This document shows positions 1 to 64,000 of a DNA stretch of 64,000 nucleotides, piece after piece. The translations under genes and the position numbers were made by a program. The notes beneath the pieces are model-generated. The model was not told the DNA's origin, searched no databases, and was given only the letters and a program-made list of their open reading frames with translations. The stretch lies in contig NZ_LT906450.1 in assembly GCF_900187265.1 (NCBI RefSeq), positions 4,083,444 through 4,147,443 on the forward strand, given 5' to 3'. Each line of letters begins with the position of its first letter. The stretch's first letter is position 1. This stretch comes from Rhodococcus rhodochrous (GTDB taxonomy: Bacteria; Actinomycetota; Actinomycetes; Mycobacteriales; Mycobacteriaceae).

Positions 1-626
1 ACCGCCGCTGCCCTGTCCTTCACCTCGAGCTTCGCGAAGACGTGGGTCAGGTGGGTCTTCACGGTCGCCTCGCTGACGAACAGTTCCTGGGCGATGGCCC
101 GGTTCGAGGTGCCCTTCGCGACGAGCGCCAGCACCTCACGCTCCCGGGCGCTGAGCGCCTGCGGGGCGGTGGGTGTCCGCATGTGGTTCATCAACCGCGA
201 CGCGACCACCGGCGACAAGACGGTCCGTCCCTCCGCCGCAGCCCGCACCCCGGCGAACAGGTCGTCCCGCAGAGCGTCCTTGAGCAGGTAGCCGGTCGCG
301 CCGGCCTCGATCGCAGGCACGGTGTCGGCGTCCGTGTCGTAGGTCGTCAGCACCAGGACGCGACTACGCGCACCTCGCGCGACGAGTTCGGTGATCGCCT
401 GCACTCCCCCGCCTCCCGGCATCCGCAGGTCCATGAGCACCACGTCGGGATCGAGTTCGAGCGTGAGGGTCACGGCCTCCGGACCGGAGGCGGCCTCCCC
501 GACCACGTCGAATTCCGGGGATGCGGCGAACATTCCGCGCAGGCCGTCCCGCACGACGGGGTGGTCGTCGACGATCAGCACGGTGATCTCGTCCGCGTCG
601 GTCACGACATCCTCCCCGTCGGTCAC
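1..626 (-). CDS. NarL/DesR-type response regulator (3' end outside window)
   Basis: This is the DNA-binding partner of the histidine kinase immediately upstream. The N-terminal receiver domain shows the acidic pocket (VLIVDDHP) and the phospho-acceptor region VVLMDLRMPG. The C-terminal LuxR helix-turn-helix shows LSAREREVLALVAKG and SEATVKTHL. Only the last few residues appear to be cut off by the window start. The first GTG (626) overlaps the kinase stop by 4 nt (GTGA). A second in-frame GTG at 605 has an equally good GGGGAGG ribosome site, because the start region is duplicated (see repeat 596-637). Which GTG is used cannot be decided from sequence. It probably controls the ABC exporter in the same operon. 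Confidence 0.93.
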   Translation of the reverse strand, partial: MTDGEDVVTDADEITVLIVDDHPVVRDGLRGMFAASPEFDVVGEAASGPEAVTLTLELDPDVVLMDLRMPGGGGVQAITELVARGARSRVLVLTTYDTDADTVPAIEAGATGYLLKDALRDDLFAGVRAAAEGRTVLSPVVASRLMNHMRTPTAPQALSAREREVLALVAKGTSNRAIAQELFVSEATVKTHLTHVFAKLEVKDRAAA

Positions 627-637
627 GACGTCCTCCC
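596..637 (-). repeat. 21-bp tandem duplication of the ribosome site and start codon
   Basis: Two adjacent 21-bp units (596-616 and 617-637) differ at one base. On the minus strand each carries a GGGAGG-type ribosome site followed six bases later by GTGACCGAC. The response regulator therefore has two consecutive, in-frame, equally equipped starts that would add or remove seven residues. The upstream copy lies over the end of the kinase gene. Confidence 0.9.
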
Positions 638-1858
638 GGCCCTGATCAGCGGCACCCGCACCGAGACCGCGGTCCCCACACCCGGTTCGGACTCGACGTC
701 CACGACGCCGGCGATCCGGTCGGCACGGGACTGCATGCCCCGCAACCCGAATCCGTCGCCCGGTGTCGCGCACGGATCGAAACCGCATCCGTCGTCCCGG
801 ATGTCCACACTCACTTCGTCGTCCATGTAGGACACCGTGACACCGGCACGGTGTGCGGAGGAATGCTTGGCGACGTTCGCGAGGGCCTCCTGGGTGATGC
901 GGAACAACGTCACTCCGATGTCGTCGTGCAACGGTTCGGTGGTGCCCGTGACCGTGAGATCGGCCCGGATCCCGTTTTCGGCCGACCATCTCTCCACCTC
1001 GTGGGCCAGCGCGTCGTCGAGCGTGCGGTGCTCGAGTGCCTCGGGAGCGAGATTGCGCACCGAGCGGCGGGCATCGCCGAGGCTGCGTCGCGCAAGGTCC
1101 GTGGCCCTCTCGACGTGGCGCCGCGCCGCCTCCGGATCGGCGGTGTCCTGCGCCGCCTGCAACTGCGTGACGATCCCGGCCAGGCCCTGGGCGAGGGTGT
1201 CGTGGATCTCGGCGGCGAGCCGGCGGCGCTCGTCGTCGATCCCCGCTTCCCGGGCGTGCACCAGCAGCTGCGCGTGCAGGGCCTGGTTCTCGGACAGCGC
1301 GTTCTCGAGTCGGACGTTGGTGCGTTCGAGTTCGGTGATCGCAGCGAGCCGTTCGAGACTTCGCTGCTCGTCGCGTTCGGCGAGCCTCATCATCAGCATG
1401 GAGATCGAAGCGTTGAGCACGACGAGGAGCCCGAACGCGATCCACATCGTCGTGTCCTCCGGCGGCAGACCACCCGCCTGCGAACCCGCCACCGTCACAG
1501 CGGTGACGAGCAGCCCGAACCGGATCCAGCGATCCGGCAGCATCGCGTGGGCATCGAAGTAGCCGGAGGCCGCGTAGATCGCGAAGAACGGGTTGAGCCA
1601 ACTCAGGACGAACGCCAGGGCAGACCGGAGCAGGTAGTAGACCGCGTCGCCCTCCGGCATCGACCGGCGGCGGCGACCGCGCCACAGTTCCAGACCCACC
1701 GCCACCGCGGTGAGCACCGCTGCCGTGTACCGCTCGGCGGGACTCATCAACAACGTCGCGGTGCCGACGGACAGGACGGTGCCGGTGGCGAGCATCCCCA
1801 CCGGCGCCCATCTGTAGGTCCGAAGCCACGGATCGTCGGTGGTCGTCGGTGCCGTCAT
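623..1858 (-). CDS. DesK-type sensor histidine kinase
   Basis: Membrane sensor kinase of the HisKA_3 family, 411 residues from the ATG at 1858. Several hydrophobic segments occupy residues 17-155, followed by a coiled-coil-like stretch (160-205). The dimerisation/phospho-acceptor motif AAEIHDTLAQGLAGI has His219. The ATP lid follows (EALANVAKH at 324-332, DDGCGFD at 355-361, GFGLRGM at 369-375). A GTG at 1888 overlapping the permease stop could instead start the gene and add ten residues; the ATG has GGAAG just upstream. It is the third gene of an exporter-kinase-regulator operon, so it likely senses the exported compound or membrane stress. The ligand is unknown. Confidence 0.92.
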   Translation of the reverse strand: MTAPTTTDDPWLRTYRWAPVGMLATGTVLSVGTATLLMSPAERYTAAVLTAVAVGLELWRGRRRRSMPEGDAVYYLLRSALAFVLSWLNPFFAIYAASGYFDAHAMLPDRWIRFGLLVTAVTVAGSQAGGLPPEDTTMWIAFGLLVVLNASISMLMMRLAERDEQRSLERLAAITELERTNVRLENALSENQALHAQLLVHAREAGIDDERRRLAAEIHDTLAQGLAGIVTQLQAAQDTADPEAARRHVERATDLARRSLGDARRSVRNLAPEALEHRTLDDALAHEVERWSAENGIRADLTVTGTTEPLHDDIGVTLFRITQEALANVAKHSSAHRAGVTVSYMDDEVSVDIRDDGCGFDPCATPGDGFGLRGMQSRADRIAGVVDVESEPGVGTAVSVRVPLIRAGRTS

Positions 1859-1884
1859 GGCTTCCAGGATGACGGTCGACGCGG

Positions 1885-2685
1885 TCACTGCCAACGGAAC
1901 CACCGGATCGCCACGCCGGTCAGGACGACGGTCCAACCCACCACGACCGCGATGCCACCGAGGTTCGGCAGGCCGCCCGCGGCGGTCTCGTCGAGCAGTT
2001 GCGCTGCGGCACCGAAGGGTGTCAGCTCCACGATCCGTCGCAGCAGCTCGGGCATCGCCTGCACCGGAAGCCATACGCCTGCACTGAACATCAACGGGAA
2101 GAACACGATCGTGCCCAGCGTCTGGGCGATCCGCACGGACGGTGCCACCGCAGCCAGTGTCGCTCCCGCGCTCAGTGCCGCAGCGAGAGTGACGAGTACC
2201 GCGAGTGCGTATCCCCACGGCTGGGCGGGGAAGGCGACTCCGAAGGCCGCCCGACCGACGATCAGTGCGAGGACCACCGACGCCAGGACCGCGATCGCGT
2301 GCACCACGATCTGTGCGGTCAGCAGGTGCGACGGACTCGCCGGGGTCACGGCGAGCCTGCGGAGGATGCCCCGTTCTCGGTACGACGACAACACCGCGGG
2401 CATCGTCTGGACACCGGCCACGATCATCGCGAGGAGGATCGCCACGGGGACGTACAGATCGATCACCCGCAGACCACCGAGGTCCGGATCCGGTTCCCGG
2501 AAACCGGGAATCATGCCGAGGATCACGAGCAACAACGTGGGGAAGACGAGGATCCAGAAGAGCGCCCCGGGTTCCCGCGTGAACAGTCGTGCCTCGGTAC
2601 GCAGAACGGCGGTCGATGCGGACATCGCCGGGGTGCCCGTCGTCGACGTCTCGACGAGCCTGGTGCGGACGGTCGGGTCGGTCAT
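1885..2685 (-). CDS. ABC-2 type exporter permease
   Basis: Membrane subunit of a drug-type ABC exporter, 266 residues. A short cytoplasmic N-terminus is followed by about six hydrophobic segments, the first being FWILVFPTLLLVILG. The length and the segment pattern fit the DrrB/ABC2_membrane family. Its ATG overlaps the stop of the upstream ATPase gene by 4 nt (ATGA), so translation is coupled and the two products form one transporter. The kinase gene follows directly. The substrate cannot be read from sequence. Confidence 0.92.
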   Translation of the reverse strand: MTDPTVRTRLVETSTTGTPAMSASTAVLRTEARLFTREPGALFWILVFPTLLLVILGMIPGFREPDPDLGGLRVIDLYVPVAILLAMIVAGVQTMPAVLSSYRERGILRRLAVTPASPSHLLTAQIVVHAIAVLASVVLALIVGRAAFGVAFPAQPWGYALAVLVTLAAALSAGATLAAVAPSVRIAQTLGTIVFFPLMFSAGVWLPVQAMPELLRRIVELTPFGAAAQLLDETAAGGLPNLGGIAVVVGWTVVLTGVAIRWFRWQ

Positions 2686-3590
2686 GACGTGCTCCTGGCG
2701 TCGGTGAGATCGAGGTAGGCGTCGTCGAGGGTCGCTTCGGCGATGCGGAGGCGTTCGGCCGTGACGCCGAGGCGTGCCAACAGGCCGAGTACCGCGTGGA
2801 TCGACTCCTCGCTGCCTTCGACGGCCACCCGTTCCCGGGCGGTGTGCACGGAGACGACGCCGGGCTGGGCTTCGAGGAGCGCGGGGTCGAGCGGACCGGA
2901 CGGGTGGAACGAGACCACGATCGCTGCGGACGACTGCCCGATCAGCTGGGCCGGCGTCCCCAGCGCACGGATGCGCCCGGAATCGAAGACCGCGACACGG
3001 TCGCAGAGGCGTTGTGCCTCTTCCATGAAGTGGGTGACGAGCAGGACGGTGACGCCGGAATCACGCACCTCCTCGATCAGTTCCCAGGTGTCACGGCGCC
3101 CACGCGGGTCGAGTCCGGTGGTGAGTTCGTCGAGGACGACGACGCGCGGTGAACCGATGAGTGCCAGTGCGATGAACAACCGCTGTTTCTGGCCCCCGGA
3201 CAGTTTCGTGAACCGGGTGTCGAGCATGCGGCCGAGCCCGAGGCGTTCGGCGAGCACATCGCCGTCCGCGGGTCGGGCGTAGAAGGCCGTGTACAACCGG
3301 AGGGCCTCGCGCACGGTCAGTTTCGGCTGCAGCTCGCTTTGCTGCAACTGCGTGCCGAGCAGTTCGGTGACGGCCCGGTGGTCGCGGACCGGGTCGAGGC
3401 CGGCGACGCGGACGGTGCCCTCGTCGGGTTTTCGCAGACCCGAGATGTGTTCGACGGAGGTCGTCTTCCCGGCCCCGTTCGGACCGAGGATCCCGAAGAT
3501 CTCACCTTCGTGGATCTCGAAGCTCACGCCGTCCACGACGGCGCGACCTCCGTACGACTTGTGCAGATTGCTCACTTCGACGATCGGCAT
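2682..3590 (-). CDS. ABC exporter ATP-binding subunit (DrrA-like)
   Basis: Nucleotide-binding subunit of the exporter, 302 residues. Walker A is GPNGAGKT (36-43), the signature is LSGGQ (130-134) and Walker B is VVVLDE (150-155). The switch histidine lies in VTHFM. The residues after Walker B read ELTTGLD, where most family members have EPTxGLD. The C-terminal 70 residues resemble the DrrA accessory domain. I chose the internal ATG at 3590 because MPIVEVSNLHKSYGG matches the usual family start; an upstream ATG at 3626 would add an unlikely 12-residue leader. It is the first gene of the operon, divergent from the small gene at 3772. Confidence 0.93.
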   Translation of the reverse strand: MPIVEVSNLHKSYGGRAVVDGVSFEIHEGEIFGILGPNGAGKTTSVEHISGLRKPDEGTVRVAGLDPVRDHRAVTELLGTQLQQSELQPKLTVREALRLYTAFYARPADGDVLAERLGLGRMLDTRFTKLSGGQKQRLFIALALIGSPRVVVLDELTTGLDPRGRRDTWELIEEVRDSGVTVLLVTHFMEEAQRLCDRVAVFDSGRIRALGTPAQLIGQSSAAIVVSFHPSGPLDPALLEAQPGVVSVHTARERVAVEGSEESIHAVLGLLARLGVTAERLRIAEATLDDAYLDLTDARSTS

Positions 3591-3771
3591 GCATCGAGCG
3601 TCGCGCGGAGTTCCGGTCCCGCACATCGTCCGTCCGTCTCGATCGGATGTCCCCCGATCGGATGATGGCGAGGGTCATCCGGGTCGGGCATGATGTCGCC
3701 GTGCGTGTTCCCCGTCGAGATCAACCCGCGCGGCGCGAGGCCGCTCGGGTGTTCGACACGGGAGAACCCAC

Positions 3772-4062
3772 ATGGAATACAACGCGATGATCGAAATCGA
3801 CGCCGACCTCGATCGCCTGACCGACGACGAGACCGTCGAGCTCATCGAACCGATCGTCCCGCACCACGGGGCGGTGGGACGCAGCGACAACGGCCGCGCC
3901 CAGCTCGTCATCACCGTCGACGCCGTCGATGCGATCCACGCGCTGCGGTTCGTGCGCGACCTGATGCAGACCTCGTACCCGTCGTACCGCGTGAACGCGG
4001 TGGACGTGTTGCCCACCAGTGCGTTCGACGCGATCTACGGCTTCGGCGACTACTTCGCCTGA
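3772..4062 (+). CDS. small acidic hypothetical protein
   Basis: I do not recognise a family. The 96-residue product is acidic, has no signal peptide or membrane segment, and has strong GC-third-position codon use, so it looks truly coding. A GGGAGAA ribosome site lies just before the ATG. The predicted pattern is alternating beta and helix (MIEIDADLD, AQLVITVDAVDA), suggestive of a small alpha/beta fold. It stands alone, divergent from the ABC exporter and convergent with the SDR gene, with a strong hairpin directly after its stop. Confidence 0.72.
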   Translation: MEYNAMIEIDADLDRLTDDETVELIEPIVPHHGAVGRSDNGRAQLVITVDAVDAIHALRFVRDLMQTSYPSYRVNAVDVLPTSAFDAIYGFGDYFA

Positions 4063-4063
4063 T

Positions 4064-4109
4064 GTGACGGGCCGGTGAGGGTCCGCCCCGGCGCGGACCC
4101 TCACGTCAC
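4064..4109. terminator. hairpin between convergent genes
   Basis: A perfect 12-bp stem (4075-4086 with 4093-4104, GTGAGGGTCCGC) has a 6-base loop and is extended by an outer GTGACG/CGTCAC pair across a small bulge. It starts two bases after the small gene and overlaps the last codon of the convergent SDR gene. There is no T-tract, which is usual in this group. It probably serves both strands. Confidence 0.75.
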
Positions 4110-4951
4110 TTCCGGCGCCCGAACCTCCGCATGCCGAGCAGGTAGCCCGGGATCGACCGGAACGGGACCCGCACCGGCCAGTCGTCGGGGCGGAAGTACG
4201 CCTCGGTGCCGCCGTCGACCACCACGACGCTGCCCGTCATGAAGTCCGCGGCCGAGGACAGCATGAACTCGACCCACTGCGCGATCTCGTCGGGCTTCCC
4301 GAAGCCCCCGAGCGGAACGGGGAAGCTCTCGACCGCCTTCTTGAGCGGGCTCTCGAGCTGCGCGTCGAGCAGCGGGGTGGAGATCGCTCCCGGTGCGAGG
4401 ACGTTGAGGCGGATGCCGGCACCCGCCCATTCGGGGGTGACCGCGGCGCGGCGCGCCCATCGGGTCACGGCGATCTTCGATGCCGCGTAGGTGAACGGCG
4501 GGCCTGCCTGCGGGATGCGCGTGGTGCGCGCGACGCCCTTGTCCATGTCGCCGGCGAGGAATGCCTTCACCGCCGAGTTCGGCACGCCGGGCGTCGTGGT
4601 CGTCGAATTCGACCCGAACACCACGACCTTGCTGTTCGCGGAGGCGGCCAGAGCCGGTCGCCAATCGACGAGCAGGTCGATCACGCCCCGCACGTTGACC
4701 TGCGCGATGAGCTTCTCCTTGCCCGGGGTGGGGCCCAGGCCCGCGGCGAGCACGGCACCGTCGAGACGGCTGCCCGCCAGCTCGAGCGTCGCCCGGATCG
4801 CGTGGGAGCGGCCTTCCAAGGTGGACAGGTCCGCCGTGACCTCGGTGTCCTTCAGATCGATGCCGATCACCGTGTGCCCGGCGGCCCGCAACCGCTCCGC
4901 GCTCGCCCGGCCCATTCCCGACGCGGCACCCGTCACCGCATATACCGCCAT
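4106..4951 (-). CDS. SDR oxidoreductase, 3-alpha-hydroxysteroid dehydrogenase-like
   Basis: NAD(P)-dependent short-chain dehydrogenase, 281 residues. The nucleotide site is TGAASGMG near the N-terminus. IGIDLKDTEVTADLST closely resembles the 3-alpha-HSD/carbonyl reductase group, and the aspartates there favour NAD(H). The catalytic Ser lies in VFGSNS and the Tyr/Lys pair in YAASK. The usual NNAG is replaced by LAAGLG, as in that group. I chose the ATG at 4951 over 4963 because GGAGGGG lies four bases before it. It is a single gene, possibly co-transcribed after the acyltransferase 30 bp upstream. The natural substrate (steroid or other carbonyl) is not determined. Confidence 0.88.
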   Translation of the reverse strand: MAVYAVTGAASGMGRASAERLRAAGHTVIGIDLKDTEVTADLSTLEGRSHAIRATLELAGSRLDGAVLAAGLGPTPGKEKLIAQVNVRGVIDLLVDWRPALAASANSKVVVFGSNSTTTTPGVPNSAVKAFLAGDMDKGVARTTRIPQAGPPFTYAASKIAVTRWARRAAVTPEWAGAGIRLNVLAPGAISTPLLDAQLESPLKKAVESFPVPLGGFGKPDEIAQWVEFMLSSAADFMTGSVVVVDGGTEAYFRPDDWPVRVPFRSIPGYLLGMRRFGRRK

Positions 4952-4981
4952 GTGCCCCTCCATCGTTGGATTCGGGGCACG

Positions 4982-6268
4982 TTACAGCGAGGCGACCGCC
5001 TCGTGCAGCAGGGCGACGTACCGAGCGAGACCTGCCGCGTCGAGGACATCCGGGGAGGTCGTCACCGACAGGGTAACGGTGTCGCCGATCCCGTGCACGC
5101 CGTGGGTGAGCGCCTGCACGGGCGACAGGCCCGGGAAGCCGGAGGTGAACCGCACCCGTCCGCCACCGAGTTCCAGGTCGGCCGGCCCTCGGTGGACGCT
5201 CGACACGACGGTGTTGCCCGTGACGGTGGGTGGGACGACGGACAGGTCGAGTCGGTCGGTACCGAACCGCAGCAACGGTGCGGGGACGTGGTCGTCGGTG
5301 CGGGCCCGGATCGCCATGGCGGGGTGCCGCGCACGGATCCGTTGCAACGCCAGGTCGGCGGCGATCGCTGCGGCACGTTCGTGCGGGTCGCGGATCGCGC
5401 AGTGCAGGTCGACGCCGACGTTGCGGTAGCTGTTGCGGGCCGTGCCCGGCGCCACCGCAACCGGCACCTCGGCGGACAGTTCGTCGACGCCGAGGAACTG
5501 CGACAGGGCGGCGCCGATGGCCGTGAGCGCGCCGACGGTAACCGTGCCGACGCTGCGCAGGTCGGCGGAGTCGAACACGAGTGTGCGGACCGTCCGCCGC
5601 GGCCCGGGTGCGGTGTTCACGGCGACCAGCGGCCTCCCCGGGGTGGGTTGCGGCACCGACGGGTCGGCGAGCTGTCGCGCCGCCTCCACCGCCCGCCGTC
5701 CGTCGGCGATCACCCGCGGAATCGAGAACGGCAGCCGCAGGACGGCACGTGTGAGCATCCCGGCCGGCGAGGGGGCACGCGGCGGTGTGGTGGGTGTCGC
5801 GGTGCCCGCCAGCAGGTCGCGGGCGAGCGCGGAGGTGCGCACCCCGTCGGCGAAGGCGTGCGACATCTGCAGGACGACGAGGAGGGCGGGACCGTTCCCG
5901 CGCGGAGCACCCGTGACATGCGGGAAGACGTGCAGTCGCCACGGCGAGACGGTGACGTCGACGCGGGTCGCGACGAGTCCGGACAGCGTGTCGAGCAGGT
6001 CGCCGTAGCTACCGGATCCGTGGACGACGAACCGGTCCTCTGCAGACGTGTGCGCTGCAGGGGTGTGCGCTGCCCAATAGGGATAGTCGAGACCCGCGGG
6101 CACCTCGACCATCCGTACCTGCAGCTCCCCCATCACCTCCGCACGCGAGCGCAGCTCGTCGAGCACGTCGGCGACCGGAGCCGCGGGGGCGTCGAAACAG
6201 TAGAGGGCGAACAGGTCGCCCGGGATGCGGTCGCCGAGCCATTCCCGGCGCGCGTCCGACGGATGCAT
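4982..6268 (-). CDS. wax ester synthase/diacylglycerol acyltransferase-like protein
   Basis: About 428 residues, related to bacterial WS/DGAT and other condensation-fold acyltransferases. The active-site motif HHxxxDG appears as SHAFADG, so the second, catalytic histidine and the DG are kept but the first histidine is Ser. The C-terminal half carries the typical end-domain features (SGFPGLSPVQ, a glycine-rich strand, then DTVTLSVTTSPDVLD). The start at 6268 is the first ATG before conserved-looking sequence; the upstream ribosome site is weak. It is divergent from the prolyl oligopeptidase gene. A role in storage-lipid or wax-type ester formation is a family inference. Confidence 0.75.
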   Translation of the reverse strand: MHPSDARREWLGDRIPGDLFALYCFDAPAAPVADVLDELRSRAEVMGELQVRMVEVPAGLDYPYWAAHTPAAHTSAEDRFVVHGSGSYGDLLDTLSGLVATRVDVTVSPWRLHVFPHVTGAPRGNGPALLVVLQMSHAFADGVRTSALARDLLAGTATPTTPPRAPSPAGMLTRAVLRLPFSIPRVIADGRRAVEAARQLADPSVPQPTPGRPLVAVNTAPGPRRTVRTLVFDSADLRSVGTVTVGALTAIGAALSQFLGVDELSAEVPVAVAPGTARNSYRNVGVDLHCAIRDPHERAAAIAADLALQRIRARHPAMAIRARTDDHVPAPLLRFGTDRLDLSVVPPTVTGNTVVSSVHRGPADLELGGGRVRFTSGFPGLSPVQALTHGVHGIGDTVTLSVTTSPDVLDAAGLARYVALLHEAVASL

Positions 6269-6329
6269 CTGCACGAGGTCACAGTCTGCCTGCCGCCCGT
6301 GGCACGTGCGGGGCGGGTATGAATGGGTC

Positions 6330-8348
6330 ATGAGCGACGACACGACCGATCCGTACCTGTGGCTCGAGGACGTCACCGGCGAGGAACAACTCGACTGGGT
6401 GCGTGCCCGGAACGACCGAACGGTCGAGGAGTACACCCGCACCGAGAGCTTCACCGACCTCGAATCCCGCATCCGCGAGATCCTCGACACCGACGCCCGC
6501 ATCCCCTATGCGCGTCGGCGGGGCGAGTACCTCTACAACTACTGGCGGGACGCCGAGCACGTGCGCGGCCTGTGGCGTCGCACGACGATGGAGCAGTACC
6601 TGCGCGACGAACCCGAATGGGACGTCCTCGTCGACCTCGACGCCGTCGCCGAGGAGGAGGGCGAGAACTGGGTGTGGTCGGGCGCCCAGGTGCTGCGGCC
6701 CGACCAGACCCGTGCGCTCATCAGCCTGTCGCGCGGTGGTGCCGACGCGAGCGTGATCCGCGAGTTCGACCTCGTCGAGCGGCGATTCGTCTCTGGCCCG
6801 GACAGTTTCGAACTGTCCGAGGCGAAGACGGACATCGGGTGGATCGACGCCGACACCGTCTACGTGGGAAGCGATTTCGGCGACGGCTCGCTCACCGACT
6901 CGGGTTATCCGCGACTCGCGAAGAAGTGGCGGCGCGGCACCCCTATCGAGGAGGCCGAGACGGTCTTCGAAGGTGAGCGCACCGATGTCGCCGTCTCCGC
7001 CTGGTACGACAACACCCCCGGTTACGAACGCAGCTTCGTCGACCGCGCGATCGACTTCTACCGGGCGCAGCGTTTCGAACTCACCGCGGACGGCGAACTC
7101 GTCGAACTCGACGTTCCCGACGACGCGCGGGTGAGCGTGTACCGCGACCACCTGCTCGTGCGCACCCGCTCCGAATGGCTCGGTCATCCCGCCGGCACCC
7201 TGCTGGCCGCGAACTATCCGGCCTTCCTCGCCGGGTCGCGCGAGGTGACGGTGCTGTTCGGTCCCGACGACCACACCTCGCTCGAGCAGTACGCGTGGAC
7301 GCAGAACCATCTGCTCGTCGTCACACTGCGCGATGTGCAGACCCGCGTGCGGGTACTCACGCCGGGCGAGGACGGCTGGTCGGACGAGGAGCTGCCCGGC
7401 GTCCCCGATGCCACGTCGACCTCGATCATCGACGTCGATCCGCTCAACGGCGACGACTTCTTCCTCAACTCGAGTGGTTTCACGATCCCCGCGACCCTGC
7501 TGTCGGGGACGGTCGGCGGTCCGGTTGAGGCGATCAAGCAGGCCCCGTCGTTCTTCGACGCCGAGGGCATCACCGTCGAGCAGTTCTTCGCGACGTCCGA
7601 CGACGGCACGCAGGTGCCCTACTTCGTGGTGGGTAGCAACACCGGAACCCCTTCGCCCACACTGCTGTACGGATACGGCGGATTCGAGAACTCGATGGTG
7701 CCGGCCTACAGCGGCGGCGTCGGGCGGGCGTGGCTCGAGAAGGGTTACACCTACGTCATCGCCAACATCCGCGGTGGCGGCGAGTACGGGCCCACCTGGC
7801 ACACTCAGGCCCTGAAGGAGAACCGGCACAAGGTCTTCGAGGACTTCGCCGCGGTCGCGAAGGATCTCGTCGCGCGCGGGATCACGACGGCCGAGCAGCT
7901 CGGCGCCCAGGGCGGCAGCAACGGCGGTCTGCTCATGGGCGTGATGCTCACCCGCTGTCCCGAACTGTTCGGGGCGATCGTGTGCCAGGTGCCGCTGCTC
8001 GACATGAAGCGCTACCACCTGCTGCTCGCCGGTGCGTCGTGGATGGCCGAGTACGGCGATCCCGACAACCCCGCGGAGTGGGAGTTCCTGTCGAAGTACT
8101 CGCCGTACCAGAACACCGATCCGGATGCCGACTACCCGCCGATCCTCGTCACCACGTCGACGCGCGACGACCGGGTGCATCCCGGCCATGCGCGGAAGAT
8201 GGTGGCGCGACTCGAGGAGCAGGGTCACGAGGTCTGGTACTACGAGAACATCGAGGGCGGCCACGGCGGCGCGGCCGACAACGCGCAGGCGGCGTTCAAG
8301 TCTGCTCTCACGTTCACCTTCCTGGCCGACAAGCTCACGAACCGGTGA
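6330..8348 (+). CDS. prolyl oligopeptidase family serine peptidase (S9A)
   Basis: Cytoplasmic peptidase cleaving short peptides after proline or related residues, 672 residues, the usual size for the family. A seven-bladed propeller region (about residues 70-400) sits between an N-terminal segment (YLWLEDVTGEEQLDWV) and the alpha/beta-hydrolase domain. The triad is visible: Ser530 in GGSNGG, Asp613/614 in RDDRVHP and His645 in GGHGG. The motif YGYGGF also fits S9A. The start at 6330 (MSDDTTDPYLW) follows a weak ribosome site. A strong hairpin lies just after the stop. Confidence 0.95.
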   Translation: MSDDTTDPYLWLEDVTGEEQLDWVRARNDRTVEEYTRTESFTDLESRIREILDTDARIPYARRRGEYLYNYWRDAEHVRGLWRRTTMEQYLRDEPEWDVLVDLDAVAEEEGENWVWSGAQVLRPDQTRALISLSRGGADASVIREFDLVERRFVSGPDSFELSEAKTDIGWIDADTVYVGSDFGDGSLTDSGYPRLAKKWRRGTPIEEAETVFEGERTDVAVSAWYDNTPGYERSFVDRAIDFYRAQRFELTADGELVELDVPDDARVSVYRDHLLVRTRSEWLGHPAGTLLAANYPAFLAGSREVTVLFGPDDHTSLEQYAWTQNHLLVVTLRDVQTRVRVLTPGEDGWSDEELPGVPDATSTSIIDVDPLNGDDFFLNSSGFTIPATLLSGTVGGPVEAIKQAPSFFDAEGITVEQFFATSDDGTQVPYFVVGSNTGTPSPTLLYGYGGFENSMVPAYSGGVGRAWLEKGYTYVIANIRGGGEYGPTWHTQALKENRHKVFEDFAAVAKDLVARGITTAEQLGAQGGSNGGLLMGVMLTRCPELFGAIVCQVPLLDMKRYHLLLAGASWMAEYGDPDNPAEWEFLSKYSPYQNTDPDADYPPILVTTSTRDDRVHPGHARKMVARLEEQGHEVWYYENIEGGHGGAADNAQAAFKSALTFTFLADKLTNR

Positions 8349-8354
8349 ACTTCG

Positions 8355-8400
8355 GGGAGGTTGTGTGCGTTTTCGACAATGAACACGCACACGACCTCCC
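8355..8400. terminator. 16-bp hairpin between peptidase and LacI genes
   Basis: The arms 8355-8370 and 8385-8400 (GGGAGGT then GTGTGCGT on one side) pair at 15 of 16 positions around a 14-base loop. The hairpin fills the gap between two convergent genes and touches the LacI stop codon, so it most likely ends transcription from both directions. Confidence 0.8.
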
Positions 8401-9405
8401 TCATCTCGCCGGTCCGGTGGACTCGCGGACGACGAGCTGCGTCGGGAGCACGAGTTCGTCGGCCACCACGACCCGCTCGTAGGCCTGTCGGGCGAGCATC
8501 TCGATGGCGCGCGCCCCGGCGTCCTCGGTGCGTTCGGCGAGCGTCGTGAGCGACGGCTGGCACAGGTCGGAGCCGAAGATGTTGTCGAACCCGACCACGC
8601 TCACGTGCTCCGGCACGGACACCCCGCGTTCCCGCATCCGGCGCAGCACCCCGATGGCGAGCATGTCGTTGTGGCACACCACCGCGGTGGCACCGGCGGC
8701 CACGGCGGCGTCGGCTGCGGCGGCACCGCCACCGAGCGTCGGTGAGTAGGGGCCGAAGCGACGCACCGCGATGTCGTGGGCCTGCGCCGCGGCCTGCAGA
8801 CCGGCCCAGCGCCGTGCTCCCGACCACGACTCGGGCGGACCGCCGAGGAACAACAACGAGCGGTGCCCGAGCGACGCGAGGTGGTCGACGATCTGCCGCG
8901 TGCCGGCCTCGTAATCGGCGACGACGCAGGAGATTCCGCGGATCGCGCGATTCACGAGAGTGACGGCGTCGAGGTCGGCGATGCGCCGCAGTTCGTCGTC
9001 GGGCATGCGGGCGGCCGCCAGGACGAAGCCGTCGACGGCCGGCCCCAACCGCCGGATGATGTGCGCTTCGGTGGCCGCGCTCTCCTGGGTGTCGGCGAGG
9101 ACGAGGGTCCGGCCGGAGGCGACGGCGGCGCGTTCGGCCCCTTTGATCACGCCCGAGAAGAAGGGGTTCGTGATGTCGGGGACGAGCAGCGCCAAGGTGT
9201 TGGTGCGTCCCGATTCGAGGGCTCGGGCCGCGGGGTTGGGGGCGTAGCCGAGCCGGTCGGCGACCTCGAGGACGTGGTCGCGGGTGGCGGCGTTGACGCG
9301 GCCGGGGTTGGTGAACGTGCGCGAGACCGTGGACGCCGCCACCCCTGCCTCGCGGGCCACATCGGTGATGGTGGCGCGTTTCCGGGAACGCGGAGAGGCC
9401 GACAT
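8401..9405 (-). CDS. LacI-family transcriptional regulator of the quinate/shikimate operon
   Basis: A 334-residue repressor. The N-terminal LacI helix-turn-helix is intact (ATITDVAREAGVAASTVSR, then the hinge region PNPAARALES). A periplasmic-binding-protein-like effector domain follows (LALLVPDITNPFFS, VVGFDNIFGSDL). I chose the ATG at 9405; the longer frame upstream reads through the intergenic operator. It is divergent from the quinate/shikimate operon and a LacI-type palindrome (9427-9440) lies between, so it probably controls that operon and itself. The effector, perhaps quinate, shikimate or a derived intermediate, is inferred from context only. Characterised Corynebacterium qsu genes use a LysR regulator instead. 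Confidence 0.92.
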   Translation of the reverse strand: MSASPRSRKRATITDVAREAGVAASTVSRTFTNPGRVNAATRDHVLEVADRLGYAPNPAARALESGRTNTLALLVPDITNPFFSGVIKGAERAAVASGRTLVLADTQESAATEAHIIRRLGPAVDGFVLAAARMPDDELRRIADLDAVTLVNRAIRGISCVVADYEAGTRQIVDHLASLGHRSLLFLGGPPESWSGARRWAGLQAAAQAHDIAVRRFGPYSPTLGGGAAAADAAVAAGATAVVCHNDMLAIGVLRRMRERGVSVPEHVSVVGFDNIFGSDLCQPSLTTLAERTEDAGARAIEMLARQAYERVVVADELVLPTQLVVRESTGPAR

Positions 9406-9426
9406 ACGGACAGTATGGCAAAAAAT

Positions 9427-9440
9427 GGCAAACGATTGCC
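9427..9440. promoter_or_regulatory. LacI-type operator palindrome
   Basis: GGCAAACGATTGCC is a dyad (GGCAA-N-CG-N-TTGCC) with the central CG typical of LacI/PurR-family operators. It sits 22 bp from the lacI-type start and 67 bp from the transporter start, in the only gap between these divergent genes. Confidence 0.75.
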
Positions 9441-9506
9441 GTGGGCTGCGCCACACCCATAACGTCCGTGTATCCGATACTGAAGACCCACCCCCCGAGG
9501 CATCCG

Positions 9507-10865
9507 ATGACTGAGAACACCACGGTGCAGCGCACGCCCCGCAAGGCGGCGCTCGCCGCGTGGAGCGGCAGCGCACTGGAGTACTACGACCTGGCGATCT
9601 ACGGCACCGCCGCTGCGCTCGTCTTCCCGAAGATCTTCTTCCCCGAGGGCAACCAGGCGGTCGCGACCGTCGCGTCGCTCGCCACCTTCGGCGTCGCCTA
9701 CGTCGCGCGTCCCTTCGGTTCCGTCCTGATGGGCCACATCGGCGACCGTTTCGGCCGCAAGCTGATCCTCGTGGGCACGCTGCTGCTCATGGGTGTCTCG
9801 ACCTTCCTCATCGGCTGCCTGCCGACCTACGGGCAGGTCGGCATGCTCGCGCCGATCCTGCTGGTCACCTTGAGACTCCTCCAGGGCCTGTCGGCCGCTG
9901 GTGAGCAGGCCGGCGCGAACTCGATGTCGTTCGAACACGCCCCCGACGACAAGCGCGGTTTCTTCACCAGCTGGACGCTGAGCGGCACGCAGGGCGGGCA
10001 GGTGCTCGCACCGCTGATGTTCCTGCCGGTGATCGCCCTGCTCTCCGAGGAGCAACTGCAGTCGTGGGGCTGGCGCGTGCCGTTCTGGATCAGCGCCGTG
10101 ATCGTGCTGATCGGCTTCCTCATCCGCCGCAGCCTCGACGAGACCCCCGAGTTCCACGCCGAGAAGGCGCACGACGAGGCGCCCAAGGCACCGCTGGCCG
10201 TCCTCTTCCGCCACCACTGGACCGGTGTCCTGCGCGTCTTCTTCGCGGCCTTCATCGCCATGGTCAACACCGCATTCCAGGTGTTCGCCCTCAACTTCGC
10301 CACCGCCGACGAGTACGGCATCGGCATCAGCGACACCACGATGCTGTGGCTGGCGATCGTCGCCAACATCATCGCCGTCGGCACCATCCCCATGTGGGCC
10401 ATGCTGTCCGACCGCATCGGCCGCAAGCCGGTCTTCGTCACCGGCCTGATCGGCAGCGCCGTCATGGTGACGGCCTTCCTGTGGTCGATCTCGCGGGGCG
10501 ACGTGCCGCTCGTACTCGTCACCGGCATCCTGCTCGCCGGCGTGATCTACAGCATGCCGAACGCCGTGTGGCCCGCCACCTACGCCGAGTACTTCCCCAC
10601 CAGCGTCCGCCTGTCGGGCATGGCGATCGGTACCCAGTTCGGTTTCGCGCTCGCCGGCTTCACCCCGGCCATCGCCGGGTCGCTCATGGACGGCAACGCC
10701 GACAACTGGTATCGCGTGGCCCTGTTCTGCGTCGGCGCCGTCGTCATCTCGCTGATCGCGGTGGCCACCGGACCGTCCGGAACCCACAAGGTCCCCACCC
10801 GCGAGGTCGGCCTGCTCCCCCACGACCGGAATAACGCACAGGTCCCTGCCGGAGCCGCATCGTGA
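9507..10865 (+). CDS. MFS metabolite:H+ symporter, shikimate/quinate-type
   Basis: A 452-residue inner-membrane carrier of the metabolite:H+ symporter family (ShiA/ProP-like). The N-terminus [19 protein letters not shown] and the loop [13 protein letters not shown] are typical, and about 12 hydrophobic segments are visible. A second GRK loop follows in [15 protein letters not shown] ribosome site lies before the ATG at 9507. It heads an operon whose other genes convert dehydroquinate, quinate/shikimate and dehydroshikimate, so uptake of quinate or shikimate is the likely job (QsuA role). Its stop overlaps the next start (GTGA). Confidence 0.88.
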
Positions 10866-11332
10866 GTGCCCGCCCGACGATCGCCGTCCTCAACGGGCCC
10901 AATCTCGACCTGCTCGGCACGCGCGAACCCCATCTCTACGGCACCGCCACGTTGGCGGACGTCGAGAAGTCGTGCCGTCGAACCGCCGACGACCTGGGCT
11001 TCGACATCGACTTCCGGCAGAGCAACCACGAGGGCGCACTCATCGATGCCGTCCACGAACTCCGCGAATCGGCGGCCGGTTTCGTGGTCAACGCCGCGGC
11101 CTACACGCACACCTCGGTCGCACTGCACGACGCGCTGGTGACCGTCGCGGCACCGATCGTGGAAGTGCACCTGACCAACGTCCACGCCCGCGAGGAGTTC
11201 CGGCACCGCTCGTTCGTCGCTCCCGTCGCGAAGGCCGTGATCGCCGGATGCGGCCCCGACGGATACGACTTCGCCGTCCGTCACCTGGCCGCGCTCGCAC
11301 TCGACACCGAGAAGAAGGAAAGCTCCCGATGA
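10862..11332 (+). CDS. aroQ: type II 3-dehydroquinate dehydratase
   Basis: Converts 3-dehydroquinate to 3-dehydroshikimate, 156 residues, the standard size of this dodecameric family. [16 protein letters not shown] carries the catalytic Tyr loop. [19 protein letters not shown] and [15 protein letters not shown] carry the substrate-binding and catalytic histidine regions. The GTG start overlaps the transporter stop by 4 nt, and the stop overlaps the following dehydrogenase by 4 nt. Because it sits among catabolic genes, it probably serves quinate breakdown (QsuC role) rather than aromatic amino acid synthesis, although the two enzymes are chemically identical. Confidence 0.96.
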
Positions 11333-12195
11333 CCACCGCAGCGCCCGCACGTACGTCCTTCCTGCTGGGCCTGTTCGGCGCCGGGATCGGCGGTTCGCTC
11401 ACCCCGGCCATGCAGGAACGCGAGGGTTTCGCCTCGGGACTGAACCTGACCTACCGCCTCGTCGACGCCGAGCGCCTCGGCTACGGCGCCGAGAACCTGG
11501 CCGAGATGCTCGACTGGGCACAGCGTTTCGGTTTCGACGGGCTCAACATCACGCACCCCTTCAAGCAGGTCGTGATCCCCCTGCTCGACGAGTTGTCCGA
11601 CGACGCCCACGATCTCGGGGCGGTCAACACCGTGGTGTTCCGGGACGGCCGCGCGATCGGCCGCAACACCGACTGGTCCGGCTGGGGACGCGCGTTCCGC
11701 CGTCGGCTGCCCGAGGCCGTCTCCGACCGCGCCGTGCTGGTCGGGGCCGGTGGCGCCGGTTCGGCCGTCGGGTACGCGCTGCTCGAACAGGGCTCCGCGC
11801 ACGTGTCCATCGTCGATGTCGACGTCGAGAAGGCGCAGGCCTGCGCGACCCGCCTGGCCAAGCGTTTCGGCGACGACCGGGTGCGCGCGACCACCGACCT
11901 CGCCGGGGCTCTGGCCTCGGCTCAGGGTCTGGTCAACGCGACCCCGACGGGCATGACCGGACACCCCGGGCTGCCTGTCCCCGCCGAACTCGTCCGCGAG
12001 GACCTGTGGGTCTCCGACGTCGTGTACTTCCCGCTCGAGACCGAACTGATCCACCTCGCCCGTTCCCGCGGCTGCCGGGTGGTGCCCGGTGGTGGCATGG
12101 CCGTCTTCCAGGCCGTGGGCGCATTCGAGTACTTCACGGGCGTCGAACCCGACGCCGAACGAATGGTCCGACACTTCGAGGAGCTGACCAGCTGA
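11329..12195 (+). CDS. qsuD: quinate/shikimate dehydrogenase (QsuD-like)
   Basis: An AroE-family oxidoreductase, 288 residues. The substrate domain shows SLTPAMQ, where biosynthetic AroE has SxSPxxHN. The catalytic lysine is in NITHPFKQ and the aspartate in NTDWSGW. The dinucleotide site [10 protein letters not shown] is followed by an acidic loop (VDVDVEKA) instead of the NRT-type motif of NADPH enzymes, which points to NAD+ and an oxidative, catabolic direction. It overlaps aroQ (ATGA) and the next gene (TGATG). It would oxidise quinate or shikimate to the dehydro compounds. Confidence 0.92.
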
Positions 12196-14024
12196 TGCGC
12201 CGCGGAATCGCCACCGTCTCGCTCTCCGGTGTTCTCGCCGACAAACTCGACGCGATCGCCGCTGCAGGATTCGACGGGATCGAGATCTTCGACAACGACC
12301 TGATCGCATCGCCGCTGTCACCCGCCGAGGTGGCCCGGCGCTGCGCCGATCTCGGTCTGTCGATCGACCTGTTCCAGCCGATCCGCGACATCGAGGGTGT
12401 CGACCCGCGGCGGTTCCCCGACGTCCTACACCGCGTCCGCCGCAAGCTCGAGGTGATGAACGAGCTCGGCGCGACGACCTTCCTGGCGTGCTCGAACGCG
12501 CTGCCGACGGCGATCGACGATCCGGAGCTGTCCGCCGAACAGTTGCGCACCGTCGGCGATCTCGCCGCCTCGCACGGGGTCACCTTCGCCTACGAGGCCC
12601 TCGCCTGGGGACGTCACGTCAATCGGGTCGGGCAGGCGTGGAGCCTCGTCGAACGCGCCGACCACCCTGCGGTGACGCTGGCCGTGGACACTTTCCACAT
12701 GCTCGCGCGCGGCGACGACGGACGCGCCCTGGCCGGCATCCCCGGTGAGCGCATCGGTTTCCTGCAGGTCGCCGACGCGCCGGTTCTCGACATGAACGTC
12801 CTCGAGTGGAGCCGTCACTTCCGGTGCTTCCCAGGGCAGGGCATGCTCGACGTCTCCGGGGTGGTCGCGGCCGTGCTCGACGCCGGCTACGACGGGCCGC
12901 TCTCGCTCGAGGTCTTCAGCGACGTGGTGCGCGAAGCGGATCCGCATGTGACCGCGCGCGACGCGATGCGGTCGCTGCTGTTCCTCGAGGATCGGCTCGG
13001 TGCGCGGGTCACCGGCCCCGCACGTGAGAAGGTGACGGTCGCGCCGCCGCTTCCGGCGCGGACCGACGCGGCGTTCGTCGAACTCGCCGACCCCGACCGC
13101 ACCGAGTACCCGGCGCTGCTCACCGGACTCGGATTCCACATCGCCGGCCGGCACCGCAGCAAGCCCGTCGTGTGGTGGCGCAACGGCGGCGCGAACGTCG
13201 TCCTCAACGAAGAGCCCGCGCCGGGCCCCGCCGCGACCGCGTTGGGTCTCGTCGCCCCCGATGTCGCGGCGGTGGCCGAACGCGCCGCGAGCCTGCTGTG
13301 GCCCGCGGTCGACCGCACCCGCGGAGAGGGCGAGGCGGGCCTGCCGGGCATCACCTCCCCCTCCGGTCTGCACGTCTTCGTCAGTGCCGAGGCGGGACAG
13401 ACCGACGACTGGCACAACGACTTCGTGTCCGACGACGGCGCGGGCACCTCACCTGTCGACGAGGGATGGCTCGGTCTCGACCACGTCGACGTGACGGTCG
13501 CGGCGGACGACCTGAACCAGGAGCTGTCGTTCTTCCGCACCCTGTTCGGACTGCGGCCGGAGGACCCGGAGGAGTACATCCAGCCGCAGGGCCGCCTGCG
13601 CATCCGCGCTCTGCGCGCGGAGAAGGGCGACCTGCGGGTCGCGCTGAACGTCTCCGATACCGGTGCTGCGCCACAGCCGCACGGCGTGACCCAGCTGGCC
13701 TTCGCCACGGCCGACGTCGTCGACTCGGTGCGGCACGCACGTGCGCGCGGGGTGGAGTTCCTCCGGCCGCCCGCGAACTACTATGCCGATCTCGATGCGC
13801 GGTTCGTGCTCGACCCGGACCTGCTCGTCGTCCTGCAGGACAACGGGTTGCTCTACGACCGCAACGACGACGGTGGCGAATTCCTGCACGCGTACTCGCT
13901 CCCGGTGCAGGGTGGCTTCCAGGTCGAGCTCCTCGAACGGCGCGGCGGTTACACCGGATACGGCTCCCCCAACGCCCACGTCCGGCTCGCCGCGGCCGCC
14001 CGCGCGGGATCAGCGGTCGCGTAG
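12195..14024 (+). CDS. qsuB: 3-dehydroshikimate dehydratase, QsuB-type two-domain enzyme
   Basis: Makes protocatechuate from 3-dehydroshikimate, 609 residues. Residues 1-270 form a xylose-isomerase-like TIM barrel with the metal and catalytic residues expected from bacterial dehydratases: Glu134 (FAYEA), Asp165 and His168 (VDTFHM), Gln191 (LQVAD) and Glu239 (LSLEVF). Residues 290-609 form a VOC/HPPD-like half (LGLDHVDVTVAADDL; QVELLERRGGY near the end) as in QsuB and QuiC1. It is the last gene of the operon and starts at the previous stop. No protocatechuate ring-cleavage genes are in the window, so the product must be used elsewhere. Confidence 0.93.
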   Translation: MRRGIATVSLSGVLADKLDAIAAAGFDGIEIFDNDLIASPLSPAEVARRCADLGLSIDLFQPIRDIEGVDPRRFPDVLHRVRRKLEVMNELGATTFLACSNALPTAIDDPELSAEQLRTVGDLAASHGVTFAYEALAWGRHVNRVGQAWSLVERADHPAVTLAVDTFHMLARGDDGRALAGIPGERIGFLQVADAPVLDMNVLEWSRHFRCFPGQGMLDVSGVVAAVLDAGYDGPLSLEVFSDVVREADPHVTARDAMRSLLFLEDRLGARVTGPAREKVTVAPPLPARTDAAFVELADPDRTEYPALLTGLGFHIAGRHRSKPVVWWRNGGANVVLNEEPAPGPAATALGLVAPDVAAVAERAASLLWPAVDRTRGEGEAGLPGITSPSGLHVFVSAEAGQTDDWHNDFVSDDGAGTSPVDEGWLGLDHVDVTVAADDLNQELSFFRTLFGLRPEDPEEYIQPQGRLRIRALRAEKGDLRVALNVSDTGAAPQPHGVTQLAFATADVVDSVRHARARGVEFLRPPANYYADLDARFVLDPDLLVVLQDNGLLYDRNDDGGEFLHAYSLPVQGGFQVELLERRGGYTGYGSPNAHVRLAAAARAGSAVA

Positions 14025-14867
14025 CCAGGTCACGATCTTCGCGACGGTGTCGTCGTTGTCGCGGATCCATCCGTTGTGGCCCAGTGCCCGCGGGTTGTGC
14101 CACCGGGCGACCTCGGCGGCGGGCAGCTTCTCGAGCAGGTGCTGCGCCGACTCGATCGGGGTGAGGTCGTCGCCTTCGATCGTGATCGACAGGACGGGCA
14201 GCGTGAGACGCCCGATCCGTTCCTCGTAGTCGATGTCCGCACCGGCCGGTTCGAACCGGCCGGTGCGGGCCAGTCGCGCCCAGTCGGAGATCAGCACGCG
14301 CGACTGCCGGCCGAATCCGGCGACGTCGATGCGGTCGCCGGGCCAGAAACCGGCAACCGCGGCGGTCAGCGACATCGCCGTCGCCCCGAGCCACAGCCCC
14401 GGTCCGCGGATACCACCGTGGTGGCGGTAATAGGGCGTGCCCGAGGCGACGAGGATCAGCCCGCCGAGGCGTCCGCGGATGCGCGCGGCGTAGAGCACCC
14501 CGAGTTGCCCGCCCATGGAGTGGCCGAGCAGGTACGGCGTCGAATCGGGGAAACGCTCCCGCACCACCTCGAAGACGGCGGGGAAATGCGTCGCGACGAT
14601 CTCGTGATAGCCGTAGGTGCTCTCGGGCCCGGGTCTCGGACGGCTGTCGCCCTGCCCGGCCAGTTCACAGATCGCCGCGTCGAATCCGTGGTCGGTGATC
14701 GCCTGCGCGAACGGCTCGTAGTAACCGGCCGGGATGCCGAGCCCTGGCACGATCACCACGACGGCGCGGGAAGCGTCGCGGCGTGTCTCGTGTTCGTGGT
14801 CGGGTCCCGCGAAGAGGCGCACCGGGGCCGTGGTGCCCCCGGGAAGCTGGATCGGTACGGTCTCCAC
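14010..14867 (-). CDS. alpha/beta hydrolase
   Basis: A 285-residue serine hydrolase of the alpha/beta fold. The oxyanion region is VVIVPGLGIPAGYY, the nucleophile elbow is GHSMGG, a late Asp lies in ITIEGDDLTPIE and the final His is probably in ALGHNGW. This arrangement resembles the serine aminopeptidase S33/lysophospholipase-like group. There is no signal peptide. It is convergent with qsuB and overlaps its end by 15 bp, with no hairpin between them. The substrate is unknown. Confidence 0.87.
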   Translation of the reverse strand: METVPIQLPGGTTAPVRLFAGPDHEHETRRDASRAVVVIVPGLGIPAGYYEPFAQAITDHGFDAAICELAGQGDSRPRPGPESTYGYHEIVATHFPAVFEVVRERFPDSTPYLLGHSMGGQLGVLYAARIRGRLGGLILVASGTPYYRHHGGIRGPGLWLGATAMSLTAAVAGFWPGDRIDVAGFGRQSRVLISDWARLARTGRFEPAGADIDYEERIGRLTLPVLSITIEGDDLTPIESAQHLLEKLPAAEVARWHNPRALGHNGWIRDNDDTVAKIVTWLRDR

Positions 14868-15059
14868 CGGCCCAGACTAGGCCGATCCGGACGCGGCGGG
14901 TGCCGGTTTCCCCGCCCCCGAACTTCACCGCCCTCCGAATTTCATCGCTACCCCGAGTCCGGAATTCAGGGTCGGGATGGGGGTCGTGCCCGGATGTGCT
15001 CGGGCCGGGTCGCGGCGGACGATCGAAATGTCCGGTCCAGCACCCTTTCGGAGGAACCC

Positions 15060-15401
15060 ATGCGTACCCTTGCCACCCGCTCCCGTCTCGCGACCGCCGC
15101 CGTCCTGTCGCTCGGCACCGCCGCAGTGTTTCTCGGAACAGGAACTGCCGCAGCACAATCCGCGCCCGGTGTCGTGGGCATGAGCGAGCAGGCCGCGGTC
15201 GGCGTGCTCACCGCGGAGGGTGTGCCGTACTCGATCGTCAACCGGTCCGGTTCCGCCGGCGGCGACTGCACCGTGACCGCTCAGCGCGACCGGGGATACC
15301 GGACCGAGGTCGAGTACGAATACGACAGTGACGACAACGAGTTCGACCGTGTCGAACGTCAGGTGTGGCGCGGAGTCGGCCTGACGGTCGTGTGCCGCTG
15401 A
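15060..15401 (+). CDS. small secreted protein with a PASTA-like region
   Basis: A 113-residue exported protein. A Sec signal peptide (RSRLATAAVLSLGTAAVFLG, cleavage probably after TAAAQ) is followed by about 80 mature residues. VVGMSEQAAVGVLTAEGVPY matches the start pattern of PASTA domains (VxGMxxxxAxxxLxxxG). The rest is acidic and Tyr-rich (EVEYEYDSDD), with two cysteines (GDCTV and the final VCR) that could form a disulfide. A CGGAGGA ribosome site precedes the ATG. The PASTA relationship is inferred from a short motif. A role at the cell wall is possible but unproven. Confidence 0.82.
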   Translation: MRTLATRSRLATAAVLSLGTAAVFLGTGTAAAQSAPGVVGMSEQAAVGVLTAEGVPYSIVNRSGSAGGDCTVTAQRDRGYRTEVEYEYDSDDNEFDRVERQVWRGVGLTVVCR

Positions 15402-15414
15402 CGAGTCCTGACGG

Positions 15415-16263
15415 TCAGTCCAGACCGAAACCGCGCTCCCGCAGGGCTTCTCGCATCTTCTCCCTGCTCCCGAGCGCACCGGGCGACGCGAAGCGCCCGA
15501 GTACACGTTCGACCCAGCTCTCCGCCAGACCCTGATCGCGGTAGAAGCCGGCGATCTCCTCCTCGTAGGCGGCGAGGCCGACATCCCGCTCCTCGGTCGA
15601 GTACTGCTCGCGATGCAGCACCACATCCTGACCCAACCGCGGCTTGACCTCCGCCTCCACCTCGGGATCGGGACGGCCCACCACCAGCCCGACCACAGCG
15701 AAACTGTGGTCGGGCAGAGCCAGTTCTGCGGCCACGTCACGCGGATGATTGCGGATCGCTCCGATGTAGACGGTGCCGAGACCGAGTGATTCCGCAGCGA
15801 GCACCGCGTTCTGCGCGGCGAGCGCGGCATCGACCACACCGAGCAGGGCCGACTCCACGTAGTCGACGTTGACGAGGTCCTTGTCGTGCTGCTCGGCGAC
15901 CCGCGCCGCGCGGGCGAGGTCGGCCACCCACACGAGCAGGAGCGGAGCGTCACGCACCGCCGGCTGATTGCCGGCGAGAGTCGCGATCCGGGCGAGCCGG
16001 TCGCGGTCGGTGACGGCCACGACGCTCCACAACTGCAGGTTGCTCGAGCTCGCGGCGGAGGAAGCCGCGGCCACGATTGCGCGCAGATCGTTCTCGGAGA
16101 CGGCCTCGGGAAGGAACTTCCGCACGGAGCGATGCGCCAGTTGAAGAGCGATGACGTCGTTCCACGCGCCGGAACCACCACGGCCGGCCACCTGCTCAGC
16201 GGCGCGGGTGCCGTACCTGCGGCGCAGTGCGGCGAGCTGTTCGTCGAGGACGACGTCGGTCAT
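15415..16263 (-). CDS. NfsA-like nitroreductase family protein
   Basis: A 282-residue FMN-dependent NAD(P)H oxidoreductase. LQLAHRSVRKFLPEAV carries the Arg-Ser pair that binds the FMN phosphate. SSAASSSNLQLWSVVAV and ESLGLGTVYIGAIRN are typical family segments, and the NfsA-type C-terminal extension is present (about 70 residues after VGRPDPE). Family members reduce nitro compounds, quinones or flavins; the natural substrate here is unknown. It is convergent with the small secreted protein, 13 bp apart, and no clear hairpin was seen between them. Confidence 0.92.
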   Translation of the reverse strand: MTDVVLDEQLAALRRRYGTRAAEQVAGRGGSGAWNDVIALQLAHRSVRKFLPEAVSENDLRAIVAAASSAASSSNLQLWSVVAVTDRDRLARIATLAGNQPAVRDAPLLLVWVADLARAARVAEQHDKDLVNVDYVESALLGVVDAALAAQNAVLAAESLGLGTVYIGAIRNHPRDVAAELALPDHSFAVVGLVVGRPDPEVEAEVKPRLGQDVVLHREQYSTEERDVGLAAYEEEIAGFYRDQGLAESWVERVLGRFASPGALGSREKMREALRERGFGLD

Positions 16264-16461
16264 GGCGGGGAGATCTCCTTCTGATCGGCAGTACCGACGG
16301 TCGAGTCTGCCTCCTCGCGTCCCGGCCGCCGAGCATTGCCCTCAGCATGATTTCAGCGGCGTCCGGGCCGGCTCGTCCGGTCGACCCCGAGACGAAGATC
16401 AGGGTGAAGATCCGGGCCGTTCCCGGATGTGCCGGGACCGTCACGGCGACAGGATGAATGC

Positions 16462-16665
16462 ATGAACTTCGAGAACCAGGCTCCCCGTCCCTTCACCCGT
16501 TCCTCGTCCCAGCGCATGCTCGGTGGTGTGTGCGCCGGACTGGCCGAGTACTTCAACGTCGACCTCAATCTCGTGCGTGCAGGCGCAGTCCTCGCGGCCT
16601 TCGTCACGGGCGGCACCGCCGTGTTGCTCTACCTCGCCCTGTGGATGCTGATCCCCGAGAACTGA
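16462..16665 (+). CDS. PspC-domain membrane protein
   Basis: A 67-residue single-domain PspC protein. SQRMLGGVCAGLAEYFNVD is the family signature, followed by LVRAGAVLAAF and a C-terminal transmembrane segment (TAVLLYLALWMLIPE). Such proteins are linked to envelope stress and are common in actinobacteria as stand-alone genes. Three ATGs lie within nine bases (16454, 16458, 16462); only the last is in frame. A terminator hairpin follows. Confidence 0.92.
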   Translation: MNFENQAPRPFTRSSSQRMLGGVCAGLAEYFNVDLNLVRAGAVLAAFVTGGTAVLLYLALWMLIPEN

Positions 16666-16691
16666 GAAGGATCACGGGGTCGGCCGAGACG

Positions 16692-16727
16692 ACGACACCC
16701 CCGGCGGATCTCCGTCGGGGGTGTCGT
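16692..16727 (+). terminator. hairpin after the PspC gene
   Basis: A perfect 11-bp stem (ACGACACCCCC, 16692-16702, with 16717-16727) encloses a smaller CGGA/TCCG stem. It lies 26 bp after the PspC stop and 45 bp before the convergent mini-gene ends, so it could serve both. Confidence 0.78.
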
Positions 16728-16772
16728 GCTCCGCTGCGAGGCAGCGGCACAGCATGTTCAGCTCAGCAAGAA

Positions 16773-16883
16773 CTACTGCTGGCCGAGGCCGAGGACGGCA
16801 CTGCCGGTCTCGAGCAGGGTGCCGAGCAGTTCGGTGCCGCCGAGCAGTTCGAGGGCGGAGCCGATGAGTTCGATGACGTCCAT
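16773..16883 (-). CDS. 36-residue hydrophobic/acidic mini-protein
   Basis: A short frame with a very good ribosome site (AAGGAG, seven bases before the ATG), strong GC third positions and a clean stop. The product starts MDVIELIGSALELLGG and ends VLGLGQQ. It has no Arg, Lys or His, five acidic residues, and repeated L-x-x-L-x-G units that would form an amphipathic helix. No signal peptide is present. I do not recognise a family. Its size, lack of signal and amphipathic pattern recall the small PorA/PorH pore proteins of corynebacteria, but this is only an analogy. A 400-bp non-coding region lies upstream. Confidence 0.6.
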   Translation of the reverse strand: MDVIELIGSALELLGGTELLGTLLETGSAVLGLGQQ

Positions 16884-17285
16884 GAGAATCTCCTTCGTCC
16901 GATCACATACCGGACGGGTGTCGTCCGATTGCTTTTCACCTACCCGGAATTCGATCGGAATTCCGTCGGGCTCGCATCAATTCTCAACACACTCGCCGCG
17001 CCTGCGCGACCCGAGAATACGCAAAACGGATGTGATGACATTCACACTCACAGAGAAGCCGGGACGAGCTCACATATGTCCAGCTCACAGCGTCAAGGAA
17101 GGAAAACGGAACGTCCGTACCCATTTATTTCCGTTTGAACTCGATATTTCCGTTCGACCCGATTCATCCCGTTCGCTGACCGATTATGGCGAATCGACCG
17201 ATCCATCGGATGAATAACGACCGAAAGAAGATGCCCGATTCGACCGGGATCGAATCGGGCATTTCCGGTGGATTGTCCGGGACCG
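16884..17285. other. 402-bp non-coding stretch
   Basis: This holds the upstream region of the mini-protein gene and the downstream region of the mycolyltransferase remnant. It is clearly more AT-rich than its neighbours. GGAATTC occurs twice in a short dyad near 16948-16965, and the terminator-like hairpin 17231-17262 lies near its right end. I see no credible gene on either strand. Confidence 0.6.
17231..17262. terminator. perfect 13-bp hairpin
   Basis: ATGCCCGATTCGA (17231-17243) pairs perfectly with 17250-17262 around a 6-base loop. It sits just downstream of the minus-strand mycolyltransferase remnant and is probably the original terminator of that gene. Confidence 0.8.
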
Positions 17286-17705
17286 CTACAGTCCGACCGC
17301 CTGCGACAGAAGCGGCCACGAGTTGCGCAGATCACCCTCCCACCGGGCCCCACATGTTCTCGGGGTCGCCGCCCTTGACGCGCATGACAGCCTGCACGTA
17401 GGACTGCCCAGCGGCGTGCTCGTCCCGGCGTATCCGCTGTATGCCCCGACCGCCTCGTACAGCTCAGGGGCCGCCGCAACAAGGCCGAGCATCGATGTCC
17501 CGGACATCGACAGGCCCGCAATGGCGTTGCGTCCGATGTCCGAACTCCGTGTCGATGATCGGCGGGAGTTCGTGCGTCAGGAAGGTCGTCCGCATGTTGC
17601 GGCCGAGCGTGGGATCCCGGTTGCGCCAATCGGTGTAGTAGCTGTAGCCGCCGAGGAGCGGTGTGACGACGTGATGTTCTTGCCCGACTGTTCTCGACGG
17701 TCCGA
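17286..17705 (-). pseudogene. antigen-85-type mycolyltransferase remnant, frameshifted
   Basis: Three minus-strand frames together spell a decayed corynomycolyl/mycolyltransferase. The first (about 17700-17520) reads TPLLGGYSYYTDW then TTFLTHELPPIIDTEFG, matching the region before the nucleophile. The next frame has AIAGLSMSGTSMLGLVAAA with the nucleophile elbow and AYSGYAG. The third has VKGGDPENMWGPVGG. At least two frameshifts separate them. The N-terminal third and signal peptide, and the C-terminal His region, are missing. A terminator-like hairpin survives downstream. Intact enzymes transfer mycolates onto trehalose or arabinogalactan, so this supports a mycolate-containing host. It is not expected to make a working enzyme. 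Confidence 0.8.
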
Positions 17706-17822
17706 GCACGCCTCCAAGAGCAGCGCAGACCAGGTCGTCTATCAAAACGGACAATGTGGCACTTCCGTAACTTCCATCGCATCCCGACTCGATCTCATGA
17801 CAGGACATTCCGACACATCACC

Positions 17823-17858
17823 TATAATTGGATCCATTTACTCAATTATTGAATCCAA
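17823..17858 (+). promoter_or_regulatory. promoter with two GntR-type operator copies upstream of the MFS gene
   Basis: A consensus -10 box TATAAT (17823-17828) runs straight into TTGGATCCAT (17828-17837). A second near copy, TTGAATCCAA, follows at 17849-17858, eleven bases before the MFS start codon. The sites match the TTGGATCCAA palindrome found before the other genes of this island. A repressor bound here would block the promoter. Confidence 0.82.
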
Positions 17859-17868
17859 GCGAGGATCC

Positions 17869-19074
17869 ATGTCCATCACTCCGCCAGGTCTCTTGGGGCG
17901 CCGTTTCTGGCTCCTGTTCGCCGCGTCGACGCTCGTGTGCACGACGACCGGCACTGTCGCCCCCGCCCTCCCTCAGTACATCCAGAACGATCTCGGTCAC
18001 AGCGCCACCGTGGTGGGGATTGTCGTGGGCGCGGCGTCGGTCCTGTCCGTGATCGCCAACCCCGTTCTCGGGCGGATCACCGATCGGGCCGGACGCCGCC
18101 GGATGGGAATGTCGGGCGCCGCACTGGGAGTCCTCGGGATGGGGGTGCTTCTGCTGGCCGGCGGGCTGTGGAACGTAGTCGGTGGGCGGGCGCTGTTCGG
18201 GATCGGTGCCATCGCGCTGAACGTCGCGCTCACCGCCTGGGTGGTGGACGCGGCACGGGCGGATGCGCGGGGACGCGCCCTGGGGATGTTCGGCATCAGC
18301 GTGTGGATCGGCCTGGCGGCAGGTCCCCAGATCGGTCAGACTCTGCTGCACGAGTACGGCTTCACCGCCGTCTGGCTCGCCTGCGCCGCCATGCAGGCGG
18401 GGGCGTTCGGGTGCATCGCGGCCGCTCCGCGTCGCCCCCGGACCGCGGTCGTGGACAGGACCCCGCAGAAGTGGGGACCTGTGGTGGCCGCCACCGCCCG
18501 CCCCAGCGCGATCGCCGCGGCCGCGTGGACCGGTGAATCGATCCTGATGTCCTTCCTCATCCTCCATCTCGTCGACCGCGGCGTGCCGTCCACCGGCCCG
18601 ACCGGTGCGGCGGCGGTCTTCACAGTCTTCTCCGCCGGCGTGGTCGGTTTCCGGTTGCTCCTCGGTACCCGGGTGGATCGGTGGCGGCCGCAGGTCACGG
18701 TGGCGGGGGCCCTGGCCGCCACCACCGCCGGTTACGTCGTCCTCGCCTTCGCGAGCAGCTTCCCAGTCGCCGCGATCGGGGCCGCACTGCTCGGCTGCGG
18801 GTTCTCCCCCCTGTATCCGGCACTGCTGATGCTCACCACCGGCCGGCTCCACCCGAACAGCCGCGCGGCGGGGCTCGGTGTGTTCACCTCGGGTGTCGAG
18901 CTGGGCCTCGCCGTCGGGGTGTTCGCCGGCGGCGTCCTCGTGGACCGGGCCGGTGGTGGAGCCGCAATGCTCGGCGCAGCGGGTTTCCAGATCGTCGCGA
19001 TGGTCGTGCTGCTGTGCCGCCCGTGGCGCGTCACCCCCTCCCCCGCACCGGTCGGCGTGGCTGCGGAGGCCTGA
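17869..19074 (+). CDS. MFS transporter of the GntR regulon
   Basis: A 401-residue major facilitator with about 12 hydrophobic segments. The loop GRITDRAGRRRMGM after segment 2 is the MFS signature. The size and lack of a long central loop resemble drug/H+ antiporter-type (DHA1) members. A GAGGA ribosome site precedes the ATG at 17869. It is convergent with the copper amine oxidase gene across a strong terminator. Because its promoter carries the same operator as the catabolic genes, it may carry the pathway substrate or export a toxic intermediate; the direction cannot be told from sequence. Confidence 0.9.
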   Translation: MSITPPGLLGRRFWLLFAASTLVCTTTGTVAPALPQYIQNDLGHSATVVGIVVGAASVLSVIANPVLGRITDRAGRRRMGMSGAALGVLGMGVLLLAGGLWNVVGGRALFGIGAIALNVALTAWVVDAARADARGRALGMFGISVWIGLAAGPQIGQTLLHEYGFTAVWLACAAMQAGAFGCIAAAPRRPRTAVVDRTPQKWGPVVAATARPSAIAAAAWTGESILMSFLILHLVDRGVPSTGPTGAAAVFTVFSAGVVGFRLLLGTRVDRWRPQVTVAGALAATTAGYVVLAFASSFPVAAIGAALLGCGFSPLYPALLMLTTGRLHPNSRAAGLGVFTSGVELGLAVGVFAGGVLVDRAGGGAAMLGAAGFQIVAMVVLLCRPWRVTPSPAPVGVAAEA

Positions 19075-19098
19075 ACGGCACATCCGCGCAGACGAATT

Positions 19099-19130
19099 CG
19101 GCCGCGCCGTCCCGAAGGACGGCGCGGCCG
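19099..19130. terminator. perfect 14-bp hairpin between MFS and amine oxidase genes
   Basis: CGGCCGCGCCGTCC (19099-19112) pairs perfectly with 19117-19130 around the tetraloop CGAA. It is centred in the 71-bp gap between two convergent genes and is probably used in both directions. Confidence 0.88.
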
Positions 19131-19145
19131 CTGCGTTCGATCCGG

Positions 19146-21098
19146 TCAGCTACCGCAGCACGCCGACTCGCCACCGGACTCGGTGGAGCAGTGCGGCGTG
19201 GGCGCGGGGATGTCCATCGCCGGGTTCCGGTCGAAGAAGCCGTCCGGCTCGAACATGAAACCGATCTGCTCGACCGGCATGATCGGCCACTGCTCGGGAC
19301 GCGGGAAGTGCATCACGCCGATGACCGGCCACAGCACCAGTTCGGCACCGTCGAGCGAGCGTCCCTTCTGCTGCCACACCTGCACGCCGTCCTCGCCGGG
19401 CTCGGCCTGGTTCGGGTACTGGCCACCGACGTACTGCTCGGCGGGATCGTAGGGGGTGGCCCACAAGTGGTTGTGGGTGAACGGTGCTCGCCGGGCCATC
19501 ACGGAGTCCGGGGTGGAGAACGGGATCGTGGTGTTGGGCAACAGGAGCCGGTAGCCGGTGGGCTCGCCGTAGCGGTTGGTGCGCTCGGCGCTCTCGATAC
19601 GCCAGTGCCGCGAGACCGACGCGTCGTTGCGCTGGGCCGCGTCCTTCTCGTTCAGCAGCGGGACCCGCACGGTCCGCACCGCATTGCCCCAGGGGTTTTT
19701 CTCGGGGTCCGGATCGACCTCGGCATGCTCCTCGACGATCCGGTTGAGCGGTCCGTCGATCGCGGTGTCCAGGCGCAGGCCGAAGAAGTGCTGGTGGTTG
19801 GGGGTCTGGACGTTCTTGGAGACGACCCGGCCGTAGGGGGCCTCCTCACCCTCCTCGATTCCGGAGGCCGACATCAGGCCGGTGAGTTTGACGGCGAGCT
19901 TGATGGTGCCGTCCTGGTGCAGCGACCAGTAGAAGCCGTAGTCGTAGTTCGCAACGGTCTGGAAGTTGGAGATGATGAGCTTGCGGGCGCGGCGCACCTG
20001 CCCGACGTCGCGACGCATGTCGGTGTGCTTCCACAGGACGCTGTCGTCCTCTTCGTGCATGCAGATCGCCTGCGGAATGGTCCGGCCCACCCCGTCGCCG
20101 CCGAGCACGGTCGCGTCGAAGTAGTGGATGACACCGAGGCAGTCGCATCCGAGCGCGAGGGAGTTGGTCAGCGGGCCGGCACCGTACTCACCCCAGTCGA
20201 AGAAGTTCTTGCGGTACTGGGTGGAGTTCGAGTCGAGGTACGGGACGTACATCTCGTTGCAGGCGACACGCTTGAGGATCGAACGGCCCTTGAACGTGAG
20301 GTCGTACAGTACGAGGCCCTCACGGTGGGTGAAGCCGAGGCGGAACTCCCAACCCTGCCAGGTGACCTTCCATCCCTCGACGTCGAAGCTCGTGCCTTCG
20401 GGCTGGACGACCTCGAGCGGGGCGAGACCCTCACGGTCGGGCTCCCACAAGCCGTTGTCGTAGTTGCCGGTCTCCTCCGAGATCGGCACGACACCGTGGT
20501 CCTCGACCTCGAGGACCTCCATGGTCTGCATATCGATGATGGGCACGACCCCCTGCACGGGGCGGGCGTAGCCGTTGTCGTCCTCGTCCACGCGGTGCCA
20601 GACGGTGCCCCAGGTGACGCGGCGGTCCTTGTACTCGTCGGGCACGAATCCGCCCATCGACTCCGCGTCGACCATCACGAGCGAGACGTCGGTGATGCCA
20701 CGCTTGGCGAGGGCGGCGCGGAACTCGGGGTTTTCGCGGCAGGCCTGGGCGGCGGCGCGGGCCTCCTCGGAGGTGATGCCCGGACGACGGGGGTCGATGG
20801 CGCGCCAGTCGCGGATCCGCGACTCCTCGCCGAGGAGGACGTCGACCTCCCAGGCTTCGTTGTTGCCGTAGTCCATGACCACGAGACCGACCTTGCGCTC
20901 GCCGGCCGGTGCCGCGCCGGCGAGGACCGCGCGGGCATGGGCCTCGTCGAGCGTGGCACCCCAGAAACGGAGCCGGTCGCCGGTGCGCGCGTCGGCACGC
21001 ACCAGGGCCACGGCGGCGTCGATCTCCTCACGGGCGAGCGGATCGAGCGGGTGGCTGCTGACGGCGACTTTGCCTTGCGTGGGTGCGTAAGCGCTCAC
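19146..21098 (-). CDS. copper-containing primary amine oxidase (TPQ type)
   Basis: Oxidises a primary amine to the aldehyde, releasing ammonia and hydrogen peroxide; 650 residues, close to Arthrobacter phenethylamine oxidase. The TPQ precursor Tyr385 lies in TVANYDYG (consensus TxxNYD/E), the catalytic base Asp301 in FFDWGEYG, and the copper ligands are His435 and His437 (NHQHF) and His597 (GVMHFP). All match the known spacing, so the enzyme should be active. There is no signal peptide. I chose the GTG at 21098 because AAGGAG lies just upstream; the longer frame would run through the operator at 21145-21154. The amine substrate cannot be read; arylalkylamines are usual for this size class. 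Confidence 0.96.
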   Translation of the reverse strand: MSAYAPTQGKVAVSSHPLDPLAREEIDAAVALVRADARTGDRLRFWGATLDEAHARAVLAGAAPAGERKVGLVVMDYGNNEAWEVDVLLGEESRIRDWRAIDPRRPGITSEEARAAAQACRENPEFRAALAKRGITDVSLVMVDAESMGGFVPDEYKDRRVTWGTVWHRVDEDDNGYARPVQGVVPIIDMQTMEVLEVEDHGVVPISEETGNYDNGLWEPDREGLAPLEVVQPEGTSFDVEGWKVTWQGWEFRLGFTHREGLVLYDLTFKGRSILKRVACNEMYVPYLDSNSTQYRKNFFDWGEYGAGPLTNSLALGCDCLGVIHYFDATVLGGDGVGRTIPQAICMHEEDDSVLWKHTDMRRDVGQVRRARKLIISNFQTVANYDYGFYWSLHQDGTIKLAVKLTGLMSASGIEEGEEAPYGRVVSKNVQTPNHQHFFGLRLDTAIDGPLNRIVEEHAEVDPDPEKNPWGNAVRTVRVPLLNEKDAAQRNDASVSRHWRIESAERTNRYGEPTGYRLLLPNTTIPFSTPDSVMARRAPFTHNHLWATPYDPAEQYVGGQYPNQAEPGEDGVQVWQQKGRSLDGAELVLWPVIGVMHFPRPEQWPIMPVEQIGFMFEPDGFFDRNPAMDIPAPTPHCSTESGGESACCGS

Positions 21099-21144
21099 GG
21101 CGTGCTCCTTCTGTGAACGGGTATCGGGTACCGAAGACGATTTT

Positions 21145-21154
21145 TTGGATCCAA
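21145..21154. promoter_or_regulatory. GntR-type operator, perfect TTGGATCCAA, amine oxidase promoter
   Basis: A perfect 10-bp palindrome lies 46 bp upstream of the amine oxidase GTG, in an AT-rich stretch. It is identical to the copies before the Rieske, amidohydrolase and binding-protein operons. Confidence 0.85.
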
Positions 21155-21244
21155 TAATTTCGTTACTGTATCCGAAAGTCGAGCGCATGGCGCGTCGATG
21201 TGGCGACGGCAACACGGAAAGGAGTTTGGTAGGTTGGCATCCGA

Positions 21245-21265
21245 TTCGATCCAAGTTGGATCCGA
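21245..21265. promoter_or_regulatory. paired operator-like sites upstream of the GntR gene
   Basis: TTCGATCCAA (21245-21254) and TTGGATCCGA (21256-21265) each differ from the TTGGATCCAA palindrome at one position. They are spaced 11 bp centre to centre, one helical turn, and lie 81 bp before the regulator start. The arrangement suggests autoregulation with a weaker double site. Confidence 0.7.
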
Positions 21266-21346
21266 TTCCGTCGGATCGATGCGCGGCGCAGACGCCGGAG
21301 ATTCACGCGGTGCGGGGGGCGCGCCGCCCTGCAGAAGAGGTCACTG

Positions 21347-22042
21347 ATGAGCGACACCAGTACCGGGCACGCTTTGGTGGACGACACCGCAGCGGCCATC
21401 CGAGCGAAGATCATGTCCGGCGAGATCCCGATCGGCGCCCAGCTCCGGCAGGCCGAACTCGCGAAATCCCTCGGCGTCAGCCGCACCCCGGTGCGCGAGG
21501 CCCTGCGGCAGCTCCAGGCCGGAGGACTGATCGAGGTCGTCCCCAATCGCGGTGCGGTCGTGCGCGTCCCGGTTCCCTGGGAGGTCCGGGAGGCCTACGA
21601 GGTCCGCGCCGAACTCGAGGCCCTCGCCTGCGAGCGGGCCGTCGACCGGATCACCGACGACGCTCTCGAGGAGCTGAGGGAGACGAACCGCGTTCTGCGC
21701 GAGACCCGCCCGGAGCCGACCGAACCGGGCCGGCCCGGCGCCAGCACCCTGGCGAACGACCGCTTCCACACCCTCATCCACGAAGCAGCCGGCAACGAGC
21801 GGCTCTCCCGGGTGATCGCCCAGCTCAACGAGACCTTCCCCCGGAACGTCTCCGCCACGGTGCTGCAGGACAATTCGCGGCACCGCGAGGACAACCTGCG
21901 CGAGCACGAACAGATCGTGGCCGCCATCGAGGCCGGCGACCACGCGGCGGCACGCGAGGCGATGCGCCGGCACGTCCTCAGCGCGGGCGAACAGCTCGCA
22001 CGCTGGTACGAGCGCCGGTCCTCGACCGTCTTCAAGGGCTGA
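21347..22042 (+). CDS. GntR-family regulator with FCD domain, likely regulator of the island
   Basis: A 231-residue transcription factor. The winged helix is in residues 10-75 (AAAIRAKIMSGEIPIGAQL, SLGVSRTPVREALRQLQAGG, VPNRGAVV). An all-helical FCD ligand domain fills 80-215, with the metal/ligand-type residues of the family in NDRFHTLIHEAAGN and HEQIVAAIEAGD. An AGAAGAGG ribosome site precedes the ATG. It is the only transcription factor between 17.8 and 43.7 kb and is divergent from the amine oxidase. Operator-like palindromes stand before itself and all other units, so it is the best candidate for the factor binding TTGGATCCAA, probably as a repressor released by a pathway metabolite. Confidence 0.94.
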   Translation: MSDTSTGHALVDDTAAAIRAKIMSGEIPIGAQLRQAELAKSLGVSRTPVREALRQLQAGGLIEVVPNRGAVVRVPVPWEVREAYEVRAELEALACERAVDRITDDALEELRETNRVLRETRPEPTEPGRPGASTLANDRFHTLIHEAAGNERLSRVIAQLNETFPRNVSATVLQDNSRHREDNLREHEQIVAAIEAGDHAAAREAMRRHVLSAGEQLARWYERRSSTVFKG

Positions 22043-22070
22043 CGCCCTTCGAGAACCGGAGAACACGGAG

Positions 22071-22105
22071 GCCGGCCCGGACGCCCCTGCGGCGTCCGGG
22101 CCGGC
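22071..22105. terminator. perfect 15-bp hairpin between GntR and fusion enzyme genes
   Basis: GCCGGCCCGGACGCC (22071-22085) pairs perfectly with 22091-22105 around a 5-base loop. It lies in the 74-bp gap between convergent genes and probably terminates both. Confidence 0.88.
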
Positions 22106-22116
22106 TCGTCTTCCGG

Positions 22117-24474
22117 TCAGACCCGGGCGGGGGCCAGCATCCGGCCCGGCTCCAGGAAATCCAGATCGGGCCGCGACACACCCGTCACCAGGTCCGCGAG
22201 CGCCTCTCCGACGGCGGGTCCGAACTTGAATCCGTGGCCCGAGCACGCGGCCGCCACGAGGATCTGCGGCGTCTCCGGCAGCGGCCCGAGCGCGAAGCGA
22301 TTGTTCGGTGCCATCGTGTACCGGCAGGACAGTGAGCCCACCACCGCTCCGTCCGCGGCGGGCAGGAACCGGCGGACCAGAACGTGCAGGACGTCGATCT
22401 CGCTCTGCGACACCGGCTTGCGCGCGGTGGTGAGGTCGTCCTCGGGACCGTGATCGAGGCCCACCTTGAGGGTGTCGCCACCGTAGGACGGGATGCCGTA
22501 CATGAGGCCGACCCCGGGCACCTCGATGGAGAACGGGCCGAGGTTCGGCGGCGCGAGCATCTCCGGCCGGGACCCGGCAACGTGGATGTTGACGATGCGC
22601 ACCACGTCGAGCACGGGCGCGAACTGCGGGAGCAGCTCCGAGATCCACGGCCCGGCGCAGACGACCACGCGGGCGGCCCGGATGCGGCCGGCGGTCGTGG
22701 TGACCACGGCGCCGTCGCCGTCGGGATCGATGCCGAGCACCCGGACACCCTCACGGCGGTCCACTCCGGCACGCCGGCCGATCGCGGTCAGCTGGGCCAT
22801 CGCGGCCGCGGCGTCGACGACACCTGCGGCGGGGTCGTAGAGCGCGCGGAAGCCGGCACCGAGTTCGAGGCCGGGGAAACGCCGGGCCGCCTCAACGTGG
22901 TCGACCATCACGCAGTCCGGCCCGTCCAGCCCGGACTCGGCGTCCAGCGCGCGGGCGTAGAGGCCACCGGTCGTGGTGATCAGCGGGCGGGCGACCTCCT
23001 CCTCGAGTTCGGCCCAGGCCCGGTAGGCACGGTCGACGAGGGGGTACCAGATCGGATTCGGGTAGGCGCGCCGGATCATCCGGGCACGGCCGTGCGAGGA
23101 GCCCTCCACGTGTCCTTCGGAGAACTGCTCGAGCTGGATCACCCGCACACCGCGCCGGGCCAGCTGCCACGCGGTGGAGTTGCCGTGGATACCGGCGCCG
23201 ACGACGACCACGTCCGTCGATTCCGCTGCCTCCACCGGCGCCGACCGGCGCGGGGCCAGGTCGGCGAGCGACGGGGTGGCGGGCAGTGGCACCCGCACCA
23301 CTCCCTCGGGTTCCTGCAGCACCTCGACGAGGGCGTCGAGGTCGTCCTCACCGTTGTAGACGTGCATCGAAGCGCGGACCACCGCGTCGATCCCACGGTC
23401 GCCGAGATCCCACTGGGCGTGGGCGGCAGGTACGGCGACGACCCGGATCCCGCGGCGGCGCAGGTGTTCCTTGACGTCGAGCGCGGATCGTCCGTCCACT
23501 CCGAAGGTGACGATGCCGCCACCCGCGGCCGGCGGATCGAGGACGGTGACACCGGCGACCCCGGCGAGCTTCGCACGCAGCAGGCTCCCGAGATCGCCGA
23601 TGTGGCGGGTGATCGCATCGATGCCGGTGGCGAACGCCTCGTCGAGGGCGGTACCGAGGCCGAGTTCGAGTGCGTGCGAGGCCTCCCAGGTCTCGAACCG
23701 CACCGCCGAGTCCTTCAGCTCGTAGGAGTTGTCGGCCTTCCACAGCGCTCCTCGCACGTCCGGCGAGCCGGGACGCAGGGTCTCGCGCGCGGCCGGCGAG
23801 ACGTAGAGCAGGCCGGTGCCGCGCGGCCCGCGCAGGAACTTGCGTCCGGTGGTGACGAGGATGTCGCAGCCGATCGTCGCGACGTCCACCGGCAGCTGGC
23901 CGACGGACTGCGTCGCGTCGAGCAGGTAGGTCACTCCCGCTGCGCGGCACAGTGCTCCGACCTCGGCGACGGGTTCGACGAGTCCGGAGGAGGTGGGCAC
24001 GTGTGCGACGGTGACGAGGCGGGCAGACCTCTTCAGGGCGCCGGCGAGGGCGTCGAGGTCGATGCGGCCGGCCGCGTCGTTGGGGACGACCTCGATCTCG
24101 ATGCCGAGGCTGTCGCGCAGTTCCAGGAGGTGCAGGGCCGAGCTCACGTAGCTCGACCGGGAGACGAGGACGCGGTCGCCGCGCTGCAGTCTCAGCGCGG
24201 CGAGGGCGCGGTGCCAGCCGTCGGTGGCGCTGTTCACCAGCGCGATGTCGGTGGAGTCGGCACCGAGCAGCCGGGCCGCACTGTCGTACACCGCGTCGAT
24301 ACGCCCGCGGGCGAGGGCGTCGGCCTCATACCCACCGATGCGGGACTCGAGTTCGAGGTGCTGCCGCACCGTGGACAGCACCCCCGAGGAGAGCAGCGCG
24401 GCGCCCGCGGCGTTGAGGTGGTGGGAGAGGCCGGCCCCGGGCGTGTGCGCGCGGTGGTCTGCAACGTCGATCAC
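22117..24474 (-). CDS. class V aminotransferase fused to a sarcosine-oxidase-like flavoenzyme
   Basis: A 785-residue two-enzyme fusion. Residues 1-388 are a PLP fold-type I, class V aminotransferase/desulfurase-like domain with Asp186 (LLDATQS) and the PLP Lys212 in TTGRKFLRGPRG. A 30-residue linker leads to residues 420-770, a monomeric sarcosine oxidase/N-methyltryptophan oxidase-type domain. It shows the FAD site VVGAGIHG, the family segment EGSSHGRARMIRRAYP, a candidate covalent-FAD cysteine (Cys717 in SCRYTMAP) and CSGHGFKFGP. The GTG start has AGGAG upstream. It is a separate unit with its own operator at 24538. An amine could be oxidised by one half and handled by the PLP half, but the reaction is unknown. 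Confidence 0.9.
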   Translation of the reverse strand: MIDVADHRAHTPGAGLSHHLNAAGAALLSSGVLSTVRQHLELESRIGGYEADALARGRIDAVYDSAARLLGADSTDIALVNSATDGWHRALAALRLQRGDRVLVSRSSYVSSALHLLELRDSLGIEIEVVPNDAAGRIDLDALAGALKRSARLVTVAHVPTSSGLVEPVAEVGALCRAAGVTYLLDATQSVGQLPVDVATIGCDILVTTGRKFLRGPRGTGLLYVSPAARETLRPGSPDVRGALWKADNSYELKDSAVRFETWEASHALELGLGTALDEAFATGIDAITRHIGDLGSLLRAKLAGVAGVTVLDPPAAGGGIVTFGVDGRSALDVKEHLRRRGIRVVAVPAAHAQWDLGDRGIDAVVRASMHVYNGEDDLDALVEVLQEPEGVVRVPLPATPSLADLAPRRSAPVEAAESTDVVVVGAGIHGNSTAWQLARRGVRVIQLEQFSEGHVEGSSHGRARMIRRAYPNPIWYPLVDRAYRAWAELEEEVARPLITTTGGLYARALDAESGLDGPDCVMVDHVEAARRFPGLELGAGFRALYDPAAGVVDAAAAMAQLTAIGRRAGVDRREGVRVLGIDPDGDGAVVTTTAGRIRAARVVVCAGPWISELLPQFAPVLDVVRIVNIHVAGSRPEMLAPPNLGPFSIEVPGVGLMYGIPSYGGDTLKVGLDHGPEDDLTTARKPVSQSEIDVLHVLVRRFLPAADGAVVGSLSCRYTMAPNNRFALGPLPETPQILVAAACSGHGFKFGPAVGEALADLVTGVSRPDLDFLEPGRMLAPARV

Positions 24475-24537
24475 GAAGCACTCCTGGATTGAAGGGGCGA
24501 GATCGCCCGGTCCGCTTTGTATACCGACACTATCAGA

Positions 24538-24547
24538 TTGGATCCAC
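24538..24547. promoter_or_regulatory. GntR-type operator upstream of the fusion enzyme
   Basis: TTGGATCCAC matches the island palindrome at nine of ten positions. It lies 63 bp upstream of the GTG start of the aminotransferase-flavoenzyme gene and downstream of the terminator that closes the preceding operon. Confidence 0.8.
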
Positions 24548-24572
24548 TAATGTCGTGCCGTGGACAGACGAA

Positions 24573-24613
24573 AACGGCATCCGCGGAACACTTTTCGTTC
24601 CACGGATGCCGTT
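24573..24613 (-). terminator. 17-bp hairpin after the aldehyde dehydrogenase gene
   Basis: Arms 24573-24589 and 24597-24613 pair at 16 of 17 positions around a 7-base loop. It begins 21 bp after the aldehyde dehydrogenase stop and separates that operon from the fusion-enzyme unit. Confidence 0.88.
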
Positions 24614-24634
24614 TCGACAGCACGAACACCGCGC

Positions 24635-26089
24635 CTACAAGGCCACGACCACACTCTTCGGTTCGCAGAATCCGAAGAGTGCCTCGTCGCCGAGATCCCG
24701 GCCGACACCCGAGTCCCCGAGCCCACCGAAGGGCAACGCGGGGTCGAAGACGTTGTAGGTGTTGATCCACACCGTGCCGGCTCGCAGCCTCGCCGCCATC
24801 CGGTGGGCCCGGGAGACGTCCTTCGTCCAGACACCCGCGGCGAGACCGTAGTTCGTGTCGTTGCCGATCGCGATCGCCTCCTCCTCGTCCTCGAAGGGGA
24901 TGACCCCGACCACCGGCCCGAAGATCTCCTCGCACGCGATGGTCATCGAGTTGTCGACGCCGACGAACAGGGTCGGTTCGACGAAGAAGCCCGGCAGATC
25001 GGGCACCCCGCCACCGACGAGCACCTGCGCGCCCTCCTCGCGGCCGATGGCGATGTAGCGCAGGACCTGCTGCCGCTGCTCCTCGGACACGAGGGGACCG
25101 ACGGTTATGCCACCGTCAAGGCCGTTGCCCACGGGTACCTTCCTTACCGCCGCAGCGAGCCGCTCGTGCATCTCGTCGAGGATCGAACGCTGCACCAGCA
25201 ATCGGCTTCCCGCCGTGCACATCTGACCGGAGTGCCCGAAGGAGGCGCGCATCGCGGTGAAGACGGCGGCGTCGAGATCGGCGTCCTCGAAGACGATGTT
25301 GGGGCTCTTGCCGCCGAGTTCGAGGGTGAGCCGCTTGCTGGTGGGGGCCGCCGCTGCCATCACCGCGCGTCCCACCTCGGTGGAGCCGGTGAACGACACC
25401 TTCGCGACCCCGGGGTGTTCGACGAGCCGGGCACCGACGCGACCGTCGCCGGTGACGACGTTGACCACACCGGCGGGGACACCGGCCTGCTCGCACAGCG
25501 CCGCGACCCGCAGCATCGTCAGCGGCGTCTGCTCGGCGGGCTTGACCACGACGGTGCAGCCGGCGGCGAGCGCGGGGGCGAGCTTGAAACAGCCCGTCAT
25601 GATGGGGAAGTTCCACGGCAGGATGAGCGCGGCCACCCCGACGGGTTCGCGGGTGGTGTAGACGTGGTGGTCACCGGCGATCGGGACGGTGGTGCCCGTC
25701 AGACGTGTCGTCGCTCCGGCGAAGTGCCGGAAGGTGTTCGCGCTCGACTGCGTGTCGGCGCGGGACCGCTCGATGGGCTTGCCGTTGTCGCGGGTCTCGA
25801 GCACCGCCAGTTCCTCGAGGTTCTCCTCGATGAGATCGGCGATGCGGGTGAGGATCCGGGCGCGTTCGAGCGGCGGCAGGGTGCGCCAGCGTCCGTCCGC
25901 GTGGGCGGCGGCGGCCGCGGCGACCGCGGCGTCGACGTCCTCGTCGGTGGCCGATACCGCGCGGGTGAGGACCTCCCCGGTGGCGGGGTCGAGGACGTCG
26001 AAGCATTCGCGGTCGCCGGCGGGGATCCACCGGCCGTCGATGTAGAACGGTTCGGCGGCCGAGACGGCGGGTTCGGTGATGAGGGTCAA
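24635..26089 (-). CDS. NAD(P)-dependent aldehyde dehydrogenase
   Basis: Oxidises an aldehyde to the acid, 484 residues. PWNFP carries the oxyanion Asn (about residue 160). The cofactor site shows FTGSTEVG, the general base Glu257 lies in LELGGKSPN, and the nucleophile Cys291 in GHSGQMCTAGSR. I chose the TTG at 26089 because CAGGAG lies eight bases before it; the next start would cut conserved sequence and the longer frame overlaps creatininase. It is the third gene of the amidohydrolase-creatininase-dehydrogenase operon. It is the natural partner for the copper amine oxidase, whose aldehyde product it would remove. Confidence 0.95.
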   Translation of the reverse strand: MTLITEPAVSAAEPFYIDGRWIPAGDRECFDVLDPATGEVLTRAVSATDEDVDAAVAAAAAAHADGRWRTLPPLERARILTRIADLIEENLEELAVLETRDNGKPIERSRADTQSSANTFRHFAGATTRLTGTTVPIAGDHHVYTTREPVGVAALILPWNFPIMTGCFKLAPALAAGCTVVVKPAEQTPLTMLRVAALCEQAGVPAGVVNVVTGDGRVGARLVEHPGVAKVSFTGSTEVGRAVMAAAAPTSKRLTLELGGKSPNIVFEDADLDAAVFTAMRASFGHSGQMCTAGSRLLVQRSILDEMHERLAAAVRKVPVGNGLDGGITVGPLVSEEQRQQVLRYIAIGREEGAQVLVGGGVPDLPGFFVEPTLFVGVDNSMTIACEEIFGPVVGVIPFEDEEEAIAIGNDTNYGLAAGVWTKDVSRAHRMAARLRAGTVWINTYNVFDPALPFGGLGDSGVGRDLGDEALFGFCEPKSVVVAL

Positions 26090-26114
26090 CGAAGAAACTC
26101 CTGACAAGCGTGGA

Positions 26115-26927
26115 TCAGCGCGGGCTGGGCCAAGATTCGGCGATCGCGTCGGCCACCGCCTTCGCGGTGGTGCGAATGCACCGTTCCATCTCGCGGGCCC
26201 CGTTCTCCTCGGTGGCCTGCTCGACGTCCCGGCCCCACACACCCGACCGGCTGACCTGGTCGGTGCGGTAGTCCCAGAAGGTGTCGCGGTCCTCGAGCGA
26301 TTCGGCCCGGTCCATGTGCACGATCTCCGGGTCGATGTGCAACATCAGCGAGGTCTCGAAGTAGTTGGCGTGCATCAGGCCGCGTCCGTAGGTGACGCGG
26401 CCGTCGACCTCCGGACCGGGATAGCAGGTGACGTAGAAGATGCAGCGCACGCGCACGTCGTCGTACTTGACGCGGAGCTTGTCGGCGGCGACCTCCATCG
26501 GGCCGGCGTTCCACGTGTGGGCGTTGACGAAGACGAACTGACGGACTCCGAGCGCGTAGAGGGAGTCGGTGATGTCCTCGAGCATCGCGATCATCGTCTC
26601 GGGACGCAACGTGAGCGTGCCGGGCAGGGTGCCGTGGGAGCCGGACACCCCGTACACCAGCGGCGGCACCACCGGGACACCCGTGAGCGCGGAGACACCG
26701 AGGCAGACGTGGTGGGCGATCTCCCCGTCCACGCACAGTCCCAGATGCGGTCCGTGCTGCTCGGTGGCACCGAGCGGAATCAGCACGGAATCGACGCCCT
26801 GGAGCAGGCTTTCGCATTCGCGGGCAGTGAGGCGTTCCCACTGGACCGGTTCGCCCGTGCCACCGAGTTCGGCGGCGAGATCGGCTGGGACGACCGGCGA
26901 GTAGAGGCGTTCGAATCGCGGGCTCAC
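26115..26927 (-). CDS. creatininase-family metal-dependent amidohydrolase
   Basis: A 270-residue member of the creatininase superfamily, which hydrolyses cyclic or linear amides using two metal ions. Metal-ligand regions are LIPLGATEQHGPHL (Glu, His) and the aspartate segment CVDGEIAHH. The family NGHGGN motif appears as NAHTWN, and the usual E-H-x-x-F-P-G-T segment is SGSHGTLPGT. Active-site differences make true creatinine activity doubtful. The GTG overlaps the stop of the upstream amidohydrolase by 4 nt. Within the operon it probably opens an amide or ring intermediate. Confidence 0.85.
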   Translation of the reverse strand: MSPRFERLYSPVVPADLAAELGGTGEPVQWERLTARECESLLQGVDSVLIPLGATEQHGPHLGLCVDGEIAHHVCLGVSALTGVPVVPPLVYGVSGSHGTLPGTLTLRPETMIAMLEDITDSLYALGVRQFVFVNAHTWNAGPMEVAADKLRVKYDDVRVRCIFYVTCYPGPEVDGRVTYGRGLMHANYFETSLMLHIDPEIVHMDRAESLEDRDTFWDYRTDQVSRSGVWGRDVEQATEENGAREMERCIRTTAKAVADAIAESWPSPR

Positions 26928-27694
26928 ACCGTCACCTCGAGCTTCAGCAGACGGGCCATGTTGAGCCCTTCGACCTTCGCGCGATCCGCGTCGTCGGGGA
27001 TCGCCTTGCGGATCTTGAGACGTTCGATGTCGAAGTCGCTGCCGGGCCATTCGGTGCCCATGAGAATCTTGTCGGGACCGAGGCGGTTGTAGGCGCGCTT
27101 GACGTCGGAGACCAGGGTCGCGGAGGTCTCCAGGTAGATGTTCTCGGTGCGCTCGGCCACCGTGATCGCGTCGGGCACGTTCCACACCGCACCCATGTGG
27201 GCGACGATGGTCGGCACCTCCGGATAGTACTTCGCGACCTCCTCGATCGCGAACGGCGAGCAGAACGCGTCGTCGAGGGAGTTGAACAGCACGATGAGAC
27301 CGCGCTCGCGGCACACCTCGAAGATGGGGTCCAGCAGGCCGTGGTCGGAGGCGATGTAACCGTGCAGGGAGGGGTGCAGCTTCAGACCGGGCAGACGGGC
27401 GTCGGCGATCCGGTGGATCTCGCGTTCGGCATCGTCGTCCTGCGGCATGACCTGGCCGAATCCGAAGAACCGGTCGGGATGGGCCGCGACGAGGTCGATG
27501 AGGAAGTCGTTCTCGATGCGCTGGGCGAGCGAGCAGACCATCGCCATGTCCACGCCGGCTGCGTCCATGCTGTCGAGGATGCGCTGCGGGTCGAACGGCG
27601 TGTAGGGCGGCGGTGCCTCACCGCGCCGCACACCGGTCAGATAGTCCGACCGGCCACGAACGTCCTGCGTGGTGTTGTAGGCGTCGATGATCAT
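26924..27694 (-). CDS. TIM-barrel amidohydrolase (amidohydrolase_2 family)
   Basis: A 256-residue metal-dependent hydrolase or decarboxylase of the amidohydrolase_2 type. GLKLHPSLHGY, VPTIVAHMGAVW, NIYLETSA and ILMGTEWPGSD mark successive barrel strands; the His in AHMG and the final acidic residue are expected metal or catalytic groups. The N-terminal HxH motif is absent (the protein starts MIIDAYNTTQD), as in some family members. AAGGGGAAT lies before the ATG. It is the first gene of a three-gene operon with a perfect operator 83 bp upstream. Ring-opening lactonase, amidase and decarboxylase roles all occur in this family, so no reaction is assigned. Confidence 0.87.
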   Translation of the reverse strand: MIIDAYNTTQDVRGRSDYLTGVRRGEAPPPYTPFDPQRILDSMDAAGVDMAMVCSLAQRIENDFLIDLVAAHPDRFFGFGQVMPQDDDAEREIHRIADARLPGLKLHPSLHGYIASDHGLLDPIFEVCRERGLIVLFNSLDDAFCSPFAIEEVAKYYPEVPTIVAHMGAVWNVPDAITVAERTENIYLETSATLVSDVKRAYNRLGPDKILMGTEWPGSDFDIERLKIRKAIPDDADRAKVEGLNMARLLKLEVTV

Positions 27695-27776
27695 TCGGGG
27701 ATTCCCCTTCGTCAGGTGGATGCACGCCTGCAAGGCGATCCGGCTCGCCCGAGGCACGAGTACGAAGCTAACAGAA

Positions 27777-27813
27777 TTGGATCCAATTAGTGCTATAAAG
27801 AATCCATTCTTAA
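27777..27813. promoter_or_regulatory. bidirectional promoter region with perfect GntR-type operator
   Basis: TTGGATCCAA (27777-27786) lies within a perfect 14-bp palindrome (AATTGGATCCAATT, 27775-27788). A plus-strand extended -10 (TG-C-TATAAA, 27794-27799) is followed by a looser dyad around 27799-27812 (GAATCCATTC). The region separates the amidohydrolase operon (minus) from the deaminase-fold gene (plus), so one operator can control both. Confidence 0.85.
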
Positions 27814-27847
27814 CGCCGATGTAACGCATCGCTGCGAACCTGACAGC

Positions 27848-28402
27848 ATGACAAGCGTTTCCGGATCCGCCCCCACCACGCCACCCCCGTTCGGGCTCGC
27901 CCCCGAGGACATCGGCCTCTGGGACGCGGCGGTCTCCCTCCTGCAGCGCACCTACCGCTCGGGCCGGCACGAGGTCGCCGCGGCCGTACGGACCCGGTCG
28001 AGCGGCATCCACGTGGGTGTCCACATGGCGGGGTCGGCCGGTCGCACGTCGATCTGCGCGGAAGGCATGGCACTGGGGGCGGTGCTCGCCGCCACCCCCC
28101 CGGACCTGTCGCTCGCCGACGAGATCGACGCCGTCCTCGCGGTCCTGCACCGACCGGGGATCGGGATACGCATCGTCTCGGCCTGCGGGGTGTGCCGCGA
28201 GCTCCTGTTCGACTACTGCCCCGAGGCGTGGAACTACGTCCACCGGTTCCCGGACGACGCACCGGCACCGGGTACACCGGAGGTCGTGTACCTTCCGGAG
28301 ACCGGACGGGGCATCCGAGAGGTACCCGCGCTCGCCCACGGATCGGCCGAGCGCCTGCGGGTGCGGGAACTGATGCCCGCCAAGAACATTCGGTCCTGGT
28401 GA
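27848..28402 (+). CDS. cytidine-deaminase-fold protein
   Basis: A 184-residue protein of the zinc-dependent cytidine deaminase superfamily. Cys70 and Glu72 in ICAEGMALG stand for the (C/H)AE motif, with Glu as proton shuttle. Cys113 and Cys116 in SACGVCREL stand for PCxxC. The residues around these motifs differ from pyrimidine salvage enzymes, and the C-terminal 60 residues are Pro-rich and not conserved in my recognition. It shares the bidirectional operator with the amidohydrolase operon, so it probably removes ammonia from a pathway intermediate (for example an amidine or amino-heterocycle) rather than acting in nucleoside salvage. The substrate is unknown. Confidence 0.85.
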   Translation: MTSVSGSAPTTPPPFGLAPEDIGLWDAAVSLLQRTYRSGRHEVAAAVRTRSSGIHVGVHMAGSAGRTSICAEGMALGAVLAATPPDLSLADEIDAVLAVLHRPGIGIRIVSACGVCRELLFDYCPEAWNYVHRFPDDAPAPGTPEVVYLPETGRGIREVPALAHGSAERLRVRELMPAKNIRSW

Positions 28403-28406
28403 CGGA

Positions 28407-29765
28407 TCAGCGCAGCCCGGCCGCGAGTGCGGTCGCGCTGCGCCAGGCCAGGGCCTCGACGGTCTGTACCGGGCCGCGGCCCCCGCAGGTGGGGAAGGTC
28501 GCCGTGCCGGTGACCACCAGGCCCGGCACCCCGTGGACACGTCCGTAGCCGTCGACCACCGAGGTCTCCGGGTCGGTCCCCATCCTCGCCCCGCCGTAGA
28601 GGTGCGTACCGAGGGGTTGCGCAGCGAACTCCTCGGCCGTGGTGGTGACGGCCCCGGCCGCGACGAGCCAGTCGCGCATGACGTCCTGCAGGTGGCGGGC
28701 GCGGCGACGATCGTCGTCGTGCAACGCGAAGGCGATCCGCGCGACCGGGCGTCCCAGCACGTCGACCGCCACCGGATCGAGGTCGATCGTGTTGTCCCGG
28801 TGGGGCAACTGTTCGGGTTGGGCCCACACCGCACCCCAGTGGGGATCCGGCGACGGAGCAGGGCCGGTCATCGCAGCCTGCAGGATCGATCCTCCGACGA
28901 ATCCCTCTCGGGTGCAGTCGATCCCGTCGGCGTCGTACTCGGCGACCGCCGTGGCCGTCGCGGGCCCCGCCGATCCCCGGTCGAGGTCCACCCCCGGGAA
29001 GTGCCCGCGCACGCGAAGGAAGTTGTGCGACATGAAGTACCGTCCGACGGCCGGGCCGCCGAGCCCGGAGAGCAACAGCAGGCGCACGTTCGCGAGCACC
29101 GACCCGGCGAGCACCACGGCCCGGGCGGTAACCGTACGGATCCGCCCCTCGTGGTGGACGCGGACACCGGCGACGCCCGACCGGTCGGTGAGCACCTCCA
29201 GGACGGTGGTGCCCGGCATCGTGGTCACCCGCCCGGTGGCCACCGCCTGCCTGAGCAGGAATCCGGTGTCGCGGGACGCCGCGGCCGGAGCCTCGAAGGG
29301 CTGCAGGCCGAGGGCCCGGGCGGCCGCCGCCATACGGCGGGTCCACTCCGTCGACGGCCGCGGACCGACCCGCAGGAGGTGCTCGACCCGCTCGTACCAC
29401 TCGTGCAGTTCGGCGGGGTCGATCGGCCAGTCCCGGACGTCCGTGCCCGGCGGTAGGACACCGGGGCCGTGACGCGCCTCGACCCGCGTGCGCATCCGCA
29501 GCGTCCACGGGTCGAGACGGTAGCTCTGCGGCGCAGCGAGGAGTTTCGATCCCCCGATCCCGTCGCGGCCGGCCTGCGGGCCCGGCGCGCGCACCGCCTC
29601 CTCGTGTGCCGCCGAACGCAGCGTCGGCGCAGCCGCCGCGAGAGGCGCCCGGGACGCGCTCCCGGACGTCCCGGCGTCGATCGCGGTGACCGTGTGCCCG
29701 GCACGGGCCAGCGCCCACGTCGCGATCGTCCCGGCCGGTCCCAGGCCGACCACGACGACGCTCAC
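28407..29765 (-). CDS. GMC-family FAD oxidoreductase
   Basis: A 452-residue flavoprotein. The N-terminal FAD site is VVVGLGPAG, a central AVVLAGSVLANVRLLL strand matches the second GMC region, and the C-terminus shows GTHLYGGARMG, SVVDGYGRVHGVPGLVV and TATFPT, the usual active-site end. GMC enzymes oxidise alcohols, sugars or choline to carbonyl compounds. It is the last gene of the Rieske operon and its GTG overlaps the gamma-glutamyltransferase stop by 4 nt. It is convergent with the deaminase gene, four bases apart with no hairpin. It probably oxidises a hydroxyl group introduced by the Rieske enzyme. Confidence 0.88.
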   Translation of the reverse strand: MSVVVVGLGPAGTIATWALARAGHTVTAIDAGTSGSASRAPLAAAAPTLRSAAHEEAVRAPGPQAGRDGIGGSKLLAAPQSYRLDPWTLRMRTRVEARHGPGVLPPGTDVRDWPIDPAELHEWYERVEHLLRVGPRPSTEWTRRMAAAARALGLQPFEAPAAASRDTGFLLRQAVATGRVTTMPGTTVLEVLTDRSGVAGVRVHHEGRIRTVTARAVVLAGSVLANVRLLLLSGLGGPAVGRYFMSHNFLRVRGHFPGVDLDRGSAGPATATAVAEYDADGIDCTREGFVGGSILQAAMTGPAPSPDPHWGAVWAQPEQLPHRDNTIDLDPVAVDVLGRPVARIAFALHDDDRRRARHLQDVMRDWLVAAGAVTTTAEEFAAQPLGTHLYGGARMGTDPETSVVDGYGRVHGVPGLVVTGTATFPTCGGRGPVQTVEALAWRSATALAAGLR

Positions 29766-31294
29766 GCCACCGGGCCTGTCACGATCTCCGCCGCCCCGTC
29801 CGCGCGGGGATCGGATGCGGTGGACAGGTTCCCACCGGCGAGGCGGGAGACCTGGACGTGGCCGGCCTCGTCCCAACGCGCGCCCCGTGCCGTGCTGCGC
29901 AGTCCGGCGCGTGCCGCGACCTCCGCGAGATCGTCGGCGACACCGTCGTGTTCGACGACGAGGGTGGGCTCGTCCGCGCCGATGTCGCGGGCCCCGAACA
30001 CCCACCGCTGCCGGCCGAGAACCTCGACGGCGTCACTGCCGGGGTCGGTGAGGTCACCGGCGACCTGCGACAAGATCCACGGTTGCGCCCGTCCGCCCTG
30101 GCAGCCGAGGGCCAGCACCAGATCGTCGCCGACGGCGACGGTGGGGCTGAGGGTGTGTGGCGGCCGGGCCCCCGGACGCAGGAAGGCGGGATGCCCGGGA
30201 TCGAGGGAGAACGCCGATCCGCGGCTGTGCAGCACGATCCCGGTCTCGGGTTCGAGCAGACCGGCCCCGAAACTCTGGTACACGCTCTGGATGAGTGTCA
30301 CGGCGCGGCCCTCGTCGTCGACGGCGGTGACGGCGACGGTGTCGCCCTGCGGGCGCGGGACACCGGGTCCGGTGAGCGCCGCGAAGACGTCCGTGCCCTC
30401 CGCGGCCGCGAAGAACCGGTCGAGGTCGACCTCGGCCACGCGCGGGTCGGCCAGCAGCGCGTCGCGGGCCTGCGCGACCCGGATCGACCTGTCGAGCAGG
30501 TCGGCGGCGGACCGGCGGGCGTCGTCGCCGAGGACGGCGAGCAGCGCCGAGGCCTGGCTCGGAGCGGGCGCGGTGAACCACCTCACCCCGTCGATCGTGC
30601 GGGAGACCGGGGTGGTCGTCACCGCACGGTGCACGGCGAGATCACCTGCGGTGATCGGGCTTCCGAGCTTCTGCAGGCCGGCGACGAGGGTGGCGGCGAG
30701 ATCACCGGTGTAGAAGGCGGACGGCTCGTCGGCCAGGGTCCGCAGGGTGCGGGCCAGGGCGGGCTGCCGCCACAGGGCGCCCTCGGCGAGGGGCTGTCCG
30801 TCGGCGTCGAAGAACGCCGCGCGCGAACCCGGATCGGTGTGCAGCAGTTCGGCGTTGGCGAGCAGCGCACGCCGCATGCCCGCGGACACGGCGGTGCCCT
30901 CCTCAGCGATCCGGGCCGCCTCGGCCAGCGCCGAGGACAGTGGCAGGGCCGCACCGAGACCTTCGAGGGTCCGCCAGCCCGCGACCACACCGGGCACGGT
31001 CACCGCGAGCGGTCCGCGGCCGGGCATGCGGTCGTGGGCGGCGCGGATGGCGGCCACGTCGATCCCGGAGGCCGCGGCTCCCACCGAGACGACGGCGTGC
31101 ACGGAGCCGTCCGGCTCGCGCACCACGGCGATGAGGTCGCCCCCGAGGGCGCACTGGTGCGGGTAGACGACGGTGAGGACCGCAGCGGCGGCGAGCGCCG
31201 CGTCGAGGGCGTTGCCGCCCGACTGCACGGCCTGCCGGGCCGCCGCGGTCGCCTCGTGGTGCGGTGCCGCGACCGCGACGCGCCACGTGCTCAT
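29762..31294 (-). CDS. cytoplasmic gamma-glutamyltransferase/hydrolase-like Ntn enzyme
   Basis: A 510-residue member of the gamma-glutamyltranspeptidase family. HHEATAAARQAVQSGGNALDA opens the fold and the autocatalytic nucleophile is Thr319 in PQGDTVAVTAVD. Downstream, SFGAGLLEPETGIVLHSRG and the GCQGG loop complete the site. It lacks a signal peptide, unlike the secreted glutathione-degrading enzymes, so it should act in the cytoplasm. It lies in one operon with a glutamine-synthetase-like ligase, so removing a gamma-glutamyl group from a modified amine is the obvious role. The ATG overlaps the cyclase stop (ATGA). It could instead be a hydrolase of another amide. Confidence 0.9.
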   Translation of the reverse strand: MSTWRVAVAAPHHEATAAARQAVQSGGNALDAALAAAAVLTVVYPHQCALGGDLIAVVREPDGSVHAVVSVGAAASGIDVAAIRAAHDRMPGRGPLAVTVPGVVAGWRTLEGLGAALPLSSALAEAARIAEEGTAVSAGMRRALLANAELLHTDPGSRAAFFDADGQPLAEGALWRQPALARTLRTLADEPSAFYTGDLAATLVAGLQKLGSPITAGDLAVHRAVTTTPVSRTIDGVRWFTAPAPSQASALLAVLGDDARRSAADLLDRSIRVAQARDALLADPRVAEVDLDRFFAAAEGTDVFAALTGPGVPRPQGDTVAVTAVDDEGRAVTLIQSVYQSFGAGLLEPETGIVLHSRGSAFSLDPGHPAFLRPGARPPHTLSPTVAVGDDLVLALGCQGGRAQPWILSQVAGDLTDPGSDAVEVLGRQRWVFGARDIGADEPTLVVEHDGVADDLAEVAARAGLRSTARGARWDEAGHVQVSRLAGGNLSTASDPRADGAAEIVTGPVA

Positions 31295-31926
31295 CGCCGG
31301 ATGAGGATGGTCCGGGCCGGTGCCGCTTCGCTGCCCTGCAGCTTCAGCGGCAGGCACACCATCTCGTAGGGGCCGGCCTCGACGGCGGCGAGGTCGAGAC
31401 CTTCGAGGATGATGACGCCGTTGGGCAGGAGCTCGTGGTGGGTGTCCCACTCGACGGTGTTCTCGGGGGATTCCAGGGTCAGGTAGTCGATCGCGATGAT
31501 CTTCACCCCGCGTTCGCGCAGCAGTGCCGCGCCGTCGGGGGCGAGACCGACCCACTGCGAGGGCTTCTCGTCGGCGCGCAACGCACCGGACTCGGACGAG
31601 TTGACGGTCTTGAGGATGACGCGGGTGGCGTCGCCGATCCCGGCGGCCTCGAGTTCGGCGGCGCCGATCTGTCCCGTCGTGCCGGTCAGGTCCAGCACGA
31701 CCGCGGGGCCGACGAGCACGTCCATGTCGATCCGGTCGACGGGCAGTTCGCCGTCCTTGAAATGCAGGGGGGCGTCGACGTGGGTGCCGGTGTGCGAACC
31801 GATCAGCCAGCGGGTGACGTTCGAGGCGTCGCCGGCGGCGATGGATTCGACGGTGGTGATCTCGGGCTTGCGGCCCCAGTGCAGCATCTGCGGGTGGATG
31901 GGGAGGGAGATGTCGAAGATTTGCAC
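31291..31926 (-). CDS. cyclase-family amidohydrolase (kynurenine formamidase-like)
   Basis: A 211-residue metal-dependent hydrolase. GSHTGTHVDAPLHF is the family metal site HxGTHxDxPxHF. IIAIDYLTLESPE and the C-terminal YEMVCLPLKLQGSEAAPART complete the domain. Relatives hydrolyse N-formylkynurenine, isatin or cyclic amides. Within the Rieske-ligase operon it probably cleaves an amide or lactam intermediate. It starts 84 bp after the glutamine-synthetase-like gene, the only sizeable gap in that operon, and overlaps the next gene by 4 nt. Confidence 0.92.
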   Translation of the reverse strand: MQIFDISLPIHPQMLHWGRKPEITTVESIAAGDASNVTRWLIGSHTGTHVDAPLHFKDGELPVDRIDMDVLVGPAVVLDLTGTTGQIGAAELEAAGIGDATRVILKTVNSSESGALRADEKPSQWVGLAPDGAALLRERGVKIIAIDYLTLESPENTVEWDTHHELLPNGVIILEGLDLAAVEAGPYEMVCLPLKLQGSEAAPARTILIRR

Positions 31927-32010
31927 GGTGTCTCTTTCTGTCGGGTCCCCCGCGGGACCGAGCGTAGCGGGCGCATCGGGACGACGGCGTCGGCGGTGAG
32001 GTGGTGCGGC

Positions 32011-33531
32011 TCAGAGCAGGCCGAAGTACTCGCGCTGTTCCCAGTCCGAGACATGCGCGAGATAGCGCGCGAACTCGGAACGTTTGAGCGAGAGGTACCA
32101 GCCGACGAAGTCGGGTCCGAAGGCGGCGGTGAGCTGTTCGTCGGCCTCGAGGGCGTCGAGTGCCTCCCCCAGCGAACGCGGCAGGCGCGGTGCGCCCGGT
32201 TCGTAGGGGTTCTCGGTCGGCATCCCCGGATCGAGTTCGCGGACGATGCCGTCGAGACCGCTCGCCACCTGCGCCCCGATGTAGAGATAGGGGTTGGCGG
32301 CGGGCTCACCCGACCGGTTCTCGAGCCGGGTGTTCGGGTCGCCCGGGGAGCCGACCACGCGGACCATCGCGCCCTTGTTGTCGATGCCCCACACCACCGC
32401 GTCGGGGGCGAGGGAGAACGGCATGTACCGCTTGTAGCCGTTGACGGTCGGGGTGGCGAAGGCGGTGGCGGCGGATGCGTGGGCGAGCAGGCCGGCGAGA
32501 TAGTGCATGCCCTCGGCCGAGAGCGTTCCGAAACCCTCTGAGGTGAAGACCGGTGCGCCCGTGGAGATCCGACGCAGCGACTGGTGCAGGTGCCATCCGG
32601 TGGAGGCGGTCTGTGTGCCGGCCGGCCGGGACATGAAGGTGGCATGGTAGCCGTGGCGGCGGCAGATCTGCCGGATCGCGGCTCGGGTGAGGACGACGTT
32701 GTCCGCGGTCTGCAGGGCGGATCCCGGTGCGAGCGTGATCTCGAGCTGGCTCGGGCCGAATTCGAGTTCGATCGAGCGCAGCGGCAGGTCCGCCCGGGTC
32801 AGACCGTCGTGCAGCGCCTGTACGAGATGGTCGAGCGAGTCGAGACCCTCCTCGTGCAGCAGCTGCGAGCCGGTGCTCACCGGTGCGACGGTGGCCGCCC
32901 GGCCGGGGGCGCCGGGGGTACCGATGCGGTCGGCGGTGAGTTCGTCCTCGGTGGCGCGGAAGACATGGAACTCGAGTTCCGCGCCGGTGATCATCTCCAG
33001 GTCGTGCTCGGCCAGGCGGGCGAGCTGGTTGCGCAGGACGGTGCGCGGGCACAGCGGCACCGGCCGGCCGTCGGGGAAGTGCACCTGGCACAGCAGCCAT
33101 CCGGTGCGGGCCGCCCAGGGCAGGACCCGGAAGGTCGTCGGGTCGGGCACGAGCACGATGTCACCTGCGCCGGAGAAGCCGGCGACCCCGACGCCGGTGT
33201 CGGAGGAGAACACCGAGAACGCCGAACGCCCCGAGGTGTCCTTGAGCAGCAGGGACGACGGTGCGGTCACCCCGGAGCGCATGGCGCCGGGGACGGCGTC
33301 GCGGGTCATGGTCTTACCGCGCAGCACCCCGTGCTGGTCGACGAACGAGAAGCGCACCATCTCGATGCCGAGTTCGTCGATGACGCGGCGCATCTGCGCG
33401 GCGGCGGCGTAGTGTTCCTCGGTCCACAGCCCGTGGGCGTCGACGAATCCGCCGCGTTCGGACGCGAGCAGCGGGCGGGCGCTCGAGCCGTCACCGCCCT
33501 CGGAGATCGGGCGCTCGTCGATGCTACGCAT
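32011..33531 (-). CDS. glutamine-synthetase-family gamma-glutamyl-amine ligase
   Basis: A 506-residue glutamine synthetase relative. Active-site segments are GAELEFHVF, EFGPSQLEITLAPG, TGWHLHQSL (in place of GSGMHxHxS), NGYKRYMPFSLAPD with VVWGIDNKG, and TRLENRSGEPAANPY. The altered ammonia-side motifs and the catabolic setting match ligases that couple glutamate to amines (isopropylamine, polyamine and aniline pathways) rather than housekeeping GlnA. It overlaps the end of the Rieske gene by 8 nt, so the two are translationally coupled. Inferred role: ATP-dependent formation of a gamma-glutamyl amide that the Rieske enzyme then attacks. Confidence 0.9.
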   Translation of the reverse strand: MRSIDERPISEGGDGSSARPLLASERGGFVDAHGLWTEEHYAAAAQMRRVIDELGIEMVRFSFVDQHGVLRGKTMTRDAVPGAMRSGVTAPSSLLLKDTSGRSAFSVFSSDTGVGVAGFSGAGDIVLVPDPTTFRVLPWAARTGWLLCQVHFPDGRPVPLCPRTVLRNQLARLAEHDLEMITGAELEFHVFRATEDELTADRIGTPGAPGRAATVAPVSTGSQLLHEEGLDSLDHLVQALHDGLTRADLPLRSIELEFGPSQLEITLAPGSALQTADNVVLTRAAIRQICRRHGYHATFMSRPAGTQTASTGWHLHQSLRRISTGAPVFTSEGFGTLSAEGMHYLAGLLAHASAATAFATPTVNGYKRYMPFSLAPDAVVWGIDNKGAMVRVVGSPGDPNTRLENRSGEPAANPYLYIGAQVASGLDGIVRELDPGMPTENPYEPGAPRLPRSLGEALDALEADEQLTAAFGPDFVGWYLSLKRSEFARYLAHVSDWEQREYFGLL

Positions 33532-34870
33532 CGGCCAGGTCCTGTGCGTCGTCCGAGGAGGACTCCGACGCCCACGGAGAGGCGTTGCGCCGCTGAGCCT
33601 CCCGCTTGCGCCAGTGCAGTTCCCAATCGTCGGCGGGCGCGATCGTGTCGACGGCGAGCGGTCCCCGCAGCGCGGCAGCGGTCGCCTCGTCGACGGGCAG
33701 GCCGGGAACGGAGTTGCCGGCCTCGAACGCTTCGAGGGCGCGCAGCAGCATACGGCGGTTGGCGGTGACGGCGCGGTCGGAGATACCGAGGCGTTCCTGG
33801 GTGCGGTCCTGGATCGGTCCCATCGACTCGACGGCCCACTGATCGTGGACGTTGATGTCGAGACCCATACCGGTGTAGGTGAGGTCGCGCTGCTCGGCCG
33901 GGTCGAATCCCCAGTTGTTGGAACGGTTCCGGATGGGACGGTAGTCCGGGAGGGTGACGCCCTCGAGGCGCTGCGCGAGCAGCCTCTCCTTGTCGGTCTC
34001 GTCCTGGAAATCGTAGAAGATCATGTACCAGTAGTGGTTCTCGTCATCGACGGGGACGTGCCACTGGATGAAGACCTTGTTGTTGCCGAACGGCACGACG
34101 AAGGCGTTGGGGAACACCAGGTTCGTGATGCGGACGTGCTTGACCTCCTCGGTCAGGTCCCGCAGCGCGAAGACCCGCAGGCCGTACTCGGTCTGCTCGA
34201 CCTCGATGTCGGGGCGGAAGCTCTCGCCCACGAGCTCGGACAGCTTCTTGCCGGTCCCGTCGACCTCCTCACTGAACTGCTGCCCGTAGACCTCGCGCGG
34301 GTCCTCACCGACGAAGCGGTGCAGGAAGGAGACGTGACTGGGGTCGATACCGCCCTCGAGTCCCTGCAGCCAGTTGCACTCCCACAGTCCCTTGAACGCG
34401 AAGGTGTACTCGTCGGGGGCGGTGAAGCAGTCGTAGGCGGGGAACGGCGGCGGGTCGCCGGCACCGAGATAGGCGAAGATGATGCCGTTGCGTTCCTCGC
34501 AGGGATAGCTGGCGATGCGGACGCGCTCGGCGAAGCGGCTGTGCTCGGGTTCGGCGGGTTGTTCGAGGCACTGGCCGTCGGCGCCGTAGAGCCAGCCGTG
34601 GTACAGGCAGCGCAGGCCGCCGTCCTCGAGCCGCCCGAAGGACAGGTCGACGCCACGGTGGGCGCAGAACCGGCTCACCAGACCCCAGCCGCCGCCGGGC
34701 CGCTCGAACAGCACAAGGTCCTCCCCCATGAGCCGGACGGCCTTGACGGGGCGATCCTCGGGCATCTCCGAGACCAGGGCCGCGGGCTGCCAGTAGGCGC
34801 GCATCATCTTGCCCAGCGGGGTCCCCGGTCCGGTGCGGGTCAGCCGTTCGTTGTCTTCGTGCTTCAGCAT
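33524..34870 (-). CDS. Rieske non-haem iron oxygenase, single-subunit alpha type
   Basis: A 448-residue terminal oxygenase of the phthalate/vanillate-type (class I) group. The Rieske [2Fe-2S] ligands are Cys69, His71, Cys88 and His91 (FCAHRG, RCLYHGW). The mononuclear iron is bound by His179 and His184 in GGIDPSHVSFLH, with Asp176 as electron bridge and a late Asp in HDQWAVESMG. I chose the ATG at 34870 because it has GAGG upstream and starts MLKHEDNERLTRTGPGTPLG like relatives; a GTG at 34879 would add three residues. The electron source is probably the PDR reductase at 35431. Hydroxylation and N- or O-dealkylation are both known in this group. Confidence 0.95.
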   Translation of the reverse strand: MLKHEDNERLTRTGPGTPLGKMMRAYWQPAALVSEMPEDRPVKAVRLMGEDLVLFERPGGGWGLVSRFCAHRGVDLSFGRLEDGGLRCLYHGWLYGADGQCLEQPAEPEHSRFAERVRIASYPCEERNGIIFAYLGAGDPPPFPAYDCFTAPDEYTFAFKGLWECNWLQGLEGGIDPSHVSFLHRFVGEDPREVYGQQFSEEVDGTGKKLSELVGESFRPDIEVEQTEYGLRVFALRDLTEEVKHVRITNLVFPNAFVVPFGNNKVFIQWHVPVDDENHYWYMIFYDFQDETDKERLLAQRLEGVTLPDYRPIRNRSNNWGFDPAEQRDLTYTGMGLDINVHDQWAVESMGPIQDRTQERLGISDRAVTANRRMLLRALEAFEAGNSVPGLPVDEATAAALRGPLAVDTIAPADDWELHWRKREAQRRNASPWASESSSDDAQDLADA

Positions 34871-34901
34871 GCTCGACACCTCGTATCCGATTACTATTGA
34901 A

Positions 34902-34911
34902 TTGGATCCAA
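34902..34911. promoter_or_regulatory. GntR-type operator upstream of the Rieske operon
   Basis: A perfect TTGGATCCAA lies 31 bp before the Rieske start and 46 bp before the divergent membrane-protein gene. It can therefore control both directions. The surrounding 50 bp are AT-rich. Confidence 0.86.
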
Positions 34912-34957
34912 TATTGCCAGATTGTCATCCACGCGCAAATCGAGAACGGAGCCGCAC

Positions 34958-35401
34958 GTGACCGCACCCTGTCCCCCGGCACGCCCCGACCATCTCGGCA
35001 GGCTCGCCGCCGTCCTCGCGGGCGCCACCGCGACGACGCATCTCGTGACGGCGGCGTTCCACCACACCGCCTCCCCCACCACCGCGCTGCTCGCCGTCAT
35101 GGCCGCCGCCTGCCTCACCTGCTGCCGGCACCTCTGGCGCGCACCGAGCCCGGCCACCTTCGCCACCGCGGCCGTGACGACGACGCTCATGCTGGCCCTG
35201 CACATCCCCCTGCCCCACCACGACCACACCGCCGCACACGCCGCCGTCGACCTCTCCGGCACCGGCTCCCTCGATCTGCTCATGACCGCGGCGACCGGGC
35301 TGGCACTGGTCGAGCTCGCCGTCACCGTCACCGCGGTCTTCGTGCGCACCCGCGCGATTCCCGAAGCGGTGCTGGGACGTCCCGCCGCGGCGCACTCCTG
35401 A
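34958..35401 (+). CDS. small histidine-rich membrane protein
   Basis: I do not recognise a family. From the GTG at 34958 (GGAG ribosome site six bases before) the product has 147 residues and about four hydrophobic segments (LAAVLAGATATTHLVTAAF, TALLAVMAAACLTC, TFATAAVTTTLMLAL, LMTAATGLALVELAVTVTAV). Between segments 3 and 4 is a His cluster (HIPLPHHDHTAAH), plus another His pair (FHHTA), which could bind metal. A TTG at 34922 would place the start inside the promoter and is less likely. It shares the operator with the Rieske operon. A role in metal or substrate handling for the copper or iron enzymes is possible but unsupported. Confidence 0.7.
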   Translation: MTAPCPPARPDHLGRLAAVLAGATATTHLVTAAFHHTASPTTALLAVMAAACLTCCRHLWRAPSPATFATAAVTTTLMLALHIPLPHHDHTAAHAAVDLSGTGSLDLLMTAATGLALVELAVTVTAVFVRTRAIPEAVLGRPAAAHS

Positions 35402-35430
35402 CGCCGGGCACGCCGCGCTCGGCCGGCACG

Positions 35431-36387
35431 TCAGACGTCCAGGACGAGCCGCGGCGTGCGCGACCGGCCGACACAGATCATCATCGTCGTCCCGGATTCG
35501 CGCTCCGCTTTCGTCAGCACCGAATCACGATGTTCGGGAACCCCCTCCAGAACCTTCGTCTCGCACGAGCCGCAGAAGCCGTCCTCGCACGAGAACGCGA
35601 CGTCCGGATCGACCTCGCGGACCACGTCCAGCAGCGACCGGCCGGCGGGTACCGGCAGGACCACCCCGCTGCGCCGCAACTCCACCTCGAAGGCCTCGTC
35701 GGGATCGGCAGCGACGTCCGGATCCACGGGGGCGGCACCGAACCGCTCGTAGTGGAAGGCCTCCTCCCCCAGCGCCGCCCGGGTGGCCTCCTCCGCCGCC
35801 CGCAGGAGCGGCTCGGGGCCGCAGCAGTACACCGCGGTACCGGCGGGTGCGGCGGCCAGGGCGCCGGCGAGATCGGGATGCCCGAGCTCGTCCTGCGGCA
35901 CCACGACCACATCCGGTCCCAGCGTCCGGACCTCGTCGACGAACGCCATCGACGCCCGGCTCCGGCCACCGTAGAGCAACGACCACGACGCGCCCCGGGC
36001 GGTGAGCATCCGCGCCATCGCCAGCAGCGGCGTGATGCCGATGCCACCCGCGACCAGCAGGTGGTGCTCCGCCTCCACCAGTGGGAAGAGGTTGCGGGGC
36101 GGGCGGTATCCGACCCGGATGCCCGGGCGCAGGGTGTGCACCTCGGCGGAGCCGCCGCGGCCGGTGGCCTCGCGGAGCACGGCGATGCGGTAGCTGTGGT
36201 CGTCGGCGGGATCCCCGCACAGGCTGTACTGGCGCACGGTGCCGGAGGGCAGCACGAGATCGATGTGCGCACCCGCCTCCCAGGCCGGTAGCCGCGCTCC
36301 TTCGGGATCCTCGAGCAGCAACGAGATCACGTCCTGCGCCTCCCAGCGCATCTGGCGGATCAGCAGTTCGGGTGCGGCAGTGGACAC
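35431..36387 (-). CDS. PDR-type oxygenase reductase (flavin plus plant-type [2Fe-2S])
   Basis: A 318-residue electron-transfer partner for a Rieske oxygenase, like VanB or phthalate dioxygenase reductase. The order is a flavin domain (RQYSLCGDP), a pyridine-nucleotide domain (LVAGGIGITPLL, CCGPEPLL) and a C-terminal [2Fe-2S] domain with Cys in CEDGFCGSCETKV and a fourth in MMICVGRS. The GTG at 36387 is preceded by GGAGG. It is the last gene of the ABC-importer operon, not of the Rieske operon, and a strong hairpin stands just upstream. It is the only suitable reductase in the window, so it should serve the oxygenase at 33524. Confidence 0.94.
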   Translation of the reverse strand: MSTAAPELLIRQMRWEAQDVISLLLEDPEGARLPAWEAGAHIDLVLPSGTVRQYSLCGDPADDHSYRIAVLREATGRGGSAEVHTLRPGIRVGYRPPRNLFPLVEAEHHLLVAGGIGITPLLAMARMLTARGASWSLLYGGRSRASMAFVDEVRTLGPDVVVVPQDELGHPDLAGALAAAPAGTAVYCCGPEPLLRAAEEATRAALGEEAFHYERFGAAPVDPDVAADPDEAFEVELRRSGVVLPVPAGRSLLDVVREVDPDVAFSCEDGFCGSCETKVLEGVPEHRDSVLTKAERESGTTMMICVGRSRTPRLVLDV

Positions 36388-36411
36388 GGTCGAAAACCTC
36401 CATGTACGAGT

Positions 36412-36439
36412 GCGACCCCGGAGCGGTCTCCGGGGTCGC
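36412..36439 (-). terminator. hairpin inside the importer operon, before the reductase gene
   Basis: GCGACCCCGGAG (36412-36423) pairs perfectly with 36428-36439 around a 4-base loop. It fills most of the 56-bp gap between the amidohydrolase and the reductase. It may partly stop transcription and lower reductase level, or mark the end of the importer unit. Confidence 0.68.
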
Positions 36440-36443
36440 GGGA

Positions 36444-38039
36444 TCATCCGATGGTCGTGAGCCGCCCGGTCGCCACAGTGCCGCGCACGAAATCCGGTGC
36501 GGTCAGCCGATCGCCGGGGGCGGTGAGGGGATCGTCGGCGAGCAGGACGAGATCTCCGGGCCCGCCGGGGACGAGGTGCCCACCGGCGGTGCCCAGCAGT
36601 GCGGCTGCCCCGCTGGTGTGCAGTCTCCAGGCCGCCTCGGCCCCGATCTCGCGGAGGACCGAAGCCATTCCCGCTGCCGGGGACAGCTCCGGGCCGGGGG
36701 CGTCCGACCCGCCTCCGACGACGACGCCGTGGGCGAGCCAGTTCCCGAGGCGGCCGAGCGTGGCCGCGGCGGGCTCACCGAGGCGGTTGCGGATCGACGG
36801 CAGCGCCGCATCGCCGAGTGCGGGTTGCGCGGCGACCCCGACACCGAGTTCGGCTGCCTGCGCCGCGAACTCGACGCGGTGTTCCAGATAGGCGTGGATC
36901 AGATGTGTGCCCGTCCCGGCCCAGGACGGCAGGATCCCGGCGTCGACGGGGCGGCGGAGCAGGTCGAGCACCAATTCCACGGCAGCCGGCCCGACGGTGT
37001 GCAGGGCGAGACCGCTGCGTCGCTGCGCGGCCCACGCGATGTAGCTCTCGAGGGTCTCCGTCGAGGTGGACTGCACCCCACAGCTGTCGGTTCCCGGCCA
37101 CGGGTCGTGGCGCAGGGCGGTGCCGAGCATCCCTCCACCGTCCACGAACAACTTGGCGGGTCCGAGCGACAACCGGGCGGCCGGATCCTGTGAGATACCC
37201 ACGGATTCGACCTCCTTCCGGAACTGTTCGGGGTCGCTGCCGTCGAGGGCGTGGGGGAACACGACGAGGCGGACGGGCGGGTCCTCGCTCACGTACAGGT
37301 CCCGGTAGGCGGCGAGTTCGTCGATCCCCAGCGCGGGGTCGGCCGCGCAGGTGACGCCGACGCGGACGAGTTCATCCAGGCCGGTGCGGATCCATCCGCG
37401 CCGCTGCGCCTCCGTCGGAGCCGGCACGACCGCGGAGACGACGGCCACGGCACCGTGTTCGACGAGTTCGCCGGTGAGGTGCCCGTCGGCGTCGCGGCCG
37501 AAGCGCCCGCCCACCGGATCCGGCGAGTCGTCCCGGATTCCGGCGCTGCGCAGCGCGGCCGAGCTGGCGAGTCCGTCGTGACCCCGCCGGTCGAGCAGCA
37601 TCGGCCGCCCGCCGGCCGCCTCGTCGAGTTCGGCGAGTGTGGGCAGACGCCGCTCCTCGAAGGACGTCTCGTCGAATCCGGCGCTGCCGAGCAGCCAGGA
37701 GGACCGGGGCAGGTCGGATGCGGCGGCACGGATACGGTCGAGCGCCTGCGGGATCGACGTGCAGTCGTCGAGCCGCAGTCGGCCGGCGGCACGCCCGAGC
37801 CACATGACGTGGACGTGGGAGTCGACGAAGGCCGGTGCCACCACCCCGTCGTGGTGCACCGTGCGGATTCCTTCCGGCGCAACCGCGGTCACCTCGGCGA
37901 TCGAACCGACCGCCGTCACCGTCCCGTCGACGATGCACACCGCCTCGGCGGTGCCGGTGCCCGCGACCGGCCGGACGTCCCCGCACACGACGAGCGAGGA
38001 CGTCGGATCGAACCCCTCCCGGGGTGCTCGGGTGGCCAT
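36444..38039 (-). CDS. YtcJ-like amidohydrolase (amidohydrolase_3 family)
   Basis: A 531-residue zinc-type amidohydrolase. PAFVDSHVHVMW is the HxH metal motif. The lysine position of the family is LGPAKLFVDGGG, histidines lie in LALHTVGPAAVE and LIHAYLEHR, and the final aspartate is in GGGSDAPGP. The C-terminal beta-sandwich (GTAGGHLVPGGPGDLVLLADDPL) is complete. Relatives hydrolyse N-substituted formamides, cyclic imides and other amides. The ATG lies one base after the importer ATPase stop. It is cytoplasmic, so it would act on the imported substrate or an early intermediate. Confidence 0.9.
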   Translation of the reverse strand: MATRAPREGFDPTSSLVVCGDVRPVAGTGTAEAVCIVDGTVTAVGSIAEVTAVAPEGIRTVHHDGVVAPAFVDSHVHVMWLGRAAGRLRLDDCTSIPQALDRIRAAASDLPRSSWLLGSAGFDETSFEERRLPTLAELDEAAGGRPMLLDRRGHDGLASSAALRSAGIRDDSPDPVGGRFGRDADGHLTGELVEHGAVAVVSAVVPAPTEAQRRGWIRTGLDELVRVGVTCAADPALGIDELAAYRDLYVSEDPPVRLVVFPHALDGSDPEQFRKEVESVGISQDPAARLSLGPAKLFVDGGGMLGTALRHDPWPGTDSCGVQSTSTETLESYIAWAAQRRSGLALHTVGPAAVELVLDLLRRPVDAGILPSWAGTGTHLIHAYLEHRVEFAAQAAELGVGVAAQPALGDAALPSIRNRLGEPAAATLGRLGNWLAHGVVVGGGSDAPGPELSPAAGMASVLREIGAEAAWRLHTSGAAALLGTAGGHLVPGGPGDLVLLADDPLTAPGDRLTAPDFVRGTVATGRLTTIG

Positions 38040-38040
38040 G

Positions 38041-39036
38041 TCAGGCGCTCAGCGAGTCCGGGAAGTGGCAGCGCACCGCGCGGCCGTCCTTCCGTTCCGT
38101 CAGCGACGGCGCCACCTCCCGGCACATCGGATCCACGACGGGACAGATGTCCGCGAACCGGCATCCGGTGGCCGTGCGGGGAATCGAGGGTACGTCCCGG
38201 TCGGGGTCCCCGGCGGCCCCGGAGGTGCCGGGGACGGCGTCGAGCAGCGTGCGGCTGTAGGGGTGCAGGGGTTCGTCGAAGAACTCGTCGGCGGGCGCGA
38301 TCTCGACGATCCGGCCGAGGTAGACCACGCACACCCGGTCGGCGATGTGCCGCACGACGCCCATGTCGTGCGAGACGAACATCATCGTCAGGTTGCGTTC
38401 CTTCTGCAGGTCCACGAGCAGGTTCACGACCTGGGCCTGGATCGACACGTCGAGCGCGGAGACCGGTTCGTCGGCGACGACGAAGCGCGGGCTCACGGCC
38501 AGCGCCCGGGCGATCCCGACGCGCTGGCGTTGCCCGCCCGAGAACTGCGCGGGATAGCGGTCGAGCAATGCCTCGGAGATGCCGACCTGCCCGAGCAGTT
38601 CCTCGACGTAGCCGTCGATACGGTCGCGTTCCATGATGCCGAAGTTGCGCAGGGGTGCGGCGACGATCTCGCGGACGGTCATCCGCGGATTGAGCGAGCC
38701 GAAGGGGTCCTGGAAGATCATCTGCATCTCGCGGTGGAACTCCCGCATCCGCGGCGGCGAGAGCGACTCGATCCTCCTGCCCCGGTAGGTGATCGTCCCG
38801 CCCACCACCGGAGCGAGTCCGAGCAGGGCCTTGCCGAGAGTGGACTTGCCGCTGCCGGATTCGCCGACGACGCCGAGCACCTCACCTTCGAGGATCTCGA
38901 GCGAGACCTCGTCGAGCGCGACCGGGGCACCCGATCGGGCGCGGCCGTATCGCACGGTCAGGTTCTCGACCTCGATCAGCGGTGCGCGCTGTGGGGGTTC
39001 GGCGTACGGCTCGTGCCGCGTGGCGGTCTCAAACAT
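38041..39036 (-). CDS. peptide/opine-type ABC importer ATPase (OppF/DppF-like)
   Basis: A 331-residue ATP-binding subunit. Walker A is GESGSGKST, the Q-loop lies in MIFQDPFGSLNPR, the signature is FSGGQRQR, Walker B is FVVADEPVSALD and the switch His lies in FVSHDMG. The C-terminus has the oligopeptide-transporter extension with the Cys cluster region (CRFADICPVVDPMCREV) that in relatives can bind an iron-sulfur cluster. It overlaps the OppD-like gene by 8 nt. It pairs with that subunit to energise the permeases. Confidence 0.95.
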   Translation of the reverse strand: MFETATRHEPYAEPPQRAPLIEVENLTVRYGRARSGAPVALDEVSLEILEGEVLGVVGESGSGKSTLGKALLGLAPVVGGTITYRGRRIESLSPPRMREFHREMQMIFQDPFGSLNPRMTVREIVAAPLRNFGIMERDRIDGYVEELLGQVGISEALLDRYPAQFSGGQRQRVGIARALAVSPRFVVADEPVSALDVSIQAQVVNLLVDLQKERNLTMMFVSHDMGVVRHIADRVCVVYLGRIVEIAPADEFFDEPLHPYSRTLLDAVPGTSGAAGDPDRDVPSIPRTATGCRFADICPVVDPMCREVAPSLTERKDGRAVRCHFPDSLSA

Positions 39037-40033
39037 GGGCAGGTACCTTCACTCGGTTCGTCAGGCACGCATCGAGGTGCCCCGGGGACGAGTCGGCGGG
39101 CAGCAGGGGCGGGATCCCGTGGTCGCAGTCCGGAGTCGCCAGGCTGCACCGCGGCGCGAAGGCGCATCCGTCGGGGCGTTCGGCTCCGCGGATCGGGTCG
39201 CCGCCGATGGCCGGCAACCGATCGAGACGCGGTCCGTGTACGGGGGTGCGGGATTCGAGCAGTCCGCGGGTGTAGGGGTGGCGGGGGTTGCCGACCACCT
39301 CGTCGACGGTGCCGATCTCGACGATCCGCCCGGCGTACATGACGGCGACGCGGTCGGCGACCTCGGCGACCACCCCGAGATCGTGGGTGACGAGGATGAC
39401 CGACGATCCGGTTTCGCGTTGCAGGCGCTTGATCAACCGCAGGACCTGCTGCTGGATCGTCACGTCCAGGGCGGTGGTGGGTTCGTCGGCGACCAGGACG
39501 CGGGGATCGTTGGCGAGGGCCATCGCGATCATCACACGCTGGCGCATGCCACCGGAGAACTCGTGGGGATAGGACCGGTAGGCGCCCTCGGGGTCCACGA
39601 TGCCGACGGCGTCGAGCAGTTCCACGGCGCGGGCCTGCGCCTCCCGGCGTCCCGTTCTGCTGTGCAGCCGGAGCATCTCGACGATCTGGACACCGACCTT
39701 CTGGATGGGGTTCAGCGCCGACAGCGAGTCCTGGAAGACCACCGCGATCTCGGAGCCGCGGATGGAACGCAGGTCATTCTCGGTGGCGGTGACGAGGTCG
39801 GTGTCGCCGAAGGTCGCCCGTCCACCCACGGTGGTGCCCGGACCACGGTTGAGGCCGATCATGCCCATCGTGAGAGCGGACTTGCCCGAGCCGGATTCGC
39901 CGACGAGGGCGAGCAGCTCACCGGGATACAGGTCGAGGTCGACGTCGGCGACCGCCGGCACCGTGCCCTCCGAGGAGCGGAAGGACACCGAGAAGTTGCG
40001 CAGGGACAGGACAGGATCCGTCTTGGTCGTCAC
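39029..40033 (-). CDS. peptide/opine-type ABC importer ATPase (OppD/DppD-like)
   Basis: A 334-residue ATP-binding subunit. Walker A is GESGSGKSA, the Q-loop lies in VVFQDSLSALNPIQ, the signature is FSGGMRQR, Walker B is VLVADEPTTALD and the switch His is in VTHDLG. The usual C-terminal Cys segment is present (CAFAPRCSLATPDCDHG). The GTG overlaps the DppB-like stop by 4 nt (GTGA) with GGAAGGGAA upstream. It is the heterodimer partner of the OppF-like subunit. Confidence 0.95.
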   Translation of the reverse strand: MTTKTDPVLSLRNFSVSFRSSEGTVPAVADVDLDLYPGELLALVGESGSGKSALTMGMIGLNRGPGTTVGGRATFGDTDLVTATENDLRSIRGSEIAVVFQDSLSALNPIQKVGVQIVEMLRLHSRTGRREAQARAVELLDAVGIVDPEGAYRSYPHEFSGGMRQRVMIAMALANDPRVLVADEPTTALDVTIQQQVLRLIKRLQRETGSSVILVTHDLGVVAEVADRVAVMYAGRIVEIGTVDEVVGNPRHPYTRGLLESRTPVHGPRLDRLPAIGGDPIRGAERPDGCAFAPRCSLATPDCDHGIPPLLPADSSPGHLDACLTNRVKVPAHV

Positions 40034-41157
40034 GACATTCCCTTCCGCAGGCGGGGATCGATCGCGATCTGGATCAGATCCACGACGAGGTTGACGAGGA
40101 TGAACACCGTCGCGATCGCGAGGACCGCACCCTGGACGACGAGGTAGTCCCGCTGGATCACCGACGACACCAGCAGGTTTCCGATGCCGGGATACGAGAA
40201 CACCGATTCGGTGATGACGGCGCCGCCGATGAGCGATCCGAACTGGATTCCGAGAGCGGTGACGATCGGCAACGACGCGTTGGGCAGCAGGTGCCGGAAG
40301 ACGATGCGGGACTCGGAGGCGCCCTTCATCCGGGCGGTGCGGATGAAGTCCTCGCCGCGGACGTCGAGCACCGCGGTCCGGGCCATGCGGGTGAAGAAGC
40401 CGGCCATGGAGATCGCCAGCGTCGTCGCGGGCAGGACGAGATGCTTCGTCCAGGGCATCACGAGATCGGGACGGTTCTGCAGAATCGCGTCGAGCAGGAC
40501 GAAATTGGTGGTCGGCGTGTAGTCGAGGGAGGACGGCATGCGGCCGAGCACCGGTAGCCATCCCAGCACGACACCGAACAGGTAGATCGACGCGACGCCG
40601 AGCGCGAACCACGGCAGCGCGAAGGTGAGGGTGGACAGTGCGCGGATGCCGGTGTCGATCCAGGTGTCCTTCGTCAGGGCGGCGACGATGCCTCCCGTCA
40701 CCCCGATGAGGACCGCGAGGAACATCGCGGCCACGGCCAGTTCGAGGGTCGCGGGCAGCGCGGTCCACAGCAGGTTCGCGACGTCGTTGCCGCCGTAGTA
40801 CGACGAGCCGAGGTCGAAGGTGACGAACGAGCGCAGGAAGTCGACGTACTGCTGCCACAGCGGCCGGTCCAGACCGAGCTGTTCGTTGATCAGCGCGGTA
40901 TTGGCCTCGATCTCGGCGGTGGTCAGGCCCTGGGTTCCGTTGGTGGCGAGCGAGGATGCCGGCGAACCCGGTATCAGGCGCATCGCGAGGAACACGAAGG
41001 TCGTGATCGCCAGCAGCATCGGTGGCACCAGCGCGATGCGCTTGAGCACGGCGATCCCCACCCCGCTGCGGTCCCGGCGGGACGGGCAGGTGGCCTTCTC
41101 GGCCGGGAGCGCGGGCGGGGCGGTGAGTCCGGTGGGCACCGGTCGGGTCACTGTCAT
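40030..41157 (-). CDS. peptide/opine-type ABC importer permease (DppB-like)
   Basis: A 375-residue permease with six expected membrane segments and a cytoplasmic N-terminal extension of about 35 residues that is longer than usual. FVFLAMRLIPGSPAS is the typical first segment, and the EAA coupling loop is FIRTARMKGASESRIVFRHLLPNA. The C-terminus LVVDLIQIAIDPRLRKG is typical of DppB. It overlaps both neighbours by 4 nt. Confidence 0.95.
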   Translation of the reverse strand: MTVTRPVPTGLTAPPALPAEKATCPSRRDRSGVGIAVLKRIALVPPMLLAITTFVFLAMRLIPGSPASSLATNGTQGLTTAEIEANTALINEQLGLDRPLWQQYVDFLRSFVTFDLGSSYYGGNDVANLLWTALPATLELAVAAMFLAVLIGVTGGIVAALTKDTWIDTGIRALSTLTFALPWFALGVASIYLFGVVLGWLPVLGRMPSSLDYTPTTNFVLLDAILQNRPDLVMPWTKHLVLPATTLAISMAGFFTRMARTAVLDVRGEDFIRTARMKGASESRIVFRHLLPNASLPIVTALGIQFGSLIGGAVITESVFSYPGIGNLLVSSVIQRDYLVVQGAVLAIATVFILVNLVVDLIQIAIDPRLRKGMS

Positions 41158-42020
41158 CGCATGTCCTTGACGTCGATGGCATCGCGCAGGTCGTCGCCGA
41201 CGAAGCTGCAGGCGGCCACGAACAGCACCGTCAGCAGCGCCGGCAGCAGAACCAGTTGCGGGGCGGAGTAGATGAACTCCTGTCCGGCCTGGACCATGTA
41301 GCCCCAGTCGGGTGTGGGGGGCTGGATTCCCAGTCCCAGATACGACATTCCGGCGGCGAATCCGGCGGCGATCGACAGCGTCGTGACGAACTGGACGAGG
41401 ATCGGGCCGGCGATGTTCGGCAGGATCTCACGGAAGAGTGTGCGGGGCAGGCGCGATCCGCCCACGCGGGCGGCGAGGATGTAGTCCTTCGAGGCCTCCC
41501 GCAGCGCGAGCGTGCGGGTCAGGCGCGCGAAGGCGGGCGCCAGGGCGATGCCCACGCCGACGACGAGGGTGCCGGCGCCGGGACCGGCGATCGCGACGGC
41601 GATGATGATCAGCACGATCGACGGCATGGCCATGCCCAGATCGGTGAACCGCATGAGCAGCTGGTCGAGGCGGCCGCCGCGGTATCCCGCGACGAAGCCG
41701 AGCACGACACCGATGACGCAGCTCAGGGCCGCGGCCAGGATGGACACCTCGACGAGTGGCCGCGCCCCGTACACGAGGCGGGCGAGCTGGTCGCGGCCGA
41801 GATCGTCGGTGCCGAGCAGGTGTCCGGGCGATCCGACGGGCAGCAGCGGAGACGCGTCCTGACGGAGCGGATCGGTGCCGAGGAGCATCGGCCCGAGGAT
41901 CGCCAGGAGCACGAAGAAGATCGCTGTGCCCCAGGCGATCACCGCGACGGGACGGCGGGCGATCCGGCGATCGGATCGCTTCCGCCCCGTGCGCTTCCTC
42001 GATGGGGCGGAGCTAGACAC
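41154..42020 (-). CDS. peptide/opine-type ABC importer permease (DppC-like)
   Basis: A 288-residue permease. A basic N-terminus (RKRTGRKRSDRR) is followed by the first segment and by HLLGTDDLGRDQLARLVYGAR, a DppC hallmark. The EAA loop is YILAARVGGSRLPRTLFREILPN. The C-terminal segment SFVGDDLRDAIDVK closes the family. The GTG start overlaps the binding-protein gene by 8 nt. Confidence 0.95.
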   Translation of the reverse strand: MSSSAPSRKRTGRKRSDRRIARRPVAVIAWGTAIFFVLLAILGPMLLGTDPLRQDASPLLPVGSPGHLLGTDDLGRDQLARLVYGARPLVEVSILAAALSCVIGVVLGFVAGYRGGRLDQLLMRFTDLGMAMPSIVLIIIAVAIAGPGAGTLVVGVGIALAPAFARLTRTLALREASKDYILAARVGGSRLPRTLFREILPNIAGPILVQFVTTLSIAAGFAAGMSYLGLGIQPPTPDWGYMVQAGQEFIYSAPQLVLLPALLTVLFVAACSFVGDDLRDAIDVKDMR

Positions 42021-43674
42021 GAGCGGTCTCCGCGAAGCAGCGGTGGTTGGCGAGCGCCGCGAGGTTGAGGTCGCTCACCCCGACTCCGGTGACGACGGGG
42101 TTGCTCGCGCACGCGAGCATCGCGACGCCCATGATCTCGTCGGCGAACTTCTTCTGCAGCGTCGTGTAGATCTCCTTGCGCTCCGCGGGGCTCGTGACGG
42201 CGCGGGCCTCCTTGACCATCGGATCGAACGTCTCCGCGTAGCGGGGCAGCGTGTTGTAGCCGCCGACCACACCGGCGTAGACACCGGTGGAGATGGTCAT
42301 CTCGCCGGCGAGGTTGTCGGGATCGGGGACGTAGGAGTTGCGCTCCCAGATCATCAGTTCGTGGCCGGACGAGGTGGGGTCGAACACGCGGGACGAGAAG
42401 GTCGCCGGGTCGATGGTCTCGACGGTGATCTCGAGGCCGATGTCCTTCAGGTTCTGCTCGACGATCTGGGCGGCGCGGGGGTGCCATGCATCGGAGGCGG
42501 CGAGCAGGGTGAGGCGGCGGCCGGTCGCGCCGACGGATTCGAGCAGACGGCGCGCTTCGGCCGGGTCGCTCGTGCCGATGCCGGCGAGAGAGGTGTCGTA
42601 GCCCTCCACGGACGGCGGGAGCAGGTAGCCCTCCGGCAGCGCACCGACGCCGAAGAAGACCTGTTCGAGGATGGCCTTGCGGTCGATGGCGAGGTTGATG
42701 GCCTTGCGCACCTCGAGCTCGGCGAGCGCCGGCTGCCGCACGTCCATGATGACGAAGGCGTCGAAGGACGGTGCGGGTTCGTAGACGATGACCTTGTCGT
42801 TGCCGCGCAGCTGGCCGAGCGACGAGTGCGGGGTCAGCGCGGTCGCCGAGATGTCGCCGGAGATCAGCGAGGAGATGATCGTCGAGGGGTCCTGGATCTG
42901 CTGCAGCACGAGACGGCGGGTGGCGGGGGCGCCCTCGTAGTAGTCGTCGAACGCCTCGAGCACGACGTTCTGACCCGAGGTGGAGGACACGAGCTTGTAG
43001 GGTCCCGTGCCGATGAGGTTCTTGCCGATGTCCTGGCCGTACTGCTCGATGGCGGCGGCGGGCATGATGCGGCCGCCGATGTCGGACAGCTTGGACAGCA
43101 CGGTGCCGTCCGGGGTCTGCAGGACGAGCTCGACGGTGGAGTCGTCGACGGCCCGGATGGACTCGAAGTTGTTGCCGATGGACTTGAGCGGCCGTGACGA
43201 GCCGGTGGGCAGGGTGGGGTCGTTCTTGTCGAACTGGCGGCTGAGCGAGCGTACGACGTCGTTCGCGGTGAGCGTGCTGCCGTCGTGGAAGGTGACGCCC
43301 TGCCGCAGGGTGAAGGTGTAGGTGCGGCCGTCCTCGCTGACGGTCCAGGACTCGGCGAGATCGGGCTGCGGCTCGTTGGTCTCGAAGTCGATGAAGGTCA
43401 GGCCGCGGCAGACGCAGTCGACGACCATCCAGTCCCCGAGGGTGGTGTAGAAGGCGGGATCGTGGATGGCGCTGGTGCCGTCGATGCCGATGGTCAGGGT
43501 TCCACCCGAACCGCCCGAGCCCGACCCGGAGCCGTCACCGTTCGGCTGGGCGGTGCCGCACGCGGCCGCGAGGGTCGTGACACCGAGGCCGAGTCCGAGC
43601 ACGCCCACACCACGCAGGAGCGAACGCCGAGAGAAGGACGGGGTCTCCGCAGTCCGTTTCGTCGAATCCACCAT
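42013..43674 (-). CDS. ABC importer substrate-binding lipoprotein (family 5, Tat-type signal)
   Basis: A 553-residue extracytoplasmic binding protein of the peptide/nickel/opine family. The N-terminus has a twin-arginine motif (SFSRRSLLRG), a hydrophobic stretch and a lipobox (LAAAC), followed by a Gly/Ser-rich linker. It should therefore be exported folded and lipid-anchored. ESWTVSEDGRTYTFTLRQGVTFHDG is the typical family signature region. I chose the second ATG (43674) because GAGGA stands just before it; the ATG at 43686 would add four residues. It heads a seven-gene operon under the operator at 43702. The ligand is unknown and is probably the substrate of the whole island. Confidence 0.94.
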   Translation of the reverse strand: MVDSTKRTAETPSFSRRSLLRGVGVLGLGLGVTTLAAACGTAQPNGDGSGSGSGGSGGTLTIGIDGTSAIHDPAFYTTLGDWMVVDCVCRGLTFIDFETNEPQPDLAESWTVSEDGRTYTFTLRQGVTFHDGSTLTANDVVRSLSRQFDKNDPTLPTGSSRPLKSIGNNFESIRAVDDSTVELVLQTPDGTVLSKLSDIGGRIMPAAAIEQYGQDIGKNLIGTGPYKLVSSTSGQNVVLEAFDDYYEGAPATRRLVLQQIQDPSTIISSLISGDISATALTPHSSLGQLRGNDKVIVYEPAPSFDAFVIMDVRQPALAELEVRKAINLAIDRKAILEQVFFGVGALPEGYLLPPSVEGYDTSLAGIGTSDPAEARRLLESVGATGRRLTLLAASDAWHPRAAQIVEQNLKDIGLEITVETIDPATFSSRVFDPTSSGHELMIWERNSYVPDPDNLAGEMTISTGVYAGVVGGYNTLPRYAETFDPMVKEARAVTSPAERKEIYTTLQKKFADEIMGVAMLACASNPVVTGVGVSDLNLAALANHRCFAETARV

Positions 43675-43701
43675 GGTTTTCCTCATCCATTGGTCCAGTT
43701 A

Positions 43702-43711
43702 TTGGATCCAA
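43702..43711. promoter_or_regulatory. GntR-type operator upstream of the importer operon
   Basis: A perfect TTGGATCCAA lies 27 bp before the binding-protein start. On the minus strand a promoter-like pair, TTACAT, 17 bases, then TTATAG, runs into the palindrome, so a bound protein would cover the transcription start. Confidence 0.85.
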
Positions 43712-43820
43712 TCTATAAGGCCACGTATGCAATCTATGTAACCGATTGCTACGTTCATGTTTCGAGATGGTGTGAACGACCTCGTCCAGGAGCCCGACGA
43801 CGACAGGTGCCGAGACGGCA

Positions 43821-43852
43821 CGAGGCCCGATCCCGTGTGGGATCGGGCCTCG
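43821..43852 (-). terminator. perfect 14-bp terminator hairpin after groEL
   Basis: CGAGGCCCGATCCC (43821-43834) pairs perfectly with 43839-43852 around a GTGT loop. It lies 18 bp after the groEL stop and 110 bp upstream of the operator of the importer operon, marking the edge of the island. Confidence 0.9.
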
Positions 43853-43870
43853 CGTGGCGCTAGGGGCGGA

Positions 43871-45619
<1,749 letters not shown>

Positions 45620-45632
45620 TCACCCTACCGAC

Positions 45633-45659
45633 CTGGCACTCACGTGTTGCGAGTGCTAA
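45633..45659. promoter_or_regulatory. CIRCE element 1 (HrcA operator)
   Basis: CTGGCACTC, nine bases, then GAGTGCTAA. The right half is identical to the CIRCE consensus TTAGCACTC-N9-GAGTGCTAA and the left half differs at two outer bases. It is 137 bp upstream of groEL. Confidence 0.85.
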
Positions 45660-45667
45660 GTGCATTC

Positions 45668-45694
45668 TTAGCACTCGGGGGTGGCGAGTGCAAG
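45668..45694. promoter_or_regulatory. CIRCE element 2 (HrcA operator)
   Basis: TTAGCACTC, nine bases, then GAGTGCAAG. The left half is a perfect consensus and the right half differs in the last three bases. It stands eight bases beyond element 1, so the inner halves of the two elements also form an inverted pair (GAGTGCTAA-N8-TTAGCACTC). Confidence 0.82.
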
Positions 45695-45776
45695 ATTACC
45701 GGCACCCGCCACCCCCGTCACGAAATCTGCGAAAGACCGACTACACGGTAGTGCGGATCATCGATGCGGCGCTCGC

Positions 45777-46301
45777 TCAGCGAGGCGTCGAACCGACTCC
45801 CACGGCGCACCACTGCCCCGTCGCGGTGTTGACCGCGAACGACTGGGCACCGACGCACGTGACGCCGGTGGTGTCGGCCGTGGCACCCGACCCGTAGCCG
45901 GCCACCGACAGGGTCGTCGCCGGACCCTGAGCCCAGGAGTGGCTCAGTCCGCCGCCGAGCGCGTAGGCGAACGAACGGCCGCCGTCACGGGCCGCACTGA
46001 GCGCCGTACCGAAGCCCGTCGCGTGGGCTTCGGCGGCGCCGGCCGACTCGGCAACCGACACCGCGGTGCCGCTGTCGGCCGCGTACGCGCGAGCGAAGGC
46101 GTCCTCTGCGGTGGCGCCGCAGCTGGCGGTATCGGACACCAGGATGTCGTTGGCAGAAGGAGGTGACACACAGGTCACCGGCGCCGCTGCGGCGGTACCC
46201 CCACCGAACAGCGCGGCCGAGGCCACACCGATGGCGACGAGTACACCGGCCCGGAGCGAACGGCGCGCGGTGAGAACGGATCGGAACGAACGAATGGACA
46301 A
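45777..46301 (-). CDS. secreted protein of unknown function
   Basis: A 174-residue exported protein. A long basic N-terminus (RSFRSVLTARRSLR) leads to a Sec signal core (AGVLVAIGVASAALFGGG) with likely cleavage after AAAA. The mature part is rich in Ala, Gly, Ser and Thr, with few charged residues and four cysteines (VTCVS, ASCGA, VTCVG, QWCAV) that may form two disulfides. I do not assign a family. It stands alone between groEL and a HAD gene, transcribed away from its own short promoter region (46302-46415). Confidence 0.8.
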   Translation of the reverse strand: MSIRSFRSVLTARRSLRAGVLVAIGVASAALFGGGTAAAAPVTCVSPPSANDILVSDTASCGATAEDAFARAYAADSGTAVSVAESAGAAEAHATGFGTALSAARDGGRSFAYALGGGLSHSWAQGPATTLSVAGYGSGATADTTGVTCVGAQSFAVNTATGQWCAVGVGSTPR

Positions 46302-46415
46302 GAACGGCTCCTCTGCACTGGAGTGCCTCTACGCGAAAGGCTGCATCTGCGCTATGTGGGGCGAGCGCCCCGGCCGTAGGGTACCGATCACATGCGTCTC
46401 ACGCGAGACCACGTG

Positions 46416-47192
46416 TCACAGACTGTCGAGGAGCCCGGGGAGATCGGCGACGGAGTCGATGACGTGGTCGGGACGATCGACCGCCAGGTCCAGGACGGAT
46501 TGCCGAAACTTGCCGGTACGCACCAGGATTCCCGTCATACCGAGGCGTTGCCCCGGGACGACCTCTCCCGCGATGTCGTCGCCGACGACCACCATCCGAT
46601 CCGGTTCGACACCCATCCGCTCCGATGCGACGAGGAAGCCGCGCAACGACGGCTTGCCCACCGCCACCACCGACCTGCCGGTGAGCTCCTCGAGTCCGGC
46701 CAGGTAGACCCCGGTGTCGATGCGCAACCCGTCGGCGGCCTGCCAGGCGAGCGCCCGGTGCATCGCGACCACCGGGACGTCCTCGCGCATCAACTCGGCG
46801 ACGCGGCTCATCGCCCGGTGCGTGAAGGCATCCCCCGCGCCGCCGAGGATCACCACTTCCGGGTCGTCCTCGTCCAGCACGAGACCGTCGAGATCCGCTG
46901 CGATGTCGCCCTCGTTGAGGACCCAGCAACGCAGGCCCGGATAGGTCTGCCGGACATGGTCGACGGTGAGGGATACCGCGGTGACGATCTCGTCCGGTGA
47001 CACCTCCATCCCGAGATCGGTGAGCCGCTGAGCGATCTCGGCGCACGTCCGGGAGGTGGTGTTGGTGAGGAAGGCGCGGCGGACGCCGTCGGCACGCAGT
47101 CGTGCCAGGACGTCCGCCGCACCCGGGACGGGCTGCCACTCGGTGACGAGCACGCCCTCGATATCGAACAACACCCCGTCCACACGCGTCAT
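46416..47192 (-). CDS. HAD-superfamily (IIA, NagD/LHPP-like) phosphatase
   Basis: A 258-residue hydrolase. Motif I reads FDIEGVL with Asp nucleophile; the second acidic residue is Glu where most members have Asp. Motif II is AFLTNTTSR, the lysine motif is VGKPSLRGF and motif III is VVVGDDIAGEV. The C2 cap between motifs II and III fits subclass IIA. It starts 45 bp after htpG in the same direction and may be co-transcribed. The substrate is unknown. Confidence 0.9.
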   Translation of the reverse strand: MTRVDGVLFDIEGVLVTEWQPVPGAADVLARLRADGVRRAFLTNTTSRTCAEIAQRLTDLGMEVSPDEIVTAVSLTVDHVRQTYPGLRCWVLNEGDIAADLDGLVLDEDDPEVVILGGAGDAFTHRAMSRVAELMREDVPVVAMHRALAWQAADGLRIDTGVYLAGLEELTGRSVVAVGKPSLRGFLVASERMGVEPDRMVVVGDDIAGEVVPGQRLGMTGILVRTGKFRQSVLDLAVDRPDHVIDSVADLPGLLDSL

Positions 47193-47236
47193 GCATCGAG
47201 CCTATCCGCGTGCGTGGCCACGGCGACAGGCTCGGC

Positions 47237-49162
47237 TCACACGCTTCCGGCGAGGCGTTCGGCGAGCAGACGGGTGAACCGCGCCGGATCCTCCACCTCG
47301 CCACCCTCGGCGATCAACGCCATGCCGTGGATCAGCTCGGCGACGTCGGCGAGCGAGGTGTCGTCCGGACGCTGCTCCCGGGCCGTGCGCAGACCCGACA
47401 CGAGCGGGTGACCGGGATTGAGTTCGAGGATCCGCTTGACCCGCGGCACCGGCTGACCCGACGCCTTGTACATCCGCTCGAGCGCCGGCGACATGCTGAA
47501 GGTATCGCCGACGATGCACGCCGGGGAGGACGTCAGGCGCGACGAGAGCCGCACGTCCTTGACCTGCTCGTCGAGGGTCTCCTTCATCCACGACAGCAGG
47601 TCGCCGAACTCCTTCTCCTTCTCCTCGCGTTCGGCTTCGGCGGCCTTCTTCTCGTCCTCGGTACCGAGGTCGACATCGCCCTTGGCGATCGACTGGAAGC
47701 GCTTGCCCTCGAACTCCGGAACGGAGGTCACCCACATCTCGTCGACGGGGTCGGTCAGGAGCAGCACCTCGATGCCCTTGTCGCGGAACGCCTCCATGTG
47801 CGGGGAGCTCTCGAGCAGCTGCCGCGACTCGCCGGTCAGGTAGTAGATGGCGTCCTGGCCGTCCTTCATGCGCTCGACGTAACCGGCGAGCGTGGTCTGC
47901 TCCTCCTCGCTCGCCGTCGAGTCGAACGACGAGATCGCCAGCAGCGTGTCGCGGTTGTCGGTGTCGGAGATCAGGCCTTCCTTGACGACCCGGCCGAACT
48001 CGCGCCAGAACTTCGTGTACTTCTCGGGTTCCTTCGCGGCCATGTCCTTGACGGTCGCGAGGACCTTCTTCGTCAGGCGGCGCCGGATGGCCCGGATCTG
48101 CCGGTCCTGCTGCAGGATCTCACGAGAGACGTTGAGCGACAGGTCCTGTGCGTCGACCACACCCTTGACGAAACGCAGGTACTCGGGGACGAGGTCCTCG
48201 CAGTCGTCCATGATGAACACGCGCTTGACGTACAGCTGCACGCCGGTGCGCCGTTCGCGGGCGAACAGGTCGAACGGCGCGTGCTCCGGGATGAACAGCA
48301 GCGCCTGGTATTCGAAGGTGCCCTCGGCCTTGAGTGGGATGATCTCGAGCGGCTCGTCCCAGGCATGCGCGATGTGCTTGTAGAAGTCCTTGTACTCCTC
48401 CTCGGAGACCTCGTCCTTCGAGCGCGCCCACAACGCCTTCTGCGAGTTGAGGGTCTTGGTCTCGAAGGTCACCTCGTCGGCGCCGTCCTCCGACTTCGTG
48501 GTGCGCGAGACCTCCATGCGGATCGGCCACGCGATGAAATCCGAGTACTTCTTGACGATCTCCTCGAGCTTCCACTGCGAGGTGTAGTCGAACAGGTGGT
48601 CCTCGGCGTCCTCGGGCTTGAGGTGCAGGATCACCGAGGTGCCCTGGGGCGCGTCGTCCACCTCGGCGATCGTGTAGGTGGATTCGCCGCTGGACTCCCA
48701 GCGCGTACCGGTCTTCTCCCCCGCCTTGCGGGTGACGAGCGTGACCTTGTCGGCGACCATGAACGACGAGTAGAAGCCGATGCCGAACTGGCCGATCAAC
48801 TCCTCGGATGCGGCGGCGTCCTTGGCCTCGCGCAGCTTCTGGCGGAGTTCGCCCGTACCGGACTTCGCGAGGGTACCGATGAGGTCGACGACCTCGTCGC
48901 GGTTCATGCCGATGCCGTTGTCGCGCACGGTCAGGGTGCGCGCGTCCTTGTCCACCTCGAGCTCGATGTGCAGGTCGGAGGTGTCGACGTCGAGATCCTT
49001 GTTTCGGAACGACTCCAGCCGGAGTTTGTCCAGGGCGTCCGACGCGTTGGAGATCAACTCGCGCAGGAAGGTGTCCTTGTTCGAGTAGATCGAGTGGATC
49101 ATCAGATCCAGCAACTGCCGCGTCTCGGCCTGGAATTCACGCTGTTCGACGTTCGTACTCAT
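47237..49162 (-). CDS. htpG: Hsp90-family chaperone HtpG
   Basis: An ATP-dependent chaperone, 641 residues, full length. The N-terminal Bergerat ATP site shows ELISNASDALDKLR, DNGIGMNRDEV and IGQFGIGFYSSFMV. The middle domain has LNVSREILQQDRQIR with the catalytic Arg region. The C-terminal dimerisation domain ends near LIHGMALIAEGG. I chose the ATG at 49162 (MSTNVEQREFQAET); the longer frame adds an unlikely leader. It is divergent from the DadA-type gene with 122 bp between. Confidence 0.97.
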   Translation of the reverse strand: MSTNVEQREFQAETRQLLDLMIHSIYSNKDTFLRELISNASDALDKLRLESFRNKDLDVDTSDLHIELEVDKDARTLTVRDNGIGMNRDEVVDLIGTLAKSGTGELRQKLREAKDAAASEELIGQFGIGFYSSFMVADKVTLVTRKAGEKTGTRWESSGESTYTIAEVDDAPQGTSVILHLKPEDAEDHLFDYTSQWKLEEIVKKYSDFIAWPIRMEVSRTTKSEDGADEVTFETKTLNSQKALWARSKDEVSEEEYKDFYKHIAHAWDEPLEIIPLKAEGTFEYQALLFIPEHAPFDLFARERRTGVQLYVKRVFIMDDCEDLVPEYLRFVKGVVDAQDLSLNVSREILQQDRQIRAIRRRLTKKVLATVKDMAAKEPEKYTKFWREFGRVVKEGLISDTDNRDTLLAISSFDSTASEEEQTTLAGYVERMKDGQDAIYYLTGESRQLLESSPHMEAFRDKGIEVLLLTDPVDEMWVTSVPEFEGKRFQSIAKGDVDLGTEDEKKAAEAEREEKEKEFGDLLSWMKETLDEQVKDVRLSSRLTSSPACIVGDTFSMSPALERMYKASGQPVPRVKRILELNPGHPLVSGLRTAREQRPDDTSLADVAELIHGMALIAEGGEVEDPARFTRLLAERLAGSV

Positions 49163-49284
49163 TCCGGGTTCCCTTTCCACAAGCAGAACTTCCCCGGAAA
49201 TAGTAAGCCGCCCGCGAACCCGGCCCGTTCGCGCTTCCGGGTCCATGATGGAGGTGCAGGCTTCGTCGTTCACAGGAGGTTGCG

Positions 49285-50535
49285 ATGACGGTTCGTCGGA
49301 CGGTGGTCGTCGGTGCGGGCATCGTGGGTCTGTCCACCGCGTGGTTCCTGCAGGAACGCGGTATCGAGGTCACGGTGCTCGATCGGGTCGGCGTGGCGGG
49401 CGACGCGTCGTGGGGCAACGCCGGATGGCTCGCGCCGGCTCTGACCCTGCCGCTGCCCGAGCCGGGGGTGCTGCGTTACGGCTTGCGCTCGATGTTCCGG
49501 CCGTCCTCGCCGGTGTACGTGCCGCCCACGACGGATCTGCGGTTGCTGCGCTTCCTCGCCGACTTCGCGCGGCACTGCACGAGACGGAAATGGACGTCGT
49601 CGATGGAGGTCTTCGCGCGCGCCAACCGCGTCGCCCTCGACGCCTACGACGATCTCGCCCGCGGGTCGGGCGACACGATCGTCACCGAGCCGACGCGGGT
49701 CGCCGATCCGTTCCTCGCGGCGTTCACCTCGGACGACGATCGACGGCTGCTGGTCGAGGAGTTCGAGCACGCACGTGCCGCAGGCAGCGAGATCGATTTC
49801 GACCTGCTCGACACCGACACGCTGCATTCGCTCGAACCGCTGCTCGGGGACCCGGTGCGGGTCGGGCTCCGGATCCGGGGGCAGCGGTTCATCGATCCGC
49901 CGCGGTTCGTCGCCTCTCTGGCGCACGCGGTCCGCGCCCGGGGCGCGGAGATCGTCACCGATGTCGACGTCCAGGAGGTGCGCGACACCGGTCGCGGGGT
50001 GGACGTCGTCGTGGCCGGTGGCGACTCCCGTTCGGCGGATGCGGTGGTGCTCGCGAACGGAGCGTGGCTTGGGCCTCTCGCCCGGCCGTTCGGTGTGCGC
50101 ACGCAGGTTCAGGCCGGTCGCGGCTACAGCTTCAGCGTGCGGCCGCCGAGCCTGCCGAAGAACCCGGTCTACTTCCCCGCCCAGCGGGTGGCGTGCACAC
50201 CCCTCCAGGACCGCTTCCGGGTCGCCGGCATGATGGAGTTCCGCAGCCCCGACGCCCCGCTCGACCCGCGGCGCATCGAGGCGATCGTCGACGCGACCCG
50301 ACCGCTGCTGCGCGATGTCGACTGGGACGGGCGCAGCGAGGAGTGGGTGGGCTCGCGTCCGTGCACGGCGGACGGGCTCCCGCTGATCGGCCGCACGCGT
50401 TCGGAGCGGGTGTACGTCGCCGGCGGGCACGGGATGTGGGGTGTGGCGCTCGGTCCCCTCACCGGACGGCTGCTCGCCGGGTCGATGACCGGCGAGCCGG
50501 ATCCGTTGCTCAGGTCGTTCGATCCGCTGCGCTGA
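49285..50535 (+). CDS. DadA-type FAD amino-acid dehydrogenase/oxidase
   Basis: A 416-residue D-amino-acid dehydrogenase-like flavoprotein. VVVGAGIVGLSTAWFLQERG is the FAD site, GNAGWLAP is the DadA hallmark, and GSRPCTADGLPLIG and AGGHGMWGVALGP form the C-terminal flavin and substrate region. AGGAGG lies six bases before the ATG. Family members oxidise D-amino acids, glycine or hydroxyproline isomers. It is convergent with the PadR gene and overlaps its end by 26 bp. No pathway partners are adjacent. Confidence 0.9.
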   Translation: MTVRRTVVVGAGIVGLSTAWFLQERGIEVTVLDRVGVAGDASWGNAGWLAPALTLPLPEPGVLRYGLRSMFRPSSPVYVPPTTDLRLLRFLADFARHCTRRKWTSSMEVFARANRVALDAYDDLARGSGDTIVTEPTRVADPFLAAFTSDDDRRLLVEEFEHARAAGSEIDFDLLDTDTLHSLEPLLGDPVRVGLRIRGQRFIDPPRFVASLAHAVRARGAEIVTDVDVQEVRDTGRGVDVVVAGGDSRSADAVVLANGAWLGPLARPFGVRTQVQAGRGYSFSVRPPSLPKNPVYFPAQRVACTPLQDRFRVAGMMEFRSPDAPLDPRRIEAIVDATRPLLRDVDWDGRSEEWVGSRPCTADGLPLIGRTRSERVYVAGGHGMWGVALGPLTGRLLAGSMTGEPDPLLRSFDPLR

Positions 50536-51058
50536 CCGGTCCGGGTTCGAGGCGGTCGCGTACGCGGTCGAACCATTCGAGGACGGCCCGTTCGTAGAGG
50601 ATGCCGAAATCGAGGGTCGCCGCTGCGTGCGGCGGGAGGATGTCGGCCGCCGCCTGCTGTTCGTAGGCGGCGAGCTGCTCCTCGTGTCTGCGGCGGTGGT
50701 CGGCGAGCATCTCGGCGAGGCGCTCGGGTGGGAGGTGATCGCCGAAGCTGACGGTCAGCAGCAGCGGGTGACGGATGTTCTCGTCGCCCGGTTCGCGGTC
50801 GATCCATTCGGCGAAGGCCGTGCGTCCGGCCTCGGTCAGCAGGTAGGGCTTGCGGTCGCGCGGGCCCTTCTCCCCCGCCTCGATCAGTCCCTGCCGTTCC
50901 ATCGCCGCCAGTTCCCGGTAGACCTGGCTCGTCGTCAGCGACCAGAACTTGCCGATGCGCGTCTGTGCGGTGGACACCAGGTCCCAGCCCGTCTTGGGGC
51001 CTTCGTGGAGGAATCCGAGCAGTGACGCGGCGGTGGCGTTGAGCGGTCGTCCGGTCAT
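50510..51058 (-). CDS. PadR-family transcriptional regulator
   Basis: A 182-residue regulator. The N-terminal winged helix runs ATAASLLGFLHEGPKTGWDL, then FWSLTTSQVYRELAAMERQGLI and GPRDRKPYLLTEAG, typical of PadR. A helical C-terminal dimerisation region follows (Vir-like). The ATG at 51058 has AAGGA upstream; the longer frame would read into the operator repeats. It is divergent from a DUF1707 membrane-protein gene, and two copies of a dyad (51101-51113, 51138-51150) lie between them, so it probably represses both. The inducer is unknown. Confidence 0.93.
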   Translation of the reverse strand: MTGRPLNATAASLLGFLHEGPKTGWDLVSTAQTRIGKFWSLTTSQVYRELAAMERQGLIEAGEKGPRDRKPYLLTEAGRTAFAEWIDREPGDENIRHPLLLTVSFGDHLPPERLAEMLADHRRRHEEQLAAYEQQAAADILPPHAAATLDFGILYERAVLEWFDRVRDRLEPGPVSAADRTT

Positions 51059-51096
51059 GGACGGGTCCTTCCTCGATTCGTACAGCGAAAAAACTT

Positions 51097-51150
51097 GACA
51101 TTCCACTGTGGCATATCCACCCTGGAGTCAGGTGACATTCCATTGTGGAA
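51097..51150. promoter_or_regulatory. two-copy PadR operator candidate
   Basis: GACATTCCACTGTGG (51097-51111) is repeated as GACATTCCATTGTGG (51134-51148), 37 bp apart. Each contains a dyad of the form TTCCA-N3-TGGAA; the second copy is a perfect one (51138-51150). They fill the gap between the divergent PadR and DUF1707 genes. The first also overlaps a -35-like TTGACA. Confidence 0.78.
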
Positions 51151-51166
51151 GATCCCGGAGGGCACC

Positions 51167-51799
51167 ATGGAACACACATCCACCACCGTCCCGACCGATC
51201 CCGGCCCGGCGACACCCGGCCCGGCGACACCCGGCCTTGCAACACCACCGCTGCGCATCTCCGATGCCGAGCGCGAAACGATCGTCGACGAACTGGGGCG
51301 CCATCTCACCGCCGGACGACTGACGATCGCCGAGTTCGACGAACGCGTCGCCGGGGTCTACCGCGCCGTGACGCAGGACGACGCCGGCGCCGTGCTCGCC
51401 GATCTGCCGTCGACACCCGCGCCCACCCCGGCCCCGCCGGCCGGGAATCCCTTCCCACGCCTGCGCCTGCCGCTCCACCAGCGCATCGAGTGGGGAGCCT
51501 GGGCCGCCGTGGGCTCCATCAATCTCGTGGTGTGGGCACTGGTGTCGCTCGGAACGGCCTCATTGATCTACTTCTGGCCGATCTGGGTCATCGCGCCCTG
51601 GGGTCTCGTCCTGGTGGGACGCACCGCACTCGGACTCGAGGGCGGCCCGGACCGCCGCAGGGCCGACGACCACATCCGCAACGCCCGGCGACGGCACCGC
51701 GAACACATGCGCCGCGCCGCCCTCATGCACCGGCGTGCCGTCATGCACCGGCGTGGACCGAATCCGCACTGCGGGCGATCGAGTCGTACCTGGTACTGA
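51167..51799 (+). CDS. DUF1707 and 2TM-domain membrane protein
   Basis: A 210-residue protein. A Pro/Thr-rich N-terminus with a three-fold PGPAT-type repeat leads to a DUF1707 domain (LRISDAERETIVDELGRHL, GRLTIAEFDERV, VLADLPS). A pair of membrane segments follows (AAVGSINLVVWALVSL, LIYFWPIWVIAPWGLVLVG), and the C-terminus is Arg/His-rich (RRRHREHMRRAALMHRR). GGAGG lies before the ATG. It is divergent from the PadR regulator and probably its target. It overlaps the convergent SDR gene by 59 bp. The function is unknown; DUF1707 proteins are common in actinobacterial envelopes. Confidence 0.88.
   Translation: MEHTSTTVPTDPGPATPGPATPGLATPPLRISDAERETIVDELGRHLTAGRLTIAEFDERVAGVYRAVTQDDAGAVLADLPSTPAPTPAPPAGNPFPRLRLPLHQRIEWGAWAAVGSINLVVWALVSLGTASLIYFWPIWVIAPWGLVLVGRTALGLEGGPDRRRADDHIRNARRRHREHMRRAALMHRRAVMHRRGPNPHCGRSSRTWY
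51201..51245 (+). repeat. three tandem 15-bp repeats
   Basis: CCGGCCCGGCGACAC occurs twice exactly (51201-51215, 51216-51230) and once with three changes (51231-51245). It encodes the Pro-Gly-Pro-Ala-Thr-type repeat in the N-terminal tail of the DUF1707 protein. Copy number may vary between strains. Confidence 0.9.
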
Positions 51800-52541
51800 T
51801 GTTCCCGAGATAGTGCGGGTGCGTGAGGATGTAGGGGGCATCGATCGAGATGCCGCGGACGACGATATCCCCCGCCGTCTCCGGTGCCATACCGGCGTTC
51901 CCGCCCTTGATGTGATCCACGCGCCGGACCTCGCCGCCGAGCCTGGCGGTGCTGTCGTCGAGCCCCGAACGCACCAGGCCCGGGCACAGGACCGAGACCC
52001 CGACACCGTGCGGGGCGAGTTCTGCACGTAGCGCTTCGGACATCGCGACGACGGCGGCCTTCGCGGCGCTGTACACGCCGCGGCCCGGCACACCCGCGGT
52101 CAGCCCCATGACCGAGGCGGTGTTGACGATGTGCCCGCGCCCGCGTGCCCGCAGGTCACCCGCGAAGGCCGAGACGCCGTTGAACACCCCGGTGACGTCG
52201 ATGTCGATGACGGTGTCGAAGATCTGAGGATCGAGGTCGGCGAAATCTGTTCCGTTGAAACCGATCCCGGCGTTGTTGACGAGGATGTCGACCGGACCGA
52301 AGGCGTCCTCCGCTTCCCGTTTGACGCTGCACCAGCCCTCCCGGTCGCGCACGTCGAGGACGGCGCCACGGAAGAGCCGGAAGACTCCCGTCCGGTCGGC
52401 GAGCGTGGATTCGACTGCCGCGCCGTCGATGTCCGCGATCGTCACGGCCACCCCACGGTGGGCCAGGGCGTCGGCGATGCCGCGGCCGATACCGCTCGCA
52501 CCTCCGGTGACGAGCGCGTGGCGCGCCGAGGCGATGTTCAT
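51741..52541 (-). CDS. SDR-family oxidoreductase
   Basis: A 266-residue classical short-chain dehydrogenase. The cofactor site is TGGASGIGRG with an acidic residue after beta-2 (IADIDG), favouring NAD(H). NNAGIG, the catalytic Ser in NTASVMG and the YSAAK pair are all present. The C-terminus lies on the opposite strand of the DUF1707 gene for 59 bp. An imperfect 17-bp tandem repeat sits just upstream. The substrate is unknown. Mycobacterium tuberculosis also has an SDR gene between groEL2 and psd, so it may be the positional counterpart. Confidence 0.9.
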   Translation of the reverse strand: MNIASARHALVTGGASGIGRGIADALAHRGVAVTIADIDGAAVESTLADRTGVFRLFRGAVLDVRDREGWCSVKREAEDAFGPVDILVNNAGIGFNGTDFADLDPQIFDTVIDIDVTGVFNGVSAFAGDLRARGRGHIVNTASVMGLTAGVPGRGVYSAAKAAVVAMSEALRAELAPHGVGVSVLCPGLVRSGLDDSTARLGGEVRRVDHIKGGNAGMAPETAGDIVVRGISIDAPYILTHPHYLGNISTRYDSIARSADSVHAGA

Positions 52542-52564
52542 GGACGAGGCTCCGTTCGTCTGGG

Positions 52565-52598
52565 TCGTCGAAGTCTGTGGTTCGTCGAGGTCTGCGGT
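52565..52598. repeat. two tandem 17-bp imperfect repeats before the SDR gene
   Basis: TCGTCGAAGTCTGTGGT (52565-52581) and TCGTCGAGGTCTGCGGT (52582-52598) differ at two bases and are followed by a partial third unit (TCGTC). They lie 24 bp upstream of the SDR start, in the gap before the PPOX gene end, and could be regulatory or a simple duplication. Confidence 0.7.
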
Positions 52599-52607
52599 TC
52601 GTCCCGA

Positions 52608-53111
52608 TCAGTGCGACCGGCGGATCTTTCCGAAGTCCCAACTGCGCACGTTCTGCGGAGTGATCCGCAGCCATGCATGACGGCCGTCCGCCGTGAACTC
52701 GTCGCGACCGGCGTACTTGCGGGCGAAGGACAGTTCGACGCCGCGCAACAGTTCGTCCTCGACCGTGCGCGCCACGACCTCGGGGCGGGAACCGCGCGGC
52801 ACGTCGCCGACGCTCATCGCGGTTCCACGTACCTCGACGCCTCGCAGATCCGTGAACTGCTCCCCACCGTCGACGACGATCGCGATGCGCGGGTCCTTCT
52901 GCAGGTCGGTCCACCGGCGGCTGCGGACGAGGGAGTTGAGCCACAGGAAGGCGCCGTCCCAGACGAACCACAACGGAGCGACGTGCGGGCTTCCGTCACC
53001 GCCGATCGTTGCGACGCGGCACGTCCGCTCGGTGGAGAGGAAGAGATCGATCTCCTCCTTCGTCATCGAGATCCCGGCGCCGCGCGTGCGCAGCGCGCCG
53101 TTTCCACTCAT
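52608..53111 (-). CDS. pyridoxamine-5'-phosphate-oxidase-fold (PPOX/F420-type) protein
   Basis: A 167-residue split-barrel flavin- or F420-binding protein. RTCRVATIGGDGSPHVAPLWFVWDG and SRRWTDLQKDPRIAIVVDGG are the typical barrel strands, and the C-terminal RHAWLRITPQNVRSWDFGK closes the fold. Members in actinobacteria use F420 or bind haem or flavin; the cofactor cannot be fixed here. AGGAGGG stands before the ATG at 53111. It is probably co-transcribed with the SDR gene 66 bp downstream. Confidence 0.87.
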   Translation of the reverse strand: MSGNGALRTRGAGISMTKEEIDLFLSTERTCRVATIGGDGSPHVAPLWFVWDGAFLWLNSLVRSRRWTDLQKDPRIAIVVDGGEQFTDLRGVEVRGTAMSVGDVPRGSRPEVVARTVEDELLRGVELSFARKYAGRDEFTADGRHAWLRITPQNVRSWDFGKIRRSH

Positions 53112-53283
53112 CAGCCCTCCTACCTGCACGGATGCTCGTCAAGAATTTTATTCTCTTTCATGAGAGAGATGTTCTCATCCGGCGGGTGCGAACACAACAG
53201 TCCGACGGGTCCGACCGATCTGCGATAGTCGGGACCAGCCGTGCCCGTCCCGGGCATCCCGCACGCCGGAGACGGAGCCGCCG

Positions 53284-56200
53284 ATGTTTCTTCTCGACGA
53301 CAGGTTGGTCTTCGGCGCGGGAGATCTCACCCGCGCCGCCTCGTGCGAGTTCGCCCTGCTCCGCAGCCTCGACTCGGCACTCGGTCGCCGCCCGCGCCCC
53401 GACACCGAACCCGACGCGATGCTCGACCGCGTCGTCGCACTCGGCGGTCGTCACGAGCAGCGTGTCCTCGACCGGTTCCGCGCGCAGGTGGGTGCGGAGA
53501 AGGTCGTCGAGATCGCCCGGCCCGAGTACACCGCCCGGGCACTCACCGAGGCGGCACAGGCCACCCTCGACGCCGTCCGGGCCGGAGCACCCGTCGCCTA
53601 CCAGGGCGCATTCTTCGACACCGGCTCCTTCGACGCAGGCTCCTCCGACACCGCCCCGGTTCCGCTCGGCATGGTCGGCTTCTCCGACTTCCTCGTCCTC
53701 GAGGAGGACGGTTACGCCGTCTACGACAGCAAACTCTCCCGGCACGCGAAGGTCGAGGCCCTGCTCCAGCTCGCCGCATATGCGGACGCACTCGCGCGTA
53801 CCGGGACGGCGGTGTCCTCACACGCGCATCTCGTCCTCGGTGATGGCTCGATCGCGTCCTATCCGCTCGCGGAGATCCTCCCGGTCTACCGGCACCGACG
53901 AGCCTGTCTCGAAACCCTTCTGACGTCGCACCGCGCCGCCCCCGAGCCGGTTCAGTGGGGATCGGGTGGGCACACCGCCTGCGGGCGCTGCGACGACTGC
54001 GCCCCCGAACTCGAACGCCACCGCGACCTGCTGTTGGTCGCGGGGATGCGCAGCACCCAGCGGCTGCATCTGATCGAGGCCGGTGTGTCGACCATCGACG
54101 ACCTCGCCGCATGTGCGGCGCCCGTCGACGGGATGGCCCGCCGCACCTTCGAGACCCTGCGCGCGCAGGCACGGGCGCAACTCGAGGAGGAGCGGCGGGG
54201 CAGTCCCTACGCGGAGGTCTACGACGCCACTCCGCTCGGCATCCTGCCCGCCCCCGACGAGGGTGACATCTTCTTCGACTTCGAGGGCGACCCGCTGTGG
54301 TCCGAGGGTGGCGATTCCGAGTGGGGACTCGAGTACCTGTTCGGCGTGGTGGAGGGACCGGCCGATGCGCCGGTCTTCCGTCCCTTCTGGGCGCACGACC
54401 GCGAGCAGGAACGGCAGGCGCTGCTGAACTTCCTCGACTACGTCACCGACCGTCGGCGTCGCTACCCGGGGATGCACATCTACCACTACGCCCCGTACGA
54501 GAAGACGGCGTTGCTGCGACTGGCCGGCCGCTATGGCGTCGGCGAGGAGATCATCGACGATCTGCTGCGCGAGGGTGTGCTCGTCGACCTGTATCCCGTG
54601 GTGCGCAACTCGATCCGGGTGGGCGCCCGGGCGTACGGGCTCAAGAAGCTCGAACCGCTCTACACCGAGGAGGGCGAGTCGCGCGACGGCGATGTCGTCG
54701 ACGCGGGCGCCTCGATCGTCGCGTACGCCGACTACTGCGCACTGCGCGACGCCGGGCGCCTCGAGGAGGCGGAACGCGAACTCGCGTCGATCGCTTCCTA
54801 CAACGAGGACGACTGCATCTCCACCCTGCGTCTACGCGACTGGTTGCTCACTCGCGCCCGCGACCACGGCATCTCCCCCACCGAGACCATCCACGACGAG
54901 GCGGCTCCCGACGCGGAGGCGCACCCCGTCGAGACGAAACTCCTCGAGTACGTCGGCGGTGCACTCGCGGGCGACCGTACCCCGGAGCAACAGGCGGCGG
55001 CACTCGTCGCCGCAGCCATGGGCTACCACCGGCGCGAGCGGAAACCTTTCTGGTGGTCGCACTTCGACCGTCTGTCCACGGTTCCGGACGAGTGGGCCGA
55101 CGCCCGCGACACGTTGGTCGCGGCGACGTGCACGCTCGAGACCGACTGGCACAAGGCCACGCCCCGTCAGCGACTGCTCCGGCGCCGGTTGCGCCTGGCG
55201 GGTGAGTTCGAGCCGGGCAGCACGTTGCGCGCCGGGCAGGACGTCTTCCTGTTGTACGACGCGCCGGGACCGGACGGACTGCCCGACGGCGGCGCCGGGA
55301 CGCGGGCGTGGTCGCGCGGCCAGGTCGTCGAACGCACCACGGGGACGGACCATCCCGACGCGCTCGTCGTCGACGAGTTGCTGCGGACGGACGAGGAGTA
55401 TTCGGCACTGCCGGTCGCGGTGACACCCGGTGCACCGATCTCGTCGAAGAACATCGAAGCGGCGATCGCCTCCGCTGCCGAGGCGATGTGCAGCGGGTTG
55501 CCGGCGCTGCCGTCGGCTGCGGCGGTGGACGTGCTGCGCCGTATCCCGCCCCGCTCGAGCTCCGGTGCCGCACTGCCACCGCTCGGCGACGACGCGGCGG
55601 CCACGATCGTCGCGGCCGTTCTCGCCCTGGACAATTCGTACCTGGCGGTGCAGGGCCCGCCCGGAACCGGCAAGACGTACACCGGGGCGCGCGTGGTGGC
55701 GGCACTCGTGAACGAACACGGCTGGCGTGTCGGCGTGGTCGCGCAGTCGCATTCGGTGGTCGAGAACATGCTGGCCGGCATCGTCGCCGCGGGGATGTCG
55801 CCGGAGCGGGTCGCCAAGGCGAAATGCCAGAGCCCCGAACCGACGTGGACCGCCTTCCCGGACGCGAAGTCCCTTGCGACACACATCGGTACATCCACGA
55901 CCGGCTACGTGGTGGGTGGAACGGCCTGGGACTTCACGAATCCGAACTGCATCGGACCCGGCAGCCTGGACCTGCTGGTGGTCGACGAGGCCGGTCAGTT
56001 CTGCCTCGCCAACACCATCGCCGTGGCCACGGCCGCGTCGAATCTGCTGCTGCTCGGCGATCCCCGCCAACTGCCGCAGGTCTCGCAGGGCACCCACCCC
56101 GAGCCCGTGGACGAGTCCGCCCTCGGATGGCTCGCCGAAGGGCACGGGGCGCTGCCCGCCGATCGTGGCTACTTCCTGCCGGTGACCTGGCGGATGCACC

Positions 56201-56793
56201 CGGATCTGTGCGCGCGGGTGTCCGAACTGTCCTACGAGGGACGCCTGCGGTCGAAGTCCGAGATCACCACGCGCCGCGCGCTCGACGGCGTCCCGCCCGG
56301 CGTGCGGCTCGTGGAGGTCGCACACGAGGGCAATGCGACCTGCTCACCCGAGGAGAGCGCCGAGATCGTGCGGGCCGTCGCAGCCGTGCTCGGCTCGGCG
56401 TGGACGGACGACGCCGGCTCCCCGCCACGCCCCCTCGGAGAAGAGGACATCCTGGTGGTCGCGCCGTACAACGCTCAGGTCACCCGCCTGCGACAGGATC
56501 TCGCCGAAGCCGGTCTGCACCGCGTCCAGGTGGGCACCGTCGACAAGTTCCAGGGCCGCCAGGCCGCGATGGTGTTCGTGTCGATGACGGCTTCCGCCGT
56601 CGAGGACGTGCCGCGGGGCATGACGTTCCTGTTGTCCCGCAACCGGTCGAACGTGGCCCTCTCACGCGGCAAGTGGTCGGCGGTGATCGTCCGGTCCGGC
56701 GCCCTGACCGATCACCTCCCGTCGACCCCGGACGGCCTGATCGAACTCGGGGCGTTCATGCGGCTGACGGGAACAGAGCCGACCGGGACGTGA
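53284..56793 (+). CDS. TM0106-type RecB-like nuclease/exonuclease/SF1 helicase fusion
   Basis: A 1169-residue, three-part nucleic-acid enzyme. Residues 1-270 carry a RecB/Cas4-like nuclease with Asp148 and Lys150 (YDSKLSRHAK) and QLAAYADAL, then a Cys pair motif (TACGRCDDC). Residues 325-530 resemble a YprB/DEDD exonuclease with Asp332 and Glu334 (FFDFEGD), IYHYAPYEK and YNEDDC (507-511). Residues 780-1169 are a DNA2/UPF1-like SF1 helicase: QGPPGTGKTYT (Lys797), VVDEAGQ, LLGDPRQLPQ, VTWRMHP, GTVDKFQGRQA and LSRNRSNVALSRGK. All key residues are present. It stands alone. A DNA repair or defence role is plausible but not shown. Confidence 0.9.
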   Translation: MFLLDDRLVFGAGDLTRAASCEFALLRSLDSALGRRPRPDTEPDAMLDRVVALGGRHEQRVLDRFRAQVGAEKVVEIARPEYTARALTEAAQATLDAVRAGAPVAYQGAFFDTGSFDAGSSDTAPVPLGMVGFSDFLVLEEDGYAVYDSKLSRHAKVEALLQLAAYADALARTGTAVSSHAHLVLGDGSIASYPLAEILPVYRHRRACLETLLTSHRAAPEPVQWGSGGHTACGRCDDCAPELERHRDLLLVAGMRSTQRLHLIEAGVSTIDDLAACAAPVDGMARRTFETLRAQARAQLEEERRGSPYAEVYDATPLGILPAPDEGDIFFDFEGDPLWSEGGDSEWGLEYLFGVVEGPADAPVFRPFWAHDREQERQALLNFLDYVTDRRRRYPGMHIYHYAPYEKTALLRLAGRYGVGEEIIDDLLREGVLVDLYPVVRNSIRVGARAYGLKKLEPLYTEEGESRDGDVVDAGASIVAYADYCALRDAGRLEEAERELASIASYNEDDCISTLRLRDWLLTRARDHGISPTETIHDEAAPDAEAHPVETKLLEYVGGALAGDRTPEQQAAALVAAAMGYHRRERKPFWWSHFDRLSTVPDEWADARDTLVAATCTLETDWHKATPRQRLLRRRLRLAGEFEPGSTLRAGQDVFLLYDAPGPDGLPDGGAGTRAWSRGQVVERTTGTDHPDALVVDELLRTDEEYSALPVAVTPGAPISSKNIEAAIASAAEAMCSGLPALPSAAAVDVLRRIPPRSSSGAALPPLGDDAAATIVAAVLALDNSYLAVQGPPGTGKTYTGARVVAALVNEHGWRVGVVAQSHSVVENMLAGIVAAGMSPERVAKAKCQSPEPTWTAFPDAKSLATHIGTSTTGYVVGGTAWDFTNPNCIGPGSLDLLVVDEAGQFCLANTIAVATAASNLLLLGDPRQLPQVSQGTHPEPVDESALGWLAEGHGALPADRGYFLPVTWRMHPDLCARVSELSYEGRLRSKSEITTRRALDGVPPGVRLVEVAHEGNATCSPEESAEIVRAVAAVLGSAWTDDAGSPPRPLGEEDILVVAPYNAQVTRLRQDLAEAGLHRVQVGTVDKFQGRQAAMVFVSMTASAVEDVPRGMTFLLSRNRSNVALSRGKWSAVIVRSGALTDHLPSTPDGLIELGAFMRLTGTEPTGT

Positions 56794-56903
56794 CCGCACT
56801 CACATCGTCCGATAGGATCGACGACGATCCTGTTACCCCCGGTAGCAGATACACGGGACCCGGTCCCCAGAGAAGACCCGGTCCCCCGAGCACAGGAGTA
56901 CAC

Positions 56904-57368
56904 GTGTCGAAGACTCTCGAGGCCACGATCGAGATCACCGCCTCCCCCGAGCAGGTGTGGCGCGTGGTGTCCGATCTGAAGCGGATGGGCGAGTGGAGCC
57001 CGCAGTGCCGTCGGATGATCGTGCGCGGCGGACCGGTATCGGCCGGCACCACCACGATCAACATCAACAAGAAGGGCCTGCTGGTGTGGCCCACGACGGC
57101 GAAGGTGATCGACTTCGAACCCGGCCGTCGCCTGAGCTTCCGGATCAACGAGAACCGCTCCATCTGGTCGTTCACCCTCGAACCCACCGCCACCGGCACC
57201 CGGGTCACCCAGCGGCGCGAGGCGCCCACCGGGACCAGCAAGGTCTCGCAGACCCTGGTCAAGTATGTTCTCGGCGGCACCGAGGCGTTCGACGACGAAC
57301 TGACGATGGGGATGAACGCGACTCTCGCCCGTCTCAAGAACGAGATCGAGGCGGGCGCGCGGGTCTGA
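56904..57368 (+). CDS. SRPBCC (polyketide cyclase/START-like) family protein
   Basis: A 154-residue lipid- or ligand-binding fold. EATIEITASPEQVWRVVSDLKRMGEWSP is the typical opening, followed by strands KVIDFEPGRRLSFRI and WSFTLEPTATGTRVTQRRE and a long C-terminal helix. AGGAG stands seven bases before the GTG at 56904. Members bind lipids, polyketides or toxins; the ligand is unknown. It sits just upstream of psd. Confidence 0.88.
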   Translation: MSKTLEATIEITASPEQVWRVVSDLKRMGEWSPQCRRMIVRGGPVSAGTTTININKKGLLVWPTTAKVIDFEPGRRLSFRINENRSIWSFTLEPTATGTRVTQRREAPTGTSKVSQTLVKYVLGGTEAFDDELTMGMNATLARLKNEIEAGARV

Positions 57369-57484
57369 CCTTCCCTCCTCCGCTCACGTACGCTGGAGTG
57401 CCTGTGGACCGACAGGACCCGCCCGCGCGACGGGCGGGTCCACTGCGGTCCCGGATCACCGATCGCCAGCGATAAGAGGAGCCC

Positions 57485-58207
57485 GTGGCACGTAAGCCGA
57501 CGCCCGCCGGAACACCCCCCACCAGCGGGGTAGCCCACATGGTCGACCTGGTCAGGCACGTCGTACCGCCCATGCATCCGGGCGGCATCCCCTTCGTCGC
57601 AGCTCCGCTCGCCGTGGCGACCCTCGGCCGCCGCAAGCCCTGGCTGCGCCGCGCCGGTCTCGCATCGGCACTGGCGTGCGCCACCTTCTTCCGGCACCCG
57701 CACCGCGTGCCGCCGAACCGCACCGGGGTGGTCGTCGCTCCCGCCGACGGCGAGATCGCTCTCGTCGACCACGCCGTGCCGCCCGCCGAACTCGGGCTCG
57801 GCAGCGAGGAGCGCCCCCGGGTCAGCATCTTCCTGTCCGTCCTCGACGTGCACGTACAGCGCAGCCCCGTCGGCGGCACGGTCCGCTCGGTGGTCCACAC
57901 CCCCGGCAAGTTCCTCTCCGCCGATCTCGCCGACGCGAGCGAGGTCAACGAGCGCACCAGCATGCTGATCGAGACGCGCGACGGCGCCGAGGTCGCCGTC
58001 GTCCAGATCGCCGGGCTGCTGGCGCGGCGCATCGTCAACGACGCGCAGATCGGCGATACTCTGCCGATCGGCGACACCTACGGTCTGATCCGCTTCGGAT
58101 CCCGGGTCGACACCTACCTGCCGGTCGGGAGCACCCTGCTGGTCGAACGCGGTCAGCGCACCATCGGTGCCGAGACCGTCCTCGCTCAGCTGCCCACGGT
58201 GTCGTGA
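57485..58207 (+). CDS. psd: phosphatidylserine decarboxylase
   Basis: Makes phosphatidylethanolamine from phosphatidylserine at the membrane; 240 residues, the short pyruvoyl type. [33 protein letters not shown] and [10 protein letters not shown] are family segments. The self-cleavage site is Gly205-Ser206 in [11 protein letters not shown], which creates the pyruvoyl group. AGAGGAG stands before the GTG at 57485. It overlaps pssA by 4 nt, giving a complete two-step phosphatidylethanolamine route. Confidence 0.97.
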
Positions 58208-59121
58208 GTCCGCACACGCAGGGTTCGCGTGCGGTCGCGACCGGTCGGTCCCGCGGTCGGCCCAACGTCGTCCGCCTGCTGCCGAGCGTCATCACGATCC
58301 TGGCGTTCTCCGCCGGGCTGTCGGCGGTGAAGTTCGCGCTCGACGGGCAACTCGGCACCGCGCTCGGCATGATCGGCGCCGCGGCCGTCCTCGACTCACT
58401 CGACGGCCGCATCGCCCGCATGCTCGATGCGACCAGCAAGATCGGCGCCGAACTCGACTCGCTGTCGGATGCCGTCGCCTTCGGTGTCGCCCCGGCGCTC
58501 GTGCTGTACGTGACGATGCTCGACGGCAGCCCCTTCGGCTGGATCGTCGCCCTGCTCTACGCGGTGAGCCTCGTGCTGCGGCTCGCACGGTTCAACACCC
58601 TTCTCGAGGACGACAGTGTCCCCGCCTACGCACGCGAGTACTTCGTCGGCGTGCCCGCGCCGGCGGCCGCCCTCGTCGCACTGTCACCCGTCGCCGCCTA
58701 CATCCAGTGGGGCGACGGCTGGTGGACCTCCTACGGGCTGGTCGCGCTGTGGATCCTCGGGACGGCCGGGCTCGCGGTCAGCCGCATCCCGACCTTCGCG
58801 ATGAAGTCGGCGTCCGTCCCCGCGCGACTCGCCGTGGTGCTGCTCGTGCTGGTCGCGGTGGCCGCGGCCGCGCTGGTCACCTATCCGTTCATCCTCATGC
58901 TCGTGCTGGTCGCGGTGTATCTCGCGCACATCCCCTTCGCGGTGCGTTCGAGGCGATGGGTCGCGGCCCGGCCCGAGACCTGGGACATCAAGCCCTCGGA
59001 GCGCCGTGCACTGCGTGCCCGCAACCGCGCGCAGCGTCCGCGTCGAGTCGCGGCCCGGCGTGTCGCCACGTCGGCGAGATCTCAGGCGCGACTCGGACTG
59101 CGCCGTCCGCGAGGGCGATGA
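58204..59121 (+). CDS. pssA: CDP-diacylglycerol-serine O-phosphatidyltransferase
   Basis: Makes phosphatidylserine from CDP-diacylglycerol and serine; 305 residues. The CDP-alcohol motif is complete: [18 protein letters not shown] then [13 protein letters not shown] (D-x2-DG-x2-AR-x8-G-x3-D-x3-D). Several membrane segments follow and the C-terminal tail is very basic ([14 protein letters not shown]). The GTG overlaps the psd stop by 4 nt. Confidence 0.96.
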
Positions 59122-59167
59122 CATGCACGGCCCGCGAGGACGCTAGTCACGTTCTAGGCTCGGCGGG

Positions 59168-61390
59168 GTGACGACCCCACAACTCTCACTCACCGTCCGG
59201 CTCAACACCTCCGCCGCCGACTCGCGGCGGGGTGTCGTGCGTCTGCACCCCGAGGCGCTGGCCGCCCTGGGCCTGCGGGAATGGGACGCGATCGCGTTGG
59301 TGGGAGCGCGTCGCACGGCGGTCGTGGCGGGTCTCGCGCCGACCGGCACCCCGACCGGCACGATCCTGCTCGACGACGTGGTGCTGTCGAACACGGGCCT
59401 GAAGGAGGACGCGACGGTCGTCGTCGCACCCGTGACGGTCTACGGCGCGCGCACGGTGACGGTCACCGGATCCACCCTCGCGCGGCAGTCGATCCCGGAG
59501 ACGACCCTGCGTCAGGCACTGCTCGGGAAGGTCCTCACCGTCGGCGACGCGGTGTCGTTGCTCCCGCGCGATCTCGGACCGGGCACGAGCAACGCCGAGA
59601 CGACGCGGGCGTTGTCGCGGACGTTCGCGATCGCGTGGACCACCGAACTGCTCACCGTCTCGTCGGTGGATCCGGCCGGACCGGTGAGCGTGCAGCCGAA
59701 CACCGCGGTCGTATGGGGTGGTGGTCAGGACGCTCTGTCGTCGTCCGTGCCGTCCGCCTCCGGATTCGTCTCGTCGGGCTTCGTCGCCTCCTCCCCCGCG
59801 ACCGACCGGTCCGAACCGGTCCCCATCCCGGCTGTGCCTCCGGCACCCCCGGTCGAGGACCTCGTGGGTGTGCAGGCCCAGGTCGCGAAGCTCTCCGAAT
59901 GGCTCACCCTCTCGCTCGACGAACCGGAACTGCTGCGCACCCTCGGCGCGTCGCCGCACCTCGGCGTGCTCGTCACCGGCCCCGCCGGGGTCGGTAAGGC
60001 GACCTTCGTGCGCTCGGTCGTCGCGGACCGGCGTCTGGTGGAGGTCGACGGGCCGGGCGTGGGTGCGCTCGCCGCCGACGATCGGCTGCGCCGGATCTCC
60101 GCGGCCGCCGAAGCGGTGCGCGGCGGTGGCGTCCTGCTGCTCACCGACGTCGACGCCGTGCTGCCCGCCGACACCGAACCCGTCGCGACGTTGATCCTCG
60201 ACGAGCTGCGGCGGGTCGTCGACACCGAGGGCGCGGTGCTGATCGCGACCACCGCGCATCCCGACGACGTCGACTCCCGGCTGCGCGCCCCGGAGATCTG
60301 CGACCGCGAACTGTCCCTGCCGCTGCCCGACGGTGCGACCCGCCGGGTCCTGCTCGACGTGCTGCTGCGTTCGGTGCCGGCCACCGGCCTCGATCTCGCT
60401 GCCGTCGCCGGTCGCACTCCCGGCTTCGTCGTCGCCGACCTCGCGGCACTGTGTCGCGAGGCGGCACTGCGCGCGGCGTCCCGGGCGAATCGCGACGACG
60501 ACGAACCGTCGCTCGTCCAGGACGACCTGCTCGGCGCGCTCGAGGTGATCCGTCCGCTGTCGCGGTCGGGCACCGAGGAGCTGGCGATCGGCAGCGTGAG
60601 TCTCGACGACGTCGGCGACATGGTCGAGACGAAGCAGGCACTGACCGAAGCCGTCCTGTGGCCGCTGCAGCATCCCGATTCGTTCGAGCGCCTCGGTGTC
60701 GACCCGCCGCGCGGTGTGCTGCTGTATGGCCCGCCCGGCTGCGGCAAGACCTATCTCGTCCGCGCCCTCGCCGGCACCGGGCGCCTGAGCGTCCACGCCG
60801 TCAAGGGCGCCGAACTGATGGACAAGTGGGTCGGCGCCTCGGAGAAGGCGGTACGCGAACTGTTCGAGCGTGCCCGCAACTCGGCGCCGGCACTGGTGTT
60901 CCTCGACGAGATCGACGCGCTCGCGCCGCGCCGCGGGCAGAGCTCCGATTCCGGGGTGTCCGACCGGGTCGTCGCGTCGCTGCTCACCGAACTCGACGGT
61001 GTCGAACCCCTGCGCGACGTCGTGGTGGTCGGGGCCACGAACCGACCCGACCTCATCGATCCGGCGCTGCTGCGTCCCGGCCGCCTCGAACGTCTCGTGT
61101 TCGTGCCGCCGCCGGACGCCGACGCCCGGGCCGCGATCCTGAAGACCGCGGGACGGTCGGTGCCGCTCGCCGACGACGTCGACCTCGACGAGCTGGCCGC
61201 CGGACTCGACGGCTACTCGGCCGCGGACTGCTCGGCGATGCTGCGCGAGGCCGCGCTCGCTGCGATGCGGCGCAACGTCGACGCCGCCGTGGTGACAGCG
61301 GAGGACGTCGCGGTGGCCCGGGAGAAGGTGCGGCCCTCGCTCGATCCCGCGCAGGTCGCGCATCTGCAGGCCTACGCGGAGGGCCGTTGA
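59168..61390 (+). CDS. CDC48/VAT-like double AAA+ ATPase
   Basis: A 740-residue AAA+ protein. Residues 1-190 resemble the CDC48 N-domain (VRLHPEALAALGLREWDAIAL). Domain 1 has Walker A GPAGVGKAT (Lys277), but its Walker B reads LLLTDVDAVL without the usual Asp-Glu pair, so it may bind but hydrolyse ATP poorly. Domain 2 is canonical, with GPPGCGKTY (Lys527), VFLDEIDAL and the arginine-finger region ATNRPDLIDPALLRPGR. It corresponds in position to the ATPase gene beside pssA-psd in Mycobacterium tuberculosis. An unfoldase or segregase role is inferred from the family. Confidence 0.92.
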   Translation: MTTPQLSLTVRLNTSAADSRRGVVRLHPEALAALGLREWDAIALVGARRTAVVAGLAPTGTPTGTILLDDVVLSNTGLKEDATVVVAPVTVYGARTVTVTGSTLARQSIPETTLRQALLGKVLTVGDAVSLLPRDLGPGTSNAETTRALSRTFAIAWTTELLTVSSVDPAGPVSVQPNTAVVWGGGQDALSSSVPSASGFVSSGFVASSPATDRSEPVPIPAVPPAPPVEDLVGVQAQVAKLSEWLTLSLDEPELLRTLGASPHLGVLVTGPAGVGKATFVRSVVADRRLVEVDGPGVGALAADDRLRRISAAAEAVRGGGVLLLTDVDAVLPADTEPVATLILDELRRVVDTEGAVLIATTAHPDDVDSRLRAPEICDRELSLPLPDGATRRVLLDVLLRSVPATGLDLAAVAGRTPGFVVADLAALCREAALRAASRANRDDDEPSLVQDDLLGALEVIRPLSRSGTEELAIGSVSLDDVGDMVETKQALTEAVLWPLQHPDSFERLGVDPPRGVLLYGPPGCGKTYLVRALAGTGRLSVHAVKGAELMDKWVGASEKAVRELFERARNSAPALVFLDEIDALAPRRGQSSDSGVSDRVVASLLTELDGVEPLRDVVVVGATNRPDLIDPALLRPGRLERLVFVPPPDADARAAILKTAGRSVPLADDVDLDELAAGLDGYSAADCSAMLREAALAAMRRNVDAAVVTAEDVAVAREKVRPSLDPAQVAHLQAYAEGR

Positions 61391-61391
61391 G

Positions 61392-62585
61392 ATGGCCGTG
61401 ACCACCGCGGTCCGCGTGGCCGGACCGGCAGCCGTCCTCGCGGCCTTCCTCGCCGCCGCGGTCGCGATCCTCGTCCCGGCCGCGGGTGAATCCGTCCTCC
61501 CGGCGGGTGCGCGCAGCGAATGGGCGCCCGTGGTCACCGCCGCGCTCGCCGTTCTCTCGGCGGCGGGGCTGCAGCGGACCGGCTCCAGGCGTACCGCGTG
61601 GATGCTGGCCGCCGCGTCGATCGTGGTCCTCGGTTCGATCCGCTATCTCGTTCCCGCCGGCATCTCGGCCGACAGTCTGACGGTCGTCGGATGGGTGATC
61701 GCCGCGATCACCGGTGTGTTGCTCGGAGCGGCGACCGCGGGTTCGTGGGGTTCGGCGACCGGCCAGTGGGCGCTGATCGCCGGTGGCTGGGCGGCCTTCC
61801 TCACCGCCGCGGCCGTCGGCTCCGAGGTCCCCGTCGACGCGATGCGCTGGACGGTTCCGCAGTGGGCGTTGGTCTTCGCACTCGTGGCAACCGTCGCCGC
61901 TGCGCTGACGGTTCCTACCGGGATGCGCGTGCAGCGGGCCGATCCGCGGTTGCTCGCGATCATGGTGACCGCCGCGGTGGTGCTCTCGGTGGGCTACCGG
62001 TTGCTGGGTGAATTCGTGGGTTCCCGCGCGGGCGACACGGGTGTGCTCCTGTGGCTGGTCGCCGGCGGAGCGCTCGCGGTGGCGGTCGTCGGCGCCGAGA
62101 TCGTCGCGCGCCTCGTCCCGCCCGGCGACGACCGGTTCGTCCTCGCAGTCACCGGAGCCGTGGCCGCGGCGTACCCCGTCCTCGTCGAACTGTGGTCGGG
62201 TATGCAGTCGGCGACCGTGCCGTGGTGGGTGCTGCTCGTCGCGGTGGCCGCCGTGGTCGCCGGGGTGCGGCTCTCCCCGTACATGCCGTACGCGCTTCCC
62301 GGGCTGGTGCTCGCCGCATCGATCTCGGCGGCGACGGTGTGGTGGCCGGCGGAGATCGGCGAGGGCATCCCCCTCGCGGTGCGGGTCGCGCTCGTCGCGC
62401 TGGGCACCGGTCTCGCGCTCGGCGCATCCTTGCCGGGTTCGGCGTCCGTGGCGGCTCTCGGCCTGGCGCTGCCGGTGCCGGCAACGGCCGTCGTGGGGGC
62501 CGTGTGGATGCTGCCGGCGGATGCGCAATGGTCGGCGCTCGCATTGTTCGCCGCCGCCGTGATCTGTGCGTGGCAGGTGCGTTAG
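61392..62585 (+). CDS. multi-pass membrane protein of unknown function
   Basis: A 397-residue protein with about 12 hydrophobic segments from end to end (first AAVLAAFLAAAVAILVPAA, last ALALFAAAVICAW) and few charged residues. I do not recognise a family. The ATG lies one base after the AAA+ stop, so the two genes are almost certainly co-transcribed and possibly coupled. It could be a membrane partner of that ATPase, which is a guess from position. Confidence 0.78.
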   Translation: MAVTTAVRVAGPAAVLAAFLAAAVAILVPAAGESVLPAGARSEWAPVVTAALAVLSAAGLQRTGSRRTAWMLAAASIVVLGSIRYLVPAGISADSLTVVGWVIAAITGVLLGAATAGSWGSATGQWALIAGGWAAFLTAAAVGSEVPVDAMRWTVPQWALVFALVATVAAALTVPTGMRVQRADPRLLAIMVTAAVVLSVGYRLLGEFVGSRAGDTGVLLWLVAGGALAVAVVGAEIVARLVPPGDDRFVLAVTGAVAAAYPVLVELWSGMQSATVPWWVLLVAVAAVVAGVRLSPYMPYALPGLVLAASISAATVWWPAEIGEGIPLAVRVALVALGTGLALGASLPGSASVAALGLALPVPATAVVGAVWMLPADAQWSALALFAAAVICAWQVR

Positions 62586-62786
62586 CGCTCTCACCTCCCC
62601 GATTCGCAAGCGTGCGAAGACAACCGTTAGGATGGGCACAATCCGTTTTGCCCGATGACGGCGAGCGGCGTGCATGTCGGGGCGATCCCCGTTTCGGCGG
62701 TGTGCCGTCCGCTGTGACGACAGCGAGTCCCACGGCCCGCAGTCAGTTTCACCCCGCCGACAGGCCCGACCCCGACGGAGTGCCTT
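62586..62786 (+). promoter_or_regulatory. 201-bp upstream region of the Mrp antiporter genes
   Basis: A possible -10 box TAGGAT (62628-62633) would leave a leader of about 150 nt rich in short dyads (for example GCGGTGTGCCGTCCGC around 62697-62712). A CGGAG ribosome site lies just before the TTG start. No known riboswitch class was recognised. Confidence 0.4.
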
Positions 62787-64000
62787 TTGATCGCCATACT
62801 CGTTGCCCATGCGGTCGCTGCTCTTCTGGCGCCGCTTCTGGTCAGAGTCATGGGGAGAAATGCATTCCTGCCGCTCGCGCTGGTGCCCCTCGCAAGTCTC
62901 GGCTGGGTGGTCACCAATTGGGGAACCGATCAGACCCTGCAGATCGCGTGGGCCCCGACGCTGTCGATGAATATCGATCTGCGCTTCGACACGCTCGCGG
63001 CGATCATGTGCGTGCTCGTCCTCGGCATCGGTTCGTTGATCCTGCTCTATTGTTCGCGTTATTTCGAGGACGACGAGCCCCGCCTGGGCCTGTTCGCCGC
63101 CGAGATGGTCGCCTTCGCCGGCGCCATGTTCGGCCTGGTGGTCAGCGACAACATGTTGCTGCTCTACGTCTTCTGGGAACTGACGACCGTCCTGTCGTTC
63201 CTGCTCGTCGGGCACTACGCCGAACGCGCCTCGAGTCGTCGTGCCGCCACCCAGGCCCTGCTCGTCACCACGGCCGGTGGTCTGGCGATGCTGGTCGGCA
63301 TCATCGTCCTCGGCGAGATGGTCGGCAGCTACAACCTCTCCGACGTCGTCGCGGCGGCACCCCACGGCTGGCTCGCCGGTGTGGCCGTGGTGCTCGTGCT
63401 CGTCGGCGCACTGTCGAAGTCCGCCGTGGTCCCGCTGCACTTCTGGCTGCCCGGCGCGATGGCCGCCCCCACCCCGGTGTCCGGATACCTCCACGCCGCG
63501 GCGATGGTCAAGGCCGGTATCTACCTCGTGGCCCGGCTCGCGCCCGGCTTCGCCGACAGCGCCGCGTGGCGGCCGATCGTCATCGGTCTCGGTCTCGCGT
63601 CGATGATCCTCGCCGGCTGGCGAGCGTTCCGCGCTTTCGACCTCAAGCTCATCCTGGCCTTCGGCACCGTCAGTCAGCTCGGTTTCCTCACGGCCCTGGT
63701 GGGCACGGGCAGCCGGGAAGCGGCCCTGGCGGGCCTGGCGATGGTGATCGCCCACGCCCTGTTCAAAGCATGCCTGTTCATGGTGGTCGGCATCATCGAC
63801 CACTCCACGGGCACCCGCGACATCCGCAAACTCGCACATCTCGGCTCCGTAGCCCCCTACCTGGCGTTGATCGCGATACTCGCGGCGGCGAGCATGGCCG
63901 GTCTGCCACCGTTCATCGGGTTCGTCGCGAAGGAAGCCGCCCTCGAGTCGGCGCTGGTGGCCGAGGTACTGCCCGAATGGGCGCGGATCGCCATGACCGC
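62787..64000 (+). CDS. mrpA: Mrp-type Na+/H+ antiporter subunit A (3' end outside window)
   Basis: The first 404 residues of a NuoL/MrpA-like membrane protein that in the Mrp complex drives Na+ or K+ export in exchange for protons. The proton-channel residues of the family are visible: the Glu in LLLYVFWELTTVLSFLLVG, the Lys in ALSKSAVVPLHFWLPGAM, the His in SGYLHAAAMVKAGIYL and HALFKACLFMVVG. The TTG start at 62787 follows CGGAG by six bases. The length of the rest, and whether it carries the MrpB-like C-terminal extension, cannot be seen here. Confidence 0.92.
   Translation, partial: MIAILVAHAVAALLAPLLVRVMGRNAFLPLALVPLASLGWVVTNWGTDQTLQIAWAPTLSMNIDLRFDTLAAIMCVLVLGIGSLILLYCSRYFEDDEPRLGLFAAEMVAFAGAMFGLVVSDNMLLLYVFWELTTVLSFLLVGHYAERASSRRAATQALLVTTAGGLAMLVGIIVLGEMVGSYNLSDVVAAAPHGWLAGVAVVLVLVGALSKSAVVPLHFWLPGAMAAPTPVSGYLHAAAMVKAGIYLVARLAPGFADSAAWRPIVIGLGLASMILAGWRAFRAFDLKLILAFGTVSQLGFLTALVGTGSREAALAGLAMVIAHALFKACLFMVVGIIDHSTGTRDIRKLAHLGSVAPYLALIAILAAASMAGLPPFIGFVAKEAALESALVAEVLPEWARIAMT

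Follow-up and report, generated by a model that had tools for sequence, protein, structure and literature searches.

The palindrome ATTGGATCCAAT is very probably the operator of the GntR/FCD protein encoded at 21347 of the window, the 64,000-nucleotide stretch of Rhodococcus rhodochrous DNA analysed here. This predicted VanR-group regulator would repress nine transcription units, its own included, and be released by an inducer. What was computed directly is the set of sites, their confinement to one island, the way they stay with the regulator where islands are rearranged, and the presence of a partner site 21 bp away at over half the promoters.

By our own count the island holds 21 genes in nine transcription units, and the gene identities proposed in an earlier sequence-only reading agree with Pfam and NCBIfam. 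It opens with an MFS transporter gene (17869..19074, + strand; Pfam MFS_1) and a copper amine oxidase gene (CuAO; 19146..21083, − strand), the closest solved relatives of the oxidase being phenylethylamine oxidases. The GntR/FCD regulator gene follows (21347..22042, + strand), its product having a fold closest to VanR-group structures. On the − strand lie a fusion of aminotransferase-V and DAO families (22117..24474), in which an EgtE/SufS-like PLP domain (residues 47-382) precedes a sarcosine/N-methyltryptophan-oxidase-like FAD domain (residues 421-762), an aldehyde dehydrogenase (ALDH; 24635..26080) and a creatininase-family amidohydrolase (26115..26915), both assigned by Pfam/NCBIfam, and an Amidohydro_2 amidohydrolase (26924..27706). 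Two genes on the + strand encode a cytidine-deaminase-like protein (27848..28402; below the family cut-off, no Pfam match) and a small, probable membrane protein (34922..35401; hydrophobic by eye, no Pfam/NCBIfam match). The others are all on the − strand: a GMC-type oxidoreductase-like protein (28407..29763; weak sub-cut-off matches, no Pfam match), a gamma-glutamyltranspeptidase-family (GGT) protein with no signal peptide evident by eye (29762..31300), a metal-dependent hydrolase of the cyclase/arylformamidase family (31291..31926), a glutamine-synthetase-like enzyme whose closest solved relative is NpaA1 (8WWU; 32011..33531), a Rieske oxygenase with Rieske and LigXa_C domains (33524..34879), an oxygenase reductase (35431..36447; Fer2, DmmA-like_N), an Amidohydro_3 amidohydrolase (36444..38039), an oligopeptide-type ABC importer of two ATPases and two permeases (38041..42020) and a family 5 solute-binding protein (42013..43686).

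Each of the nine units begins at a site, as the sequence-only reading had claimed, and its coordinates for four exact and five one-mismatch copies were all correct. Exact copies of TTGGATCCAA lie between the CuAO and GntR genes (21145..21154), between the amidohydrolase operon and the deaminase gene (27777..27786), between the Rieske operon and the small-protein gene (34902..34911) and at the importer operon (43702..43711). Their degenerate partners start at 21166 (CTGTATCCGA), 27798 and 34881, and the partner of the last, at 43723, is very weak (score -0.5). The MFS promoter carries two one-mismatch copies 21 bp apart, TTGGATCCAT (17828..17837) and TTGAATCCAA (17849..17858), and the fusion gene is preceded by TTGGATCCAC (24538..24547), with the degenerate partner TTGTATACCG 21 bp away (24517..24526). 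The copies at 17828 and 24538 are exact in the sister species G068. Upstream of the GntR gene lie TTCGATCCAA (21245..21254) and TTGGATCCGA (21256..21265), the least certain copies, because G068 retains neither at up to one mismatch and shows two mismatches in the former.

The genome is a single contig of 5,274,756 bp, and its four exact copies of TTGGATCCAA are all at island promoters. None of 100 shuffles gives four, and the reversed pattern has no exact copy in the whole genome. At up to one mismatch the genome-wide scan, a check proposed along with the sites, finds 16 copies and the reversed pattern 14, so that the total is not in excess; placement is, since 9 of the 16 fall within the island's 26 kb. 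Five of the seven off-island copies lie in predicted reading frames (one poorly coding), and the other two could not be assigned. A looser motif was rejected, as two mismatches bring no gain over chance (12 copies in the window against a mean of 9.4).

That unexceptional total, together with the occurrence of the 12-mer in the middle of longer inverted repeats in g9 genomes (L079, L080, L092, L093), would suit a reading of the sites as chance words of BamHI type or as a repeat without regulatory role. Such a reading is most improbable and, as far as sequence goes, it is contradicted by the site at every unit, by conservation across genera and by a control comparison. In 28 related loci totalling 562 kb there are 37 exact copies, whereas none of 29 palindromes matched for composition occurs there exactly even once. 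Those 28 loci include L050, which is the same locus as L018 (G213); a longer G213 stretch replaces it in the gene-start, start-codon-distance, partner-site and pairing counts, and L078 (38% over 61 residues) was left out of the counts.

Conservation ties the palindrome to the regulator gene. Of 30 orthologues of the GntR/FCD gene, counting the one in the window, 28 have a copy within 400 bp; the two that have no close copy at up to one mismatch are L055 and L067. Across the 30 loci there are 114 copies, of which 98 lie no more than 320 bp from the start of an island gene and 2 fall within such genes; 15 copies that are outside island genes and have no island gene start nearby were kept in this total and in the partner-site and pairing counts. 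The palindromes persist in a Rhodococcus whose gene order is rearranged. At the MFS promoter they are kept in G068 while the flanks have diverged; this comparison is informative mainly there, because the flanks, too, are largely conserved at the five other promoters that were compared. In thirteen named actinobacterial genera the regulator gene is accompanied by the genes for all four of the ligase, Rieske oxygenase, CuAO and PLP-FAD fusion. No plasmid-borne relatives were found at E <= 1e-20.

The palindrome could instead be the operator of another regulator encoded elsewhere in the genome, in which 16 FCD-domain proteins score over the cut-off. The perfect 12-mer is present in 13 of 301 family genomes, several of which have no regulator match at E <= 1e-25, and copies in other genomes include some within hairpin repeats and some that, by eye, stand at SDR/enoyl-CoA-hydratase promoters; sequence alone therefore does not identify the regulator. 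We nevertheless consider a different regulator quite unlikely, given that the copies adjoining the regulator gene in the 28 orthologues span many genera, and that a GGATCC-core copy stands even beside 7 of 26 distant homologues, all of one genus. Furthermore, wherever both were tested, regulator and Rieske gene share their distribution: 3 of 301 family genomes have both, as do 2 of 22 genomes of another family and G594, and neither gene occurs without the other in these sets. Of the island proteins scanned, the one from 21347 is also the only one to match a DNA-binding family; the sequence-only reading likewise saw no other regulator inside. The comparative data support the proposal of a single operator and a single regulator with about 20 genes under common control.

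The earlier reading treated the sites singly, whereas more than half belong to pairs spaced by 21 bp. Pairing at exactly this distance occurs at 36 of 62 non-redundant promoters, and each other offset from 11 to 60 bp occurs 0 to 4 times. We tentatively propose, at somewhat less than an even chance, a two-part operator in which a near-perfect ATTGGATCCAAT and a degenerate partner, set off by 21 bp or two helical turns, are read by a VanR-type tetramer, and which controls an undescribed, patchily distributed amine-degradation pathway in which a ligase for glutamylation is combined with one Rieske oxygenase, a CuAO and a PLP-FAD fusion enzyme. The 21-bp pairing offers a concrete, mutable hypothesis for how VanR-group proteins engage DNA.

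The protein at 21347 combines an N-terminal GntR winged helix-turn-helix (3.6e-18) with an FCD domain (2.8e-25), the domain composition of the VanR group, to which sequence and predicted model (pLDDT 88.8) assign it. From residue 77 onward DSSP assigns seven helix elements; 166-175 and 177-195, with a single residue between them, were counted as one helix, which leaves six. The modelled effector domain would thus have six helices and lack the extra helix of FadR; no extra helix precedes residue 77. In a fold search the best match by E-value is Atu1419, of the VanR group, and FadR appears from rank 32 on, a chimera first; by TM-score the best is the Brucella GntR protein 7u5q (0.79), with Atu1419 at 0.55-0.62. 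In 29 sequences H141, H187 and H209 are invariant and R87 and N137 nearly so; we take these five residues to be the metal/effector site. Identity to the presumed Caulobacter VanR sequence is 33%. Homologues whose sites are TTG(T/C)AT(G/A)CAA-like have SRTPVREALRQLE in the recognition helix, and the island clade has ...QLQ at that place. A specificity code built on this difference was dropped, as the presumed Caulobacter VanR sequence likewise carries E at this position.

In the proposed mechanism, dimers of this protein, probably as pairs of dimers on one helix face, would occupy main and partner sites and, while bound, shut down all nine units. An acid or amine intermediate lodged in the FCD pocket would then release them. 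Repression is the weakest step, because of the distant GntR, CuAO and fusion-gene sites, the lack of a fixed −10 offset and an empty promoter scan. Site and start codon are at most 60 bp apart for the Rieske (20/22), importer (12/13), MFS (4/4) and small-protein (2/2) genes, and in 4 of 18 cases for the fusion gene. None of the 33 GntR distances (64-226 bp) or the 21 CuAO distances (62-244 bp) is that short, which lowers our confidence in the main explanation and makes activation slightly more likely. Over 122 oriented site-gene pairs, TANNNT has no dominant position, and a sigma-70-type promoter scan of 17600-36000 gives none at threshold. Two copies had been said to abut −10-like boxes directly. 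By eye, TATAAT at 17823 does run into the 17828 copy; the box at the 43702 copy, TATAAG at 43714 (TATAGA on the − strand), is 2 bases off.

One possibility is that the regulator activates, or activates at some promoters and represses at others. The distant GntR and CuAO sites would leave room for activation from upstream, and the −10 offset is not consistent. We regard activation as unlikely, though less so than control by another regulator, since the Rieske, importer, MFS and small-protein distances are nearly all short and the characterised relatives VanR2 and Atu1419 are repressors.

The enzymes suggest amine catabolism through gamma-glutamylation and Rieske oxygenation. The 21 gene products would import and degrade an amine, which the NpaA1-like ligase would gamma-glutamylate; Rieske oxygenation and then removal of the glutamate by the GGT-like enzyme would follow, with CuAO and ALDH forming a side or later branch. 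This order is a guess, because matches to the reductase and to the GGT protein were each limited to 9 of the 30 loci, many of which end at 10 kb. NpaA1 is the best solved relative of the ligase at 5e-131, against 5e-52 for the next sequence, so that among solved structures the ligase lies closer to NpaA1, a GoaS (glutamyl organic amide synthetase), than to glutamine synthetases. The open literature searched gave no account of the pathway itself among the matches listed. With an operator, a regulator and a 21-gene regulon predicted for this uncharacterised amine pathway, one reporter could be used to search for the inducer and then the substrate.

The nearest described pathway is that of NpaA1/AtdA1 for aromatic amines, which joins a GoaS ligase to a Rieske dioxygenase and in which the ligase and Rieske genes are adjacent, as here. 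However, the island has just one Rieske subunit, with a putative phthalate 4,5-dioxygenase among its relatives, and a GGT-family protein in place of AtdA2. It therefore does not hold the aniline dioxygenase system AtdA1-A5, which consists of a ligase, a GAT-like hydrolase, a two-component Rieske dioxygenase and a reductase, and no GAT-like match was found among the island genes scanned. Conversely, the npaA1-A5 set as described has no counterpart to the CuAO, the PLP-FAD fusion or the amidohydrolases.

The operator itself is probably not new. We take ATTGGATCCAAT to be Caulobacter VanO, and the corresponding stretch of a Caulobacter construct to be the van promoter. A search of the open literature for this operator with a GntR protein gave, among the matches listed, that construct and VanR papers, and the 10-mer combined with GntR gave one unrelated paper. 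The vanillate-induced construct carries the same 12-bp palindrome and a second near copy (PMC6538847), 39 bp apart as counted by eye, compared with 21 bp here. Caulobacter VanO includes a BamHI site (PMC4920640) and Caulobacter VanR is a GntR-type repressor of vanAB (PMC6888825), one operon there against 21 genes here. The predicted regulon here includes Rieske and reductase genes, but the relatives of its Rieske protein include a putative phthalate dioxygenase, a ligase gene adjoins it, and vanillate is not the evident substrate. Because the operator appears to be the same as in vanillate-inducible genetic tools, cross-talk is possible in actinobacteria that carry the island.

Two further relatives frame the comparison. 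VanR2 of Pseudomonas sp. NGC7 is a GntR repressor of the vanA1B1 O-demethylase operon; the related palindrome GGGATCCC was bound in gel shift and mutated in promoter assays (PMC12314914). Its flanking bases differ from those of the island operator, it serves a syringate pathway, and three copies lie in one intergenic region. Atu1419 of Agrobacterium fabrum is a tetramer, each dimer of which binds a 10-bp palindrome whose G at position 3 is essential (PMC7797058). Its operator is ATGTATACAT, and it acts through two palindromes 190 bp apart with looping, in contrast to the 21-bp phasing of the island.

As the sequence-only reading had proposed for about 20 genes, the island is a group with a palindrome at each promoter: its 21 genes form nine transcription units, assigned by position and strand, and each begins at a site. 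The coordinates given in that reading were also correct, with four exact copies of the decamer TTGGATCCAA, the predicted operator (21145, 27777, 34902 and 43702), and five one-mismatch copies (17828, 17849, 21245, 21256 and 24538). Gene families were taken from Pfam and NCBIfam scans, and since the majority of the NCBIfam matches fell under curated cut-offs, they indicate relatives rather than functions. By these matches the island encodes an MFS transporter, a copper amine oxidase, the GntR/FCD regulator (21347..22042, + strand), a fusion protein (22117-24474) joining a class-V aminotransferase fold (EgtE/SufS-like) to an FAD oxidase (sarcosine/N-methyltryptophan oxidase-like), and a cytidine-deaminase-like protein. 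One operon encodes an amidohydrolase, a creatininase-family protein and an aldehyde dehydrogenase; another a Rieske oxygenase, a glutamine-synthetase-like ligase, an arylformamidase-like hydrolase, a gamma-glutamyltranspeptidase-family protein and a GMC-like protein; and a third an oligopeptide-type importer, an amidohydrolase and an oxygenase reductase. A small hydrophobic protein has no family match, and the next gene after the island encodes GroEL (43871-45529). The fusion and aldehyde dehydrogenase genes are separated by a GC-rich hairpin (24571-24614) that is mostly kept in the same-genus sister genome G068 and by eye is probably a terminator, although a scan of the region did not list it.

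The genome-wide scan suggested in the earlier reading placed all four exact decamers of the single 5,274,756-bp contig inside the island, and the reversed-pattern control had none. With up to one mismatch the genome has 16 copies, of which the island holds 9, against 14 for the reversed control; the genome total is therefore unremarkable, and only the clustering in the island is remarkable. Of the seven off-island places, five fall within predicted frames (L005, L008, L009, L105, whose frame is P450-like by eye, and L108, whose frame codes poorly) and two (L106, L107) could not be assigned; apart from these two, none was seen at a catabolic promoter.

Island and sites are conserved together. 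G068 has identical gene order, protein identities of 86-99.5% and six exact decamers, including the counterparts of window sites 17828 and 24538, each with one mismatch in the window; sites 21245 and 21256 are not kept there at one mismatch. Upstream of the MFS gene the flanks have diverged between the two genomes and both operators are kept, while at the other five promoters compared the flanks too are mostly conserved. Rhodococcus sp. IEGM 1379 (locus L050) has most island genes, differently arranged, and its promoters too carry sites. An alignment of three regulator sequences, searched against one genome from each of 84,980 species, returned 29 loci, one of which (L078) was a spurious, short match. 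The remaining 28 are all actinobacterial, with regulators 61-75% identical, and belong to Rhodococcus, Actinoplanes, Paractinoplanes, Catenuloplanes, Symbioplanes, Pseudonocardia, Acrocarpospora, Jiangella, Streptomyces, Kineosporia, Lacisediminihabitans, Microbacterium, Conexibacter, Micromonospora and Phytohabitans. Their 562,052 bp hold 37 exact decamers and 94 copies at up to one mismatch; each of 29 control palindromes of the same composition had 0 and at most 28, respectively. Across 30 loci (27 of these 28, IEGM 1379, G068 and the window), 98 of 114 copies lie within 320 bp of an island gene start, two lie inside island genes (one of them already included in the 98), and the remaining 15 lie elsewhere, some adjoining genes outside the query set. 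The regulator is present in all 30 loci, the fusion (in some loci matched as two pieces), copper amine oxidase and Rieske genes in 28 each, the ligase in 27, aldehyde dehydrogenase in 26, importer binding protein in 13, and the gamma-glutamyltranspeptidase-family protein and reductase in 9 each; absences are not firm, as many loci stop 10 kb from the regulator. In 13 of the 15 genera, a single locus combines the ligase, Rieske, copper amine oxidase and fusion genes; this quartet was incomplete in the Pseudonocardia and Conexibacter loci.

When sites were aligned by gene orientation, a second GGATCC-like element appeared at +21 and -21 (window 17828-43733 and loci L051-L077). Of the 114 sites, 69 have a partner at +/-21 bp that scores positively on a position weight matrix, against 0-8 at other offsets from 13 to 44. 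After neighbouring sites were merged into 98 regions and those with flanks more than 55% alike removed, a partner (at least 7/10 matches) stood exactly 21 bp away in 36 of the 62 non-redundant regions, against a mean of 0.67 (maximum 4) for the other offsets between 11 and 60. Positive-scoring pairs in the window are 17828/17849, 21145/21166, 21235/21256, 24517/24538, 27777/27798 and 34881/34902, and 43702/43723 scores slightly under zero. As 21 bp is two helical turns, two dimers would sit on the same DNA face, consistent with a dimer of dimers, and we infer that the paired sites are bound cooperatively.

The palindrome also accompanies the regulator. Counting the window's own, 28 of 30 orthologues have a copy with up to one mismatch within 400 bp on either side of the gene; the other two (L055 and L067) have two mismatches. 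Among distant family members (33-41% identity) the count is 9 of 26; seven of these nine copies, all in one genus, have the GGATCC core, and at the two whose neighbours were read (L020, L023) other catabolic genes adjoin. At L019, L020 and L023, distant homologues (39-41%) adjoin genes that look by eye gamma-glutamyltransferase-family-like, with DapA-like genes also at L020 and L023; the sites there are of TTGGATCC or TTGGATGC type. Other FCD regulators (L030-L032, L035-L037, L039, L041, L042) have nearby TTG(T/C)AT(G/A)CAA-like palindromes, predicted to be a related but different operator. At thresholds of E <= 1e-50 (regulator) and E <= 1e-120 (Rieske), both genes occur in the identical 3 of 301 family genomes, the next-best regulator match being 41% identical. 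They share the same 2 of 22 genomes in a second family and are together in G594; in a class-wide sample of 394 genomes, four have the Rieske gene, namely the R. rhodochrous genome, G594 and the two second-family genomes. The pair is present in 2 of 18 genomes of the same genus, and the island is therefore accessory; its patchy distribution and rearranged gene order suggest horizontal spread.

The longer 12-mer ATTGGATCCAAT is by itself insufficient for calling this regulon. Perfect copies are present in 13 of the 301 family genomes, and the reversed control is present in none of the 301. Among 13 fetched loci, R. rhodochrous and G068 excluded, two contain a clear regulator homologue (L089, L091) and L092 a weak one. 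At L079, L080, L092 and L093, from one genus (g9), it occupies the middle of a larger inverted repeat that is apparently not connected with the island regulon. At five of the loci whose genes were read (L081, L082, L084, L087 and L088) it lies at promoters that by eye are divergent and SDR/enoyl-CoA-hydratase-like, in some cases adjoining a TTGTCAAC-type sequence; no homologue of the island regulator was found within these 3-kb loci, and the 12-mer there is perhaps the site of another regulator.

Relatives of the enzymes point to an amine as the likely substrate, and it may be an N-methylated or aryl-alkyl one. Among solved structures the ligase is closest to NpaA1 (8WWU, 5e-131; next, 5e-52), an enzyme of the 1-naphthylamine pathway, described in PMC11335346 as a GoaS enzyme glutamylating aromatic amines and so enabling Rieske dioxygenase action. 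In the window the ligase and Rieske reading frames share 8 bp, and the 24 of 28 related loci holding both have zero island genes between them. The copper amine oxidase is nearest to phenylethylamine oxidases and the FAD half of the fusion to sarcosine oxidase; for the arylformamidase-like hydrolase, the top match is a metal-dependent hydrolase without a specific name (8hmo), followed by kynurenine formamidases.

Distances from site to start codon are 60 bp or less for most Rieske (20/22) and importer (12/13) and all MFS (4/4) sites, but for few fusion (4/18) and no GntR (0/33) or copper amine oxidase (0/21) sites. The closeness at the first three, together with the regulator's relatives, suggests that it may act as a repressor. 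The 12-mer is presumably exactly the vanillate operator VanO. A Caulobacter construct screened after vanillate induction contains this 12-mer and a second near copy (PMC6538847), the vanillic-acid operator used in Trypanosoma has a BamHI site, GGATCC (PMC4920640), VanO is named without a sequence (PMC10229424), and in both Caulobacter and Acinetobacter VanR is a repressor of the GntR type (PMC6888825). Pseudomonas VanR2, a GntR protein that represses an O-demethylase operon, binds GGGATCCC in gel shift, and the copy immediately downstream of the -10 appears crucial (PMC12314914). The AlphaFold2 model of the regulator (mean pLDDT 88.8) matched Atu1419, a VanR-group FCD regulator of Agrobacterium fabrum, first by E-value (TM-score 0.55-0.62) and a Brucella GntR protein first by TM-score (0.79); FadR structures ranked lower. 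These operator parallels and fold matches suggest that the regulator works like the VanR group, of which it is, by its modelled fold, most likely a member. Atu1419 is reported to be a tetramer, which the dimer-of-dimers reading of the paired sites would match.
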